Assembly: GCA_037043015.1 (NCBI GenBank)
Contig: CM073326.1
Location: 18,298,345-18,362,344, forward strand
DNA: 64,000 nt
From: Bryum argenteum
Lineage: Eukaryota; Streptophyta; Bryopsida; Bryales; Bryaceae
Reading direction: 5' to 3'
In this document: positions 1-64,000 of the stretch, piece by piece
Position numbering within the stretch: the first letter of the stretch is position 1
Layout: the number at the start of each line of letters is the position of its first letter
Made by a program: the position numbers and the translations under genes
The notes under the pieces: generated by a model
Database searches by the model: none
What the model saw: only the letters and a program-made list of their open reading frames with translations
Told to the model about the DNA's origin: nothing

Positions 1-25
1 CCTGCGACGCCCAGATGGGCCGGTC

Positions 26-1018
26 TGTTAATGAGGAAATACATGCTCTACCTACCGGTAGGGCAAACAAGACACAAGAGCCACTACATTGTAAAACATG
101 CCTAACCTCAATGTGTTTCTTCACACAAGAAGGCCTTTACTTATAAGAAGAAGGTACAAAGGGAAGATCCATGATCTAGATCTAGATCTGAATCTAGATC
201 TAGATCTCGATCTGGATCCGGATCTAGATCTCGAATGCGGATGCGGATGCGGATCTAGATCGAATGCGGATGCGGATTCAATCGGATCTAGCTACAGAGT
301 CTAGTCAAGACCGGTACAGGAAGGTCGGGTCGACCGGTAAAGGTCGGGTCGACTGGTAGGTCGGGTCGACCGGTAAAGGTCGGGTCGACTGGTAGGTCGG
401 GCCGACCGGTAAAGGTCGGGTCGACCGGTAAAGGTCGGGTCGACTGGTCGGTCGGGCCGACCGGTAAAGGTCGGGTCGACCGGTAAAGGTCGGGTCGACC
501 GGTAAAGGTCGGGTCGACCGGTAAAGGTCGGGTCGACCGGTAAAGGTCGGGTCGTCTGGTAGGTCGGGTCGACTGGTAGGTCGGGCCGACCGGTAAAGGT
601 CGGGTCGACCGGTAAAGGTCGGGTCGTCTGGTAGGTCGGGTCGACCGGTAAAGGTCGGGTCGACTGGTAGGTCGGGCCGACCGGTAAAGGTCGGGCCGAC
701 CGGTAAAGGTCGGGTCGTCTGGTAGGTCGGGTCGACCGGTAAAGGTCGGGTCGACTGGTAGGTCGGGCCGACCGGTAAAGGTCGGGTCGACCGGTAAAGG
801 TCGGGTCGACTGGTCGGTCGGGCCGACCGGTAAAGGTCGGGTCGACCGGTAAAGGTCGGGTCGTCTGGTAGGTCGGGTCGACTGGTAGGTCGGGCCGACC
901 GGTAAAGGTCGGGTCGACCGGTAAAGGTCGGGTCGTCTGGTAGGTCGGGTCGACTAGTACAGGTCGGGTTGACCGGTATATGTCAGATTCACTAACAAAT
1001 ACTAACATGCCATTAACA
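26..1018 (-). repeat. Left LTR (993 bp) of the 3.3 kb element
   Basis: It is bounded by TGTTAATG and CATTAACA. It holds a degenerate GATCTA/GATCTG hexamer array (about 170-300) and then a long minisatellite (about 320-970). It matches 2604-3345 outside the arrays. It is about 250 bp longer than the other LTR because it has more minisatellite copies. Confidence 0.92.
320..970. repeat. Minisatellite inside LTR, about 17-19 bp unit
   Basis: Tandem variants of GGTCGGGTCGACCGGTAAA and the shorter GGTCGGGTCGACTGGTA alternate over about 650 bp. The same array, shorter (about 2925-3310), lies in the right LTR. Its long open frames are repeat artefacts (Arg-Pro-Asp rich), not genes. Confidence 0.95.
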
Positions 1019-1266
1019 TTACCCTCCCTCCGAACGCGTTACGCCCTCGTAAACGCCATATAGGAGTAAGACTATCTATTACAAATCTCACAAGTAGTTG
1101 AAAGAGGCTAGTAGTATCTATACCACTTGGTAGATTTTCTCATTGGGAACCTTCCATCAAAAGTCAAACTATCGTTTAAAAGTATCCTCGCCATTCGGTA
1201 TTCACCCCTCTATGTCTGACCCGATTACTCTTTCTCGGTTCTTCATGAGTCCAATGGGAGTCCTTT

Positions 1267-1427
1267 AACACGTAATTCGTTATAATGGGAATATTTAGAT
1301 TATCAAATTGATGACATTTGAGCTTGAGTTGAGCCAAATGTACTGTGTGGGTACATTTAGCTCGACTCGAGCTAAACCCACATTTCTCAAGATCAGTGAA
1401 TAATACCATTATAACGAATTACGTGTT
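1267..1427. repeat. Fold-back (inverted-repeat) insertion in the LTR element interior
   Basis: A perfect 22-bp inverted repeat (AACACGTAATTCGTTATAATGG at 1267-1288 and its complement at 1406-1427) encloses a second imperfect palindrome of about 25-bp arms (about 1316-1376) around a short GTG-rich loop. Both sides carry CTTT, which may be a 4-bp target duplication. It looks like a small MITE/foldback nested in the retrotransposon. Confidence 0.6.
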
Positions 1428-1639
1428 CTTTGCTCCTTCTGATGGTAGTCACTTCACCACTAGAAGTATCGGGTTCAGTAGGTAGTTACTTTAGGGCCGT
1501 TGAGGCGATTGACTTCCAACCGGCAGTAGTCTCCATCTGGTCGGCTAACCTTTGAAAAAATCTCCATCCGGTACTTTCTCTTCCGACTCTTTCACTTCAC
1601 AGGAAATCTGCAAACGCATCTACACCTAGTTGGGTTAAC

Positions 1640-2200
1640 GCGAGAGAGGTCGGGTCGGGTTGAACACCAAAGTCGGATCGAGTCAATCGCCAGAGTTGGG
1701 TCCAAACGGTCGCCAGTGTCGGGTCGGCTGCCAGTGTCGAGTCGGGTCGGGTCGGCTGCCAGTGTCGAGTCGGGTCGGGTCGACGGCCAGTGTCGGGACG
1801 ACCGCCAATCTCAGGTAGGGTCGACCGCCAGTGTCGGGTCAACCACCAGTGTCGAGTCGGCCGCCAGTGTTGGGTCGACCGCCAGTGTCGAGTCTGGTCG
1901 TGTCGACGGCCAGTGTTGGGACGACCGCCAATGTCGGGTAGGGTCGGGTCGACCGCCAGTGTCGGGTCGACCACCAGTGGCAGGTCGGTCGCGAGTGTCA
2001 GGTGAGCCGCCGATGTCGTCGGCCGCCTTGATGTTGGGTCGTCGACGATGGCGAGTCGGTCGCCTTGATGTCGAGTGAGCCACCGATGATCGTCGGCCAC
2101 CGATCTTTGGATCGAGTCGGGTCGGGTCAAGTCGAGCGCCAGATAAGTTGGCTTCAGGGTCTGGTCCAGTTCAGGGTAGGGTCGACTTTTGGGTCGGGTC
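1640..2200. repeat. Second minisatellite, LTR element interior
   Basis: Imperfect tandem copies of an approximately 18-bp unit (GGGTCGACCGCCAGTGTC and variants) fill the middle of the element. All three forward and two reverse frames stay open over parts of it, as expected from the period and the lack of stop-forming trinucleotides. No gene is implied. Confidence 0.9.
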
Positions 2201-2603
2201 GACTCCTCGATAGGGTCAGTACAGACAAAATGATACTAAATAAGAAATCAGATTCAAACACCTCTTCTCCTAGTTCTTCAGATCGGGCTTTTTCTCTTAG
2301 CTTTTGGTATCTTGCTCCTTTGGCTCACCTCATCTAAGTTCCTCAAAGCATGGATCTTTCACTAAGTTCTTCAAGAGTGTTACTCTAGATCTGAATCTCT
2401 TTGACCTATGACCTCTTAGACCTTTGAAACATGAAACACTCATAACATTGACCTTTCAACCGTTCTAAAACATTTACTTATGAATCCAAGATGATAAGAT
2501 AGAATACAAAGCATAAGAAACAAAACCTATCAACAAGAATCACTTTACAAACAACAAATCTCAAACAAGAGATCATGGTACGAAACACTACATGGTCGCC
2601 AAA

Positions 2604-3345
2604 TGTTAATGAGGAAATACATGCTCTACCTACCGGTAGGGCAAACAAGACACAAGAGCCACTACATTGTAAAACATGCCTAACCTCAATGTGTTTCTTC
2701 ACACAAGAAGGCCTTTACTTATAAGAAGAAGGTACAAAGGGAAGATCCATGATCTAGATCTAGATCTGAATCTAGATCTAGATCTCGATCTGGATCTGGA
2801 TCTAGATCTGAATCTGGATCTGGATCTGAATCTAGATCTGAATCTGGATCTGGATCTAGATCTGAATCTGGATCTGGATCTGAATCTGGATCTAGCTACA
2901 GAGTCTAGTCAAGACCGGTACAGGAAGGTCGGGTCGACCGGTAAAGGTCGGGTCGACTGGTAGGTCGGGTCGACCGGTAAAGATCGGGTCGTCTGGTAGG
3001 TCGGGTCGACCGGTAAAGGTCGGGTCGACTGGTAGGTCGGGCCGATCGGTAAAGGTCGGGTCGACTGGTAAAGGTCGGGTCGACTGGTCAGTCGGGCCGA
3101 CCGGTAAAGGTCGGGTCGACCGGTAAAGGTCGGGTCGTCTGGTAGGTCGGGTCGTCTGGTAGGTCGGGCCGACCGGTAAAGGTCGGGTCGACCGGTAAAG
3201 GTCGGGTCGTCTGGTAGGTCGGGTCGACTGGTAGGTCGGGCCGACCGGTAAAGGTCGGGTCGTCTGGTAGGTCGGGTCGACTAGTACAGGTCGGGTTGAC
3301 CGGTATATGTCGGATTCACTAAAAAATACTAACATGCCATTAACA
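2604..3345 (-). repeat. Right LTR (742 bp) of the 3.3 kb element
   Basis: Same termini and same order of parts as 26-1018: hexamer array (about 2750-2896), then the 17-19 bp minisatellite. On the minus strand this is the 5' LTR, since the primer-binding-site-like sequence abuts its inner edge. Confidence 0.92.
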
Positions 3346-4452
3346 CGGTCCTCCTACCGGATTGATGACCGGGCCGCCGGTCGACCCGGAGAAAGGGCCG
3401 GGAAACTCGCGGGCGCCCGACATAACCACCGGCGGCTCAATGATGACCGGGGTAATTCCCGGTGTACGTCTCGAGCGCTGGTTGATGATGTCTCGGAAGG
3501 AGAACTCCGGTTTGCTCTTATTAGGAACCGCCGCCTCCATTCTCAGCCATTCTAATCCGCGCATTTTGAGAGATAGAGCAGTTTTGAGAGCTCAGCGATC
3601 CGAGAGCGTTGGAAAAGCAGAGTTTGGAGAGATTAGGGTTTCGGGAAGTAGGGTTTCTACCGGAATCAGTCCGGGAAAGCAGGGAGAGAACATTTCCGGG
3701 CAGCTACAGGAGAGCGGAACAGGAGCGATGCCGAAGAGGAGGGAGGTGGTCCCGTGGCGACCGGGGATGCCGATCCCCCTCAAGTCGGTGAAGCCGCAGG
3801 TGCCCGAGCTGCCACTGCACCAAGCGGAGCTGAGGGATGACCTCCTCCGGATGGGGTGCGCCGGGCTGTACGATGCCCCGTGGGACTTGGCGGACCAGGC
3901 CATCATCGAGGAGACCGTCACCCACCGCTTCCCCGAGATGTACGTGACGCACCCCCTGAGGGGGAAGACGGACAACTGGGGACCCCGCCATTGGAGGGCG
4001 ACCTACAAATTTCCGGACTCCCCGATCGGCTACATCAAGAAGAAGGGCGACGACGGATTGAGGAACCGGTTCCGCAGGGGGCCAACGGAGAAGGACGGAT
4101 TCAAACCGGAGGACTGCAAGCACCCTCGGGTGACGCGCCTCCTCCGGTTTCTCCTCCCCATACTCAGCCCGGACAAGCCCACCACCTGCACCGTGAAGCT
4201 GATGAAGGCCATCCTGGCAAATTACGATGGACGGATGCAGGTCGGGTGGCACCACATCATCAGCGAGGTGGTGCAGCGAGAGGTGATGAAGATCGGGAAT
4301 CAGAAGGGCTGCCCACTGGCCCCCTACATCTTCCACCTCTACCAACGGCACGGCATCCTCACCGACCGGGAGATCATCTACTGGCATGAGAAGCACGACC
4401 TCCCATCCGGAGATCCGCAGAGGCCGACCTCTTCCGAGTCCGGGGACGAGAT

Positions 4453-5965
4453 TGTCGCGACCCTAATTACTCCAACTCTTCTTTTTCTTAGTGAGCCTTA
4501 CTTGGTAGCGGAATCACGGCTCACTTAGTTGGTAGCAACCGGCCACGACTTTGCTAACACTTGCATGTGCCCCACACATACAATGTTAGCACTATTCTAA
4601 GTCAAGGTGTCCAACCCACCTTGACTCCATAACTCATTATCCGGTACTCATTACCCGGAAGTCCCACCAACACATGGGTATGCCAACCCGGAACTCCCAC
4701 CAACACATGGGCATGCCACTTGGTGGCACGGGGCGGCCTTCCACACATGTCCAAGCTCCCAAGGGTGCTACTAATCACCCCCGGAGCTAACCGCCCTTAT
4801 CCATTTTCCAACTTCCCACTAGTCCCCTTGCACTCTTGTTTCTCACCCCATTCGGGACTTTGCCGGAAATCCTCCCGGAATCCGGCACTAGTTTTCCCGG
4901 GGACTAGTTTGGAGCGGGACTCTTTCCAACCCAATGTTGCGGGATGCTCAAGAGCATCCCACAATGCCCAAGATGTAGAAGTAAGGCTTCCTTTCCATGC
5001 CTCACCTTCTTGAGCCATTCCCGGTCACTCCCGGGAACCGGCACTACTTATCACGGGGACTAGCTTGGAGAGGGACACTTCCCAACCCCATGTTTAGAGA
5101 GGCTCCAAAGCACTCTCTACTTTCCACAAGGTGCGGGAGTGAGGCCCAATCCCAAGCCTCACCCCATGGAGTCACCCCGGCTCCTCAAGGCACCATGTGC
5201 AAGTGAGGAGGGAGACCACCCCTCCTCATAGTACTCTCTGAGTCTTCGGTAGGCCCCCTCTTGTGTTGAGGGGCCTTCCGTGACACACTTTGTTTTGGAA
5301 GACCACCCGTTTTTGCCTTAGCCTCAAAAACGGGCCGTATCTTCTTCTCGGGCTAACTTGTAGCTCAGTTATCCAAATGGGACGTGCGAGCCCATTTTCG
5401 ACATCTACTCTTTGAGTAGATGTCGATAGACTCCTCACTTGTCCCAATCGAAGCTTCCATGTGGGAGCTATGCTCCTGAACATTCGGGAGTCCCGGGAGG
5501 CAGCAGTCCCGGAGTCCCGAAGTCCTGATGCTTTGGAGAGCCATATCTCCCAAAGCATTGCTTTGCTCCTCACGAACCTTAGCATTTTGGAAAGCTCTTG
5601 TCCAGAGCTTTCCAAAGACATGCAACATGCCGCCATCCATGAAGGACGACATTTTGAGTCCCGAAAGGTAACACTCCCGAGTCCCGGAGTGTCCCGGAAC
5701 GCGCTCCAACTTTGGAGAGTCATATCTCATGACTCACAACTCCAAATTGCGCGTTCTTTGGACCCATGGATGCGTGCTCAAACAAGGTTTCCAACCATGT
5801 AAGACACGCCACCAAGTTCGTCCCGAGTACGACGCCATTGCGTGCTGTTTGCTCGGGACTCCCCTTGGTCACTTCACCTTGTCTCTTGCCAAGCCCGGGG
5901 CGTCACTCCCGGGGTCCTCTCGGCTCACCACGGTGTTCGGGCATCCTTTGGAAAGGGATGTGACA
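4453..5965 (-). repeat. Gypsy LTR, left copy (1513 bp; 3' LTR of the minus-strand element)
   Basis: It runs from TGTCGCGA to TGTGACA and is followed by the pyrimidine run CTCACCCCCACC, the complement of the polypurine tract. It is nearly identical to 10688-12206; the differences are mostly 1-3 nt indels (for example near 5240, 5255, 5289 and 5472). Confidence 0.95.
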
Positions 5966-6827
5966 CTCACCCCCACCAAACAGCGTCGATGCCCTCATCG
6001 ACAATCTCTCTTGTCGGCAGTACCAAGTTCTTAAGGTAGCCGCCTCCTTGGCACTTGCACTGCGTTCCAGGGTAGCTAGCCCCGCAATGCTCCAAGCATC
6101 CTATTACTTGAAAAATGGCTAAGTCTCAAAGGTGGCACCCGATAGGTCTAAGGTCCTTTCCACCCAAGGACTTTCCTTGGAAGGACCCACATAAACAAGA
6201 CCTATCCACTTCAAGACTCACTTGGAATGCCCCCAATGGCCCCAAGTTAGGCTCAACTAGCCCATCATACTCACATGACTTAGGATTGAATTCAAGGCTA
6301 ACCAACACTTTCTTGGTCGCAACACCAAGCCCTCTTTTCAAACACTTAGGCTCTCAAGTGGTGAACTTTGCTCGCCTAGGGGTAATGCTAAGTCCCGCCC
6401 GACCTAGACTTTGCTTCACTCTACCGAGACATGGGTGATCAAGCCATGCGTTGACGATGGTCAACCCGCAAAGGGCACTTTTATGAGCCCGTGCCACTAC
6501 CACCGCTCCCGCCCGAGCAAGTCCTAAGCTTAAGAGTTGTGGGGGTTCACCCACTCACAACTCCCAAGCCAAGGTCCCTGTTTTGCAGCATTCCAAGTAT
6601 TGGCTTCGCGTATCCTTCTACCTCTTCTAACCAACCTAGCAATCCAAAGTGAGATTAGGACTCATCTCACTTCCAACATGCAATCAAGGAACTTGCCAGC
6701 AACGTAATTGTCAACCAAGTATTACAACATGTGCCATTTGCACCATTTGCACCAGTGCTAGACAAAACTTAGGCCAAGTATACACAAGTGTGGTGATTCA
6801 CCCCCACTTCAAAGGTTGATGTCCTCA

Positions 6828-7253
6828 TCAATGCTTTCTCGGTGTCTTGGATCTCCGTTGGCTTTCATACCTTTCCACCATCTCCTTTACATTGGCCATG
6901 TACTTGGCCTCAACCCATGTTGCTTCCTTCTCATGGTACCCCCGCCTCTTCACCAAGTATTCTTTGCCCTTTTTCTCGGTGATCCGGCAATTCATAATGC
7001 CTTTTACTCCAAACTCCAAGTGATCACCAAGAAGTTCGGGTGGAGGCCGTTACACTTGCTTGCGTTCCGGCCTCACCTTATCTTTGTGATATGGCTTGAG
7101 CAATGAGACATGCAAGGTGGGATGAATCATGGTCTCCGGTGGTAAGTCCAACTTATAAACATCCTCAAACAACCGTTTTGCAATGACAAATGGACTCACA
7201 TACTTTGCCATGGATATGGGAGTCAAGCCATCCGGTAAGGTGAGATTTTTCAC
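6828..7253 (-). pseudogene. Gypsy integrase C-terminus and chromodomain
   Basis: Minus-strand frames at 7253-7050 show the usual post-integrase module (IHPTLHVSLLKPYH). After a frame change, 7019-6828 reads as a chromodomain with the conserved EYLVKRRGYHEKEATW core. Chromodomains in this position guide chromovirus integration to chromatin. The frame break between the two parts shows that the polyprotein cannot be translated as one chain. Confidence 0.85.
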
Positions 7254-7478
7254 ATTCTTCTACACCTTTTAGCCCTCCTCATACTCCTCATGGCGCCGCC
7301 CTTTGTTAACTTGTTTCACATATCTCTTCGGGCCTTGTCTAGGTTTTCTTGGTCCTTTTCAATAAGTTGCTATCTCTTGGCTACCAAGTCTTTTGCACCT
7401 TGGCTTTGTTCCATCTCCGATTGCAATCCATTCAAAAGCTAGGTTGTTAGGCATAAGTGGCTTCACACATAAGCCACC

Positions 7479-8217
7479 CTAGGGCGGCGATTGACTCATA
7501 GCACCATGCCTCAATGCATTATGGCTACCAACCGCCAAACCCAAGTAATCACTTCGATCACTTTGGTCTTCGGCAACCCATGGTGCCGGCACCAAACACT
7601 GAAAAAGGAGCACCACCTTGTCAAAAGCGGTCACCATTCCTTTTGTTGGCTCTATCCTTGCCAACTTACAAAACCTATCCACCACCACAAAGATGGCGTC
7701 ACTTCCTCGTGACTCCGGAAGGCTTGTAATAAAATCCATGGAGACACACTCCCATGGACCATCCCGGATAGGCAAAGGCCGTAACAAACCCACGTGCTTT
7801 TGATATGGCGCCCGGTTGGCTTGATATTCAAGTGATACAAGTCTTCACATAATGGGCAATGTGTTCCTTCATTTCGGGCCAATTGAACCTCTTTGAAACC
7901 AAACATATGGTGGACTTCTCCCCCCTATGCCCGGCCAAGCGGTTGTCATGCTCCTCCTTGAGCACACTCAACCTCCACATGCCCTTTGGAACACACACCC
8001 TATTTTGCTTTAACTTGATCATAGATTGATAAAGCCGGATACCTTTGGGCTTCATGCCACACCTAAGTTCACTTAAGAACTTTTGAGCCTCGGGGTCTTT
8101 TAAATACGCCTCTCTTATCCGTTTTGCCAAATCACCTTCTCCCGCATACATCACTCTCAAGACTTGCGTGGTATTTGACTTATGTTCACCTTCCAACCTA
8201 GTGCATCCGGCGCCCAT
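7479..8217 (-). pseudogene. Gypsy integrase: zinc-binding and catalytic core, broken
   Basis: 8217-7828 contains the N-terminal integrase zinc-binding region (His and Cys residues around LAGHRGEKS and HYVKTC). 7793-7479 begins the RNase-H-like core with WECVSMDFITSLP, which includes the first catalytic Asp, and DAIFVVVDRF with the second. The frame then degenerates and I cannot find the rest of the core with its catalytic Glu. The two parts lie in different frames. Confidence 0.85.
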
Positions 8218-8354
8218 TCACTCGGCCCGGCTTGTGAATCAACTCCACATTTATAAGCACTAAGGTAACATGCCACCTCAATTGCTTGGGTGTAACTTAG
8301 GCTTATGTTTCAAAGTACTTCAATGAAACATTATTGGTGAACACCTAGGTCTTC

Positions 8355-9151
8355 TCAAGACCAAGGTAATGTTGCCATGTCTTCAAACAATGCACCATGG
8401 CAACCATCTCCTTTTTTCATGCGTTGGCCAATTGATTTAAGTGCCATCAAATTTCTTGCTCTCAAATGCAATTGGCCTTCCTTCTTGCATAAGCAATTCC
8501 CCGATGGCAAAGTCACTTCCATCGGTGTGCACCTCAAAAGGCTTATCAAACTCCGGGAACTTCAATACCGGCGGGGAGGAGAGTTTCTCCTTGAGTTTTT
8601 TTTTTTTTTTTTGGAATGCTTGCACACATGAATCGGTCTCATCCAAGGCCAAGTTTTTCTTAAGCAAACCGGACATGGGCTTAACAATCTTGGAGAAGTT
8701 CTTTATGAACCTCCCATAATAATAGACCAACCCAAACAATGACCTCACTTTCCTTTGTGAAGTGGGTTGGCTCCCCTTCTTGATTGCTTTCACCTTCTTG
8801 TGGTCCGGTTTGTCACTTTGCCCCGTCATAATGTGTCCCAAGATCTCCATCTCTAGCAAGCCAAACTCACTCTTCTCCCCATTTGCATGTAACTTATTGT
8901 CCCTAAGTTTTTTTTTTTTTTGAGCACAATTGCAAGGTGCTATGCATGCACTTCCGCCGTTTTGGAGATCACCAATATGTCATGAATGTAACAATGACAA
9001 GCCCATCCATCTCTTGATGGAATACCGTATTCATGAAGGTTGTCAACATTGATGGGGCGTTGCACAACCCAAAAGGCATCACCAAAGCCTTAGATGACCT
9101 CCCAAATCCACTTAGGAGGTGTGGAGTTAGAAGTGGGCTTGTTCCCTTCAA
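8355..9151 (-). pseudogene. Gypsy reverse transcriptase and RNase H, internally deleted
   Basis: 9151-8969 retains the palm motif MPFGLCNAPS, followed by a corrupted form of the catalytic YxDD region. 8859-8437 holds the RT thumb/connection and the start of RNase H (FEVHTDGSDFAIGELL), continuing in another frame to 8355. The RT fingers, normally 100-150 residues upstream of FGLCNAP, are missing: the protease-like segment runs almost straight into the palm. Two T/A homopolymer runs (about 8597-8612 and 8908-8920) have also disrupted frames here. Confidence 0.85.
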
Positions 9152-9470
9152 CTCCCAAATCGGTCCTTAGCATTATCAAGAACCGGTTTTCCTCTAACTC
9201 CTCCAAGTTCACCAAGTTGATCCTACTCCCTAACACGTTGAGAGCCTTGGTGAACTCTAAGTCAATCTCCCTGCCTTCGGGGTTGGCAACCACTCTCAAT
9301 GGTCGCTTCATTATCTTTACCTCATCGGTATCAGAGGAAGTCTTACATAAGATGAGATCAATCCCATCCATCTCACTTATAATGAAGTTTTCCACAAAGG
9401 TGAAGTTTTGACACTCCACTTCCACTTCTATAGCTACAAGGCATGTTTCGTGGAGCTTGCCTTTTTGCAA
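9090..9470 (-). pseudogene. Gypsy protease and linker remnant
   Basis: A 126-codon open stretch has the DGIDLIL motif that follows the aspartic protease fold in chromoviruses, then a charged linker ending near the RT. I do not find the protease active-site triad in this frame. It is a fragment of the pol polyprotein. Confidence 0.65.
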
Positions 9471-9559
9471 ACCTTACTTGAATGAGCTTGCTTACTCAAA
9501 TGCAAGCCCATCCTCTTCGAAGCTTCGGGACTTATGAAGGAGTGGGTTGCCCCTTTTGT

Positions 9560-10493
9560 TTGGAGCAATGCATTGCCATGTGGTCCTCTTCACCACAATT
9601 CAAACAAGTAATGTAACTTGTCTCTTTTATTTTGGACTTGTCCCCACTTTGGGCTTGTCCTTGGCAAACTTGTCCTTCCCATCCTTGAAAGGCCTACTCT
9701 CACCACCCTAAAGCTTTTGCCGACCATTTTTCTTATGTTGGCTCTTGGATAGTAATTTGCCTTGCTTTCCGGTTGAGGCCCTCTCCTTAGAGGCCTTTTG
9801 GTGACCTTCATCATCACTAATCGATTTTGCCAACTTGAGCAACTCGGCACAAGTCTCCGGCAATTTCGGCATCTTGAATAATGCCCGCTCCACCCAACCT
9901 TAGAGTCCATTGAAGAAAATGACCTATTTGGCCAATTCATCTAACTTCGGGAGCACATTCAAATGTGCATTGAAATCCTTCACATAGGCATGAAAGGTGC
10001 CCGTTTGCTCCAATTGCACAAGGGCCATGCCATCCCGAATCTCTTGGTACTCCGGGGTGAAGCGATCACTTAGGATCCCCTTGAAACCGGTCCAAGTCAA
10101 GTTGCTCACCACTCCCGCGTTCTCATCCCGGTAACAAGTCCACCACAAAAGAGCATGCTCTTTCAAGAAGGTCACGGTAATGTTGATCTTGTCCTCTTCA
10201 CGAGCTCTTTGGGCCTCAAAGTTGAGCTCAAGTTCCACAATGAAGTCCTTGACCTTGTTTACCTTGCCCAATCCCGTGAAGGAAGAGGACAAGTTGGTCT
10301 TGCACAACTTGCGGAAAGAAGGGCATGATGCCCTTCCCTTGAGCTCCTTAATCTCTTCTTCCAAGACTTGAAGAGTTTTGACAAGCTCATTGAACCATTC
10401 ATCTCGTACCTTCCGCTTGCGGCCGTGATTCGGAACGGGACTTAGAGGATTTTCTTCTCTCCTCATGGTGAGTGACCTCCTCACCACTAGCAA
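9560..10493 (-). pseudogene. Gypsy gag with CCHC zinc knuckle, nonsense and frameshift mutations
   Basis: 10493-9924 encodes the capsid-like retrotransposon gag domain (ALLWWTCYRDEN and FTPEYQEIRDGM are typical). Two in-frame stops (TAG, TAA) fall at about 9905-9927. The same frame resumes at 9893-9708 with a Lys-rich segment. A zinc knuckle spaced C-x2-C-x4-H-x4-C lies at 9565-9606 in a different frame. Gag would package the element RNA, but this copy cannot make a full-length product. Confidence 0.9.
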
Positions 10494-10673
10494 CTTCTCT
10501 TGGTTCCCCTTGCTCCTCTTTTATTTCCATCCGCACATTCGATGGACCTAAAGAAGACTCCTCATGAGGGGCAACCCCGGCCTCAAAGGCTTAACTACGT
10601 GTCTTCGGGCCACATCGCGAGCTTCCGGCCTCTGGTGCCATCCTACTCTTGATTGGATCCCGTTGCGTAGCCT

Positions 10674-10685
10674 GCTCTGATACCA
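10674..10685 (-). other. Primer binding site of the Gypsy element (initiator tRNA-Met type)
   Basis: GCTCTGATACCA on the plus strand is the complement of TGGTATCAGAGC, the standard plant initiator-Met PBS. It sits 2 nt from the LTR edge at 10688 and fixes the element's orientation as minus. Confidence 0.95.
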
Positions 10686-10687
10686 AG

Positions 10688-12206
10688 TGTCGCGACCCTA
10701 ATTACTCCAACTCTTCTTTTTCTTAGTGAGCCTTACTTGGTAGCGGAATCACGGCTCACTTAGTTGGTAGCAACTGCCACGACTTTGCTAACACTTGCAT
10801 GTGCCCCACACATACAATGTTAGCACTATTCTAAGTCAAGGTGTCCAACCCACCTTGACTCCATAACTCATTATCCGGTACTCATTACCCGGAAGTCCCA
10901 CCAACACATGGGTATGCCAACCCGGAACTCCCACCAACACATGGGCATGCCACTTGGTGGCACGGGGCGGCCTTCCACACATGTCCAAGCTCCCAAGGGT
11001 GCTACTAATCACCCCCGGAGCTAACCGCCCTTATCCATTTTCCAACTTCCCACTAGTCCCCTTGCACTCTTGTTTCTCACCCCATTCGGGACTTTGCCGG
11101 AAATCCTCCCGGAATCCGGCACTAGTTTTCCCGGGGACTAGTTTGGAGCGGGACTCTTTCCAACCCAATGTTGCGGGATGCTCAAGAGCATCCCACAATG
11201 CCCAAGATGTAGAAGTAAGGCTTCCTTTCCATGCCTCACCTTCTTGAGCCATTCCCGGTCACTCCCGGGAACCGGCACTACTTATCACGGGGACTAGCTT
11301 GGAGAGGGACACTTCCCAACCCCATGTTTAGAGAGGCTCCAAAGCACTCTCTACTTTCCACAAGGTGCGGGAGTGAGGCCCAATCCCAAGCCTCACCCCA
11401 TGGAGTCACCCCGGCTCCTCAAGGCACCATGTGCAAGTGAGGAGGGAGACCACCCCTCCTCATAGTACTCTCTGGAGTCTTCGGTAGGCCCCCCCCTCTT
11501 GTGTTGAGGGGCCTTCCGTGACACACTTTTGTTTTGGAAGACCACCCGTTTTTGCCTTAGCCTCAAAAACGGGCCGTATCTTCTTCTCGGGCTAACTTGT
11601 AGCTCAGTTATCCAAATGGGACGTGCGAGCCCATTTTCGACATCTACTCTTTGAGTAGATGTCGATAGACTCCTCACTTGTCCCAATCGAAGCTTCCATG
11701 TGGGAGCTATGCTCCTCTGAACATTCGGGAGTCCCGGGAGGCAGCAGTCCCGGAGTCCCGAAGTCCCGATGCTTTGGAGAGCCATATCTCCCAAAGCATT
11801 GCTTTGCTCCTCACGAACCTTAGCATTTTGGAAAGCTCTTGTCCAGAGCTTTCCAAAGACATGCAACATGCCGCCATCCATGAAGGACGACATTTTGAGT
11901 CCCGAAAGGTAACACTCCCGAGTCCCGGAGTGTCCCGGAACGCGCTCCAACTTTGGAGAGTCATATCTCATGACTCACAACTCCAAATTGCGCGTTCTTT
12001 GGACCCATGGATGCGTGCTCAAACAAGGTTTCCAACCATGTAAGACACGCCACCAAGTTCGTCCCGAGTACGACGCCATTGCGTGCTGTTTGCTCGGGAC
12101 TCCCCTTGGTCACTTCACCTTGTCTCTTGCCAAGCCCGGGGCGTCACTCCCGGGGTCCTCTCGGCTCACCACGGTGTTCGGGCATCCTTTGGAAAGGGAT
12201 GTGACA
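10688..12206 (-). repeat. Gypsy LTR, right copy (1519 bp; 5' LTR of the minus-strand element)
   Basis: Termini are identical to 4453-5965. The GAGAT duplication follows directly at 12207-12211 and resumes the interrupted ORF of copy A. As the 5' LTR it should carry the promoter, but I could not assign a TATA box with confidence. Confidence 0.95.
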
Positions 12207-14702
12207 GAGATGGAGCAAGTCCGGGCTACCGACCTGGAGGGGTCACCGGAACCAGCCACTCGACAGGCCTGAGCGGCGGGACCCAGCCAAGCCGGACCCA
12301 GCACAGCACAACGGGTGGCCACCCAGGAAGAAGGAAGTAGCCGGGTGAACCCCACCCGGAATTCTCAGACAATGCTCTCCCTGTTCATGCCGAATGTAGA
12401 GGAGGAAGAGGAGGAAGAAGAAGAGATCGTCCCCCTCATCCGGAGGACAAGACCCCAGCAACGAAGGGCTGAGGAGATAGCCGAGGCGGGTGGAGACCAG
12501 TCTGCGGAGGAAGAGGACCGGAGCGAAGATGACGAGGAAGAGGAAGAAGAGGAAGCCCCACCTCGACAGGCAAGACCATCGCGAGGGGTGAGGAGGAAGG
12601 ACACGACAGGCTTTGGGAGAAGACGTTCTCCCGTCCGAATTCCTCCCCCGGTAGTACAGGAAGCCCCGAACGAGGAGGTGGCTGCAGCAGGGGCCATTGC
12701 GGAGGTGCCACCACCCGGAGAGAGACCCCCAGGAGGGAGAGTGCCCAAACTGAAGCGCAAGGCCAAGAAGAGGAAGAGGTCAGCGAGTCCGGTAGCACAG
12801 CCGAGGGTCGTCGAGGAGGAGCGGGCCCCAAGTCCGGACCCCGCACCAATGCAGGATCCGGCTCCTGCCCCGATAGCAGAGCCGATCCCGGAGAGCCAGC
12901 CCAAGGTGAAGAGGAGGCTGCTCATTGCAGAGGAAGAGAACACTCCGGAGAGGGCCACACCTCCCCGACTGGAGTTACCGGAGCAGAGGAGTGACCCCGC
13001 CCCGGCCACTCCAGCATCAGTGGCAGCTCCGGAGTCGTCCCACAGAGGACTTGTGACCCCCGGAACGGGAAACACCACCCCGGTGCTCCCCCGTCCCTAC
13101 TACCGGATACCCAGCTAGGGTATCCTCCACCCCATCCGGCTAGCCATGGAGGAGGTAGATCGGGAGAATGAACAGTTGTTCACCTCCCTGGCTCGACTCG
13201 AGCGGGTCTTCCAGACCCCCAACGTGGAGAGGTACCCGGAGTTGGCCGAGGAGATGCAACGAGAAACGGCCAAGCTGAGGAGGGAAAAAGTAGAGCTGGT
13301 GCTGAAGGCCCGGCCGAAGGGGAAGGCATCCGTGGGAGTCCAGTGTGATCCGGACCCCTCGGACACGGAGGCACATCCGGAGGTGGAAGCCCTCAGGAGG
13401 ATTGTGGAGGAGCAGGAGGCAGCACTCCGGAAGCTGCAGAACATCGACAGGACGGTGTTGCACTCCATCCTGAAGGTGTTGCAACCGGATGCTGAGGCCC
13501 AGACAAAGGCGGCCTTCTATGATGCCCGGATTGGGATCAGTGAATCACCCCAATCCCTGGAGCTGCTCAGGAGGCACGCGACCGGGATCAATCAGTGCCT
13601 CAAGGAGTTCCGGACTCTTACGGGTAGGTTGTTGGGGGCCCTCTCCCACGTGGAGATGCAGGAAGCCCTTCCGGAAGAGGAGGTAATCGCACCCCCAGAG
13701 GTGCCCACGGAGGGGCCGGTGCCCATGGAGGTAGAAGAAGTGCCCCTGCCCGTTTCGGAGGAGCAGGGGATCCCAGTCGATGGTGGCGTTCCGGAGAACA
13801 GGGAGGAAGAGCGAGCTGCAACTCCCCCTCAGGGAGATGATACCCTGGGTGAGGCAGGACTACCCGGTCCTTCCGAGGTGGAGCAGGTGGTGGAAGGAGA
13901 GGTTAACCCCTCTCAACAACCGGATGAGATCCCGGTTGACGGTGCCACAGGAGAAGGGGCAGGACTTCCCGAGCAGGTCGAGGAAGTAGCAGTTCACCCG
14001 GAGACCCAAGTCAACGAGGTGGGAGATCCAGGCGAACAAGGCCATCAGGACGAACTCGTGGCCCCTCAGGAACAGCAGGAGGAGCCCGAGGTCCCTCAGG
14101 AAGAAGCTGAAGTCCAACCCGTGCCCCCTCCATCAAAATTGAAGGCACTCCGGGACAGGTGGAAGAGCCGGAGGACACAGTAGAACCCGGGGTTTTACAT
14201 CTACACTCGGGTTGATCCCAGAGGCACACCCCCGCAAGTAGGCAGGCACTTCCAGGAGGAATACCCCGCCGTCAAACCCCTCGAGCCGCCCCACGCCGCC
14301 GGAAGAAGACATTAGTCAGTAATTAGTTAGGTTAGAATGGATAGGATTAGTAGGTGCCTTTTTGGCCACTCACCCGGGAATCTCGGAAGCCCGGGAATTC
14401 CGGATCTGATAGGGTTTCCGGAAAATCCGGAACCCTCTGTACTTACCGAAGACTCTGCGGAGTCCTTCGGGTCTTCTCTGTGTTTCCGCACCTGTGAGTA
14501 AAGGTTGATCTTTGCACCTAAATTCGCGATTGTGTGTAAGTCGTGATCTTGTAATTGTGTGTGCGCAGTTGATGTCTGAGCCGGGTCGTTGATACAGAAA
14601 GTCCCTCGTCGATTCGGTGGTTGCAATCTCAGAACCCGGGAGAGGTCTCTAGGAGAGCGACAGAGTCAGTGAGAGGTCCGCGTGAGAAGTACCAGAGCAT
14701 AT

Positions 14703-16291
14703 CTGGAAGTAGTCGTCACCTAGGAAGGTGATACACTAACCGGGTTGGGCTGAGGTACCAGGGTTAGCAAGGGACGCTAACCTGATTGCCAACCTCCCGA
14801 ACGGGATGTTCGGTTGAGGAAAGCCTCCCCCCAGGAGTAGTGCACGAACCCGGGTCTATGTTATTGGAACTCTAACGGATCAAGTGGCGGGACACCACTC
14901 ACTGTGATCCGGATCATGAGTAAACAACCCCCCCCCTTGTTGGCTCAGATTAGGGAGGAAACCGACTATCTTTGTGTGTGACCCTTTGTTTGGGTAAAAA
15001 TCCGGATAGTGGCAGTAGTAGCAAGGAAGGAACTCCAAGAAAGAAGGAAAGGGTAGTCGAGATACTAAGGGTGGAACCGCGGACACCTTAATCATCCGGT
15101 AGGGAGCGACATTCCGCGCTCTTCCGAACAAATAGGAAAGACCCCTCCGAGGATTTACGGAGGTTAAACTAAATCACCACAGGATACTAAGTCCCCACCG
15201 GACTGGGGGCCGTTCGAATCTAGAGGGCCACCGGATCAGAATCAAAACTGGTTTCCCTGGGGTTTTGGGTTTAGGAACTAGTCAGGTCCCAACCCCCGAG
15301 TTCCCTAATCCGGTGGATTAGAACGTTTATGTCGTTGTAGCGTCCATTGGTGGTCGGTCCGGATTTCATTTGGTCTTCACACTTCACAGAATCTCCGTGG
15401 AACGTTACCCGGAAGGCGAACCATTTTGCTTGGCTGTATAAGTAGAATTGGGTTATTTTTGGTCTTCTCGGTCTGGTAACTCACGACACCATGCTTGCCT
15501 TTAATGGTGACGTCAGCCCTAATTTTGATGTAACTTCTTAAACTCCAATTTCAATGCATCAGTGTATGTAAATGTTTAAGTTCTAAACTCAATGCAGACT
15601 AAAAGTTTTAGATGGTTTTTTTATTTTCCATTGGAGTGATTGAATCTTGCCAATGTTGGTAGGGGCTATAGTCCAGTATTTGTATAGCTCAGGATAGCTG
15701 CTTTAAGACGCAGTGCAACGCTCAAACGAGGCCGAGGAGAAACGAACTCGGACCACTACAATGCCACGTGAATGTCTTTCTGTACACCTTACAAAGAGAC
15801 ACGGAATGACGACCTCTAGTTATAAATTTCAGATTATATAGGCCGAACCATTTACATATTATTCTGACAAGTGTAATAGGAAATTGATGACGTCAGCCCT
15901 AATTAATCTCCAAATATTAAAATTGGCAAAATAAACTTATTGATTACCTAAAGGGCCATCCCAAATTATGGTTTAGATTTTGTATATGATTTGATTTGTA
16001 TTGGTTACACATGATGATGCGAGCCCATAACTTAATTAACTTTTTTTTAAACTTGCAAATGTGGATTATTTATGAAATAATGTAGGACTTCAATACCATG
16101 AAAATAAATGGATGAAGGACCTATATCCACGGTTTAGGGTACTTTTATGCCTAAAAATAACTATTTCAAAATTTCATAACCACCTATTCCATGGTAATAG
16201 GGCCATTATCTTTTAATCTTTTTTTTCTTACCGCTCAAACTTTACCGCTCACCGCTCACCGCTCAACGCTCACACCGGTGGTTTCCCCACC
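14703..16291. other. Intergenic stretch between the facing repeat copies; no gene seen
   Basis: I find no convincing ORF. A 16-17 bp sequence containing the palindrome TGACGTCA (TGACGTCAGCCCTAATT) occurs twice, ending at 15524 and 15904. A C-run lies at about 14930. The part to about 15470 is GC-richer and may still belong to copy A, the rest is AT-rich. Confidence 0.5.
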
Positions 16292-17832
16292 CCAAGAACG
16301 CTCAGACTCTCCCACTTGGACCTCTTACTGACCTCGTTACTCCTCTAGAAATCCCTCCCGGGTACTGAAGCTGTAACCACCGAATCAGCAAGGGACTCTC
16401 TGCACCTACAACCGGACTCAGATCTCACTTGCATGCACAATCCCGAAATCACTAACACACATACGACACAAAATCGCGAGTTTTAGATGCAAGCTCAACC
16501 TTTACTCACAGGTGCGGAAGTACAGAAAAGACCTGAAGTACTCCGCAGAGTCTTCGATAAGTACATAGGGTTCCGGATTTTCCGGAAACCCTATCAGATC
16601 CGAAATCCCCGGAATCCGAGATTTCCGGAGTGAGTGGCAGTAAGGCATCTGCTATTTCTAGCTAAATCTAACCTAACTAACACTAACTACTATCTTCCAC
16701 CAGCGGCGTGGGTCGGCTCGAGGTGTCTGACGGCGGTGTATTACTCCTGGGAGTACGCTTTTACCTGCAGAAAGGATCTACCGCTTTGTCCTATCCGGAG
16801 CGACGATGGAAAGCCGCAGGATTTCCTGAGTCCTCCTGCTCTTCCACCTATTCCGGAGAGCCTGAAGTTTGGACGGAGGGGGGACGGGGTGGACCTCCTG
16901 TTCCTCTTGTAGGGCCGTGGGCCCCCCCGGTTGTACCTGTCCACCGTGATCCTCCACCTCCTCGACTCCGGGCTTCGGTTGAGATTCTGCTACCTCAGTC
17001 TGCCCGGTGGGTTCTGACTCTTCACCTTCGGTACTGGCCATTGGGTTTTCACCCGGTTGTTGAGAGGGGCCAACCTCTTCTGCTGCTACTCCCTCGTCTT
17101 TTGTAGATCCGGATGCCCTCACTTCGTCCATGGTTTCACTTCCCCGAGGTGGTGTTGCGTCTCGTTCCTCCGCTCTCTCCTCCTGCACATTACTGTTCTC
17201 CGGATTTTCTCGTTCCTCTTGAACGGGTGCGGGCACCTCCTCGATTTCCATAGGGGTTGGCTCTTCAGTGGACACTCCTAGGGGTACGATTATTTCATCC
17301 TCCGGAATGGCTGCCTCCCTCGGATCCACGCGGGGTGGAGCCCCCAACAACTTGCCCGTGAGCATCCGGAATTCTTTGAGGCACTGATTGATCCCCATTG
17401 AGTGCCTCCGGAGCAACTCCAGCGATTGGGGTGACTCGTCAATCTCAATCCGAGCGTCGTAGAAAGTCGCCTTGGTTTGGGCCTCCGCATCCGGTTGCAA
17501 CACCTTCGGGATGGAATGCAGCACCATCCTGTCGATGTTCTGCAATTTGCGGAGTGCGGCCTCCTGCTCCTGTACGGTCCTTCTGAGAGCTTCCACCTCC
17601 GGATGCGTCTGCGTGTCCGAGGGGTCTGTGAGCCAAAAATCCACCATGGAGGTGGCCTTTGGTCACAACACTACAAGGATATATGTGACCTTATTGACAA
17701 AACACTGACGTAATTCGGTCAACTGTCCCGTCAATTAGGAGACCCTGATTCGGTCACTTATTAACAAAAACATGTCGATTCGGCTGTCAAATCGGACAAG
17801 AATACACGTCAGCAAGTTCTTATGGTGAGAGG

Positions 17833-17879
<47 letters not shown>

Positions 17880-18032
17880 ATTTTTTCCGCTGCCCGAATT
17901 TTTCGGGCAATAGTTACTTTCAAAAAGCTCTCCAGCTATTTCAGGCCGACTACTGCGGAAGTCCCGCACCTCGCCGGAATCGAACTCGGGACCCCCTACT
18001 TCCAAACCACCACCTTACCAACCCGCCCTCCA
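17833..18032 (-). mobile_element. tRNA-derived SINE with a long poly(T) 3' tail
   Basis: On the minus strand, a tRNA-like head at about 18032-17970 has a B-box (GAGTTCGATTCC, complement of 17976-17987) and an A-box-like GTTGGTAAGGTGG upstream (about 18009-18023). An unrelated body follows and then 46 T residues (poly(A) on the plus strand, 17833-17878). Poly(T)-ending SINEs are known in plants (the Au type). I could not define target duplications, so the limits are approximate. Confidence 0.65.
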
Positions 18033-18576
18033 TTCAACTCGATGACTAGTTAGGAATTTGCTTTAACTATATAGACTTGTTGTTTTCAAACTCAGCAGAC
18101 TTTGGCGGCCATTTTGACATAGTAAAACAACTTTTTTCAAAATCCTTTAGACTAAGAAAAGCTGGTAAATCAAGTTACGTTTCATCTCCAAAAATCCTTT
18201 TGTCATTTAAACCATCCATTCAAAAGTTATAAAGAAAATTCAAAGAGGGTGTTTGAAAATATCAAAAAAGAAAATTCCTTGCTACCCCTCTTTGAATTTT
18301 GTCTATAACATTTGATTGGAGGCTTTAAAAGACAAACGAATTTTTGGAGATGAAACTTTACTTGGTTTACTAGCTTTTTTTATCCTAAATGTTTTTGAAA
18401 AAAACTATTCTACTATGACAAAATTCTTGCTAAAGTCTGCTGATTTTTTTTAAATCCCTAAATGACCTTCACGCCCCCATGCGGCTTCTAGAAGTAAGAA
18501 GTGAGAAGATTATGGTTCTTGGGCTGTGAATTATAGGATGACATGTAAATGTTGGGTATTTTTCAAGTTTTGTTAA

Positions 18577-19147
18577 CCCCAAACTGTCCGTGCGTGTTTT
18601 TGGGAGCTCAAAACCTTGAAACTACGATTTTCTACCTCTATGCATTCCCAAGGCTGTAAACCAAAGTTATTTCTTTTTTTGAAACTTCCAACCGTAAGAT
18701 CTTCTACTTAAGACTATTTTTAGTTATTTTTCAAAAAATGAACCGTTGGATGTTTACCATTTGCGAGATCATAACATCCAAAGTTTGTCTCCCAAGCTTT
18801 TTTGGGCATTGTCAAGATTGGTTTGGAAACTTTGAGGTCGCCTTGTAAAATTGGTAAACTTTTTGACCAAGAGCCCTTAGGAACTTAAGTAGTACTTTGG
18901 TTATGAACATAATTCCAATTTTTTTTTGAAAACCTAAATTTAAACTGCCCGATCTTGGCTCGCACATCGAGAATTGCCCTAGAATATTCAAAAATTGAAA
19001 TTCCACTTTGCAAATTTTACCACACCCACTTTGCAGTATAAGGAGCGCCAAGTAAAAATATTAGACAGAAAATATTACCTTCAACACCTTTATCTAGGTT
19101 GCCCGAAATTGCAAAAACCCATTTTGGGCTCCAAGGACGGTTAGGGG
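18577..19147. mobile_element. TTAA-flanked MITE-like element (571 bp), divergent member
   Basis: TTAA lies at 18573-18576 and 19148-19151. Termini are CCCCAAACTGTCC and, on the opposite strand, CCCCTAACCGTCC. The interior is non-coding and resembles 44.2-44.77 kb. It is nested in the CACTA element. Confidence 0.7.
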
Positions 19148-20528
19148 TTAAGTGCCCCCATTTTAGCAATTCCACGCTGGTCAAAAATAAAAAAGTTGAC
19201 AAGAAGTTGACAAGAAGTTGACAAAAACATTAATAATTTCTAAAGTGACAGAAGTTGGGCTGCAAGCCTGCGACTTCGTCATTTTGGACATTTTCTTGTC
19301 AACTATTGGTCATATCGGGCCCTATTTCCTTGTAGTGCAAGGAGATTAACAAGAACAACACATGAAGGAAAGAGGAAGAGACAAGAGGAGGCAAGGAGAA
19401 GACAAGGAGCAAGGGAGAGAAGAAGATGAAAACCGCCGCCGGCCTCCATTTGAGCCCTCCTCGGTCTTTGGCTCGCCATTTCTCCATCCTAGCTCCGATT
19501 GGGACGTGCCTTAGCTTTTTAGAAAGTTAAGTCAATTTTGCACTCATCCTCAAAATCTCAGAATCATAGGACCAGAAACCTAGGACTGATTACCAAATAA
19601 CTGGAGCTGTTTTTCCTACTGCCGGCAGCGGTTACCCTTCAACACCCTTAACTTTGGAGGGGTGTATCTCCCTCCCTACAACTCGGAATCGGACGAGCCA
19701 TATATCAATGGAAAGCTACTGAAGAGATCTACCATCGTCTCAAGTCTTGATTTGTTTGGACAAAAACCAAGGGACTGACGGGGGAAAAACTGAGAGGTTC
19801 AAGAAAAGACATCACACACTCAAGGTAATCACTACTAGCATAGAAGGGGAGATCAATATTAGAGAGAAGGAGGCCCTCGGCCCTCCTTCTCCTATCAACT
19901 AAGCATTACAAGAAGAAGAGGTAGACAAACAAGATGAATCAAGATACAAACAAGAAGAGGAAGGCTTGATTCTAGATAGCTTGCAAACAAGCTCTTAAGT
20001 ACAAAATATGGAGCCGCCGGAGACGCGGCTCACCCTAACCCTACTAAGGCTTAAAGCCCCAACTAAGGTCTTATTGGATGAATGTCGTCACTACTTCACA
20101 CGCTCCATCCTTCAAGCCTCCATTCCATCAACCACTTCATCAATGGATGTAGTCTCACATGCTACCACAAGGTTAGATGGATGAGACTTACAACAATCAA
20201 ATTTCAAACACAACATGGACATCAAAGACTAGTTGTACAAAGCCCATGGTAAAACGCTCAATTCTAATTTAAGCAACTAACCCTATTTCTAATTTAGGAT
20301 TCACTAGGGGGAATTTTTCCTCCTCTAGTTCTTCTCCATCATCAATTGGATCCACTAGGAGGAATTTTTCCTCCTCTAGTCCTTCCACACCCTAAAGCTT
20401 AAATTAGTCTTAAATGTCCCATCAAAGGCCTTGCAACAACTAACCCCTAATATACAAATTGCATTCAAAACTAAATTATTGTATATTCATCAATTTACCT
20501 CAAGATGTCATGGTTTGCAAACACTTCA

Positions 20529-20774
20529 TTAATAAAAGTCATTATTAACAACATTTAAACAAGAGAGCGCTCTCACGCTCTCACAGGTGGCGGCCATCTG
20601 GGACGAGTCGAAGAGGAGAAGAACCCCATAAAGAAAGCTCCCGGCAAACGCACCAATTATGTGAGCCCAAATCCCGGTGAACCGGTTTTTAAGCCACAAG
20701 GTTGGGCCGTGGAGGTGGAGTGCAACACAATTTGGCCTTCCAAGCAATGGGTCACCCGTTTTTTCTAATCGCAA
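20529..20774 (-). pseudogene. Possible captured aquaporin C-terminal fragment
   Basis: The 81-codon minus-strand ORF contains ALHLHGPTLW, then FTGIWAHIIGAFAGSFLYG. That spacing and composition resemble the second NPA-loop/TM6 region of plant major intrinsic proteins (NPAR..GP, then W.Y..GP..GA..G..Y), but the Asn-Pro-Ala-Arg loop itself is not intact. It lies inside a probable LTR element, so if real it is a transduplicated exon rather than a gene. A chance hydrophobic frame is the alternative. Confidence 0.3.
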
Positions 20775-21339
20775 GCATGCAAGAACAATTCAAACAACTA
20801 AGGGATACAAACACTCAAACATCCTCAATGTTCCATGCAATCATACAATTTCAGCAGTAGATGAAAAGTCAAAACATTCAAAATAAATTAAGAAGAGCAA
20901 AAACATGCCAATAGATTCAAATCTCAATCAATTAGGTAGGACCAGCAGTGAATTAAGGGTCAAAATTCACCAATCGTGAGATTGGGAGGCTCAAATTGCC
21001 TCCAATTAACCACTAGGGCTTTGGGCTCAATTATGGGGATCAAATGAGCCAAATAACAACCAAAAACCCCCAAATTGCATCCATTCGAAGCACTACAACA
21101 CAAATTTATCACATGAAAATTAGAATTGCAATACTAAACACAAACAAGCAAATTCAAACAAGCAAATTCAAACAAGCAAATCCAAACAAGCAAATCAATG
21201 CAAATTACACAACGTTTTTGGGTGACCAGAGCCACCGAATTTTAAAGTAATGATACGAGTCTAACCACACACACCAAACCAATTGCAAAAAACACAAATA
21301 TCAAGGAATTGAGAAGGGATGGGCTCCCTTCACGTTGTC

Positions 21340-21740
21340 TCCGACCACTGCTGGACCCTCCTTCACTCCAGCTGCCACCACGCCTCCATCCTTGATCCGT
21401 TGAGGACGAGCTTAGTATTGCTGGAAAGAGGGCTTGGAGACGCTTCCAAATCACCAAGGCTCGTCCCTCCAGTCTTCGTAGATCTCGAGTTGTCGCCCAC
21501 GACAATCGGCCTTCAACTCTACCGCCACAGCCGGCCCTCCTTCGCTCCAACTGCCACCACGCCCCCGTCCTCGATCCGCTGAGGGCAAGCCTAGTATTGC
21601 TGGAAAGAGGGCTTGGAGACACTTCCGAATCACTAAGGCTCGTCCCTCCAATCTTTGTAGATCTCGAATTGATGCCCTTCAAAGTCGGCCTTCGAATCTG
21701 CCACTACAGCCGACCCTCCTTCACTCCAACGGCCACCACG
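21340..21740. repeat. About 180-bp imperfect tandem repeat, 2.3 copies
   Basis: A GC-rich unit beginning CTCCTTCACTCCAGCTGCC recurs at about 21357, 21536 and 21716. The long minus-strand frame over it (21682-21242) is a consequence of the repeat, and I do not call it a gene. Confidence 0.8.
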
Positions 21741-24710
21741 ACTTCGCCTTGACCCTTCTACCTACCCAAGAACACACACAATTCCTCTTTCCAAACCCCT
21801 AGGGTTCTCATTCACCAACAACCCCTTTCCAACAAAACATGCACACCAAACTAGATCTAAAACCGATTCCTACAAAAACCACAAGCAAGAAGATTCAAAA
21901 ACGACCCTCAAAAACAAGATCTAGATCTTAGATCTCCCAAAAAACCTTCCACACACACACCTCTCCACACACCAACTTCTAACCCTAACTCCCACCCTCT
22001 CTCCCTAGTTGGAGACTTGGATGGAGTAATTTTCATCCATTCCGCACGGATGAAACTTGTTTATTCGGCAGTTCATCCGCAGGATTTTACCAATTCTCTA
22101 ACTTATTAGTTAGGGGGGAACTTGAGCAATTTATGAATAATGATAAAGTAGTAAAACATAACTAAAACATGTCATGAAACTTTGACGCAATTTAATATTA
22201 CTAATTTAGAATAGAATATCAACCACTGGGCCATCTAAGTAGACCCCTCCAATTATCCTAGAAATTCTGAAAACCGAAGGAATTAGCCTAAATGCCCCAA
22301 TTGGGGATTTTGAACGTAAAAATATTATACTAGCGCTTGTAGATAGTGTTTCGAACAAGCGTGAACCGTTTCGGCGGTTCACAGGGTCCGATTCGCATTG
22401 TACTCCCACGGAGGTCTTCTCCTTCGGTTGGGCTTTTAATACCAGATCCACATTCTCCCTCCGTAGCTTCGCCGCCTCTCGCTGCATCTCCTCGGCCAAT
22501 TCCGGATGGCGCTCCACGTTAGGCGTCTGGAAGACCCTCTCGAGTCGTGCCAGCGAGGTGAATAGCTGCTTATTCTCCCGGTCCACTACCTCCATAGCAA
22601 GCCGGATGAGGTGGAGGATACCTTCACTGGGTATCCGGTAGTAGGAGCGAAGAAGCACCGGAGTTGTGTTCCTCGTCCCTGGTGTTACGCCTCCTCTGTG
22701 GGACGACTCCGAGGCCGCCACTGATGCCGGGGTTGCAGGGGCTGAATCGCTCTTTTGCTCCGGTAGCTCCAGCCGAAGGGGGGTTGTCCTCTCCAGAGTG
22801 TCATCCTCTTCCACTGCGAGCAGCCTTCTCTTCACTTTGGGCTGACTCTCCGGATTCGGTTCTTCCACTGGATTAGGAACCTGTTCCTGTTTGGGCGTAG
22901 GGTCTGGACTTGGGGACTCCTCCTCCTCGATGGCCCTCGGGTTTGCCTCCGGACTGGCCGACCTCCTCCTCTTCTTGGTCTTGCGCTTGAGGTTGGGTAG
23001 CCTTCCTCCTGGGGGTCCCGCGCCGAGTGGGGACACCACCGTATCCCGTCCGGTTGTGGCCACTCGTTGAGCTCCTGAGTTGGAGGCTCCATGTGTTAGC
23101 GGAGGAGGGAGTCGGATGGGAGAACGTCTCCTCCCAAAACCCGTCGTGTCCTTCCTCCTCACTCCTCGTGATGACCTTCTGCGCCGGGGTGGGGTGTCTT
23201 CCTCTTCGTCTTCTTCGTCTTGATCATCCTCCTCTGCGGACTGATCACCACCAGCCTCGGCCACTTCCTCGGCCTGTCTCTTCTGGGCTCTCGTCCTCCA
23301 GATGAGGGAGGCGCACTCCTCTTCCTCCTCTTCTGCGCTCGGCATGAACAGGGAGGGTACCGTACTGCGCGTCTGGACAGTGTTCACCGGATTGACCTCC
23401 CTTTCCTGTGCAGCCACCCAGGGTACATTGCTGGGCCCAGCCTGATTGGGTCCCACCACTCGGTTCTGTCTGGGGGCTGGTTCCGGTGACCCCTCCAAGT
23501 CGGACGCCCGTACTCCTTCTACCTCGTCCTCGGACTCGGATGAGGAGGGCCCCTGGGGTTCCCCGGATGGGAGATCGTGCTTCTCATGCCAGTAGAAGAT
23601 CTCCCGGTCGGTGAGGATGCCATGCCGCTGATAGAGGTGAAAAAGGTAGGGGGCCAGTGGGCACCCCTTCCGGTTACCAATCTTCACCACCTCCCGCTGC
23701 ACCACATCATGGATGATGTGATGCCATCCGACCTGCATCTTCCCGTCGTAGCTCGCCATGATCGCCTTCATGAGCTTGACGGTGCAGGTTGTGGGCTTGT
23801 CCGGGCTTAAAATTGGAAGGAGAAACCGGAGGAGGCGCATCTCCCGGGGGTTCTTGCAATCCTCGGGCTTGAACCCGTCCTTCTCCGTCGGTCCCTTACT
23901 GAACCGGTTCTTCAGCCCGTCGTCACCCTTCTTCTTTATGTAGCCGATTCGGGACTCCGGAAATTTGTAGGTCGCCCTCCAATGGCGAGCTCCCCAGTTA
24001 TCCGTCTTCCCCCTGAGCGGATGCGTCACATAGAATTCGGGAAAGCGGTGGGTGACGGTCTCCTCGATGATGAGCTGGTCCGCCAAGTCCCACGGGGCAT
24101 CGTAAAGCCCGGCGTACCCCATCCGCAGGAGGTCTTCCTTCAACTCTGCCTCGTGCTGCGGAGTCTTAGGAACGTGCGGCTTCACCGCCTTAAGGGAGAT
24201 CGGCATCCCGGGTCGCCAGGGGGGTCACTTCCTTCTTCTTCGTCATCGCAACTGGCTCGATCTCCTGCCGGTATCCGGAGTTCCTCGCCAAACTCTGCCT
24301 TTCCGGACCCGCTCCGGTAGAAGCCCTACTCTCCGTAACCCTAACCTCGCGAAACTCTGCTTTTCTCTCTCTCTTGGATTGCTGAGCGCGCAACAATGCT
24401 CGATCTCTCAAAACGCGCGGACTAGAATGTCTGAGAATGGTGGCGGCAGCGTCTAATAACCACAATCCAGAGCTCTCCTACCGAGACATCATCACCCTGC
24501 CCTCGAGAAGTACACCAGGAATTACCCCGGTCATGATTGAGCTGCCGGTGGTTCCATCGGGCGCCCGCGAAGTTCCCGGCTTTTTCTTCGGGTTGACCGG
24601 CAGCCCCGGTGATCAGTCCGGTGGGGTAACCGGCCCATCCGGTCATCGCAGGGTATTAACCGGATACCAACACGGTTCCCCGGTAAGCTCTAGAATCCCT
24701 TAAGGCTAAC

Positions 24711-25066
24711 CGGTTGAGTCCTAACACAAAAATACTATCTACGGATCAGTTTAAGCAGTCCGATCTTTATTCCCAAATGCTAAAATTACTATTTTACTTC
24801 TAATTATTTGTTAAAAACAAAAATATTGGAGAGCAGGGTTCGACAGCGTGTCTTCTCCATGATGTGTTCTACCATAATATATTTCCATATTTTCTATTCA
24901 TTTTTCTTTCTTCCACATGACCACTGCTCAAGAATTTTCAATTCAAATTCTATAGAACAATATTTAAATTTTTGTACGTATATTTGTTTTCTCTTTGGCA
25001 CGATGAGACAACTTTGGCACGATGAGATAACTTTGAATCATAATTTAATTATATAAACTTGGCTAC
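24711..25066. other. AT-rich spacer, no feature recognised
   Basis: The stretch between copy B and the truncated TTAA element is AT-rich, with no ORF or repeat that I can support. Confidence 0.5.
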
Positions 25067-25070
25067 TTAA

Positions 25071-25640
25071 CCCCTAAACTACCAAGGTGTTTTGTGAGCT
25101 CCAAACTCCAAAATTGCAATTCCATACCGCCTTGTAAACATTGGAGTTTGAGAATATTTTTTACACTTTTTTTAAACTTTCAACCGTATGATCTTGAAGA
25201 TATCTATTATTAGAGGTAGTGGCTGAAATTTCAACCGTTGGATCGTAGCCATTTGTAAGATCATAACATTCAAAGTTGATGCAGTTTTTTTTTCAGCAAA
25301 CATAGTCGCCTTGGTGCAAAGGAAAACGTGATGCTTATTACCTTAAACATCTAGCTCATATTTTTTCCATGTATATAACTAAGTTGGGCATGCCCATGCA
25401 AAATTTTAGACCCTCATTTTGCTTTTTGAACCTTCATGCAATTTATTTATTAGAAGGAGGTAGAAATCAAGCATTTGGTAAAACATGCATCACGTTTATT
25501 GTATATGGTTTATGGGAAAAAATGAACAGTGAGTATATACCTTCTTGAGTTTTTGAATTTCAAGAAAAATGAAATCCAAAAAACTCCAAAATCTCAAATT
25601 TTGGCAAATTTTGAAAGAAAATACTGAAATATCAAAGACG
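25071..25640 (+). mobile_element. TTAA-family element, 3' truncated
   Basis: It starts after TTAA (25067-25070) with CCCCTAAACTACCAAGG and follows the 58916-59843 copy closely for about 570 bp. It stops at about 25640 without its right terminus, just before the hAT pseudogene. Confidence 0.75.
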
Positions 25641-25679
25641 GGAGTTAGACGGGGAAGTATCAGCCATGCCTAGGGCATA

Positions 25680-27381
25680 TGTGATCATGTCGAACCTTAA
25701 AGAACACGTGTTCTCTTTGCGTGAACCTCCATTTGAACTATCCCCCAACGTAGCTACGAAATACGAGGATGCATTTCAAAACGATGTGAAATGATGCTCA
25801 CAGACCTCCACTATGTTGCAGCTTTTTTGAACCCTTATTTGACAAATATGGGAGCAATTCAAAACAATGGAGAAGCAAAAAGAGCTTTAAATCGGGTCAT
25901 ATGGAAGCTTAGTGCCCCTATGGGAGTAGTCTATGAAGAAGTGGTGCGGGAACTCATACAATATGAGGAGAGGACGGGTTCATTTAACACCAATTCAGAG
26001 GCCCCTGATCCCGCTCAATGTGAGTCGCTACCACATCAATGGTGGCATCAGGTCTGGGGGAACGCCTTGACAAAAATTGCTAAGAGGATTTTGGCATTGA
26101 CATGTTCAGCTTCATCATGTGAGAGGAATTGGAGCATGTACTCTTTCGTGAACAACAAAGTGAGGAATCGATTGTCTACCTCCAAAGGAGAGGCCCTTGT
26201 GTGTACATCTATGCAAACACCAAACTTGAGCGCGAGAAACGTAGACAATCGCCGAGAACGTGGTATGAAAATTATTCAAAAGAAGAGGACTCAGACCAAG
26301 AAGATGATATACCGGACAATGAATGGGATGATGGTGTATTGGGGGATATCCCGAAAGCGGATGACAACAACGATCTCAATGATGATAGCGAACACGACAA
26401 CCTAGAGAAATAGAACGACGACGAATGTCCATTGTTTCAACATGGAAACATGCCTATTCCTGTCAAGGACCCATTTGAGTTCAATGACGACGAGGATGTT
26501 CCACAACGGCTTTGCCAGTTTGCGGTTGCGGGCATAGACACAGAGGGAGAAGGAGTGGCAAATTTACAGCTCCAAGAGAGTACTTGCCTAGCGAAACAAG
26601 ACTTCGTAAACCGGATTGATGTAGGGAACATTGGTCCCTTAAAGGCCGCCCACAATCTAATAGCGACAGTAAACTTGATCGTGTGAAGTGTACGACTATC
26701 TCGGCAGGAGTTGAAATGGGCCAAATTAAAGTGGAACATGAAAATGTATCAAATACAGGTTGCTTGGAAGTGAGATCACCTAGAATTTCGGCCATTCGAT
26801 CAAGAAGTGCAACTCAAAACGGAGATGACTCCGATGTACTACTACAACAGTTGTTACCAAGGGTTACACAACCTAAAGGGGCCCCTACGACTCATATGAT
26901 ATTGCCGAAGACGGAGGTCAAAATAGAAGCAACAATTCCAACATGCACCCGAGCATTGGCAGTGTCGCAAGACATTGGGCCATCTTCACAACCTTGCAAT
27001 CGTATTACACGAGGACAGAAGCGTTTGAGAAAGGCACACGAGCGATGAAGTCGGAAAGGAGCACGGGTACATGAAGAAGTCCATGCAGGTACTACTTCCT
27101 CCAATAATCCGAACACACGTACAATGCGACATTTACCACTCAACGCAAACGGGATTACTAATGCTTCACGGCCCTTGAAGCGGCTCCTTACAGTGAACAA
27201 GAAAACAACTACAGACACAGAAGTGCGCAATTTGGCGAGTGAGGTTGAGTGTAAAGTACGCAATAAGACAGAGGATGAAGTCGAGGATGGCGACCAAAGC
27301 ACTGATGAGTCTCTAGATGAAACCGATCCAAACGCAGATGAAGTATCAAGGGACGATACGTATACATGGAAGGATACCTAA
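25680..27381 (+). pseudogene. hAT-family transposase C-terminal pseudogene
   Basis: 25791-26200 encodes the dimerisation region typical of plant hAT proteins (KRILALTCSASSCERNWS, then NKVRNRLSTSKGEAL). A 1-2 nt frameshift at about 26195 moves the sequence to another frame (VYIYANTKLEREKRR, 26200-26410). That frame is open to about 26686 except for a TAG at about 26411. A third frame continues (26683-27048, and after a TGA to 27381) with an acidic tail of unknown function. The catalytic part upstream is missing or unrecognisable, and no terminal inverted repeats were found. It is a dead remnant. Confidence 0.75.
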
Positions 27382-27512
27382 AGACGTGTTATTAGAATTC
27401 TTTTATTTTGGATTGAAATTTAGTAGTTAGTACAATACAACAATGTACTGCAAGAAGGGCAACTATTAGTTTACAATATTTTGGTAATATACTAATTTAG
27501 TATGTTTTGGAG

Positions 27513-27517
<5 letters not shown>

Positions 27518-27590
<73 letters not shown>
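27518..27590. repeat. (TA)n microsatellite
   Basis: About 36 uninterrupted TA units lie 130-200 bp after the end of the hAT pseudogene. Confidence 0.97.
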
Positions 27591-27592
<2 letters not shown>

Positions 27593-27769
27593 CGCTATAT
27601 GTAATAGTTACATCATATATATGAATACTATGATTATAGACATGGACAACTTTCTACTCTGAAATGCACCATTGATCTTATTTCGCATAAAAAGGTATTT
27701 ATAAATTGCATTGGTGCTCGTATTGTACCAATATAGAATTATCTTGGCTGTTTTGTATTCAACCATGGT

Positions 27770-27962
27770 ACCGGTTGCCACAGACGCGGTGGCCCAGGGC
27801 GACCGGCGATCGCCCACGGGCGCGCTGTCCCCAAGGCGACAGCCGATCTCCCTGGAGGGACCGCCAGTGGCAGACGCGCGGTAGCCCAGGGCAATCGCCA
27901 TAGGCGACCGTGGATTGCACAGGGCTACCGTTGGTCGCCTACCGAGCTCACCTACCCGTGGT
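27770..27962. repeat. Short GC-rich block with repeated GGCGACCG-like motifs
   Basis: About 190 bp, far more GC-rich than its AT-rich surroundings, repeats variants of GGCGACCG/CGATCGCC and GCCCAGGGC on both strands. No ORF is convincing. It could be a small satellite fragment or a transposon end. Confidence 0.5.
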
Positions 27963-28211
27963 CGCCTAGTGTGACTAATATTTTAATTTCCACGTCATTA
28001 TCAACCCTTCACCACGTATGAAAATAGCTTTTTACTTCAATGTCAATCTCCAAAACCCTCAACAAGTTTTTACTATGCAATTTCTAGTATGATCAATATT
28101 CCCGTCGAACCGGACGTCACACAGACATGTCGAATACGGACAATTCAGACAGACATTCCGACAGTGTGTCACATAAGACAACCCTGCTTCTAAGGCCTAA
28201 CATTCCGACAT

Positions 28212-30930
28212 TTATAACTTCTTCAAGCATGTCAAATTTCCAAATGGTTTTGGACCCTTCGCCGAACTCCTACATTCTGAAAAATCAAACTCCTCCAATG
28301 CAACCAAGTTCTCAAGCCCACTTGGAAACTCTTCTAAGGCCTCACATTCTTTCATGTACAACTTCTTCAAGCATGTCAAGTTTCCAAATGTTTTTGGACC
28401 CTTCTTTAAACTCCGACATCTTGAAAAATTCAAATCCTCCAATGCAACCAAGTTCTCAAGCCCACTTGGAAACTCTTCTAAGGCCTCACATCCCCACATG
28501 TATAACGTCTTCAAGCATGTCAAGTTTCCAAATGTTTTTGGACCCTTCTTCAAACTCCTACATTCACAAAATTCCAACTCCTCCAATGCAACCAAGTTCT
28601 CAAGCCCACTTGGAAACTCTTCTAAGACCTCACATCCCCACATGTACAACTTCTTCAAGCATGTCAAGTTTCCGAATGTTTTTGGACCCTTCTTCAAACT
28701 CCGACATTTTGAAAAATTCAAATCCTCGAGTGCAACCAAGTTCTCAAGCCCACTTGGAAACTCTTCTAAGGCCTCACATTTCCACATGTTTAACTCCTTC
28801 AAGCATGTCAAGTTTCCAAATGTTTTTGGACCCTTCTTCAAACTCCTACATGCTGAAAAACTCAAATCCTCCAATGCAACCAAGTTCTCAAGCCCACTTG
28901 GAAACTCTTCTAAGACCTCACATCCCCACATGTACAACTTCTTCAAGCATGTCAAGTTTCCGAATGTTTTTGGACCCTTCTTCAAACTCCTACATGCTGA
29001 AAAACTCAATTCCTCCAATGCAACCAAGTTCTCAAGCCCACTTGGAAACTCTTCTAAGACCTCACATCCCGACACGTCCAACTTCTTCAAGCATGTCAAG
29101 TTTCCAAATGTTTTTGGACCCTTCTTCAAACTCCGACATTTTGAAAAATTCAAATCCTCGAGTGCAACCAAGTTCTCAAGCCCACTTGGAAACTCTTCTA
29201 AGGCCTCACATTCCCACATGTTTAACTCCTTCAAGCATGTCAAGTTTGCAAATGTTTTTGGCCCAACCTTTAGAATCCGACATTCTGAAAAATTCAATTC
29301 CTCCAATGCAACCAAGTTCTCAAGCCCACTTGGAAACTCTTCTAAGGCCTCACATTCCCACATGTTTAACTCCTTCAAGCATGTCAAGTTTGCAAATGTT
29401 TTTGGCCCAACCTTTAGAATCCGACATTCTGAAAAATTCAATTCCTCCAATGCAACCAAGTTCTCAAGCCCACTTGGAAACTCTTCTAAGGCCTCACATC
29501 CCCACATGTAAAACTTCTTCAAGCATGTCAAGTTTCCGAATGTTTTTGGACCCTTCTTCAAACTCCTACATTCATGAAATTCCAATTCCTCCAATGCAAC
29601 CAAGTTCTCAAGCCCACTTGGAAACTCTTCTAAAACCTCACATCCCCACATGTACAACTTCTTCAAGCATGTCAAGTTTCCGAATGTTTTTGGACCCTTC
29701 TTCAAACTCCTACATGCTGAAAAACTCAACTCCTCCAATGCAACCAAGTTCTCAAGCCCACTTGGAAACTCTTCTAAGACCTCACATCCCCACATGTACA
29801 ACTTCTTCAAGCATGTCGAGTTTCCAAATGTTTTTGGACCCTTCTTCAAACTCCGACATTTTGAAAAATTCAAATTCTCCAGGGCAACCAAGTTCTCAAG
29901 CCCACTTGGAAACTCTTCTAAGGCCTCACATTCCCACATGTTCAACGTCTTCAAGCATGTTAAGTTTGCAAATGTTTTTGGCCCAACCTTTAGAATCCGA
30001 CATTTTGAAAAATTCAATTCCTCCAATGCAACCAAGTTCTCAAGCCCACTTGGAAACTCTTCTAAGGCCTCACATTCCCACATGTTCAACCTCTCCAAGC
30101 ATGTTAGGTCTCCAAATGTTTCTGGCCCTTTCTTCAACTTCCAACATTTGGAAAAACTGAAATCCTTCAATGCAACCAAGTTCTCAAGCCCACTTGGAAA
30201 CTCTTCTAAGGCCTTACATTCCCACATGTACAACTTCTTCAAGCATGTCAAGTTTCCAAATGTTTTTGGACCCTTCTTCAAAATCCGACATGTTGAAAAA
30301 TTCAAATCCTCCAAAGCAACCAAGTTCTCAAGCCCACTTGGAAACTCTTCCAAGGCCTCACATCCCCACATGTACAACTTCTTCAAGCATGTCAAGTTTC
30401 CGAATGTTTTTGGACCCTTCTTCGAACTCCTACATGCTGAAAAACTCAATTCCTCCAATGCAACCAAGTTCTCAAGCCCACTTGGAAACTCTTCTAAGAC
30501 CTCACATCCCCACATGTACAACTTCTTCAAGCATGTCAAGTTTCCAAATGTTTTTGGACCCTTCTTCAAACTCCGACATTTTGAAAAATTCAAATTCTCC
30601 AGGGCAACCAAGTTCTCAAGCCCACTTGGAAACTCTTCTAAGGCCTCACATTCCCACATGTTCAACGTCTTCAAGCATGTTAAGTCTCCAAATGTTTCTG
30701 GCCCTTTCTTCAAATTTCGACATTTGGCAAAACCGATATCTTTCAATGCTACCAAGTTCTCAAGCCCACTTGGAAAGTCTTCTAAGGCCTCACATCCCCA
30801 CATGTACAACTTCTTCAAGCATGTCAAGTTTCCAAATGTTTTTGGGACCTTCTTCAAACTCTTACATTCATAGAATGCCAGCTTCTCCAATGCAATCAAG
30901 TTCTCAAGCCCATTCGGAAACTCTTTTAAG
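28212..30930 (-). repeat. 144-bp tandem array encoding the LRR domain (about 19 units)
   Basis: Each 144-bp unit encodes two 24-residue LRRs (FPSGLENLVALEELNFS... then TFGNLTCLKKLYMWG...). Units are nearly identical at the DNA level. The array is so uniform that the antisense strand also stays open for up to 677 codons (28127-30160). Homology to the unit continues about 30 bp past the stop codon at 28212. Confidence 0.95.
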
Positions 30931-33900
30931 GCTGCACTCCCTTCAAAACTTAAGGTCTTCAATTGGATTAAATATTTCAAACTTCCTGTTATAGTATTTA
31001 ATTTGGAACAATTTTTGAAAACCAAATGCTGAAGAGGAATAAGATCCTTTGGATGTCTCCGGATTGTGTTCTCATTTGAAGAATTTCCAACATTTTGACT
31101 AGTCATTCTTGCCAGTTTTATCAAGTTTAGCTCAATGTGATTGCAATCTTCCACAATCAAATGCTTTAGTCGTATCATATCAAATGACTTGGTAGGAAAT
31201 ACTTCAAAAAAATTGCATTTTTTGAGATGTAACACTCGTACTTGAGATAAAGTATTTCCTTGAAAAATCCTCCAAAACTTTCCAGATGTGCGCTTTTGGA
31301 TTTCGATTGCATGTTCACTACTTGCGAAGTGCATTATCAAACATCGTATGGAAGGAGCTTCTGACACTATCCTTGAAATTAAGTTGAAGTCTTCTGAGAA
31401 GTCAAAAAGCAAAATTTGAAGATGATTAAATCGTGAGATTGACCTCATAGTTTTCTGATAGTTTTCACATTGTCCAAACTTTGAAAACGACAAGCCTTCG
31501 ATCATTTTAGGGTCCTGCACAAATGATCATAAACGTATCAAAGTTATATCACTATGCAGATTAACTCATAAACGAATCATTGGGATGAATATAGCATAAA
31601 ATTATTATAATGTAGTGCTTACCTGTAGAAAACTTTCATTGAATGTAGCCATACTTAAATTGGTATAGCGAGATCCTCTACTCTTCCCAAGCATGTTGCC
31701 CATATCACACAGATGGTCGTGCATGCTTATCAATCCATAATAATCAAGTTTCAATAATGATCTGTCCTCAAGATTATGAAGCGCATTTTTGAAATCTTCA
31801 CCACCATCATAAATATTCAAAAGTGTCACTTCATCTATATAGGAAGGATATGAACTCTTACAAAAGAAACATGCTAGATCTAAGAACATGTCTTTCTCAA
31901 TATTGTTCAGATTATCAAAGCTAATTTGTAATGTCTTCCATATTCTTCCGTCCTCAGCTCCATCATGGCTTCCTTGCAATAACCTGAACAAAGTTTGTTC
32001 CCACTTCCGTATACGTAGATCTCCTCGTAGATGGGTCCCTATCACTTGCAAACTTAATGGAAGCCCATCACAAGCTTTCACAATCCTCTCAACTATGCTC
32101 TTGAGATAGAATGGAGATTGTTGATTCCGTGTAAATGCATGCATGCAGAATAATTTCATAGATTGATCTCCATCAAGCTTTTCCAGATTGAATTTGCCTG
32201 AGGTTGAAATATATTTCTCCAAGGACGACCAAGTGCGACTAGTTGCAATCATTTTACAATCACCACCTTTCTTAAACATATCGGTATCCAAGAGATCACC
32301 CAATCGTGTATCTAGTCCCACATCATCCAGGATAAGAAGAGTCTTCTTTGTTGAACAAGCATGTCGCAAGATTTTACGCACTTCTTCCAATGTATGCACT
32401 TCATGTTGCATATTTGAGTTTTCAATCTTTTCCTTCACAAAAAGTCTACAATTTCCCTCCTTGAAATCATCTATGAAACATGTTGTTTCAAAGTCATGAG
32501 CTATATAATCACTTAGAGCCTTTGCCAATGTTGACTTGCCAATTCCACCCATTCCAACAATGCCCAAAGCACCAACCGTACGTAATATGCCTTCCACCTC
32601 AATGATTTTACTTTTTATACCAATTCGGTTTTCACCATGGGCACTGTTGTCATAGTCCTACAATAGTTTACAAGCATTTAGTTAAGAGCTATTCAAAGTG
32701 CAAATAAAATACATGTTTGAATCGATTACTACGTGCATTTATCTACAGTAAAATATTCCATCGCTAACAATTTGGGAATCTTATTATGACTTGAAGGCAA
32801 TAAATACCTTAACAAAACTTGTACTTGGTGAAGAACTTGATTGTTCAACAAACGACCCTTGGATCATTATTTTCTTCACCTTCACCAGTTTTGTGTAAAT
32901 CTCAAGAAATGTAGGTCTCTTCATTGCTTCTTCACACCAACAACTACTTATTACTGCTGCCAATTCTGATGAACAATCACGTGGCAGCATTGGCCTCTCA
33001 TCATTCATGATTCTCTCATAATATTCTTGTTTTCTCAGCCCACCGCCAAAAGGCTTTACCATAGATAGAATTTCACTGCACATCATGCCAAAACTAAAAA
33101 CATCCGCTTTGAAAGCGTTAAGTTTTTGATTTTCACCACTTTTGCTTCGAATAACCTCCGGTGCCATATATCCCACTGTACCCGCCCCATCTTTTCCTAC
33201 AACCACTTCAAAAGCGTCCATCCTTTTCACACTAGAAACACCAAAATCTAGTAGTTTCACATGCACATATCCTAAATCATCCTCCCTTCCGCGATTCATT
33301 GTGTTTACAACGATATTATCAAGTTTCAAGTCACGATGTGCCACCATCATGTCATGCATGTAACACATCCCACTTGCTATCTGTATTAAAATATCTATTT
33401 TAACTTCTTTGGAGAGTTTCTTATTTTCCATAAACTTTGCTAAGGTCATCTCCCCGCGCTCCATGACAAGCTCAAGCTTCTCATCTTTTGTAAGACCGCA
33501 GCAGTAAAACTTGATGATGTTTGGATGACACAATCCTTCCATTATGCCAGCTTCTTTGAGATACATATTCTTCACTTCTTGAGGTTGATTCTTGATAGAG
33601 ATTACCTTTGTAATGGTATCCAAACCCAACCATTTGGATTCATATACCTTGGTATGAGCATCCTCTGCAAATTTACCAAGAGGTGTTTTATCCTTGGAAG
33701 ATATGTAATCGTATAAATTAACCACCTTGTTCATCTCTCCTCCTTTGATCTCTTGAAGGCACCTTATGCGTCCTTCAATACAGAGTGCAAGCTGCATATT
33801 ATTTCTTCCCACTTTAGATTGATTCTTAGACATCTTGAAGGCCGATATATGATCATGCTTTCTTGTACCTTTTGATTGTCTAAAACAATCAAGCCTTTTG

Positions 33901-34448
33901 GATAAGGATAACAAATCATTATCAACATCATCGATGGATGATGGATGACAAGTGGCAAGCTTCTTTATCTTCATAATCTCTTCCGCCTGGTCAACATGAC
34001 ATTGCTGTAAAAGATCACACATGGTACCAAACCAATGTTTCATGTCCTCAAGAAGCTCTCTAAAAGCTTCTTTGTTGTTATACTGCAATATTGCACCCTC
34101 GAGCCATTTCTCATTGCAACATTCTTTAATCAATACTTTAGCATTGTATGTCACACGATACAATTCTCTTTTTGCATAGAGGTACTCGGCTTTTTGGAAA
34201 TCACTAGAAAAGCCTAATATATGCTTCAATCCTTTTTCAAAGTTTTCCACCAAATTGGTACACTGCTTCTGATTGAGCATCCCTTCTTTCAATAGTAAGC
34301 GACCTTCTTTTATATTCTCCATAGATAATTGCCACAAGTGAGGATGCTCTTTGCAATGTGATTGAAGTAGAGTGCGGTACAAAGTGCTAAGTGCAAGAAT
34401 GAGCAAAGCAAGAGTGAGCAAAGCCCAAAGTAATTGCCACAACTCCAT
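28212..34448 (-). CDS. Membrane-anchored MLKL/DUF1221-like - protein kinase - NB-ARC - LRR receptor (PNL-type NLR)
   Basis: Three exons, 34448-32808, 32657-31623 and 31514-28212, joined by GT-AG introns of 150 and 108 bp, all phase 0, give 1992 residues with no internal stop. Residues 5-23 are a hydrophobic segment. Residues 43-150 are helical with LNQKQC...KWLEGAI...NKEAF, the pattern of the DUF1221/plant MLKL-type region. The kinase (about 245-535) has Lys286, Glu299, HRDLKLDN (371-378), DFG (401-403) and an APE motif, but the glycine loop (257-269) keeps only one Gly. The NB-ARC in exon 2 has P-loop GMGGIGKST (582-590), LLILDDV, GLPL, FLDLACFF (TNL-like) and MHD. The LRR tail is about 19 near-identical 48-residue double repeats. 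Kinase-NB-ARC-LRR proteins are known from mosses and act in pathogen sensing; that role is inferred here. The last repeat stops at a TAA where other units have TAC. A 5' UTR intron (acceptor at about 34527) is possible. Confidence 0.9.
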
Positions 34449-35660
34449 TTTGTAATATCAACTTCACATAAAAATTGGTGAAGCGGATATCTTACTGCAC
34501 CAATTTAAAAGCCTCTGCAACACCTACAAAACATACACAAACCACCATCAAATCCCATTTCATTTATTGTTTTCAACACAGTTATTAGTAGAGAATCCAT
34601 AGAAGGTAGAGTTGCAATTTGTAATTACGAAGCTACACGTTTTGAATAACCTCCATGCATAAGATGCCTTCATTTGATGAAAATCAATTATTCCACCATT
34701 ACATTGCACTTTGTAATTTAGAATGAAATCATTCTCAACTCACCCAATTCACTAGGAGACAGTTATAACCCACCTAGCACCCTACACCATATTATTTCTC
34801 AAGTGGTTACATGCCATGTACAAACACAAAGTTATGATTTTCACATACTTCATATGAAAATATATGATGTCATGAAATAGTAAACAAAGTCCCTTCTAAA
34901 AAAGTAATCCGCTTGACATCCATATGAATGTACAATACTTCAAATCGAGATTCTACATGTCTCTTCCGTACATAGGTACCACGTAATGTTCAATAACCTT
35001 AAGATTAGATTTGTGTAGCTCCGTTGTCATTTAGATTGGAGTAAAGTATTCCAAAACCAGTAAATGATTAAATTAAACAAATTCAAATTCAAAAAGGCAT
35101 TCACACATCACATGTGCTTTGCCTGTTGTACGTTAATCTCTCAAGCTATAAATTATGGCATGCGAGGGTTATAATCTTTCAATTTAAAATCCCTTAATTG
35201 TATACTACCTCAAAGTTACAACCCAATCACTTTACAAATGTCTTTACTTCATTATTAACATCTATGCATATACACTTCTAGTAGATAAGTAGATTTACAT
35301 GTAACTTCAAAGTATTTGCAATATCTACCAAATTTTGTATCAAACAACTTCAATGTAATCCTATCCCCCAATCATATCCAATCTTTCAAATGACATTTCT
35401 TTAACCTTCATGAATTCCACATCCCTACCTTTAAGATATCCTACATCCCCACTTCTATAATATCACACATCCGTTTCCCTATATCGTCACACGTCCCTCC
35501 CTTGTATTATCACACCTCCTTGCCATGTGATATCACACCTCTCACCTCTATACTGGAACCCCTCTTCACTCCGTAATACAGCCCATTCAACTCTGCCACT
35601 CGTGGCCTAACCAACCTGAGCAATTGTAATGTTGTTCTCCTGTTATGCTAGTAGAACATT
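34449..35660. other. Upstream region of the receptor gene
   Basis: AT-rich and free of convincing ORFs, it must contain the receptor promoter. A short pyrimidine-rich simple-sequence stretch lies at 35390-35560 (repeated ATATCACACNTCC-like phrases). I could not place a TATA box or transcription start with confidence. Confidence 0.5.
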
Positions 35661-35979
35661 CCGCTGAAGCTCGAATGAATAGATGGAACTGCTAGAGAAG
35701 GGCAAAGGCTATGGATGTTACCCACCTTGTGACCTATCTCCAAAGAATAATAATATCGCTCACCAACGGTTGGGCAGTAAACAAAAAATCACCACGCTTG
35801 CTATCCTTCCAGCTTCGACACTATTGTATTCTGCGAAGACTGGTATAAGTAATCCCCGATCTGATGGCACACACAAGAATTTCAGATACTATCACAAGCA
35901 TATCACCACATGAAGGTAAATGAATCATCATAAAACTAGATATAATCACGGGTACCGATTCTCATCTACCGTATATGAT

Positions 35980-37317
35980 ACAATAAGGATCTATCTATCA
36001 ACATGGTCCAAGCAAACAGGACCTTGCCAACGACACAGCCGGAGCAATCCAAACACACAGACCTCCATTTGACTTGTTCAGATACCGAGAACATTGGTAA
36101 AGAAAGTCAAACAATGACCAGCGGCAGAAACAATGACCAGCGGCAGAAGGAGCGAGAAGTAGATATGGAGGACCAGGGTAAGAACCTGGACGTATTAACC
36201 CCTAAAGGCCCGAGGGGTTTGAAGAAAAACTTAGATGTGTTATAAACTATGGATTTTGTAACCCTTACGATGTAGAGTTCCAAAAACCCTAAATTAGGCG
36301 TATACGGTTTAATTCCCTAAAATAGATAAATATTTATTCTATAGTTAATTAAAAAGAGTAAAACTTTGAAAATCAATATAAAATGTACTTTCTATCATTA
36401 ATAATTTTAAATTGATTTGATTGACCAAAATCACATATTATATGATAAAATGAAGAGAAGCCATGAGTAACCTATGAGAAGCCTTACTAGTTTCTCAAAA
36501 TAGTAAGTTTTCTTACACTGAAAAAACCTTACCCTATTTGTGTTTGAAGGCTTATTGAACAATATATGAATCCAAACGTGGTTCTCTACATTAGTTGTGG
36601 CTCCCATCACACCAAACTAATGGAATAATAATAAAAAATACAAAACAAAACTTTATTTATTGGGGTTCAGTTCCTCAAAATTCAGGATCGACCACAAAAT
36701 AGTACCATTGGGCTCTTAGAGGTCAAGCAACAACTCATAAAAGCTCAATAGTCGGGACAGTAGAACCACTGCAATCGGAAGAACGACTACCCAGACAGAG
36801 ATATGGAAACACCCACACCTCCATTGCCATGTTCAGACATCAAGAATACAAACAATGACCGGCGGCAAAAGGACCCCACGAACTAGATTTGGAGAATCAG
36901 CCTCGAAAAGGAGCCACGGTGAGAAACAACGATACCTGAGAGTGATGAGTAACCGGCAAAAGATCAGTAGACGGGGTAGCAGGACTCCAGAATTAAGAAC
37001 CACACCGAGAGAGCGACTCCAGGATGCACGAGCAAGAGAGATTGCAATGAGCAAAAACACGACTCAGAAGCTCCACTGCTTTCTTGCAGTCCTTGAATAC
37101 TTCCTCTACCATACTATACGGGATATGGTATGTAGGGGAAATAATTGAGGTGGAGGTCCGTACGAAAGCTGGGAGAGAAGATCGTGCCTGCAAAGTTTGT
37201 ATTAATAATAACGCAAGTGGGTACAATCGCTTGACTCTGTCATGGGAGCGCTTACATGAGTTACATCTGGAGGACTTGGAATCGGTGCACGAGGAAATGG
37301 TACCAGACTTTTGAGAG
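35980..37317 (+). pseudogene. Unrecognised degenerate coding region, interrupted by a TTAA-like element
   Basis: 36003-36198 and 36780-36900 are diverged copies of one segment (CAAACAATGACCAGCGGCAG against CAAACAATGACCGGCGGCAA). Short plus-strand frames (36003-36245; 36855-37148; 37084-37314) have polar, protein-like composition, e.g. KQRYLRVMSNRQK and WERLHELHLEDLESVHEE, but are short and change frame near 37084-37146. I cannot name the product. A small spliced gene, or a transposon protein remnant, are both possible. Confidence 0.25.
36199..36722 (+). mobile_element. TTAA-family-like element with decayed right end
   Basis: TTAA (36195-36198) is followed by CCCCTAAAGGCCC. The right end is GGGCTCTTAGAGG, then TCAA. 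The left part is closely related to 60373 onward (both continue GGGGTTTGAAGAAAAACTTA). It sits inside the degenerate coding region described separately. Confidence 0.55.
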
Positions 37318-37699
37318 AAGCAAGTTTCCTTACCATATGATTCGACTGGTAGGTATAGAATTGTGGACTTTTCTGCCTAAAGAAGTTGAGGTCCCTATTG
37401 CCGTTGCAGTAGGGATGTAATTTTTAGGCGTCAAGTCTTTTGATGCAGATATCTCATGATATAATACTCTTTCTTCGTGTTGTGATAGTTCAATTGATTG
37501 GTTGAACATGTAAAAATAAGAAGCTGCAAATTTCTTATCGTAGTACGGTATTATCTTGTCAACTTTTCATTTGACTCATAGAGTGACCATTTCTATTTGT
37601 CTTTTCCATCTTACCTCCTTGTCATTTTACATGAGATTTTTTTTTAATCCGAAGTGGTTTTTAGATCATCACATTCAAAAAGTGCGATTTGTGTTATCG

Positions 37700-38290
37700 G
37701 GATGATTATGGTAAGGTTAGAGATTTTTACCATTGTTGAGAACATTGTCGTGTAATATTTTTCTAAAATGTAGGTATAAAATGAGCGATGATATTTTTTG
37801 AAAAGCATGCATCACGATTACTGTATTTTATTTGACAAAGAAGTGTATGCTCAGTAGGTGCCTTCATAGGTTTTTGATTTTTAAGAGAAATTATATTAAT
37901 ATATATGATATTGAATTTGACCAATTTTGAAAGAAAAATATGAATTTGGTTTCAAATTTTTTCAAGCCTACCCTTGTAAAATTGGTAAACTTTTTGACTT
38001 GGGTCACTTTGGAACTAGAGGATTGATAGAGGTTTGAACATGTTTTGAGAAAAAAGAATCAAATAAGCACTGAAATTAAATTGCCCTTTTTGGACTTGAA
38101 AATCAAAATTTATAAATAAAGGTTTTAAAGTGGAATTTGGCTCTGCATAGTTTACGCCATATACTTTGCAATACAGTGGGAAATTGGTAGAAATCTTAGG
38201 CCTACTTATCAATTTTAACCCCTTTATCTAGGCTACCCAAAATTACAAATACCCATTTTGGGCTTCTTGGTCCTATAGGGGATAAAAATA
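37700..38290 (+). repeat. Decayed TTAA-family sequence
   Basis: Similar to the interior and right part of the family (TTGTAAAATTGGTAAACTTTTTGACTTGG-type text from about 37975, right end GGTCCTATAGGGG at about 38280). Termini are mutated, so boundaries are uncertain. Confidence 0.45.
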
Positions 38291-38790
38291 GGAGAGATCG
38301 GCAAAGGGTGACATGTAGCGTGTGACGTCCACACCCTACTTGCTTTTTTTTTTTTAATCATGAAGAGCTGCTCACCTCATTTTGAAGCTCAACCATGATT
38401 GATATTGGTGCTACACAATTACCAATGAGAAAAGTCTTGCCTTGTTTGTGATTTGAGGCTTATAAAAGAAACAATTATGAATCCACATGTTTTGTATGTT
38501 TGGATTTTTATCCATCACAATTTAAAATTCATTTTCAAAATCACCATTTGTACTTGAATTGCAGCATACTCCATGCAAAAACTCAATTTTTTTTCTAGGT
38601 TCTATAGGTTCTACTCGGTAAAAATTGTGTAGGCATATTTGTAACTCACCTACAATTAAGAATTTGAAGAGTGCCATGTCAAATTCACATTCAAAACGGT
38701 TGTTTAGGTCCCCAAGACATTATGTTCTCATTCTACAACAAGTGAAAATAAATATATTTCAACTTTGAACATTACCATCTCACAATTGTG

Positions 38791-40280
38791 ATATGCTCAT
38801 AGACGTGTAAGCTAGATACTAGATCCTACAGCTACATACTTCAAAACACATCAAAATTGAAATTTTTTCATCTTGCACTTGTACTAGGCAAGGATAGCTT
38901 TGAGGTTTTGGCAAGTTTGAGGTTTACTTTAGCGGTTATAGATGTTGGAATTATTAGCTGTAGGTACCTCTTCCAGATGCAACTGTGTGCATTTTTTAAT
39001 TTTTTTTTTAAACCTAGCAATGTATTAATCATTTGAGCAAAACATCAAGAACCAAGGCAAAAGCCTTGTAGGGGGAAATTTTTGTATCAGTCACAATCCA
39101 AAAAGAAGCCTTACTAAAACTACCTCATGGAGAGCATACTTCTAAGGCTAGCATCCCAATTCTCAACCCCACATATTAGAAGTGTGAGCAATCTTTTCAT
39201 TGCAATAAGGGAGAGTGCTCAAAGTGGAGCACTACCAATAATGGAGTACTAAGCTTTTTAACTCATGGGTACATAAAAGTTTTACATTTCAATAGTACTA
39301 CATACTCATATCAAACATTAGAAGGTGTCAAATCAGGGCACCATTTCAGAAACACCGATAAATCCACCTTCAAAGATTCATAACAGATTTTAGAAGAGCT
39401 GAAAATTTATGACTCCACTTTGACTATCCTTCCACTTACTATCTTCATTCGTTAATTAAAAACTTGCTTCCACTATTATCTTCGGTAGAGGCTGAGAAAT
39501 CTGAAGTTTGAGCCATTTTTGAGCAAACTGTGGTGCCTTTGATATGCTCATACATGTGTAAGCTAGGTACTAGATCCTAACGCTATATACTTCAAAACAC
39601 ATCAAAATTGAATTTCTCATCTTGCACTTATACTAGATGACGACAATTTTGAGGATTTTGGCAGCTTTGAGGTCCACTTTAGGGGTTAAAGGGTTGGAAC
39701 TATTGGATGTAGGTACCTCTTCCCGATGCAATTGTGTGCATTTTTTTTTTATTGGAAAAAATAAAACAATGTATTAATAATTTGAGGAAAACATCAAGAA
39801 CCAAAGCAAAAGCCTCGTAGGGGGAAATTTTTGTATCAGTCACAATCTAAAAAGAAGCCTTACTAAAACTACCTCATGGAGAGCATACTTGTAAGGCTAG
39901 CATCCCAATTCTCAACCCCCCACATATTAGAAGTGTGAGCAATTTTTTCATTGCAACAAGGGAGAGTGCTCTTAAATGGAGCACTGGGCGTTTTAACTCA
40001 TGAGTACATAATAGTTTCACATTTCAATAGTACCACATACTCTGATACTCATATCAAACATTTGAAAGTGTCAAACTAGGGCCCCATTCTTGAAACACCT
40101 ATAAAACCACCTTCAAAAGTTCATAGCAAATTGAAGAAGAGTTCAAAATTTATGAATCCACTTTGACTATCCTTTCACTTACTTTCCTTATGCATAAAAA
40201 TTGCTTCCACTTATATCTTCATCACATGTTGGAAAATCTGAAATTTGAACCATTTTTGAGCACTCTCCCTTGTATGCAAG
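38791..40280. repeat. Two direct copies of an approximately 745-bp unit
   Basis: The unit beginning GATATGCTCATA (38791) recurs at about 39539. Both contain the text around CATCAAGAACCAA and an A/T-rich joint near 39000 and 39745. A third, inverted copy lies at 62.82-63.41 kb, and shorter pieces lie near 46.95, 51.0, 55.1 and 56.6 kb. This is an unclassified dispersed repeat; no protein is encoded. Confidence 0.8.
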
Positions 40281-41690
40281 TTGCCACCATATTGCACAGT
40301 GTGATTCCTGGCTACTTTAGCTGTGGAGCACTGCATGATGAAGGGGACTTTGGGAGGAAAGTGTTCGTACCATTATATTTGAACTAGTAATTTATAAGCA
40401 TAGACTCCTTCTTCATGAATTCAAGGCTACAGTATGACACTGTTCTATACTATAATGAATGCCTTCAGCATAAACCACTTCCTGGCCATGCCTAGTGAAG
40501 AGAGTGTAGCTGGCCATGGCTCACACCATCCTCCAGGAAAACGTCACTTCCACTTCTGTTTACATTATATAGTAAGGTGCTCAATAATGGTTCAATTTTT
40601 CAGCCCAGGAAACGTATATTGTATGGGCGCCTATATTCGTGCATTTAAGGAGTTTACTATACTCGGAGTGATCAAATGGGTGACTTACTATTTACAGAGG
40701 TTAGTATATAAAAAAGACAAAGTTTTCTTATTTTGTGATAATTTTAGGTACTTACATATTTAACTACAGATTTTAGAAGGGACTAATATACGTACACCTA
40801 TAGTCGTTCACCCTTGTGCTCGATCGTACTCGTACATATGAGGAACACCCTATCCAAGGAAATCTTCATCATATCCCAAGGAAATCTTCATTTCATGGTG
40901 CCGGATCTGGGAGACAGCCGCAATATGGGTTCTCAAACCTTAGTAAAGTTAGCCCCTAAGAGTCCAATCAATCATTTTATGTTCAGTCGAGAACTTTGAG
41001 GACCTCTAACCCGGTTGAAAAAAGGAATTTGACCCACATGATGAACAATATGTTTATTAAAATATTGTACGATTAAGATCTAAAGAACTTACCTTTTTTT
41101 CCATTCATGACAAGTTTACAAGAATGTGTTCTTTTTACTACAAATGAGTCGAACCATTTAGGAGTTAATGCACATACGGATAACAAGTATATAATCAAAA
41201 ATTCCGGAAAGGGGTGAGTAGTATTGTTCTTCTACCTCTTTGTCCTGTGGCCATCGAGGTAAAGACATTACGAACAAACGCTGTATTCACGCCAATCTTC
41301 GATTTGAAGATTGGAGTTCTTATCTATCTATCTATCTATATAATCAAAAATAAAACATGTAGAGAAGAAAAATTCATGATGAGGCAGAGTAATCTTGTAT
41401 ATAACTTGATACTTAATCTTCAAATATGTAACGTAAGCTAGACTTTAGAGGTTCTTAAACTAATCTCTTAAAGCAAACTTACTTAGAAAACTCTTAGTCA
41501 ATCTTGTAATAGAATTCTTCTTTGGTTTTGAATTGGCTCAAGGGATTTGAGATTATGTTGTTGTTTATAGTAGAATGCTCAAATTATGGAGGAGGTTCAA
41601 TGATGGAGCTTTAGTAATCTTCACTCCCATGTACTGATAGTTTCCTAATCCAACAATAACATGTAATGAGAGCAAACATTATAGGATGCC
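40270..41690. repeat. Duplicated block 1 (paralogous to 58.8-62.0 kb)
   Basis: 40270-40998 matches 62011-60950 in inverted orientation. About 41020-41690 matches about 58770-60235 in direct orientation. Block 1 lacks the TTAA elements and Stowaway MITE of block 2, and carries a SINE piece (41203-41336) that block 2 lacks. It therefore provides empty sites for dating those insertions. Confidence 0.8.
41203..41336 (+). mobile_element. 5'-truncated SINE/LINE tail copy with 15-bp TSD
   Basis: It matches the 3' part of the SINE at 57733-58100 and ends in (TATC)n. The 15-bp duplication TATATAATCAAAAAT lies at 41188-41202 and 41337-41351. The paralogous site at about 59873-59890 lacks the insertion. 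Confidence 0.85.
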
Positions 41691-44600
41691 ACCCCCCCCC
41701 CCCTTCCTAACCACTATCCACCCTTTTGTGCTCTATTTTTAAAAGAAGATTGTGATTGTGCACAAAAAGAAAGCTTATTGATAGTTGATTATTTTTGAGA
41801 ATGGAAACCAACGGGGCTTCTAAGTTACCCCCTTAAGTTGAAAGCCCCCAAAATTGTTAGAACTCCTCAAAACCACCCTCTTTCAATGCAAGATGAAAAT
41901 TTACAACTTTTGACATAATCTCAAGTATATGACCGTAAGACCTTATACCTAACTTGTCCATGTATGTGCGTACCGAAACATAGTTCCAAATTCCTTACCA
42001 ATTGTGAAATGGTAACATTCAAAGTTGAAAAATAAGTTTCTTCCTTGTTGCGGAATGCATTAGAAGTTTTTTGTGAGCCCAACAAAGTAATTTCAAGTTT
42101 AAATGTGAACTGAGGCTTTTCAGATTCTTGTTCCTAAGTCAATTAGGGACATGCCTATGTAATTTTACCCTCATGCAACCTATAAAACCTAAAGAAATGC
42201 TTGAATTTTCACATGGAGGTATGTTGAAATTCAACTTCAAAGGACCCTCTTTGATAATAAAAATGGCATGTGAAGAATAATTGTATGAAAAATCAGAACA
42301 GTGAGATCATGCCTTAACACCTTATTTCCAAGTACAAAAAACAAAACTTGAAAAAAAAGTAAAATCTCAATTTTTGGTGAATTTTTGAAGTTCCTTTGAT
42401 CTTATTTATTTAGGGCAGATTTTGAGACTTAACAAGCATATACTATAGTTTGGGCAGATTTCAAATAGTGTTTTCAAACTTTGACCGGAAATATCTCCTT
42501 AAGTATGAGGAAATTTGAAGCATCAAATGATTTTTTGGAAAGGCATGGAAAAACTCTTTTACCTACAAAAGGTTTCTATTTCATAAAAAGCTAAATATAG
42601 TAAACAAGGGGTTGACCAGACCCCAAATGACGTGATCCGGACTCTTTTCGACATTAGGGGTTAAAGCAACCATTGCAAATGGAGAAAGGTTTATAAAGTG
42701 GAATCTTAAAGAAGAAAAAAGTGTAACAAAAGTTAAAAGTATACTTTCTAAAGTAAAAGCAACAAACGATTAAGGGCGATAAGTCTAATGCTCAAATCCA
42801 ATTGGCTTAAAAGTTAACAACTGCAGTGCTAAGAAATGTGTTGCTAGTATAAATGTGAGAGCAACATACACAACCCTCTCCCTTATTCCTTTTCTTCCTC
42901 TCTGGGTTAGTCCTTAATACTCTCCCTCCCTTGTAGATCCCTACTTCACTTAATACATATTACTCTCCATAGTTTCCGCACACTACAATAACAATGACAA
43001 AAATGGGACTAAAGACATATTACTCTCCATAGTTTCCGCACACTAAAATAACAATGACAAAAATGGGGGCGTTTCATGATCAACATCCCAAATTGGCAAT
43101 CAAGACCTCACCATCCACACTCATAAAAGGTCTAAGAATCCTTTACATTTGGAGAGAAACAAATACTTTCCTCACCCGCAACTAAATTGAGAAACTAATC
43201 AACTTAGTAGTGAATGCGCAAGCCTTGATCATTAATATACACTCAAAATTACGCTATTATGCCTTGATCATTATACACTCAAAATTGGGTGTACTTGTGT
43301 GGTCAACGGATACAACTATTCTAATGTTGCAATAAATAAATGTCGTGTTTGCACTTGAAATCATGAAGAAATATCCTCATGGTAATTAGCCGGAAGAGAA
43401 GAGAGTCAACCTTGTACAAGGAGAAGTCCCTCGTACAAACCATATATAGCATAATCAACCCCTTAGCGCTCCAAATTCTCAATTCGATCATTTTGGATAA
43501 CAACCAAAAATTGTGAGGAGCCTCGACTTCTTCATGGAGTGTCTATTATTGATGAAATTTGTTGGGTTAGATTCCAAATGAAAGCTACTTCTTTGTGATA
43601 AGATTCTTATATCAATCCAAGATATATAGAATTCTCTATCACTTGGGTTTGACTTTGCTACCCATGAAATTTGAAGTGTCCTATCCCTCGTAGTAATGCA
43701 AACCATATTTGGACTTGGTGTTGATGAACATAGACTCACAACTATGACAACACAATAAATCAATATATATTTGGATTAAGGCCAAAATTTTCGTATTACA
43801 TTTCCCCCAAAATCTTCCTAAAAGAATTCTTTGACTTAAATGTTCTCAATTGGTCATACTATTTGCACAAAGAAAGACAGAATTTTAATCGTTAAAACTT
43901 TGAGAACCTTCAATTTTGAAACTCCCACTTCAGTTGCATCTCACTTCCAAAAGCTCATTTATTATTATAAAGTGTAAACCTCTTGTTGCAGAATTATTAC
44001 ATGAATACGCCTATAGATTCAACTAAAGAAAAAAATAAAATAAATTAGTAACTAACTAGAATGCCAATGCTTGGTCTTTATTACAGAAAAAAATTAACTT
44101 GTGCCATAACTTGAATAAAAAATGTAGAATATATCAGCTAATGTTATGTGATTTTAAATATAAAAAGAATCTAAAGAATTTCAATCAGCCTCCAAAATCT
44201 CATTGGTGTTTTTTGGAAGCTTGAAACCTCAAAAGTGCGATTCTCTACCTCAATGCACTCCCGGAGGTGTGTACCAATTTTATTTCCTTTTTTTAATATT
44301 CCGGCCACAAGATTTTGTACCAAAGACTATCTTTAGTTACTATTCCAAAAATCAAGAGTTGAAGGTTTGCCATTTGAGGGATCGAACATCCAAAGGTTAC
44401 TCTCCCAAGTATTTTTGGGCATTGTGAGGAATGTTTCTAACTTTTTTGAAATCTACCCTGGAAAAATTGGTAAAATTTCTGACTTGAGCCACTTTGGAGT
44501 TTGAGTACTAATTCAGTGATGAACATGTTTTCAAAGTTTGTTTTTTAAAAGAAAACAAAAACCTTTTTAAGCTGCCCCATCTCGACTCGCAACCCAAGGA

Positions 44601-44800
44601 GTGTCCTAAGAGATTCAAAATCTGAAATCTAAATTAGCAAATCTTACCACATACACTTTGCAATATAAGGGGCAACCGGTCAAATATCTTAGACAAAGAT
44701 AATACTTTTCAGCCCCTTCATCTCGGTTGCCCGAAATTGCAAAAACCCATTTTGGGTCTCAAGAAGCTTGAGGTGTTAAATGGAAAAAATTTGGGAATAA
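41691..44800. other. Gene-free interval with decayed repeats
   Basis: I see no gene. About 41835-42660 ends TTAGGGGTTAA, and about 44195-44772 resembles the element at 18577-19147; both look like decayed members of the TTAA family. A C-homopolymer lies at about 41692-41703. The remainder is AT-rich sequence with no recognised feature. Confidence 0.5.
42955..43074. repeat. 60-bp tandem duplication
   Basis: The 60-bp segment starting ACATATTACTCTCCATAG (42955) is repeated at once at 43015 with one substitution over most of its length. The very high similarity suggests a recent local slippage or duplication. Confidence 0.95.
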
Positions 44801-44809
44801 ATGTTCAAA

Positions 44810-47800
44810 CTAAAATTCCCCAACATAGCCCGACATCTGCAGCAATGCACGCACATTCATGGGAGTGATGATGTCGGGACCCCCATCGAGGAACCGGTGT
44901 GCGATGAGGTCATTCACCCTCGCGGTGGGATGGAAGGCATCCCAGAATATGGACTTGGTTCGATCGGTGCAGAGGTTCGTAATCGGGGTCCGGCATGCAC
45001 CGTCTATGCCATGGTATGTGCCAACACCGCAACATGCTAGGGATGGGGGGTCCGTGAAGCCATACTTTAGGGGATTGTCAATGACTTCCTTAAATGCAAG
45101 GAATGAGTCTGCATATAGGAAAATCGAACCCGGAAGCTTCATCGTCAAGCCCTCCAACATCCCCTTCAACTCCGCGTTGAAGTCCGATGCATACTTGTTC
45201 AATTCCGCCACACACTCTCCGTTCTTGCTCTTGGCTCTTAGAATCGATGGTGCACATCCGAGCGTGGGCAAGTTGGAAATGATGATCTTTCTCATTCCCA
45301 ATCCGTATGCCCTCTACAAAATGATGAAAAAAAATAAACACCTCATATTTGTCACGACATTGTCAAAGAAATGAACTTTAGCATTAAGTGTACCTTTGCA
45401 TCGATAATCACCATTAGAAACATATTTCTTCCATCCCCTAAAATAAGCAAAAAGTATCCTCGATGACTAAATGAGAACACTATTTGTTATTACCATCGAG
45501 TAACGGAGTACCTACATTTTCGTACATGAACATCACATGTAGTTGATGATTAAAAGTTGCTAAAAAAAATTCACCCCATATCCAATTTCTACCATTCAAA
45601 TTGCGACGAGTTCCTACCACATTTGATTTTCACAATTTTCAAAGAGTTAGGGGTGGAAGCAAAGTACCTCAAGCTCGCCTTTGAAGGTGGAAATGAGCAA
45701 AGCTTGAAACTGAGCAGGAGTGTACTGGTCTTTGGTATTGGTCAGAGGGGACTCGTAGTTGTTCACATAGTCATTCCCTCCAATGGAAAACAAATAAATT
45801 GCGTTGTCTATGAGAGCCTCCATGGCGGGTCGGCCTATGAGCGTGGCAATTTGCTCCTTTGTTTTACTAAAGAGATCGAATTGATTTGACATCGTTAATC
45901 GCGCCAACTGCATGACCACCACAAAAAACGAAAAAAAAAAACCCGACATATGTTTAAGAGCGCACGAATAACCTTTACATTGAAATGGAAGATGGTGGAT
46001 TCTAGAGTAGAAAGTGAGCAGACGAAGGAGAAACTAGTACAATTTTCATGAGCACATGAATCGGGGGTGAGATTTGGCTTAACCCCTAAAGATCCAAGAA
46101 AGCTGAAATGACTTTTTCAGATTTCTGCAGGGAAAAAAGTCAGCCAACTTTGACCATTACAATTTCAGAATTAGAGAAAATTTAACAATTCAAATTTGAC
46201 ACATGTGTAAAGGGTCAAGTTAACTGGTTGGATCTTCAAATTAATGCTTAGATTGACTTTCTTTGGGCCTGAAGTAGAAGAAGATTTTTATTTGATAATT
46301 TAGACAATTTTGTATCAAAGATCTTTAGGGGTTAAGGAAGAGGTAGCAAACTTGCTAGGTTAACGGTATCTTGCTCATTGATCCAACTAAAAAAAACAAT
46401 TTTTATCGATTGACAAAATTATCAAGAAGCGTGTACCTCAACAATTGAAAATTTAACATAAGCATAAAACTAGATGAATGGAAGCTTGTCCACTAAACAT
46501 GCTTAGACTCTAATTAATTTTGCAACTCTTAAGTACATTAGGAAACAAATCTTCTTCTTGCATAAATGCCTCTACTTCACTATTTTTTTTTTAAAAAATT
46601 ACTGACATTCTCTTTCATGGAATTCGGAGATTCAAGCTTTTTACTTTCACGAGTGCCATAAAAGTTTCTCAATTTTCAAGAGATAGAAATAAAGGTATTT
46701 GTAATTGGCTTACAAAGATGGAGCCTGTTTCTTCAAGGATGCCAGCCCCTGCAGAAGCATAGTTGACTCCTCGGAGGAGGTTGGTTCCATTGGCTTCTGG
46801 AGCAAGCACTGGAAGCGCATATGGCGTTCCTAGATACTCATCTGCACAACAATCACCCAACTTTTCCTTTTCAAAAAAGAATGCTAATATAATGGAAGCA
46901 ATTTTCATGCACGGGGGAAATTAGTAAGAATCTAGAGCAAGTGGAATCATCACTTTTGGACTCTTCTACACTGAGATATGAATTTTTGAAGTTCATTAAG
47001 TAGGAATAAAATAAAATAGAGATACATGTTTCTAATAAATTTAATCAGATACCAAAAGATCAATTGTGGTTCGTTTCTATATCAATGCAATAATCTTAGG
47101 TGCTGAATATCTGTAGGGAAAAAAACAGACTAGCTTTACATTAAAAACACCATATTCAATATAAAACAGGATTGTGGAAATAAAAAGTAAAACGGTATAA
47201 CAAGATGTAGATTGTGAGCTTCTGATTATCATTTTCCATGGTTTAGACCTCAAGATTCTTTCTAGCATCGAGAATATTCCTAGTTCTGTAGAATATAATG
47301 TTCCAAATCTACTTACTTTTTCATTTCAGATGAAAGGCCAATCATTCTTCAAATGAAGTATAACCTAATCATCCCATATCGTTTTTCATTGCACTGTGGA
47401 AGAATCAGTTAATTGTGACATCGTTTCCCAATTTAACCCCTAGTGCTCCAAACGGCCATATGATATGCTCTTTTCAACATTATGTTTTCAGACTCAATAT
47501 ATCTCAAGATCCACACGGTGAAATAGAATAATTAGACAATTATAAACAGTTGGATTCCTCATATCAAATTCAAAAATAATAATGATAAATTGTCCACGAA
47601 GGCCACTGTAGGAGTGTAGGGCTAGAGCATGAGGGGTTAACACGTGATTGTGAAAGAATGTTCTAAATTCCAGGTTTGTTGATTACCCGGTACACCCGGG
47701 CGTTGACAGAAATGAGCTTTTAGATTCCGAGGTTTGAAAATCTGCATACTTCAAATTTTACACCCGGGTGTTGAACAGAATCAAATCTTTAGATTCCGAG

Positions 47801-48380
47801 GGTTGAAAATTTCCATACTACGAACTTTACACCCGGGAGTTAACAGAAATGGGTTTTTAGATTCCGAGGTTAGGAAATTTCCATACTACAAACTTTACAC
47901 CCGGGAGTTAACAGAAATGGGTTTTTAGATTCCGAGGTTTGGAAATTTCCATACTACAAACTTTACACCCGGGAGTTGAACAGGATAGAATTTTTAGATT
48001 CCGAGGATATGGAAATTACCATAGTACAAATTTTACACCCGGGACTACATTCTTCACACCCGGGACTACAGATTTTACACCCGGGAGTTGACAGAGACAT
48101 GGCAGAAAGTGAAAAATGAGAACATACTGATGAGGTCGGGGATGATCTTGCCGTTGCAGAAGCGGCCGGTAGGCATTTGGTCTGGGCGGTCGATGCCATA
48201 CGGCTTGTGATGAGACTCGGCGAGAGTGAAGAAGTAGTTGTTGTTGCCCACATCCACCAGTGAGTCTCCCAGCGTGAACGACGCCGGTGGCTTCCCCTGC
48301 CCCTTCCCTTCCACCATCGCCGCCAGCAGCACCACCAGCAACACCACTATTCCCCCCATCTCTCCGCTGCAACCAACCAA
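44810..48380 (-). CDS. GDSL-type esterase/lipase, four exons
   Basis: Exons 48380-48128, 46841-46714, 45907-45668 and 45313-44810 join at GT-AG introns of 1286, 806 and 354 bp to encode 374 residues, the normal size for plant GDSL (SGNH) lipases. Residues 9-26 look like a signal peptide, so the enzyme is probably secreted or enters the secretory pathway. Family blocks are intact: GDSLVDVGNN with nucleophile Ser40, NYASAGAGILEETG (block II Gly), GGND with Asn172, and WDAFHP with Asp332 and His335. It should hydrolyse ester or lipid substrates; the substrate cannot be predicted. An alternative start at 48359 would shorten the leader by seven residues. Intron 1 holds a 200-bp TTAA element and a minisatellite; intron 2 holds a 249-bp TTAA element. 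No defects are visible. Confidence 0.93.
46083..46331. mobile_element. TTAA-flanked MITE (249 bp) in intron 2 of the GDSL gene
   Basis: TTAA lies at 46079-46082 and 46332-46335. The 12-bp terminal inverted repeat CCCCTAAAGATC is perfect. The interior is non-coding. Confidence 0.88.
47437..47636. mobile_element. TTAA-flanked MITE (200 bp) in intron 1 of the GDSL gene
   Basis: TTAA lies at 47433-47436 and 47637-47640. The termini are CCCCTAGTGCTC and, on the opposite strand, CCCCTCATGCTC. The interior is non-coding. Confidence 0.82.
47685..48078. repeat. About 67-bp minisatellite in intron 1 of the GDSL gene
   Basis: Units of the form ACACCCGGGAGTTAACAG, TTTTTAGATTCCGAGG, AATTTCCATACTAC repeat about five times. 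Short CACCCGGGACTAC pieces then end about 50 bp from the exon 1 donor site. CCCGGG occurs in each unit. Confidence 0.9.
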
Positions 48381-48389
48381 TGCCCCTGC

Positions 48390-49980
48390 TTAATAATAAT
48401 ACATATATCATGTAGAGAAAGAATGGAGAGCTGCTGTGAATGATGTTTCTAACAACTGGACACAGTACTCTAATAGTCGCATTCGACATAGTTGCATCAA
48501 TCCAGAGGCTCACAGTCTGGTGTGCATTAAAATCTATGGCAGGCAGGTGATGTTCCAAGCAACCGAAATAAATTCTACTTGCATCAGTCGTAATTATATA
48601 CGTGCAGCAGATGTACATTCTTCTCTGACATTCTATCATCGGATATCGAGAACTGTACCACCACGTTGAACAATGCTCGTTTTCGTATCAATCAGCTGAT
48701 AGAGTTACAATGCCTTTCGTTTTTGAAGCAGATGTTCACACACGTACTTAGTAATCTTACAGCTCGTAACACTATTGATACAACGCATTCTGAGCTAACC
48801 GCAGTATGAAAGACGTCCGAGGTTTTCGCTAACATTCAGAGGTCGACAAGTATGTTTCCATCACAGAGCTCGTAACACTACTGATGAACGCTACACAAAA
48901 TGTAGACTCAATGCAAGCCTACTTCTGAGCTGAGAAGAACCCACGGTATTCGACCCACAGATAAATTACACTTCAAAACCTGCAAGCTTTGATAACAAAA
49001 CGATACACTCTAATCTCAGACTGAGGTCGACAAGTCTATAGTAAGAGCTCGCACGTAACACTACTATTGGATTTAATACAAACCGTCAACGCATTGTTTT
49101 TCGATTAATAAAACTGACCATATTTAAAACCACAACACGAGTGACATAAGTAGAGTTCGGAAATTGCTGCAACTTGATTGGCATTTCAACGGCGACTACA
49201 TTTGTGAGCTCGAAATCACCACTGACATTCTTCAAATCTGCACTTAAGTATCATTGGCATGTGTTTTTCAAACTGCATGTTATCTATGAAGAAACACTCA
49301 CCAAGTTTGAGAGGGCTCCAGTATCTGGTAGTGAAAGTGGCTGGCTGCGGGAGAACGAAAATGGAGCAACTTACGATGTTAAATGGTTGTTTTTTTTTTT
49401 TTTTGGTTGGAAAATGTTTGATCTTTTTGGCAGAGGGTCTGCCGCTTTCTTTGATGATTGCTACCTGCCTACATTAATTGGCCCTGCAGTTCATTCTGAC
49501 CGATTCATCAGGGCAATGGCTAGGTTGTGGGGAATTTAAGTTAAGGTGAGTGAGGGAGGCAGTGTACGTGGGGGCTGAAGGTCCAGAAATTTATGGATGA
49601 TACAGCCTTTTGCAGATTTGGGTCTTGTCTCGGCAAATTTCTTTTGCTTGCCGTGACTTCCTCCACTCACGCTACATCACAAGGAAAATCATGGAAGACC
49701 ACGAAGGTGCAGAAAACGACAAAGAGGGGTAAGAGCAAGTGCTACGATTCATAAAAAGCAAAGAGAAGCAAAACACTCCCTCTAGCTTGGAGGTTGGAGC
49801 ATTGGGGGCGAAGGTGTCCTCCCGCTAGCTAGCCAAAGTGCTCACGCCATCGACAATTAGCATGATCATTTGCCGCGTATCGACAAGGGATGCTTTACGA
49901 TCAATGACGCATTTGGATTTCCAAATTCAATTCAAATCATTCACGATATGTCTATTTCAAAAGTGTTCAATATTTCTATT
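48390..49980. other. Upstream region of the GDSL gene; no other gene seen
   Basis: This presumably contains the GDSL promoter. Short phrases such as GAGCTCGTAACACTA recur at about 48762, 48866 and 49047, a loose imperfect repeat. I could not support any ORF here, including the one at 49174-49539. Confidence 0.5.
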
Positions 49981-49984
49981 TTAA

Positions 49985-50916
49985 CTCCTAAACGACTAAG
50001 GCCTCTCTAAGGAGATTTGTGATTTCGGGCAGCTTGAACGAAGATGTTAAAAATAATATTTTTGCCTAAGATTTTATAGGATGTTCCCTATACTACAAGG
50101 TGTATGTGGGAAAATTTGCAAAGTCAAACTCCATCTTTGGAGTTTTTAAACGCAGATTTCAATTTTCAGCCTAAGGGCGAGCACAATAAAACTTCTTTTT
50201 TTCTTGCCTTTTTTTTTTTTGAAAAATTTTTGAAAAATTTTGAAATTTTTTTTTTGATTGATTTTGTACTTAGGTTTCCAAGTGACACAAGTTGAAACTT
50301 TTAGCAATCCTACAAGGGCACCCTTCAAAAATTACAAGAGTTAGATTCAAAGTTTTCTTTGATATTTCAATTTTTTCTTTCAATATTAGCCAAAATTTGA
50401 GATTTTGAAATTTTTTGAATTTCTTTTTTCTTGAAATTCAAAAACTCAAGAAGGTATATACTCACCGTTCATTTTCCCCCTAAACCATATACAACTAACG
50501 TGGTGCATGTTTTACCAAATCCTTGATTTCTACCTTCTTCTAGTAAATAAATTTCATGAAGGTTCAAAAAGCAAAATGAGTGTCTAAAATTTTGCATGGG
50601 CATGCTCAATTCAGTTATATACATGGAAAAAAGTATGAGCTAGATGTTTAAGGTAATAAGCATAACGTTTTCCTTTGCACAATGTGGACTATGTTTGCTG
50701 ACAAAAAGATTGCATCAACTTTGGTTGCTATAATCTTACAAATCCCAAAAATCCAACGGTTGAAATTTCTAACATTACCTCTTATGGTAGTCCTCTTCAA
50801 GATCATACGGTTGAAAGTTTCAAAAAAGTGTAAAAAATATTCTCATACTCCAAAGTTTACAAGGTGGTATGAAATTGCAATTTTGGAGCTCACAAATCAC
50901 CATGGTCGTTTAGGGG
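49985..50916 (-). mobile_element. Full-length TTAA-family element (932 bp)
   Basis: TTAA lies at 49981-49984 and 50917-50920. The termini are CTCCTAAACGACTAAGG and, on the opposite strand, CCCCTAAACGACCATGG. It is collinear, in inverted orientation, with 58916-59843. It has no transposase ORF. Confidence 0.88.
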
Positions 50917-50920
50917 TTAA

Positions 50921-53130
50921 AAAAGTGTACAAAGTTTTTTATGAATGAGAAAAAGTGACCAAGTGGAATCCTCATTGTTGAACTTTTAAACAAATTTTCT
51001 CATTGTTGAAACTCACCAATTTTGCCCCAATAATGTTTGTTTGAGTACATGGAAACCAAATTGTGACGCTATTGTGTGCGTATGCGTAAAAGAAAAACTT
51101 AGCAAACCATTATTGATACTACTCCATTCTTGAGCTCACTCCAACTTATGAAACTTCAAAAGTCTCACTACCGAACAATGAATTGATGGGTTCCACTCTT
51201 TGCGGTCATCCCAACACACTTATAACTCCACATGTGCTCATGAACATATTGAGGACCCGTGTAAGGGCATACCACATTACATGCTTGTTCTGTCCACAGT
51301 ACTTTCACATTATAAATCACACCTGCCATCTGTGCATGATGTCAAAGTCCATGTCAAAGTCCACCGCTGAGCAATCTTCAAGCACGTCTGATTCTCATGC
51401 AGAATGATCCATACAATAAATGATTGACTTTGAATCATGCTGTTTCCTGAAATTGAGATGTTATCTTACCAGCGGTGACAAATGACAAAAAAGAAGAAGA
51501 AAGAGTCTCAGTGTCGCTTCAAAGACATGAAAAAGAAGCTTTATATGAGTTCCAATCAGCTGAGATGTTCTAACTTATTGGCCAGTGATGTCAATCTAAG
51601 ATTGATCTAAAAGCTTACATGTGAATAGAGAAGTTGAAAAATCAACCACGTGATGAATGTGATACGTCGCCTTGAGTATCCTTTGTTTTTTCCTATCTGC
51701 ATACATAAAGGCATTTCTTAAACTTTCAACTAGAAAGTTGCTGAAATTTTGTCCCTAAGTTGTTAAATTCTTGTCCCAAGTTGTTGAACTTTTGTCTCAT
51801 CAAATATTAATGAAAAAAAAAAAAATTCTTGACTCCATACACTGACCTTACAGCAGCACATGCCCCATCTTCCACAAAGCAAAAACCTGAGAACATGTCA
51901 TCTTTGACAAGCATATGCTTGTCATCTTCGCTTAAATGACGACTCATTCCCCGAGAGCAAGCCTTAACTGATCCAACTCAACAAATTTCATCAGAACAGA
52001 CATTGCAAGCAGAAGATTGTGTGCTCCTCAAAGGTTTGACAGGAAGGCATGTCAATTGACGCTCGATATGACTTAAAAACGACACAAGGGTTAAGCAAGG
52101 AGGGGAAGAACTCTCAATCTACGAGTACCGCACTAAATCATCAGGATTTTCCTTGTCAAGAATCTCAGGATGATCACAACCGCAATTTCCACCCAGATAA
52201 CATTCTGCCACTTTCCTCAAGGATATGCAGCATCAGCAATTGGTCAAGCGGTGTCAGTGGATTACGAGAAACAATAACAGGATTGTACTGGAGCTCCGCA
52301 GCTTTTTCCTGCCATCGCTGACAACCTCCATGTACAGTTTCCTGATAAGCCAACCGCAAATTGCTTGATAGCCTCCCTTGACTTGCAAGCTTCATCCATC
52401 CACCTGTCTCGCAATAATACAAACTAAACATGCAGTATTGATGAACTTACGTTCAAAAGTTTCTGACTTCAGAGCTGAACTCAACGTGGTGCGACTCTCT
52501 CAAGACCGTAAGTCAGGTCTGTTAGCATGTGATGGTAATCAAGCTCTTGAGAATGAACAATAGAATCATCCGTGAACAGATACGACCTGTATGTTTGGTG
52601 ATGCTACATCAAAAGCCTTCGTTTAACTGCTTCTGGACTACAAGCAGTTCAGAAGTAACTGCTGAACAAGATATGAACACAGTAGCAAAAATCAATAGCA
52701 GAAATCATTAGGTATTCTCCGAGAATGTACAAATATTCAGATTCCCATGTCAATATTCAATATGTATAGTAACCATTTCATAAACTTCTCAATTCTAGAA
52801 TCTGTACGATTATAGATTTCTCGAATGAGTCCAATCTGACTGAATACGGAAACTAAATAAAGATAAACTGTTTCACATTTTCTGCCTTACTATACGACAT
52901 GATGGTACCTCTCATGTTCAACACATGATAACAGATAGGATGTAGATTGATGCCTGTTAGCGTGTGATCGAAGTAAGCTTTTAAGAATGAGTTCTTGCAT
53001 CGACTGTGAACAGAAACGAATCAAATGTTGGTGAAGTAACGCACCTCAAGGACTCCTGTGGTGTCAGAACGCTAGAGTTCAATATAGCAAACCTGAGGGT
53101 TCACTGTTCGTGAGGTTGACGAAATCATCT
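50921..53130. other. Gene-free interval
   Basis: The first about 220 bp are a fragment of the 745-bp dispersed repeat. The rest has no ORF over 90 codons that looks like protein and no repeat I could define. Homopolymer A lies at about 51813-51824. Confidence 0.45.
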
Positions 53131-53249
53131 TCAAACGGAAGAGAGAGGAACGATTAGGAACCTGATCGGTGAGAGAAACGATTAAGACCCTGATCGGTGA
53201 GAGGAACGATTAGAAACTCATATATAGAAAGAGATATCGACAGGATAAC

Positions 53250-53306
53250 ATAGCCTGTCCATACATCTCTCATTTACTTTCTGAAAGAGATGTATGGACA
53301 GGCTAT
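53250..53306. repeat. Perfect 21-bp hairpin
   Basis: Arms at 53250-53270 and 53286-53306 (core TAGCCTGTCCATACATCTCT) are exact complements with a 15-nt loop. Just upstream (about 53150-53215) a roughly 30-bp GATCGGTGAGAGGAACGATTA unit repeats three times. Confidence 0.85.
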
Positions 53307-53389
53307 TGTATGATGTACAGTTTCCTACTTTGCAAGATAACAGAAGAAGTTCTTACACAGTGAGATTTTAACAGGAATTTTTCGATCAC

Positions 53390-54260
53390 CTCACTCCTGA
53401 GTACTGGTTACTCTCGTTACAAAGATGGAGTGAACAGCCTCTAAAAATCATAACAGTGCGAATATAACAGTGATTTGTCGATAACCACACTCCCGAGTAA
53501 CAAGTGGTTGAATGGAAATGGGATTGTGTAATGTACTACCTCCACAGTAACAAAAGAATTACTTACACAATGAGATTTCGACCACACTCCTGAGTGATGG
53601 TTGCTTTCTTGAAAAGACCAAGTAAAAAGCCTCTAAAGATCGGTAGACAGGCAATGGGATCGTGTGATGTACAGCCTACTTTGCATGAAAACATGAAAGT
53701 TTCATACAAAGTGCGAACCCAACACAAATTTGTCGATAACCCACACTTCAGAGAAATGGTTGATTGGAAGGAAATGGGATTGCAGAACATACAACCTCCC
53801 ACTCTTTTTCTAAAACGGAGAGTGTAACCTCCAGCAATCAATTAAAAAGCAGAGGGACTTCATAATGTACAACCACTTTGCCTGAAAACATGATAGATTC
53901 ATACCTGAAGTGAGAATTCAAGAGAATTTTGTTGCTAACCACACTATAGATAAGTGGTTGATTGAAAGGAAATGGGATTGCATAGTATACAACCTCCTAC
54001 ACTTTCTTAAAGAACGGAGTGCAAGGCCTCCAGCAATCAATGAACAAGCAGAGGGACGGTATAATGTACAACCAATTTGCCTGAAAAAACATCAAAGATT
54101 CAAACATACTGCTATCTAAAGTGAGAATACAACATAAAGAAATTGATAAGAGTAATGGTTGGTTGAATGAAGAACGGCATAATGTAATATACAACCTCCC
54201 ACTTTGCATGATAAGAAAAGGAATTCGTACATAGTGAGATTTTCGACAACCACGGTTCTA
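53390..54260. repeat. Imperfect tandem repeat of about 180-190 bp, about five copies
   Basis: Phrases such as CACACTCCTGAGTNNTGGTT, GGAAATGGGATTGNNTA and TGTACAACCNNCTTTGC recur at roughly 53390, 53580, 53760, 53940 and 54150. The array ends just past the 3' end of the mL53 gene and may include its polyadenylation region. The small frames in it are repeat shadows. Confidence 0.75.
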
Positions 54261-54297
54261 AGAGATGGAAATGCAATGAGAGTAGGGTTTGTAAAAA

Positions 54298-54687
54298 TCA
54301 TGAACTCATATGTTTCTCGATCTTCGGCTTCGAATGCTCTCGTCGACTAGCCTCGACTTCTTCCATAGGAATAACGACAGGCCAATCGTAGCCGGCATCG
54401 CGAAACATCTTCTCAGTCTCCATAAGCTCCGCCTGCTCCAGAATCTTCTTCCGAATCTCCTGCGCGGCCATCGAGGTCCCGTCCATGGTCTCCTCTCTGC
54501 CGTTCGTGAACGTCACGGCCACGACGGGAGGCGCGGCGTCCGTCCTCCGTTTCACGACCACCTCGCAGTTAGGGTTTGAGCTTCGGGCCTTGCGAGAGTT
54601 GCATTGCGCGAGAAACTCGAGCGCTGATGCTGCCCGCTTGTCGAAGGCGTTAAATTCCACTCGCACTTTCGAGAGATGCTTCAACAT
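54298..54687 (-). CDS. mL53: Mitochondrial large-ribosomal-subunit protein mL53
   Basis: The single-exon 129-codon ORF matches the whole length of the plant mL53 family (often annotated MRP-L27/L53). It starts MLKHLSKVRVEFNAFD, continues ALEFLAQC and SSNPNCEVVVKRRTD, then VTFTNG, and ends with a charged helix and a Pro-rich tail (DWPVVIPMEEVE). mL53 is a nuclear-encoded component of the mitochondrial ribosome large subunit and must be imported, but no long cleavable presequence is seen, which is normal for this family. The Met at 54687 is chosen because it matches the family's N-terminus. No intron is needed and no lesion is visible. It is in a single orientation with the other host genes but far from them, so no co-regulation is implied. 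Confidence 0.88.
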   Translation of the reverse strand: MLKHLSKVRVEFNAFDKRAASALEFLAQCNSRKARSSNPNCEVVVKRRTDAAPPVVAVTFTNGREETMDGTSMAAQEIRKKILEQAELMETEKMFRDAGYDWPVVIPMEEVEASRREHSKPKIEKHMSS

Positions 54688-54759
54688 TGTTGCTCCCTCT
54701 CGATTGAACCCTAGTCACTGTGAACAGATTCAACTGAATCCTGATTAGTATGAAGGAAT

Positions 54760-56800
54760 TCGAGTCATTAATCGCACAATCACCGAACGGATTCGAGAGA
54801 ACGGCAGATGTCGGGAATGTGGATCGCAAAAAGTGAGAGTAGAATGAAGTTGAGCGCGGGCCTGGGATTTAGGGTTTAAGGATTCTCTAGCCTGGCTACT
54901 ATCAGCTTCATATATCACACACAAGCCATAAGGAGTTTTTTTCCGTATGGTGATCTATAATAAGATGGCCAATAATGGCGCAATTTTAGCACGGAAAATT
55001 TACAAGGATGTTACTAGTGCGAGCAATTTTTGTGCATGGGGAAAAGTAGTAGAAAGTTAGAGTAAGTGGAATCATCGATTTTGGACTCTTCTACCATGAG
55101 TTATGAATTTTTGAAGTCAGAAATATAGGTGTTTCTAAGATGGTGCCTTAAAGTAACACCCTAGAATGTTTACAATGAGTACATGGTACTATTGTATCGA
55201 GAAGATATTATGTACGTGTGAGTGAAGATTACTATAGCTCCATTATCGGCAGTGCACCATTATAGATTGTTTTACTATATAGTAAGTGGTTCACAAACCA
55301 CTCAAATTTTAAATTAGCAAGCTTGTTGGTGAGTGGCCAAGTGAATAAATTTTGAAAGATGTGTATGTAGGAATCTACATGAGATGAAAGTACTACTTTT
55401 GGATTCGTCAATAAGTACTTGTGATTTTTGGAGGTGGCACCTAGTCTGAAATGTACACCATGGGTAAAATGAGATTTACTATAATGTATCATTCACGTAA
55501 ATCTTTCCAGTGAGCAAAATGTGGTGTTGTGTAGATTTCCAGCCACATATTATAAATCTCTAAAGGCCCAAGGATAGCAAGGTTTAATTTTCTACTATAG
55601 CAAGTAAATCGATAAATAAATTTTTAAGAACAACCATCATAATGAGTAAAAAAAACTTGGGAGACAAACTTTGGACGCTATTGTCTCTCAAATGGTTAAC
55701 ATTCAACGGTCAGTCTTTCGAACATTGACTAAAAATAGTCTTAGATACAAGATTTTATAGTTAAAAGTTCAAAAAATAAGAAAAAAATGATTGGTTTAAC
55801 ACCCCTAAAAGTGGATAGAGGTAGAAAATCACAGTCGTGAGGTTTCAAGCTTCCAAAAACACACAAGCCAGGAGCTTTAGGGGTACAAACATCTCTGTAC
55901 ATAGATGACCTTACCTAACATGAAAATATGAAAAACTGACTAAAAGATATCAACCCTTACACCTTCATTGCCCTTGTTAAAAAATTTAGAGTTAGATGCT
56001 TCGTCGGGATGTTTATCTCAAACAAAAAGTAGAACTTCCTTTGCTTTGCTTCGCTTCCATTTGCTTCCATTTGCTGTGTTTCTGTTTTTGCTTTCTTGTT
56101 TTTCAACGAAGAAATGAGCCACAGCTAATAACAAACACATCTCTCCGATATGCTATGGTGCGAAGCTGATGATTCCGGGGCTCAGTATACAAGAATGAGA
56201 ATGAATCTAAATGTTGGAGATTGCACTCTCTTGCTTCCAATTGTTTCGCAGGCTTAACTCCGTAATGAAGAGCTGGAGTATCAGAATGGGAGGCACAGAA
56301 ACTCTTAACCTGCTGAAGTATACTAGTTTTACTTGAGCACATGTAGCAGTGAGCATACCCTAGATGGACAGTGTAATTGCTATCTAGATAGACATGAGGC
56401 CATCTGCTTACTACAGTGTAGGCAACAACAAACGCGAAGCAATTACTTCATTCATCTTCTCAAAATTTTGGTCTTCAAGAGAAAGACAATGAAGGCAGGT
56501 GAACCCTATAAAAAGTGTCTCGATGAAAAAAACCAACAAGTGAGAGTGCTCATTAATGGTTCAAATTTCAGATTTCGTGATCGGTAGTGAAGTTAACAAC
56601 GTTAGCAATACTCATGCATGGAGAAAGTAAATGGAAGATTCGTCGAAGTAGATTCATCATTTTTGAACTTTTCTACAATTTACTATGATTTTTTGAAGGC
56701 AGTCTCATAGGTGTTTCTAAAAGGGTGCCCTAGTTTTGTACCAACAATGTTTGCCGTGAGTACATGCTATTGTTGAGTGAAGAAGCCTCTTGAGTGAACA
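54760..56800. other. mL53 promoter side followed by dispersed-repeat fragments
   Basis: The mL53 promoter should lie within the first few hundred bases (54.69-54.95 kb). About 55030-55260 and 56540-56800 are diverged pieces of the 745-bp repeat seen at 38.8-40.3 kb. About 55620-55870 resembles the TTAA family interior. No other gene is supported. Confidence 0.5.
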
Positions 56801-56842
56801 TACCTCCATTCTAATATGGCAGCCCACAGTTGTTGAGCAAGA

Positions 56843-56983
56843 AGAAGAAGAAGAAGAACACCAGACCCGTAAGGGTTGGCGTGAATAAAGTGTCCGTTCG
56901 ACCTACCCTTGATGATATGCCCACAGGGCCTAACAACAGTGGTATAGGACTACTAACCCCTCTCAGGGTGACCACTACATGAA
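56843..56983 (-). mobile_element. 5'-truncated SINE/LINE tail copy with 12-bp TSD
   Basis: It matches the 3' part of the 57733-58100 SINE (GGCGTGAATAAAGTGTCCGT) but ends in a (TTC)n tail on its own strand. The duplication TGTTGAGCAAGA lies at 56831-56842 and 56984-56995. Confidence 0.82.
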
Positions 56984-56995
56984 TGTTGAGCAAGA

Positions 56996-57720
56996 CTTGT
57001 CATACGTGACGACACATACAAGCGCGATTCTTTGCACTGGGCTCCGGTTCATTCCACACTTCCAGTGATTGCATTCTTGGCGATTGAAGGGTCTGCTTTG
57101 CACAGCAGAAGAGATGACATTATCGAGGTGGAGGGATGACATTACGGAGATTGAACGTATTTGGGTACATTCTAGTGACAGGAATAATTATATACCAAAC
57201 TAAGATCAAAGTTCAAATTTAATACTCTTCAGTCTCTAAAAAAATATCAAGATTTAGTTTGAACAATAGTCTCTAAAGAATGGAAGATATCAGCGAGTAA
57301 TCTAGACCATCCACAACTTACTCAACCATATGTATGAGTGATCCAAACCATTTTTGGCAAATCATGGATTTTTTCAGAGATGGAGTCCTAAGTACACTTT
57401 TATGTGAAATTCTTAGTTTAAGCTTCCCACCTTTCTTGGTTGTTTGTTGTGAATATGGAATTCTTCATACAGTTAGGTATCCGAAGGCAAGCCAAATAAA
57501 AACCGGAGGGAACTTTCTCATTTAGAGCTTACTTACAAATGTAGATAAGAAACACGTCACATAATTTTCTAACTTCAGTTAACCCCTATATGTACCAAAT
57601 ATTAAAAAATGACATTTTGGATGGAAGACAACAACTTTGGATGGTCTTAACTTCTTCAACCGCAATATGTTCTGGATGAAATCACTTGGATAAGGTTCCA
57701 AGTCAATAAAGTATTGCAGA
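56996..57720. other. No gene recognised
   Basis: AT-rich spacer between two SINE insertions. TTAACCCCTATATGTACC at about 57578 resembles a TTAA-family left end, but I cannot find a matching right end. Confidence 0.45.
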
Positions 57721-57732
57721 CTTACACAAGGA

Positions 57733-58100
57733 TAGATAGATAGATAGATAGAAACTCCGGTCCCTTTCTAAGGGGCCGGCGTGAATGAAGTGTCCGTTCG
57801 TAATGCTAATATCCCGATGGCCACCGGACAAGGGGAAATTGGAACAATACTACTTCCCCCTTTCGAGGGTGGACACTATAACTATGCTAGTTTCTAGCCT
57901 AGTTACTAGTGCCTTGAAGATACTTGACATAGTATCCCCCCAAAGGACTTTGAGGTACCCATACAACAAGGTCCAAGGACCCCCCACAATAGTTGGGTGG
58001 ACTATAGTGGTGAGCACCACGCCGGCATGGGGAATAGAACCCAAGACCTCCTCATTGGGGGCCTAAGTCCTAACCACCAAGCCAAGGCTTGTGGTGCCTG
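57733..58100 (-). mobile_element. Full-length tRNA-derived SINE with (TATC)n tail
   Basis: On the minus strand the head carries an A-box (TGGCTTGGTGG) and a B-box (GGTTCTATTCC, one or two changes from consensus) at about 58087-58030. A 250-bp body follows, then a (CTAT)n tail at 57733-57752. The 12-bp target duplication CTTACACAAGGA lies at 57721-57732 and 58101-58112. Transcription would be by RNA polymerase III, with mobilisation by a partner LINE that recognises the tail. Confidence 0.92.
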
Positions 58101-58112
58101 CTTACACAAGGA

Positions 58113-58770
58113 AGTATCAATTTTGGCATGCATTTTAGTGAAGGTAGCTCTTGTTATTGGGTTTTCAAACATGGGGCATGTTTTGCCATTGCAAATCAAT
58201 TATGTATAATTCATCTTACTTATTCATGAATATTTTTTGCACAAGTACAATACTTATGATGGAATCCAACAACTTTGTGGTTGGAAGATTTTTTATTCAA
58301 ATACTTTAGGTATTGGATTTGCAATGATGTTTCTGAACTGATTTTTTTTTTTAATAAATGGTTCCAAAGAAGTTTTCCTCCTTCATTCACATTTGGAGTT
58401 TCTTTCTTTTGGTGGTTTGGAATCTAGTATGAGTTTATTATATTGTTAGAAACTATAAATCCTTTCAAGGTGTGAGGAAGACATGGCATGCATTTCACTG
58501 CAAGAGATCTAATTCATGGCTTTTTTTTTTTCTTTGTAGATTCCAGGGCAGATTTCACCATTGCAAGGCTATAATTTGAGCCAAGAAATTTTTTGATGAA
58601 TTTTTCTTGGGCAAAGGTGTTATTAAAATGAAAGTAAAACATCTTTGTAGTTGGTGATTCTTTGAGAGCAATACGTCTCTTGGTAGCATTTTCACTTCAA
58701 ATGAATATGTTGGAATTTTGTGATGTTTTTTGAGTATTGATGCATTATAATCTTGCAATCTAAGAGGTTG
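58113..58770. other. No gene recognised
   Basis: AT-rich spacer with T-homopolymers at about 58339 and 58519. No ORF or repeat could be supported. Confidence 0.45.
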
Positions 58771-58915
58771 TCATGACTCAAAATTTGACCCACATGATGC
58801 ACAATACGTCAACTACAAAGTTGTACGATTGAGATCGAAAAAACTTACCTTCGTTTCCAAACATGACAAGTTTTACAAGAATGTCTTCTTACTCCAAATG
58901 AGTCAAACCATTTAA

Positions 58916-59843
58916 CCCCTAAACGACCATGGTGTTTTGAGAGCTCCAAACTCCAAAACTGCAATTTCATACCACCTTGTAAACTTTGGTGTATGAGAAT
59001 TTTTTTCACAATTTTTTGAAACTATTAACCGTAGGATCTTAAAGATAACTATCATGAGCAATAGTGTTGAAAAGTTCAACCGTTGGATCTTTTCCATTTC
59101 CAAGATCATAACATTCAAAGTTGATGCAAACTTTTTTTCAGCAGACATAGTCTACTTTGTGCAAACGATATTGTGATGCTTAATACCTCAAACATCTTGC
59201 TTATATTTTTTTCAATGTAGGTAACTAAGTTGAGCATTACCATGCAAAATTTTAGACACTCATTTGGTTTTTTGAACCTTCATGCAATTTATTTACTAGA
59301 AGAAGGTAGAAATCAAGGATTTGGTAAAACATGCACCACATTTGTCGTATTTGGTTTAGGGGGAAAATGAATGGTGAGTAGGTGCCTTCATGAGTTTGTG
59401 AATTTCGAGAAAAAAGAAATTCAAAAAATTCCTAAATCTCAAATTGTAGCAAATTTCGAAAGAAAAAATTGTAATATTACAGAAACTTTGGATCTAGTTC
59501 TTGTAATTTTTTGAAGGCTGCCCTTGTAGGATTGGTAAAAGTTTTGACTTGGGTCACTTGGAAACCTAAGTAGGAAATCAGTCAATTAAAGAAATTTTTA
59601 AAAAAATCTCAAAAAAAAGTTAAAAATAAAAAGTTTTTTTCTGCCCACCCCAAAGCTGGAAACGAAAATTTGCGTTTTAAGACTCCAAAAAAGGAGTTTG
59701 ACTTTGCAATTTTTCCCACATACACCTTGTAGTATAGGGAACATCCAATAAAAATCTTAGGCAAAAATATTGATTCTAACCCCTTCATCTAGGCTGCCCG
59801 AAATAGCAAAACAGCCAAATCGGAGGCCTTGGTCGTTTAGGGG
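58916..59843 (+). mobile_element. Full-length TTAA-family element (928 bp) with empty-site control
   Basis: TTAA lies at 58912-58915 and 59844-59847. The terminal inverted repeat CCCCTAAACGACCA is perfect for 14 bp. The paralogous site at about 41145-41170 lacks the element and has one TTAG where a single TTAA would be expected. There is no transposase ORF. Confidence 0.93.
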
Positions 59844-60372
59844 TTAAGAGTCAATGCACATACGGATATGAAGTATATAATTCAAAATAAATAATACATG
59901 TAGAGAAGAAGAATTCATGATGAGGCGGAGTAATTTTTTATATTATCTTACTACTTAATCTTCAAATATGCAATGTAAGCTAGACTTTAGAGAGTAAAAC
60001 TAATCTCTTAAACTATACTTATTAGAGAACTTGTAGTCAATCTTGTAATAGAATTCTTCCTTGGTTTTGAAATGGCTTTTGGGATTTGAGATTACGATGT
60101 TGTGTGTAGTAGAATGCTCAAATAATGGAGCAGGTTCAATGATGGAGCTTAAGTAATCTTCACTCCCATGTACTAATAGTTTCCTAATTCAACACTAACA
60201 TGTAATGAGAGCAAACATTATAGGGTGCCATTATAGGGCTTCATATTAGAAACAATTATAAGGTTACCTTAAAAATTTCATAACTAATTGTTGATTAGAC
60301 CAGAAAAGATGATTCCACTAGCTTTAGGTGTCAACTTACTTCCCCGTGCATAAAAATTGCTGATAGCGTTAA

Positions 60373-60985
60373 CCCCTATAGACCTAAGGGGTTTGAAGAA
60401 AAACTTAGATGTGCTATTAAAATATGCATTCCTTAGCAATTATGAAGTATTGTTCCGAAGACAATATGAAGACCATGAATCCTAAATTAGATAAATACAA
60501 CTTGATTGCCTAAAATAGTAAATTTTTGATCTAAGATGAATTAAAGAGAGTTAAACTTCAAAATTCAATATAAATGTACTATATGTTATTAGTAATTGGT
60601 AATTGATAAGGCTTGCTCGAATCTCATATTACATGATAAAATGGAGAGAGGCCACCAGTAACATGTAAGGAACACCATTGGTTTCCCAAGTAAGTTTTTT
60701 AACACTAAGAAAACCTAGCCCTGTTTGTATTTGAATGCTTATTGTGAACAATCTATGAATCCAAAAGAGGTCTTGTAGTTTAAATTTGGTTCTTAAAACT
60801 TAACCCACCAAAACTCCAAGAAGGATATTCAAAATTTAAAAAAATTTAAAATTTTCCAAAAAATAAAAAAAATAAACAAAATAAAAAAAACAAAAAAATA
60901 AAATCCTAAAAAATATTTTTAAAACCGGGTACAGCTCCTCTAAGTTCAAGATTGACCATACAATGATTGTTTGGATTCTTAGGGG
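60373..60985 (+). mobile_element. TTAA-family-like element with decayed right flank
   Basis: TTAA (60369-60372) precedes CCCCTATAGACC. The likely right end is GGATTCTTAGGGG, but CTAC, not TTAA, follows. It is related to 36199-36722. Confidence 0.5.
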
Positions 60986-61284
60986 CTACCTTCACTAAGG
61001 TATGAGAACCTATATCGTGGCTGTCCCCATGATCGGGCACCGTGAAATGAAGATTTCCTTGGGATATGATGAAGACTTCCTTGGATGGGATGTTCCTTAT
61101 ATGTACATTCAGATGGGTGAACAACTAGAAGTGTACCTATATTAGTCCCTTCTAAAAATTTGAGTTAAATATGTAAGTGCCTAAAAATATCACAAAAAAG
61201 GAAAACTTTGCCTTTTCTATTTACTAATCTCTGAAGAATTAGTAACTCACCCATTTAATCACTCCAGTATAGTGAACTCCTTAA

Positions 61285-61509
61285 CTCTTAAAGGTCTGAG
61301 AGTGTCATGGCGACCAGTAGAATATGGTGTATTTTGGTTGTATTTGGAGTGAATGCACACCTTTAATGGGTTTAAGTTCAAAGAAGAAGTTGACATTTGA
61401 ATTAATGCGGTTCTAGTGAGCTATTACGATTCCAGTTTAGAGTTTCTCGTTGGTAGCAAATCCTAATTATACGACAGCATACATACTATCCCCGAGGGAC
61501 TTTTAAGGG
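61285..61509. mobile_element. TTAA-flanked MITE (225 bp) with exact empty site
   Basis: TTAA lies at 61281-61284 and 61510-61513. The termini are CTCTTAAAGGTC and, on the opposite strand, CCCTTAAAAGTC. The paralogous locus on the opposite strand at 40645-40648 has a single TTAA in the same flanking context (AACTCC-TTAA-ATGCAC). Confidence 0.9.
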
Positions 61510-61787
61510 TTAATTGCACAAAAATAGGTGCCCATACAATATATGTTTCCTGTGATGAAGCATTGAACCATTATTGAGCACCATTACTATATGATGTAAA
61601 CAGAAGTGGAAATGAGTTTTTCCTGGAGGATGGTGTGAGCTATGGCCAGCTATGCTCTCTCCACTAGGCATGGCCAGGAAGTGGTTTATGCTGAAGGGAT
61701 ATGCGCATGTCCCATCTATGTTCATTATAATAGAGTGTCATACTGTATCCTTGAATTCATGAAGAAGGAGTCTATGCATATAAATTA

Positions 61788-61889
61788 CTCCCTCTGTCCC
61801 ATTTATATTGTCCAATAGGTTCTCTGAAATCTACATTGCGAGGCAGATTTGAGAGAACCTACTAGATAATGTAAATGGGACAGAGGGAG
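61788..61889. mobile_element. Stowaway MITE (102 bp) with TA target duplication
   Basis: The terminal inverted repeats CTCCCTCTGTCCCATTTA form a classic Stowaway (Tc1/mariner) end. TA lies at 61786-61787 and 61890-61891. The paralogous sequence at 40383-40400 reads ...ACTAG-TA-ATTTATA with no insertion. Confidence 0.96.
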
Positions 61890-62320
61890 TACTAGTTTAA
61901 ATATATGGTATGAAGACTTTCCATCCAAAGTCCCCTTCATCATGCAGTGCTCCAGAGCTAAAGTAGCCAGGAATCACACTGTGCAATATGGTGGCAACTT
62001 GCATACAAGGATCCCTTCAAGGTAAAGGGACCCATTCCCGACCGGGGACCCATAACCGATCAAGCCCAATTCCTAGATTTTGAAAGTACAGATGTACCTC
62101 ATTTGTATATTTGAGCATGTGATCAACTTTAGGTTCTAAGCAACTTTTCACTTTAAACAACTATAACTATTTAAATAATGCAAATAAAATCACGAAACTT
62201 TTTGCATTCAACAAGAAGCTTATGTTTGCACACATGAAAAATTCTAAAAAAAATATTTACCTTAATATCATATGCTAAAATCCTTAAGTGGTCGGTTATA
62301 GGTGCCTCTACCTTAGACTA

Positions 62321-62381
62321 TGGACCAAAAGCCATGACCAAGAAAATAAAAATCATTTTCATGGTCATGGCTCTTGGTCCA
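62321..62381. repeat. 27-bp near-perfect hairpin
   Basis: Arms 62321-62347 and 62355-62381 pair with two mismatches and a 7-nt loop. A second, weaker fold-back lies at about 62577-62644 (CATGGTCTCC...GAGGACCATG). The surrounding 62.0-62.8 kb has no gene. Confidence 0.75.
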
Positions 62382-62819
62382 GAACTGTGACCATGATAAA
62401 TCAAAGATGGATTTTTGAGTGGCTTGGTCACTCTTATAGTGTAAAGTGATTCGGGCCGCGAGAAGTCTAAGCTTAGTTTCCTAATATAAATCCTCATCAT
62501 TCTCTCTCTTACCCTCCCTTTTTCCTCCTTTCTTTTTAAACAATTGTACACTAGCCAATCAATGATTTTTGAGCCTCATGGTCTCCTTGATTGTATTTGA
62601 GTCGAGGTGTTTGCTTCAACTCAAGTGTAATCAAGAGGACCATGAAAACATTGTCCACTATGAAAAATTTAGCATACTTTGGGGACCTCAAAATCACTAG
62701 TCATTTGCCTTTCTTAAAGTAGTGTAAAGCCAAATGGGACGGAGATCACTTTACTCTCAAATCACAAGTTTTAAAGGTCATGGTCAATCTTCATGCTCTA
62801 AAGTGTAAAGTGACCCTAA

Positions 62820-63414
62820 AAGAGAGTGCTCAAAAATGGCTCAAATTTCAAATTTCAAATTTCTCAACCTCTAATGAAGATAGTAATGGAATCAAGTTTC
62901 ATGCATGGGGACAATAAGTGGAAGGATAGTCAAAGTGGAGTCATAAATTTGGACTCTTTTACAAATTTGTTATGAATTTTTGAAGGTGGATTTATAGGTG
63001 TTTCTGAATGGTGCCCTATTTTGACACCCTCTAATGTTTGGTATCAGTCGTGGTACTATTGAAATGTAACACTGTTATGTACCCATGAGTTAAAAAGCCT
63101 AGTGCTCCATTATTGGTATTACTTCATTTTTCAGCAGTTTCACTGATTTCAATGAAAAAAATTGCTCACACTTTGAATATGTTGGGTTGAGATTTGGAGT
63201 GCTAGCCTTAGAAGTATGCTCCCTGAGGTAGTTCTAGTAAGCCCTCTCTTTAAATTGTGGAAGATAAAAAAAAATCCCTCCTGCATGGCTTTTGTCTTGG
63301 TTCTTGATGTTTAGCTCATGATTAATAAATTGTTTGACTCCTATGTTTTGAAAAAATAAAAACATGCACACACTTGCATCGGAAGAGGTACCTACACCCA
63401 ATAGTTTCAACCCC
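62820..63414. repeat. Inverted copy of the 745-bp dispersed repeat
   Basis: On the minus strand it follows the units at 38.99-39.54 and 39.74-40.28 kb (GTACCTCTTCCGATGCAA through to GAGCACTCTC). Its edge abuts the TTAA of the next element. Confidence 0.75.
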
Positions 63415-63418
63415 TTAA

Positions 63419-64000
63419 CCCCTAAAAATCCAGGAAAACCGATTCGGTTTTCTGAGATTTCGGGCAGCTCATTTTAAGCATTTAAATTGATATTTTTGCC
63501 TAAGATTTTTATTGGGTGCCCCACATACAGTAATGTGTACGTGGTAAAATTTTCAAAGTCAAATTTTAATTTTATAACCTTCATCTAGAAATTTTAGGTT
63601 TCAAGTCCAAAACGGGCAGTTTAAAATAATTTTTTTTAATTTTTTTTTTTTTAGAAATATGTTCATTACCAAATTACTATTCAAATTCCAAAGTGTCCGA
63701 AGTCAAAAAGTTTACCGACAAACTAAATATATCATACGTGGTGCTTGTTTTACTATATGGTTGTTTTTAGACCTTCTTTCATAAAATATTTTACATTAAG
63801 GTCAAAAAGTGGAATTGGTCTCTAAAATTTTGCATGAGCATAACCAACTTGATTACCTACATGAAAAAAAATGAGGGAAAAATATTTGGAATAACAATCA
63901 TCAAGTTGCCCTTGGCACCATTTAGACAATGCCTCTCACGCAGTGGCAAAAAAAAAGTGTTGGTCAAACTTTGATTGTTATGATCTCACAAACGAAAAAC
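63419..64000 (-). mobile_element. TTAA-family element, running off the window
   Basis: TTAA (63415-63418) is followed by CCCCTAAAAATCCAGG and then the family interior (TTTCGGGCAGCTC and onward) in the same orientation as 49985-50916. The other end lies beyond 64000. Confidence 0.75.

Follow-up and report, generated by a model that had tools for sequence, protein, structure and literature searches.

The piggyBac element, now in standard use for genome engineering, comes from a moth, where it is 2.5 kb long, and such elements have been studied mostly in animals. Animal piggyBac-derived MITEs are short, TTAA-flanked and non-coding, and have common ends. The non-autonomous elements described here, from the land plant Bryum argenteum, fit that general description in all of these respects, and differ in their plant host and in their several size classes, which reach 932 bp. 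The transposase-bearing elements of the same genome are like piggyBac of Trichoplusia ni (PDB 6x67/6x68) in having a DDE_Tnp_1_7-type core, aligned aspartates, a TTAA target, and CCC-type ends. They differ in being about twice as long, in having a long N-terminal part, and in residing in a plant; the T. ni transposase has 594 residues, as compared with open frames of 732–1187 codons in five complete elements here. With piggyBat of Myotis lucifugus (PDB 9c0f) they share the catalytic core, but not the N-terminal part (long here), the end sequences, or the host. The long N-terminal part has no Pfam match; N-termini in the superfamily are typically non-conserved and disordered, according to one account (PMC11707139).

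An earlier note on this DNA described piggyBac as generally regarded as rare or absent in land plants. Absence is too strong, since a published listing has piggyBac in every eukaryote group that it surveyed, among them land plants (PMC4438587). A repeat table for the fern Ceratopteris has a trace entry for piggyBac (1,230 copies, 0.00% of the assembly; PMC6890710). A literature search turned up no account of plant piggyBacs that are intact and recently copied.

Within the 64,000-nucleotide stretch analyzed here (the window), six elements have TTAA on both sides and inverted ends of the CCC(C)TAA type, with two of the left ends starting CTCC/CTCT.

18577..19147, + strand: piggyBac-type element of 571 bp, lying within a CACTA-like element; TTAA on both sides.
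46083..46331, + strand: 249-bp piggyBac-type MITE, CCCCTAAAGATCC family; TTAA on both sides.
47437..47636, + strand: 200 bp long, TTAA-flanked, with CCCCT ends; 11/14 end match.
49985..50916, − strand: 932-bp inverted copy of the 928-bp family; TTAA on both sides; 83% identity to 58916–59843 over 941 aligned bp.
58916..59843, + strand: 928-bp piggyBac-type non-autonomous element, CCCCTAAACGACC family; TTAA on both sides, 14/14 end match.
61285..61509, + strand: 225-bp piggyBac-type MITE, CCCTTAAAGGTC family; best 40 of 943 candidate matches scored.

Among the six, 10–14 of the 14 terminal positions match. A motif-blind scan of the window, which accepted any TTAA-bounded segment of 150–1200 bp if 10 or more of 13 inverted terminal bases matched, picked out these six elements and nothing else (chance expectation: mean 0.48, maximum 3, in 50 first-order Markov simulations). 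The earlier note had counted at least six copies with clear ends and TTAA, and all six are confirmed as the sole such structures in the scan. It had also assigned them to one family; sequence comparison instead divides them into several.

The preference for TTAA extends across the genome. The exact 17-bp end of the 928-bp family occurs in 317 copies, with TTAA directly before 290 of these and no exact TTAA before the other 27. For the 249/260-bp family, TTAA precedes 196 of 256 exact ends (60 lack an exact TTAA), and the reversed-pattern control for such counts gave 0. The earlier note had suggested testing whether every insertion duplicates TTAA; the target is TTAA at most exact ends, not at all of them. 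TTGA was seen on one side in one of eight copies read of the 249/260-bp family, and TTAA stood on both sides in all five other copies read of the 225-bp family. The 928-, 249-, and 225-bp families are MITEs, being short, multi-copy, and without a transposase, and having ends in common with an autonomous element; for the 249-bp MITE, the best 40 of 1641 candidate matches were scored. The 200-bp element is not so classed, as its 15 matches include partial copies only and no second full-length one.

The genome encodes transposases of the corresponding type. All 116 scored DDE_Tnp_1_7 matches, from 776 candidates, were above the cut-off, and control genomes gave 0/14. Two of the transposases matched the solved piggyBac and piggyBat transposases in sequence (E 9e-32 to 3e-23). 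The three catalytic aspartates are aligned in 30, 29, and 27 of 30 loci, respectively, the remainder being gaps; a fourth neighboring aspartate occurs in 26 of the 30, and is alanine in one (L011). A C-terminal cysteine-rich motif and three aspartate motifs were found by regular expression in a single ORF at 15 of 30 loci, a count made on both strands with loose patterns and with some ORFs cut or broken. The C-terminal Cys/His stretch aligned with piggyBat had a score of −1.3, which is not significant. A protein search with one transposase produced no match in plasmids and no relative in viral contigs, where none of 37 pattern hits was confirmed.

As piggyBac is best known from animals, one might suspect that these transposases come from a contaminant of the assembly, such as an insect or a fungus. 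All 116 matches, however, map to contigs C1 to C11, whose sizes, where given, are 17–44 Mb. Contig C6 carries the window, in which MITEs adjoin NB-ARC, LRR, and kinase gene pieces, and one transposase-bearing element (L044) is inserted in a copy of a repeat also present in the window. Contamination is therefore extremely improbable.

Transposase neighborhoods were read at 6.3–8 kb for 11 loci. Seven contain complete, TTAA-bounded elements of 4.9–5.8 kb with the same kind of ends (terminal match 11–14/14), and four have no complete pair of ends. The scanned transposases inside elements with such ends are DDE_Tnp_1_7. The earlier note had suggested searching for just such a longer element, and it exists; no autonomous partner of a different transposase superfamily appeared. 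The 928-bp element and the L044 element align from the first base of each (70% identity across 400 aligned bp) and again at the other end (72.5% over 131), alignments which indicate that the 928-bp element is homologous to subterminal regions of transposase-bearing elements. The 249-bp MITE has its first 13 bases, CCCCTAAAGATCC, in common with transposase element L057, and the 225-bp family has the terminal motif alone in common with autonomous elements. No close, near-identical autonomous counterpart of any MITE in the window was found among the best 40 matches scored in DNA searches, in which MITEs outnumber long elements; the best homology was 70–78%.

Empty-site homologues of three insertions, two of short elements and one of a full transposase-bearing element, occur in the window. 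Two are as follows.

40496..40793, − strand: empty-site homologue of the 61285–61509 insertion; 87% identity over 301 bp across the junction, with a single TTAA.
58500..58915, − strand: empty-site homologue of the insertion of L044, a 5,750-bp transposase-bearing element; target reads TCAA.

The filled site of 61285–61509 has two TTAA and its empty homologue one. The joined flanks of L044 align unbroken across the junction at 58500..58915. The insertion at 58916–59843 has a continuous empty homologue near 41,153, in which the target reads TTAG, such that a one-base target variant (TTAG or TCAA) is found in two of the three empty homologues. A right-end-like site at 41164 was rejected as a further element because it belongs to this empty homologue of the 58916 site.

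From a single copy, one could imagine that the TTAA is a misreading of the 3-bp TWA duplication of PIF/Harbinger MITEs, as the last three bases of the left flanks are TAA and the first three of the right flanks are TTA. But TAA and TTA are different triplets, and therefore a 3-bp direct repeat is absent. The 4-bp duplication evident from two TTAA in the filled site versus one in the empty homologue, along with the DDE_Tnp_1_7 type of the transposases scanned within such ends, refutes a Harbinger origin, whose probability we consider negligible; a TWA duplication was not found, and at most exact ends genome-wide the target is TTAA. TTAA insertion with duplication, short CCC(C/T) inverted repeats, DDE_Tnp_1_7, an aspartate triad, and a cysteine-rich domain instead place the elements in the piggyBac superfamily. 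The TTAA counts, the duplication, and the DDE_Tnp_1_7 partners uphold the initial assignment, which had been made from TTAA and CCC(C)T termini. The window elements are almost certainly non-autonomous piggyBac-superfamily transposons (MITEs and longer derivatives) moved in trans by the genome's own transposases.

The 571-bp element has a different recent history, having been carried by another transposon.

17669..19337, + strand: non-autonomous, CACTA-like carrier of the 571-bp element; ends CACTACAAGG / CCTTGTAGTG, 3-bp duplication CAA.

The six copies read of the 571-bp element (window copy included) have the same flanks because it is located inside this CACTA-like element. The copies that were read were made by the CACTA-like carrier, with the 571-bp element as passenger. 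Like non-autonomous CACTA (En/Spm) elements, the carrier has CACTACAAGG ends and 3-bp duplications (CAA, TTA, CTA, GTT, and ATT in the five copies with both ends readable, of six read), which make it CACTA-like; it differs in its piggyBac-type passenger. No CACTA copy or empty site lacking the 571-bp element was found, all 40 scored matches ending at the junction.

This case would extend to the other families if their copies had multiplied chiefly by riding in other repeats or through segmental duplication, rather than by independent piggyBac insertion. Partial flank likeness does occur between L003 and L007 (one side, 301 bp) and between L058 and L060 (123 bp), and L052 resembles the window copy 58916–59843 on one flank. 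However, the L052 insertion lies ~11 bp from that of the window copy within the same host repeat and its second flank is unlike, and it is therefore a separate event. For the three other multi-copy families, the remaining flanks that were compared are unlike between places (8, 6, and 6 places), which makes passenger spread a highly improbable main route.

Independent piggyBac insertion would draw on piggyBac-type transposases from the complete 4.9–5.8 kb elements elsewhere in the genome. These would bind and cut the MITE ends, with reinsertion at TTAA presumably following the chemistry established for piggyBac; particular transposase subfamilies may be paired with particular MITE families. Tentatively, and with less than even confidence, we suggest that this land plant may host a long-lived, still mobile piggyBac radiation, with more than 100 transposase copies in several divergent subfamilies under purifying selection, and with MITE families moved by them, perhaps involving horizontal transfer. 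If true, no native piggyBac system of a plant would have been well documented before this one. A plant genome with intact piggyBacs of recent copying offers a natural plant-adapted transposase to test, allows phylogeny to address how the superfamily has evolved in plants, and provides TTAA-inserting MITEs as markers of recent mobility.

The window has further related sequences.

25071..25638, + strand: truncated 568-bp copy of the 928-bp family, left end only; flanked by TTAA on the left side but not on the other.
36199..36582, + strand: possible member, left end only; TTAACCCCTAAAGGCCC; 72% to 60373.
44210..44756, + strand: relative of the 571-bp element without the outermost ends, matching bases 21–552 of that element at 75% (551 aligned bp).
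55649..55865, − strand: related fragment, matching the 571-bp element at 77% over 217 aligned bp.
60373..60771, + strand: possible member, left end only; TTAACCCCTATAGACC; 72% to 36199.
63419..64000, + strand: diverged sequence related to the 928/571-bp families and running off the end of the window; longest matches 68–70% to other families.

Four of these had been listed earlier as truncated or decayed copies. The description stands for 25071, which has 84–88% identity to both full copies of its family over 569 aligned bp, and for 63419, cut by the window end; 36199 and 60373, which both begin TTAACCCCTA, have a left end only, with no right end within 900 bp. BLAST-matched pieces also include 37955–38016 and 38127–38281, besides 44210–44756 and 55649–55865. 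The elements had been credited with much of the intergenic DNA and actually account for 5,212 of 45,428 bp (~11%), a sum that excludes the 36199/60373 pair. Scanning the window for Rfam families and tRNAs found nothing. Right-end-like sites are present at 39685 and 42660.

TTAA abuts both sides of all six elements in the window (18577–19147, 46083–46331, 47437–47636, 49985–50916, 58916–59843, and 61285–61509), as the earlier note had claimed, and their inverted ends agree, by coordinate, at 11, 12, 11, 12, 14, and 10 of 14 positions. A scan of the window that made no use of the CCCC motif (TTAA-bounded segments, 150–1200 bp long, whose inverted ends match at 10 or more of 13 bases) returned exactly these six elements; in 50 simulated sequences with matched base-step frequencies, the mean was 0.48 and the maximum 3. 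BLAST among the elements grouped them as follows:

49985–50916 and 58916–59843: one family, opposite orientation, 83% identity
25071: truncated copy, same family
18577 and 63419: diverged relatives
36199 and 60373: separate pair, 72% to each other

The elements at 46083, 47437, and 61285 had no BLAST match to other window elements. By this grouping, the window holds a set of families with common CCCYTAA-type ends, not the single family proposed in the earlier note. Likewise, of its four further copies, 25071 and 63419 are related to the 928-bp family, while 36199 and 60373 stand apart. The families jointly cover 5,212 of 45,428 bp in the named region (the 36199/60373 pair left out), at odds with the idea that they make up much of the intergenic DNA. 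The 47437–47636 element has 15 matches, among which there is no second full-length copy, the other 14 being confined to its first 95 bases. It is a weaker member, placed in the set by its pair of ends and by TTAA.

The assembly searched comprises 258.8 Mb in 25 contigs, with the window on contig C6. It carries 317 copies (149 + 168) of the 17-bp end CCCCTAAACGACCAWGG and none of the reversed-sequence control; exact TTAA precedes 290 of the 317. For the 249/260-bp family (46083–46331), 256 copies of the 20-bp end CCCCTAAAGATCCTTGATAC are present, 196 of them with TTAA. Eight copies of this family were read, including the window copy, and TTAA lies on both sides in seven and TTGA on one side in one. 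All five other copies read of the 61285 family, with true ends placed by eye, have TTAA on both sides. Flanks compared at 8, 6, and 6 places for three families showed two partial similarities between places. A third similarity, between the element copy L052 and 58916, involves insertions ~11 bp apart within copies of one host repeat, with the flank on the other side unlike.

Empty counterparts exist for three insertions. The surroundings of 61285–61509 have an inverted homologue at ~40.5–40.8 kb in the window (87% identical) in which CTCC-TTAA-ATGCAC is unbroken; the filled copy holds 225 bp and a second TTAA. A continuous homologue of the 58916–59843 site near 41.15 kb has TTAG as its target. 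The 5,750-bp transposase-bearing element at locus L044 is inserted in a repeat copy, and the window copy of this repeat (58500–58915) is continuous across the junction, with TCAA as the target. TTAG and TCAA are each one base off TTAA.

A genome search with Pfam DDE_Tnp_1_7 (PF13843) yielded 776 candidates, of which 116 received a score, all 116 lying above the curated cut-off (top match, E = 7e-82). The domain was found in 0 of 14 control genomes. By our own reading of the match listing, 93 of the 116 scored loci have a stop-free match. Eleven transposase neighborhoods were read at 6.3–8 kb each, and in seven the transposase lies inside a complete element bounded by TTAA (4,932–5,750 bp), so longer DDE_Tnp_1_7-encoding elements, for which the earlier note proposed a search, do occur:

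L039: 4,942 bp
L040: 5,191 bp
L043: 5,278 bp
L044: 5,750 bp
L054: 5,484 bp
L055: 5,704 bp
L057: 4,932 bp

An alternative pair of ends for L039, at 7.3 kb, has a perfect 14-bp match. The 6.3–8 kb read at L041, L042, L053, and L056 contain no complete pair. In each of L040, L043, L044, L054, and L055, a single open frame (732–1187 codons between stops) includes the full set of three catalytic aspartates and a C-terminal cysteine-rich stretch; L039 and L057 have an interrupted or shortened frame. Comparison with solved structures, made for the L043 and L055 frames, gave matches to the piggyBac and piggyBat transposases. Across 30 aligned loci, the three catalytic positions hold aspartate in 30, 29, and 27, with gaps in the others. 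A Pfam scan of the five frames L040–L044 found nothing besides DDE_Tnp_1_7, and the long N-terminal part is therefore without a Pfam match. Work on piggyBat describes superfamily N-termini as non-conserved and two unrelated C-terminal domains (PMC11707139). Additional long ORFs lie upstream of the transposase inside three elements:

L044: 5866–6990
L054: 1015–2187
L054: 2305–3021
L055: 693–1403

These have no Pfam matches and are possibly first exons or a second gene.

The 928-bp element aligns with L044 from the first bases of both (70% over 400 bp), and likewise with L055 and L056; it matches L053/L054 at 74% over 227 bp, and at its other end a 131-bp alignment to L044 reaches 72.5%. Between the 571-bp element and L057 there is a 159-bp match at 78%, and CCCCTAAAGATCC constitutes the first 13 bases of both the 249-bp MITE and the L057 element. 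The 249-, 200-, and 225-bp elements and the 36199/60373 pair have no BLAST match to the 11 neighborhoods, the terminal bases alone being common. Judged from these alignments, no link between MITE and transposase elements is close enough to name an exact partner.

Across 14 transposase pairs hand-picked from identity clusters, dS ranges from 0.01 (L027/L034 and L019/L020) to 0.82. Five diverged pairs (dS 0.28–0.82) have dN/dS of 0.08–0.16, as would be expected of genes kept functional over repeated rounds of transposition. In eight younger pairs (dS <0.08), dN/dS is 0.22–1.19, based on too few changes to be informative, and silent sites are saturated in L016/L023. From the spread of dS and from dN/dS, the transposase elements look both old in the lineage and recently copied.

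The 571-bp element (18577–19147) has common flanks in all six copies read, window copy included, and the shared stretch is itself an element:

17669–19337: CACTA-like non-autonomous element with ends CACTACAAGG and CCTTGTAGTG, carrying a piggyBac-type passenger

Its copies have 3-bp duplications (CAA, TTA, CTA, GTT, and ATT) in all five cases with both ends readable; the sixth, L065, has no readable left end and is outside this count. The CACTA-like element acquired the piggyBac-type insert and then multiplied. Because the copies read share its flanks, copies of the insert reflect movement by CACTA and not by piggyBac, so far as the flanks examined show. This multiplication is recent, since 40 scored copies of the insert have 95–100% identity and six were read inside the element. 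No CACTA-like copy lacking the insert occurs among the best 40 matches.

The earlier note held piggyBac to be rare or absent in land plants. The Ceratopteris genome paper has a trace entry (1,230 copies, 0.00%; PMC6890710). A 257-species survey places PiggyBac among superfamilies present in all groups, land plants included (PMC4438587). A plant review counts it among plant superfamilies (PMC10794571), an animal survey mentions in passing its isolation from plants (PMC10813416), and several PiggyBac families are reported in Tisochrysis, an alga of a different lineage (PMC5963040). The available text of a Physcomitrella methods paper refers only to the moth element, as a tool untried in Physcomitrella (PMC5505980); that of the Niphotrichum moss genome has no mention beyond the word 'piggybacking' (PMC10619864), and that of a Teratorn review has nothing relevant on plants (PMC10175614). 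Among the titles and abstract openings listed for open-licence papers, none reports piggyBac elements native to a moss or any other bryophyte. The reading of the elements as piggyBac-like survived both tests that could have refuted it, target duplication and partner transposase type, and is right at its core. The kind is already known; abundance, intactness, and host earn it attention.

Minus-strand ORFs for NB-ARC, LRR, and protein kinase adjoin one another in the window, which also contains a fragment of a GDSL lipase; this content fits a plant host. The order kinase-NB-ARC-LRR is typical of mosses and would suggest a moss. Further features are as follows:

28124–31078, minus strand: LRR coding region of ~19 units that resemble one another, each of 144 bp (48 residues), with overlapping blocks of 300 bp at 73–93% to a reference copy; several frames open on both strands; NB-ARC and kinase ORFs adjoin, up to 34457
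25737–26405: ORF with hAT dimerisation domain, next to the truncated 25071–25638 element
301–1038 and 2892–3353: GGTCGGGTCGACCGGTAAA-type repeat arrays, with three and two open minus-strand frames, respectively
4542–5775 and 10776–12016: ~6.2 kb apart, sharing 300-bp blocks at 100% identity

ORFs containing pieces of integrase and RNase H lie between the last two stretches, which are therefore possible long terminal repeats of a young retrotransposon.
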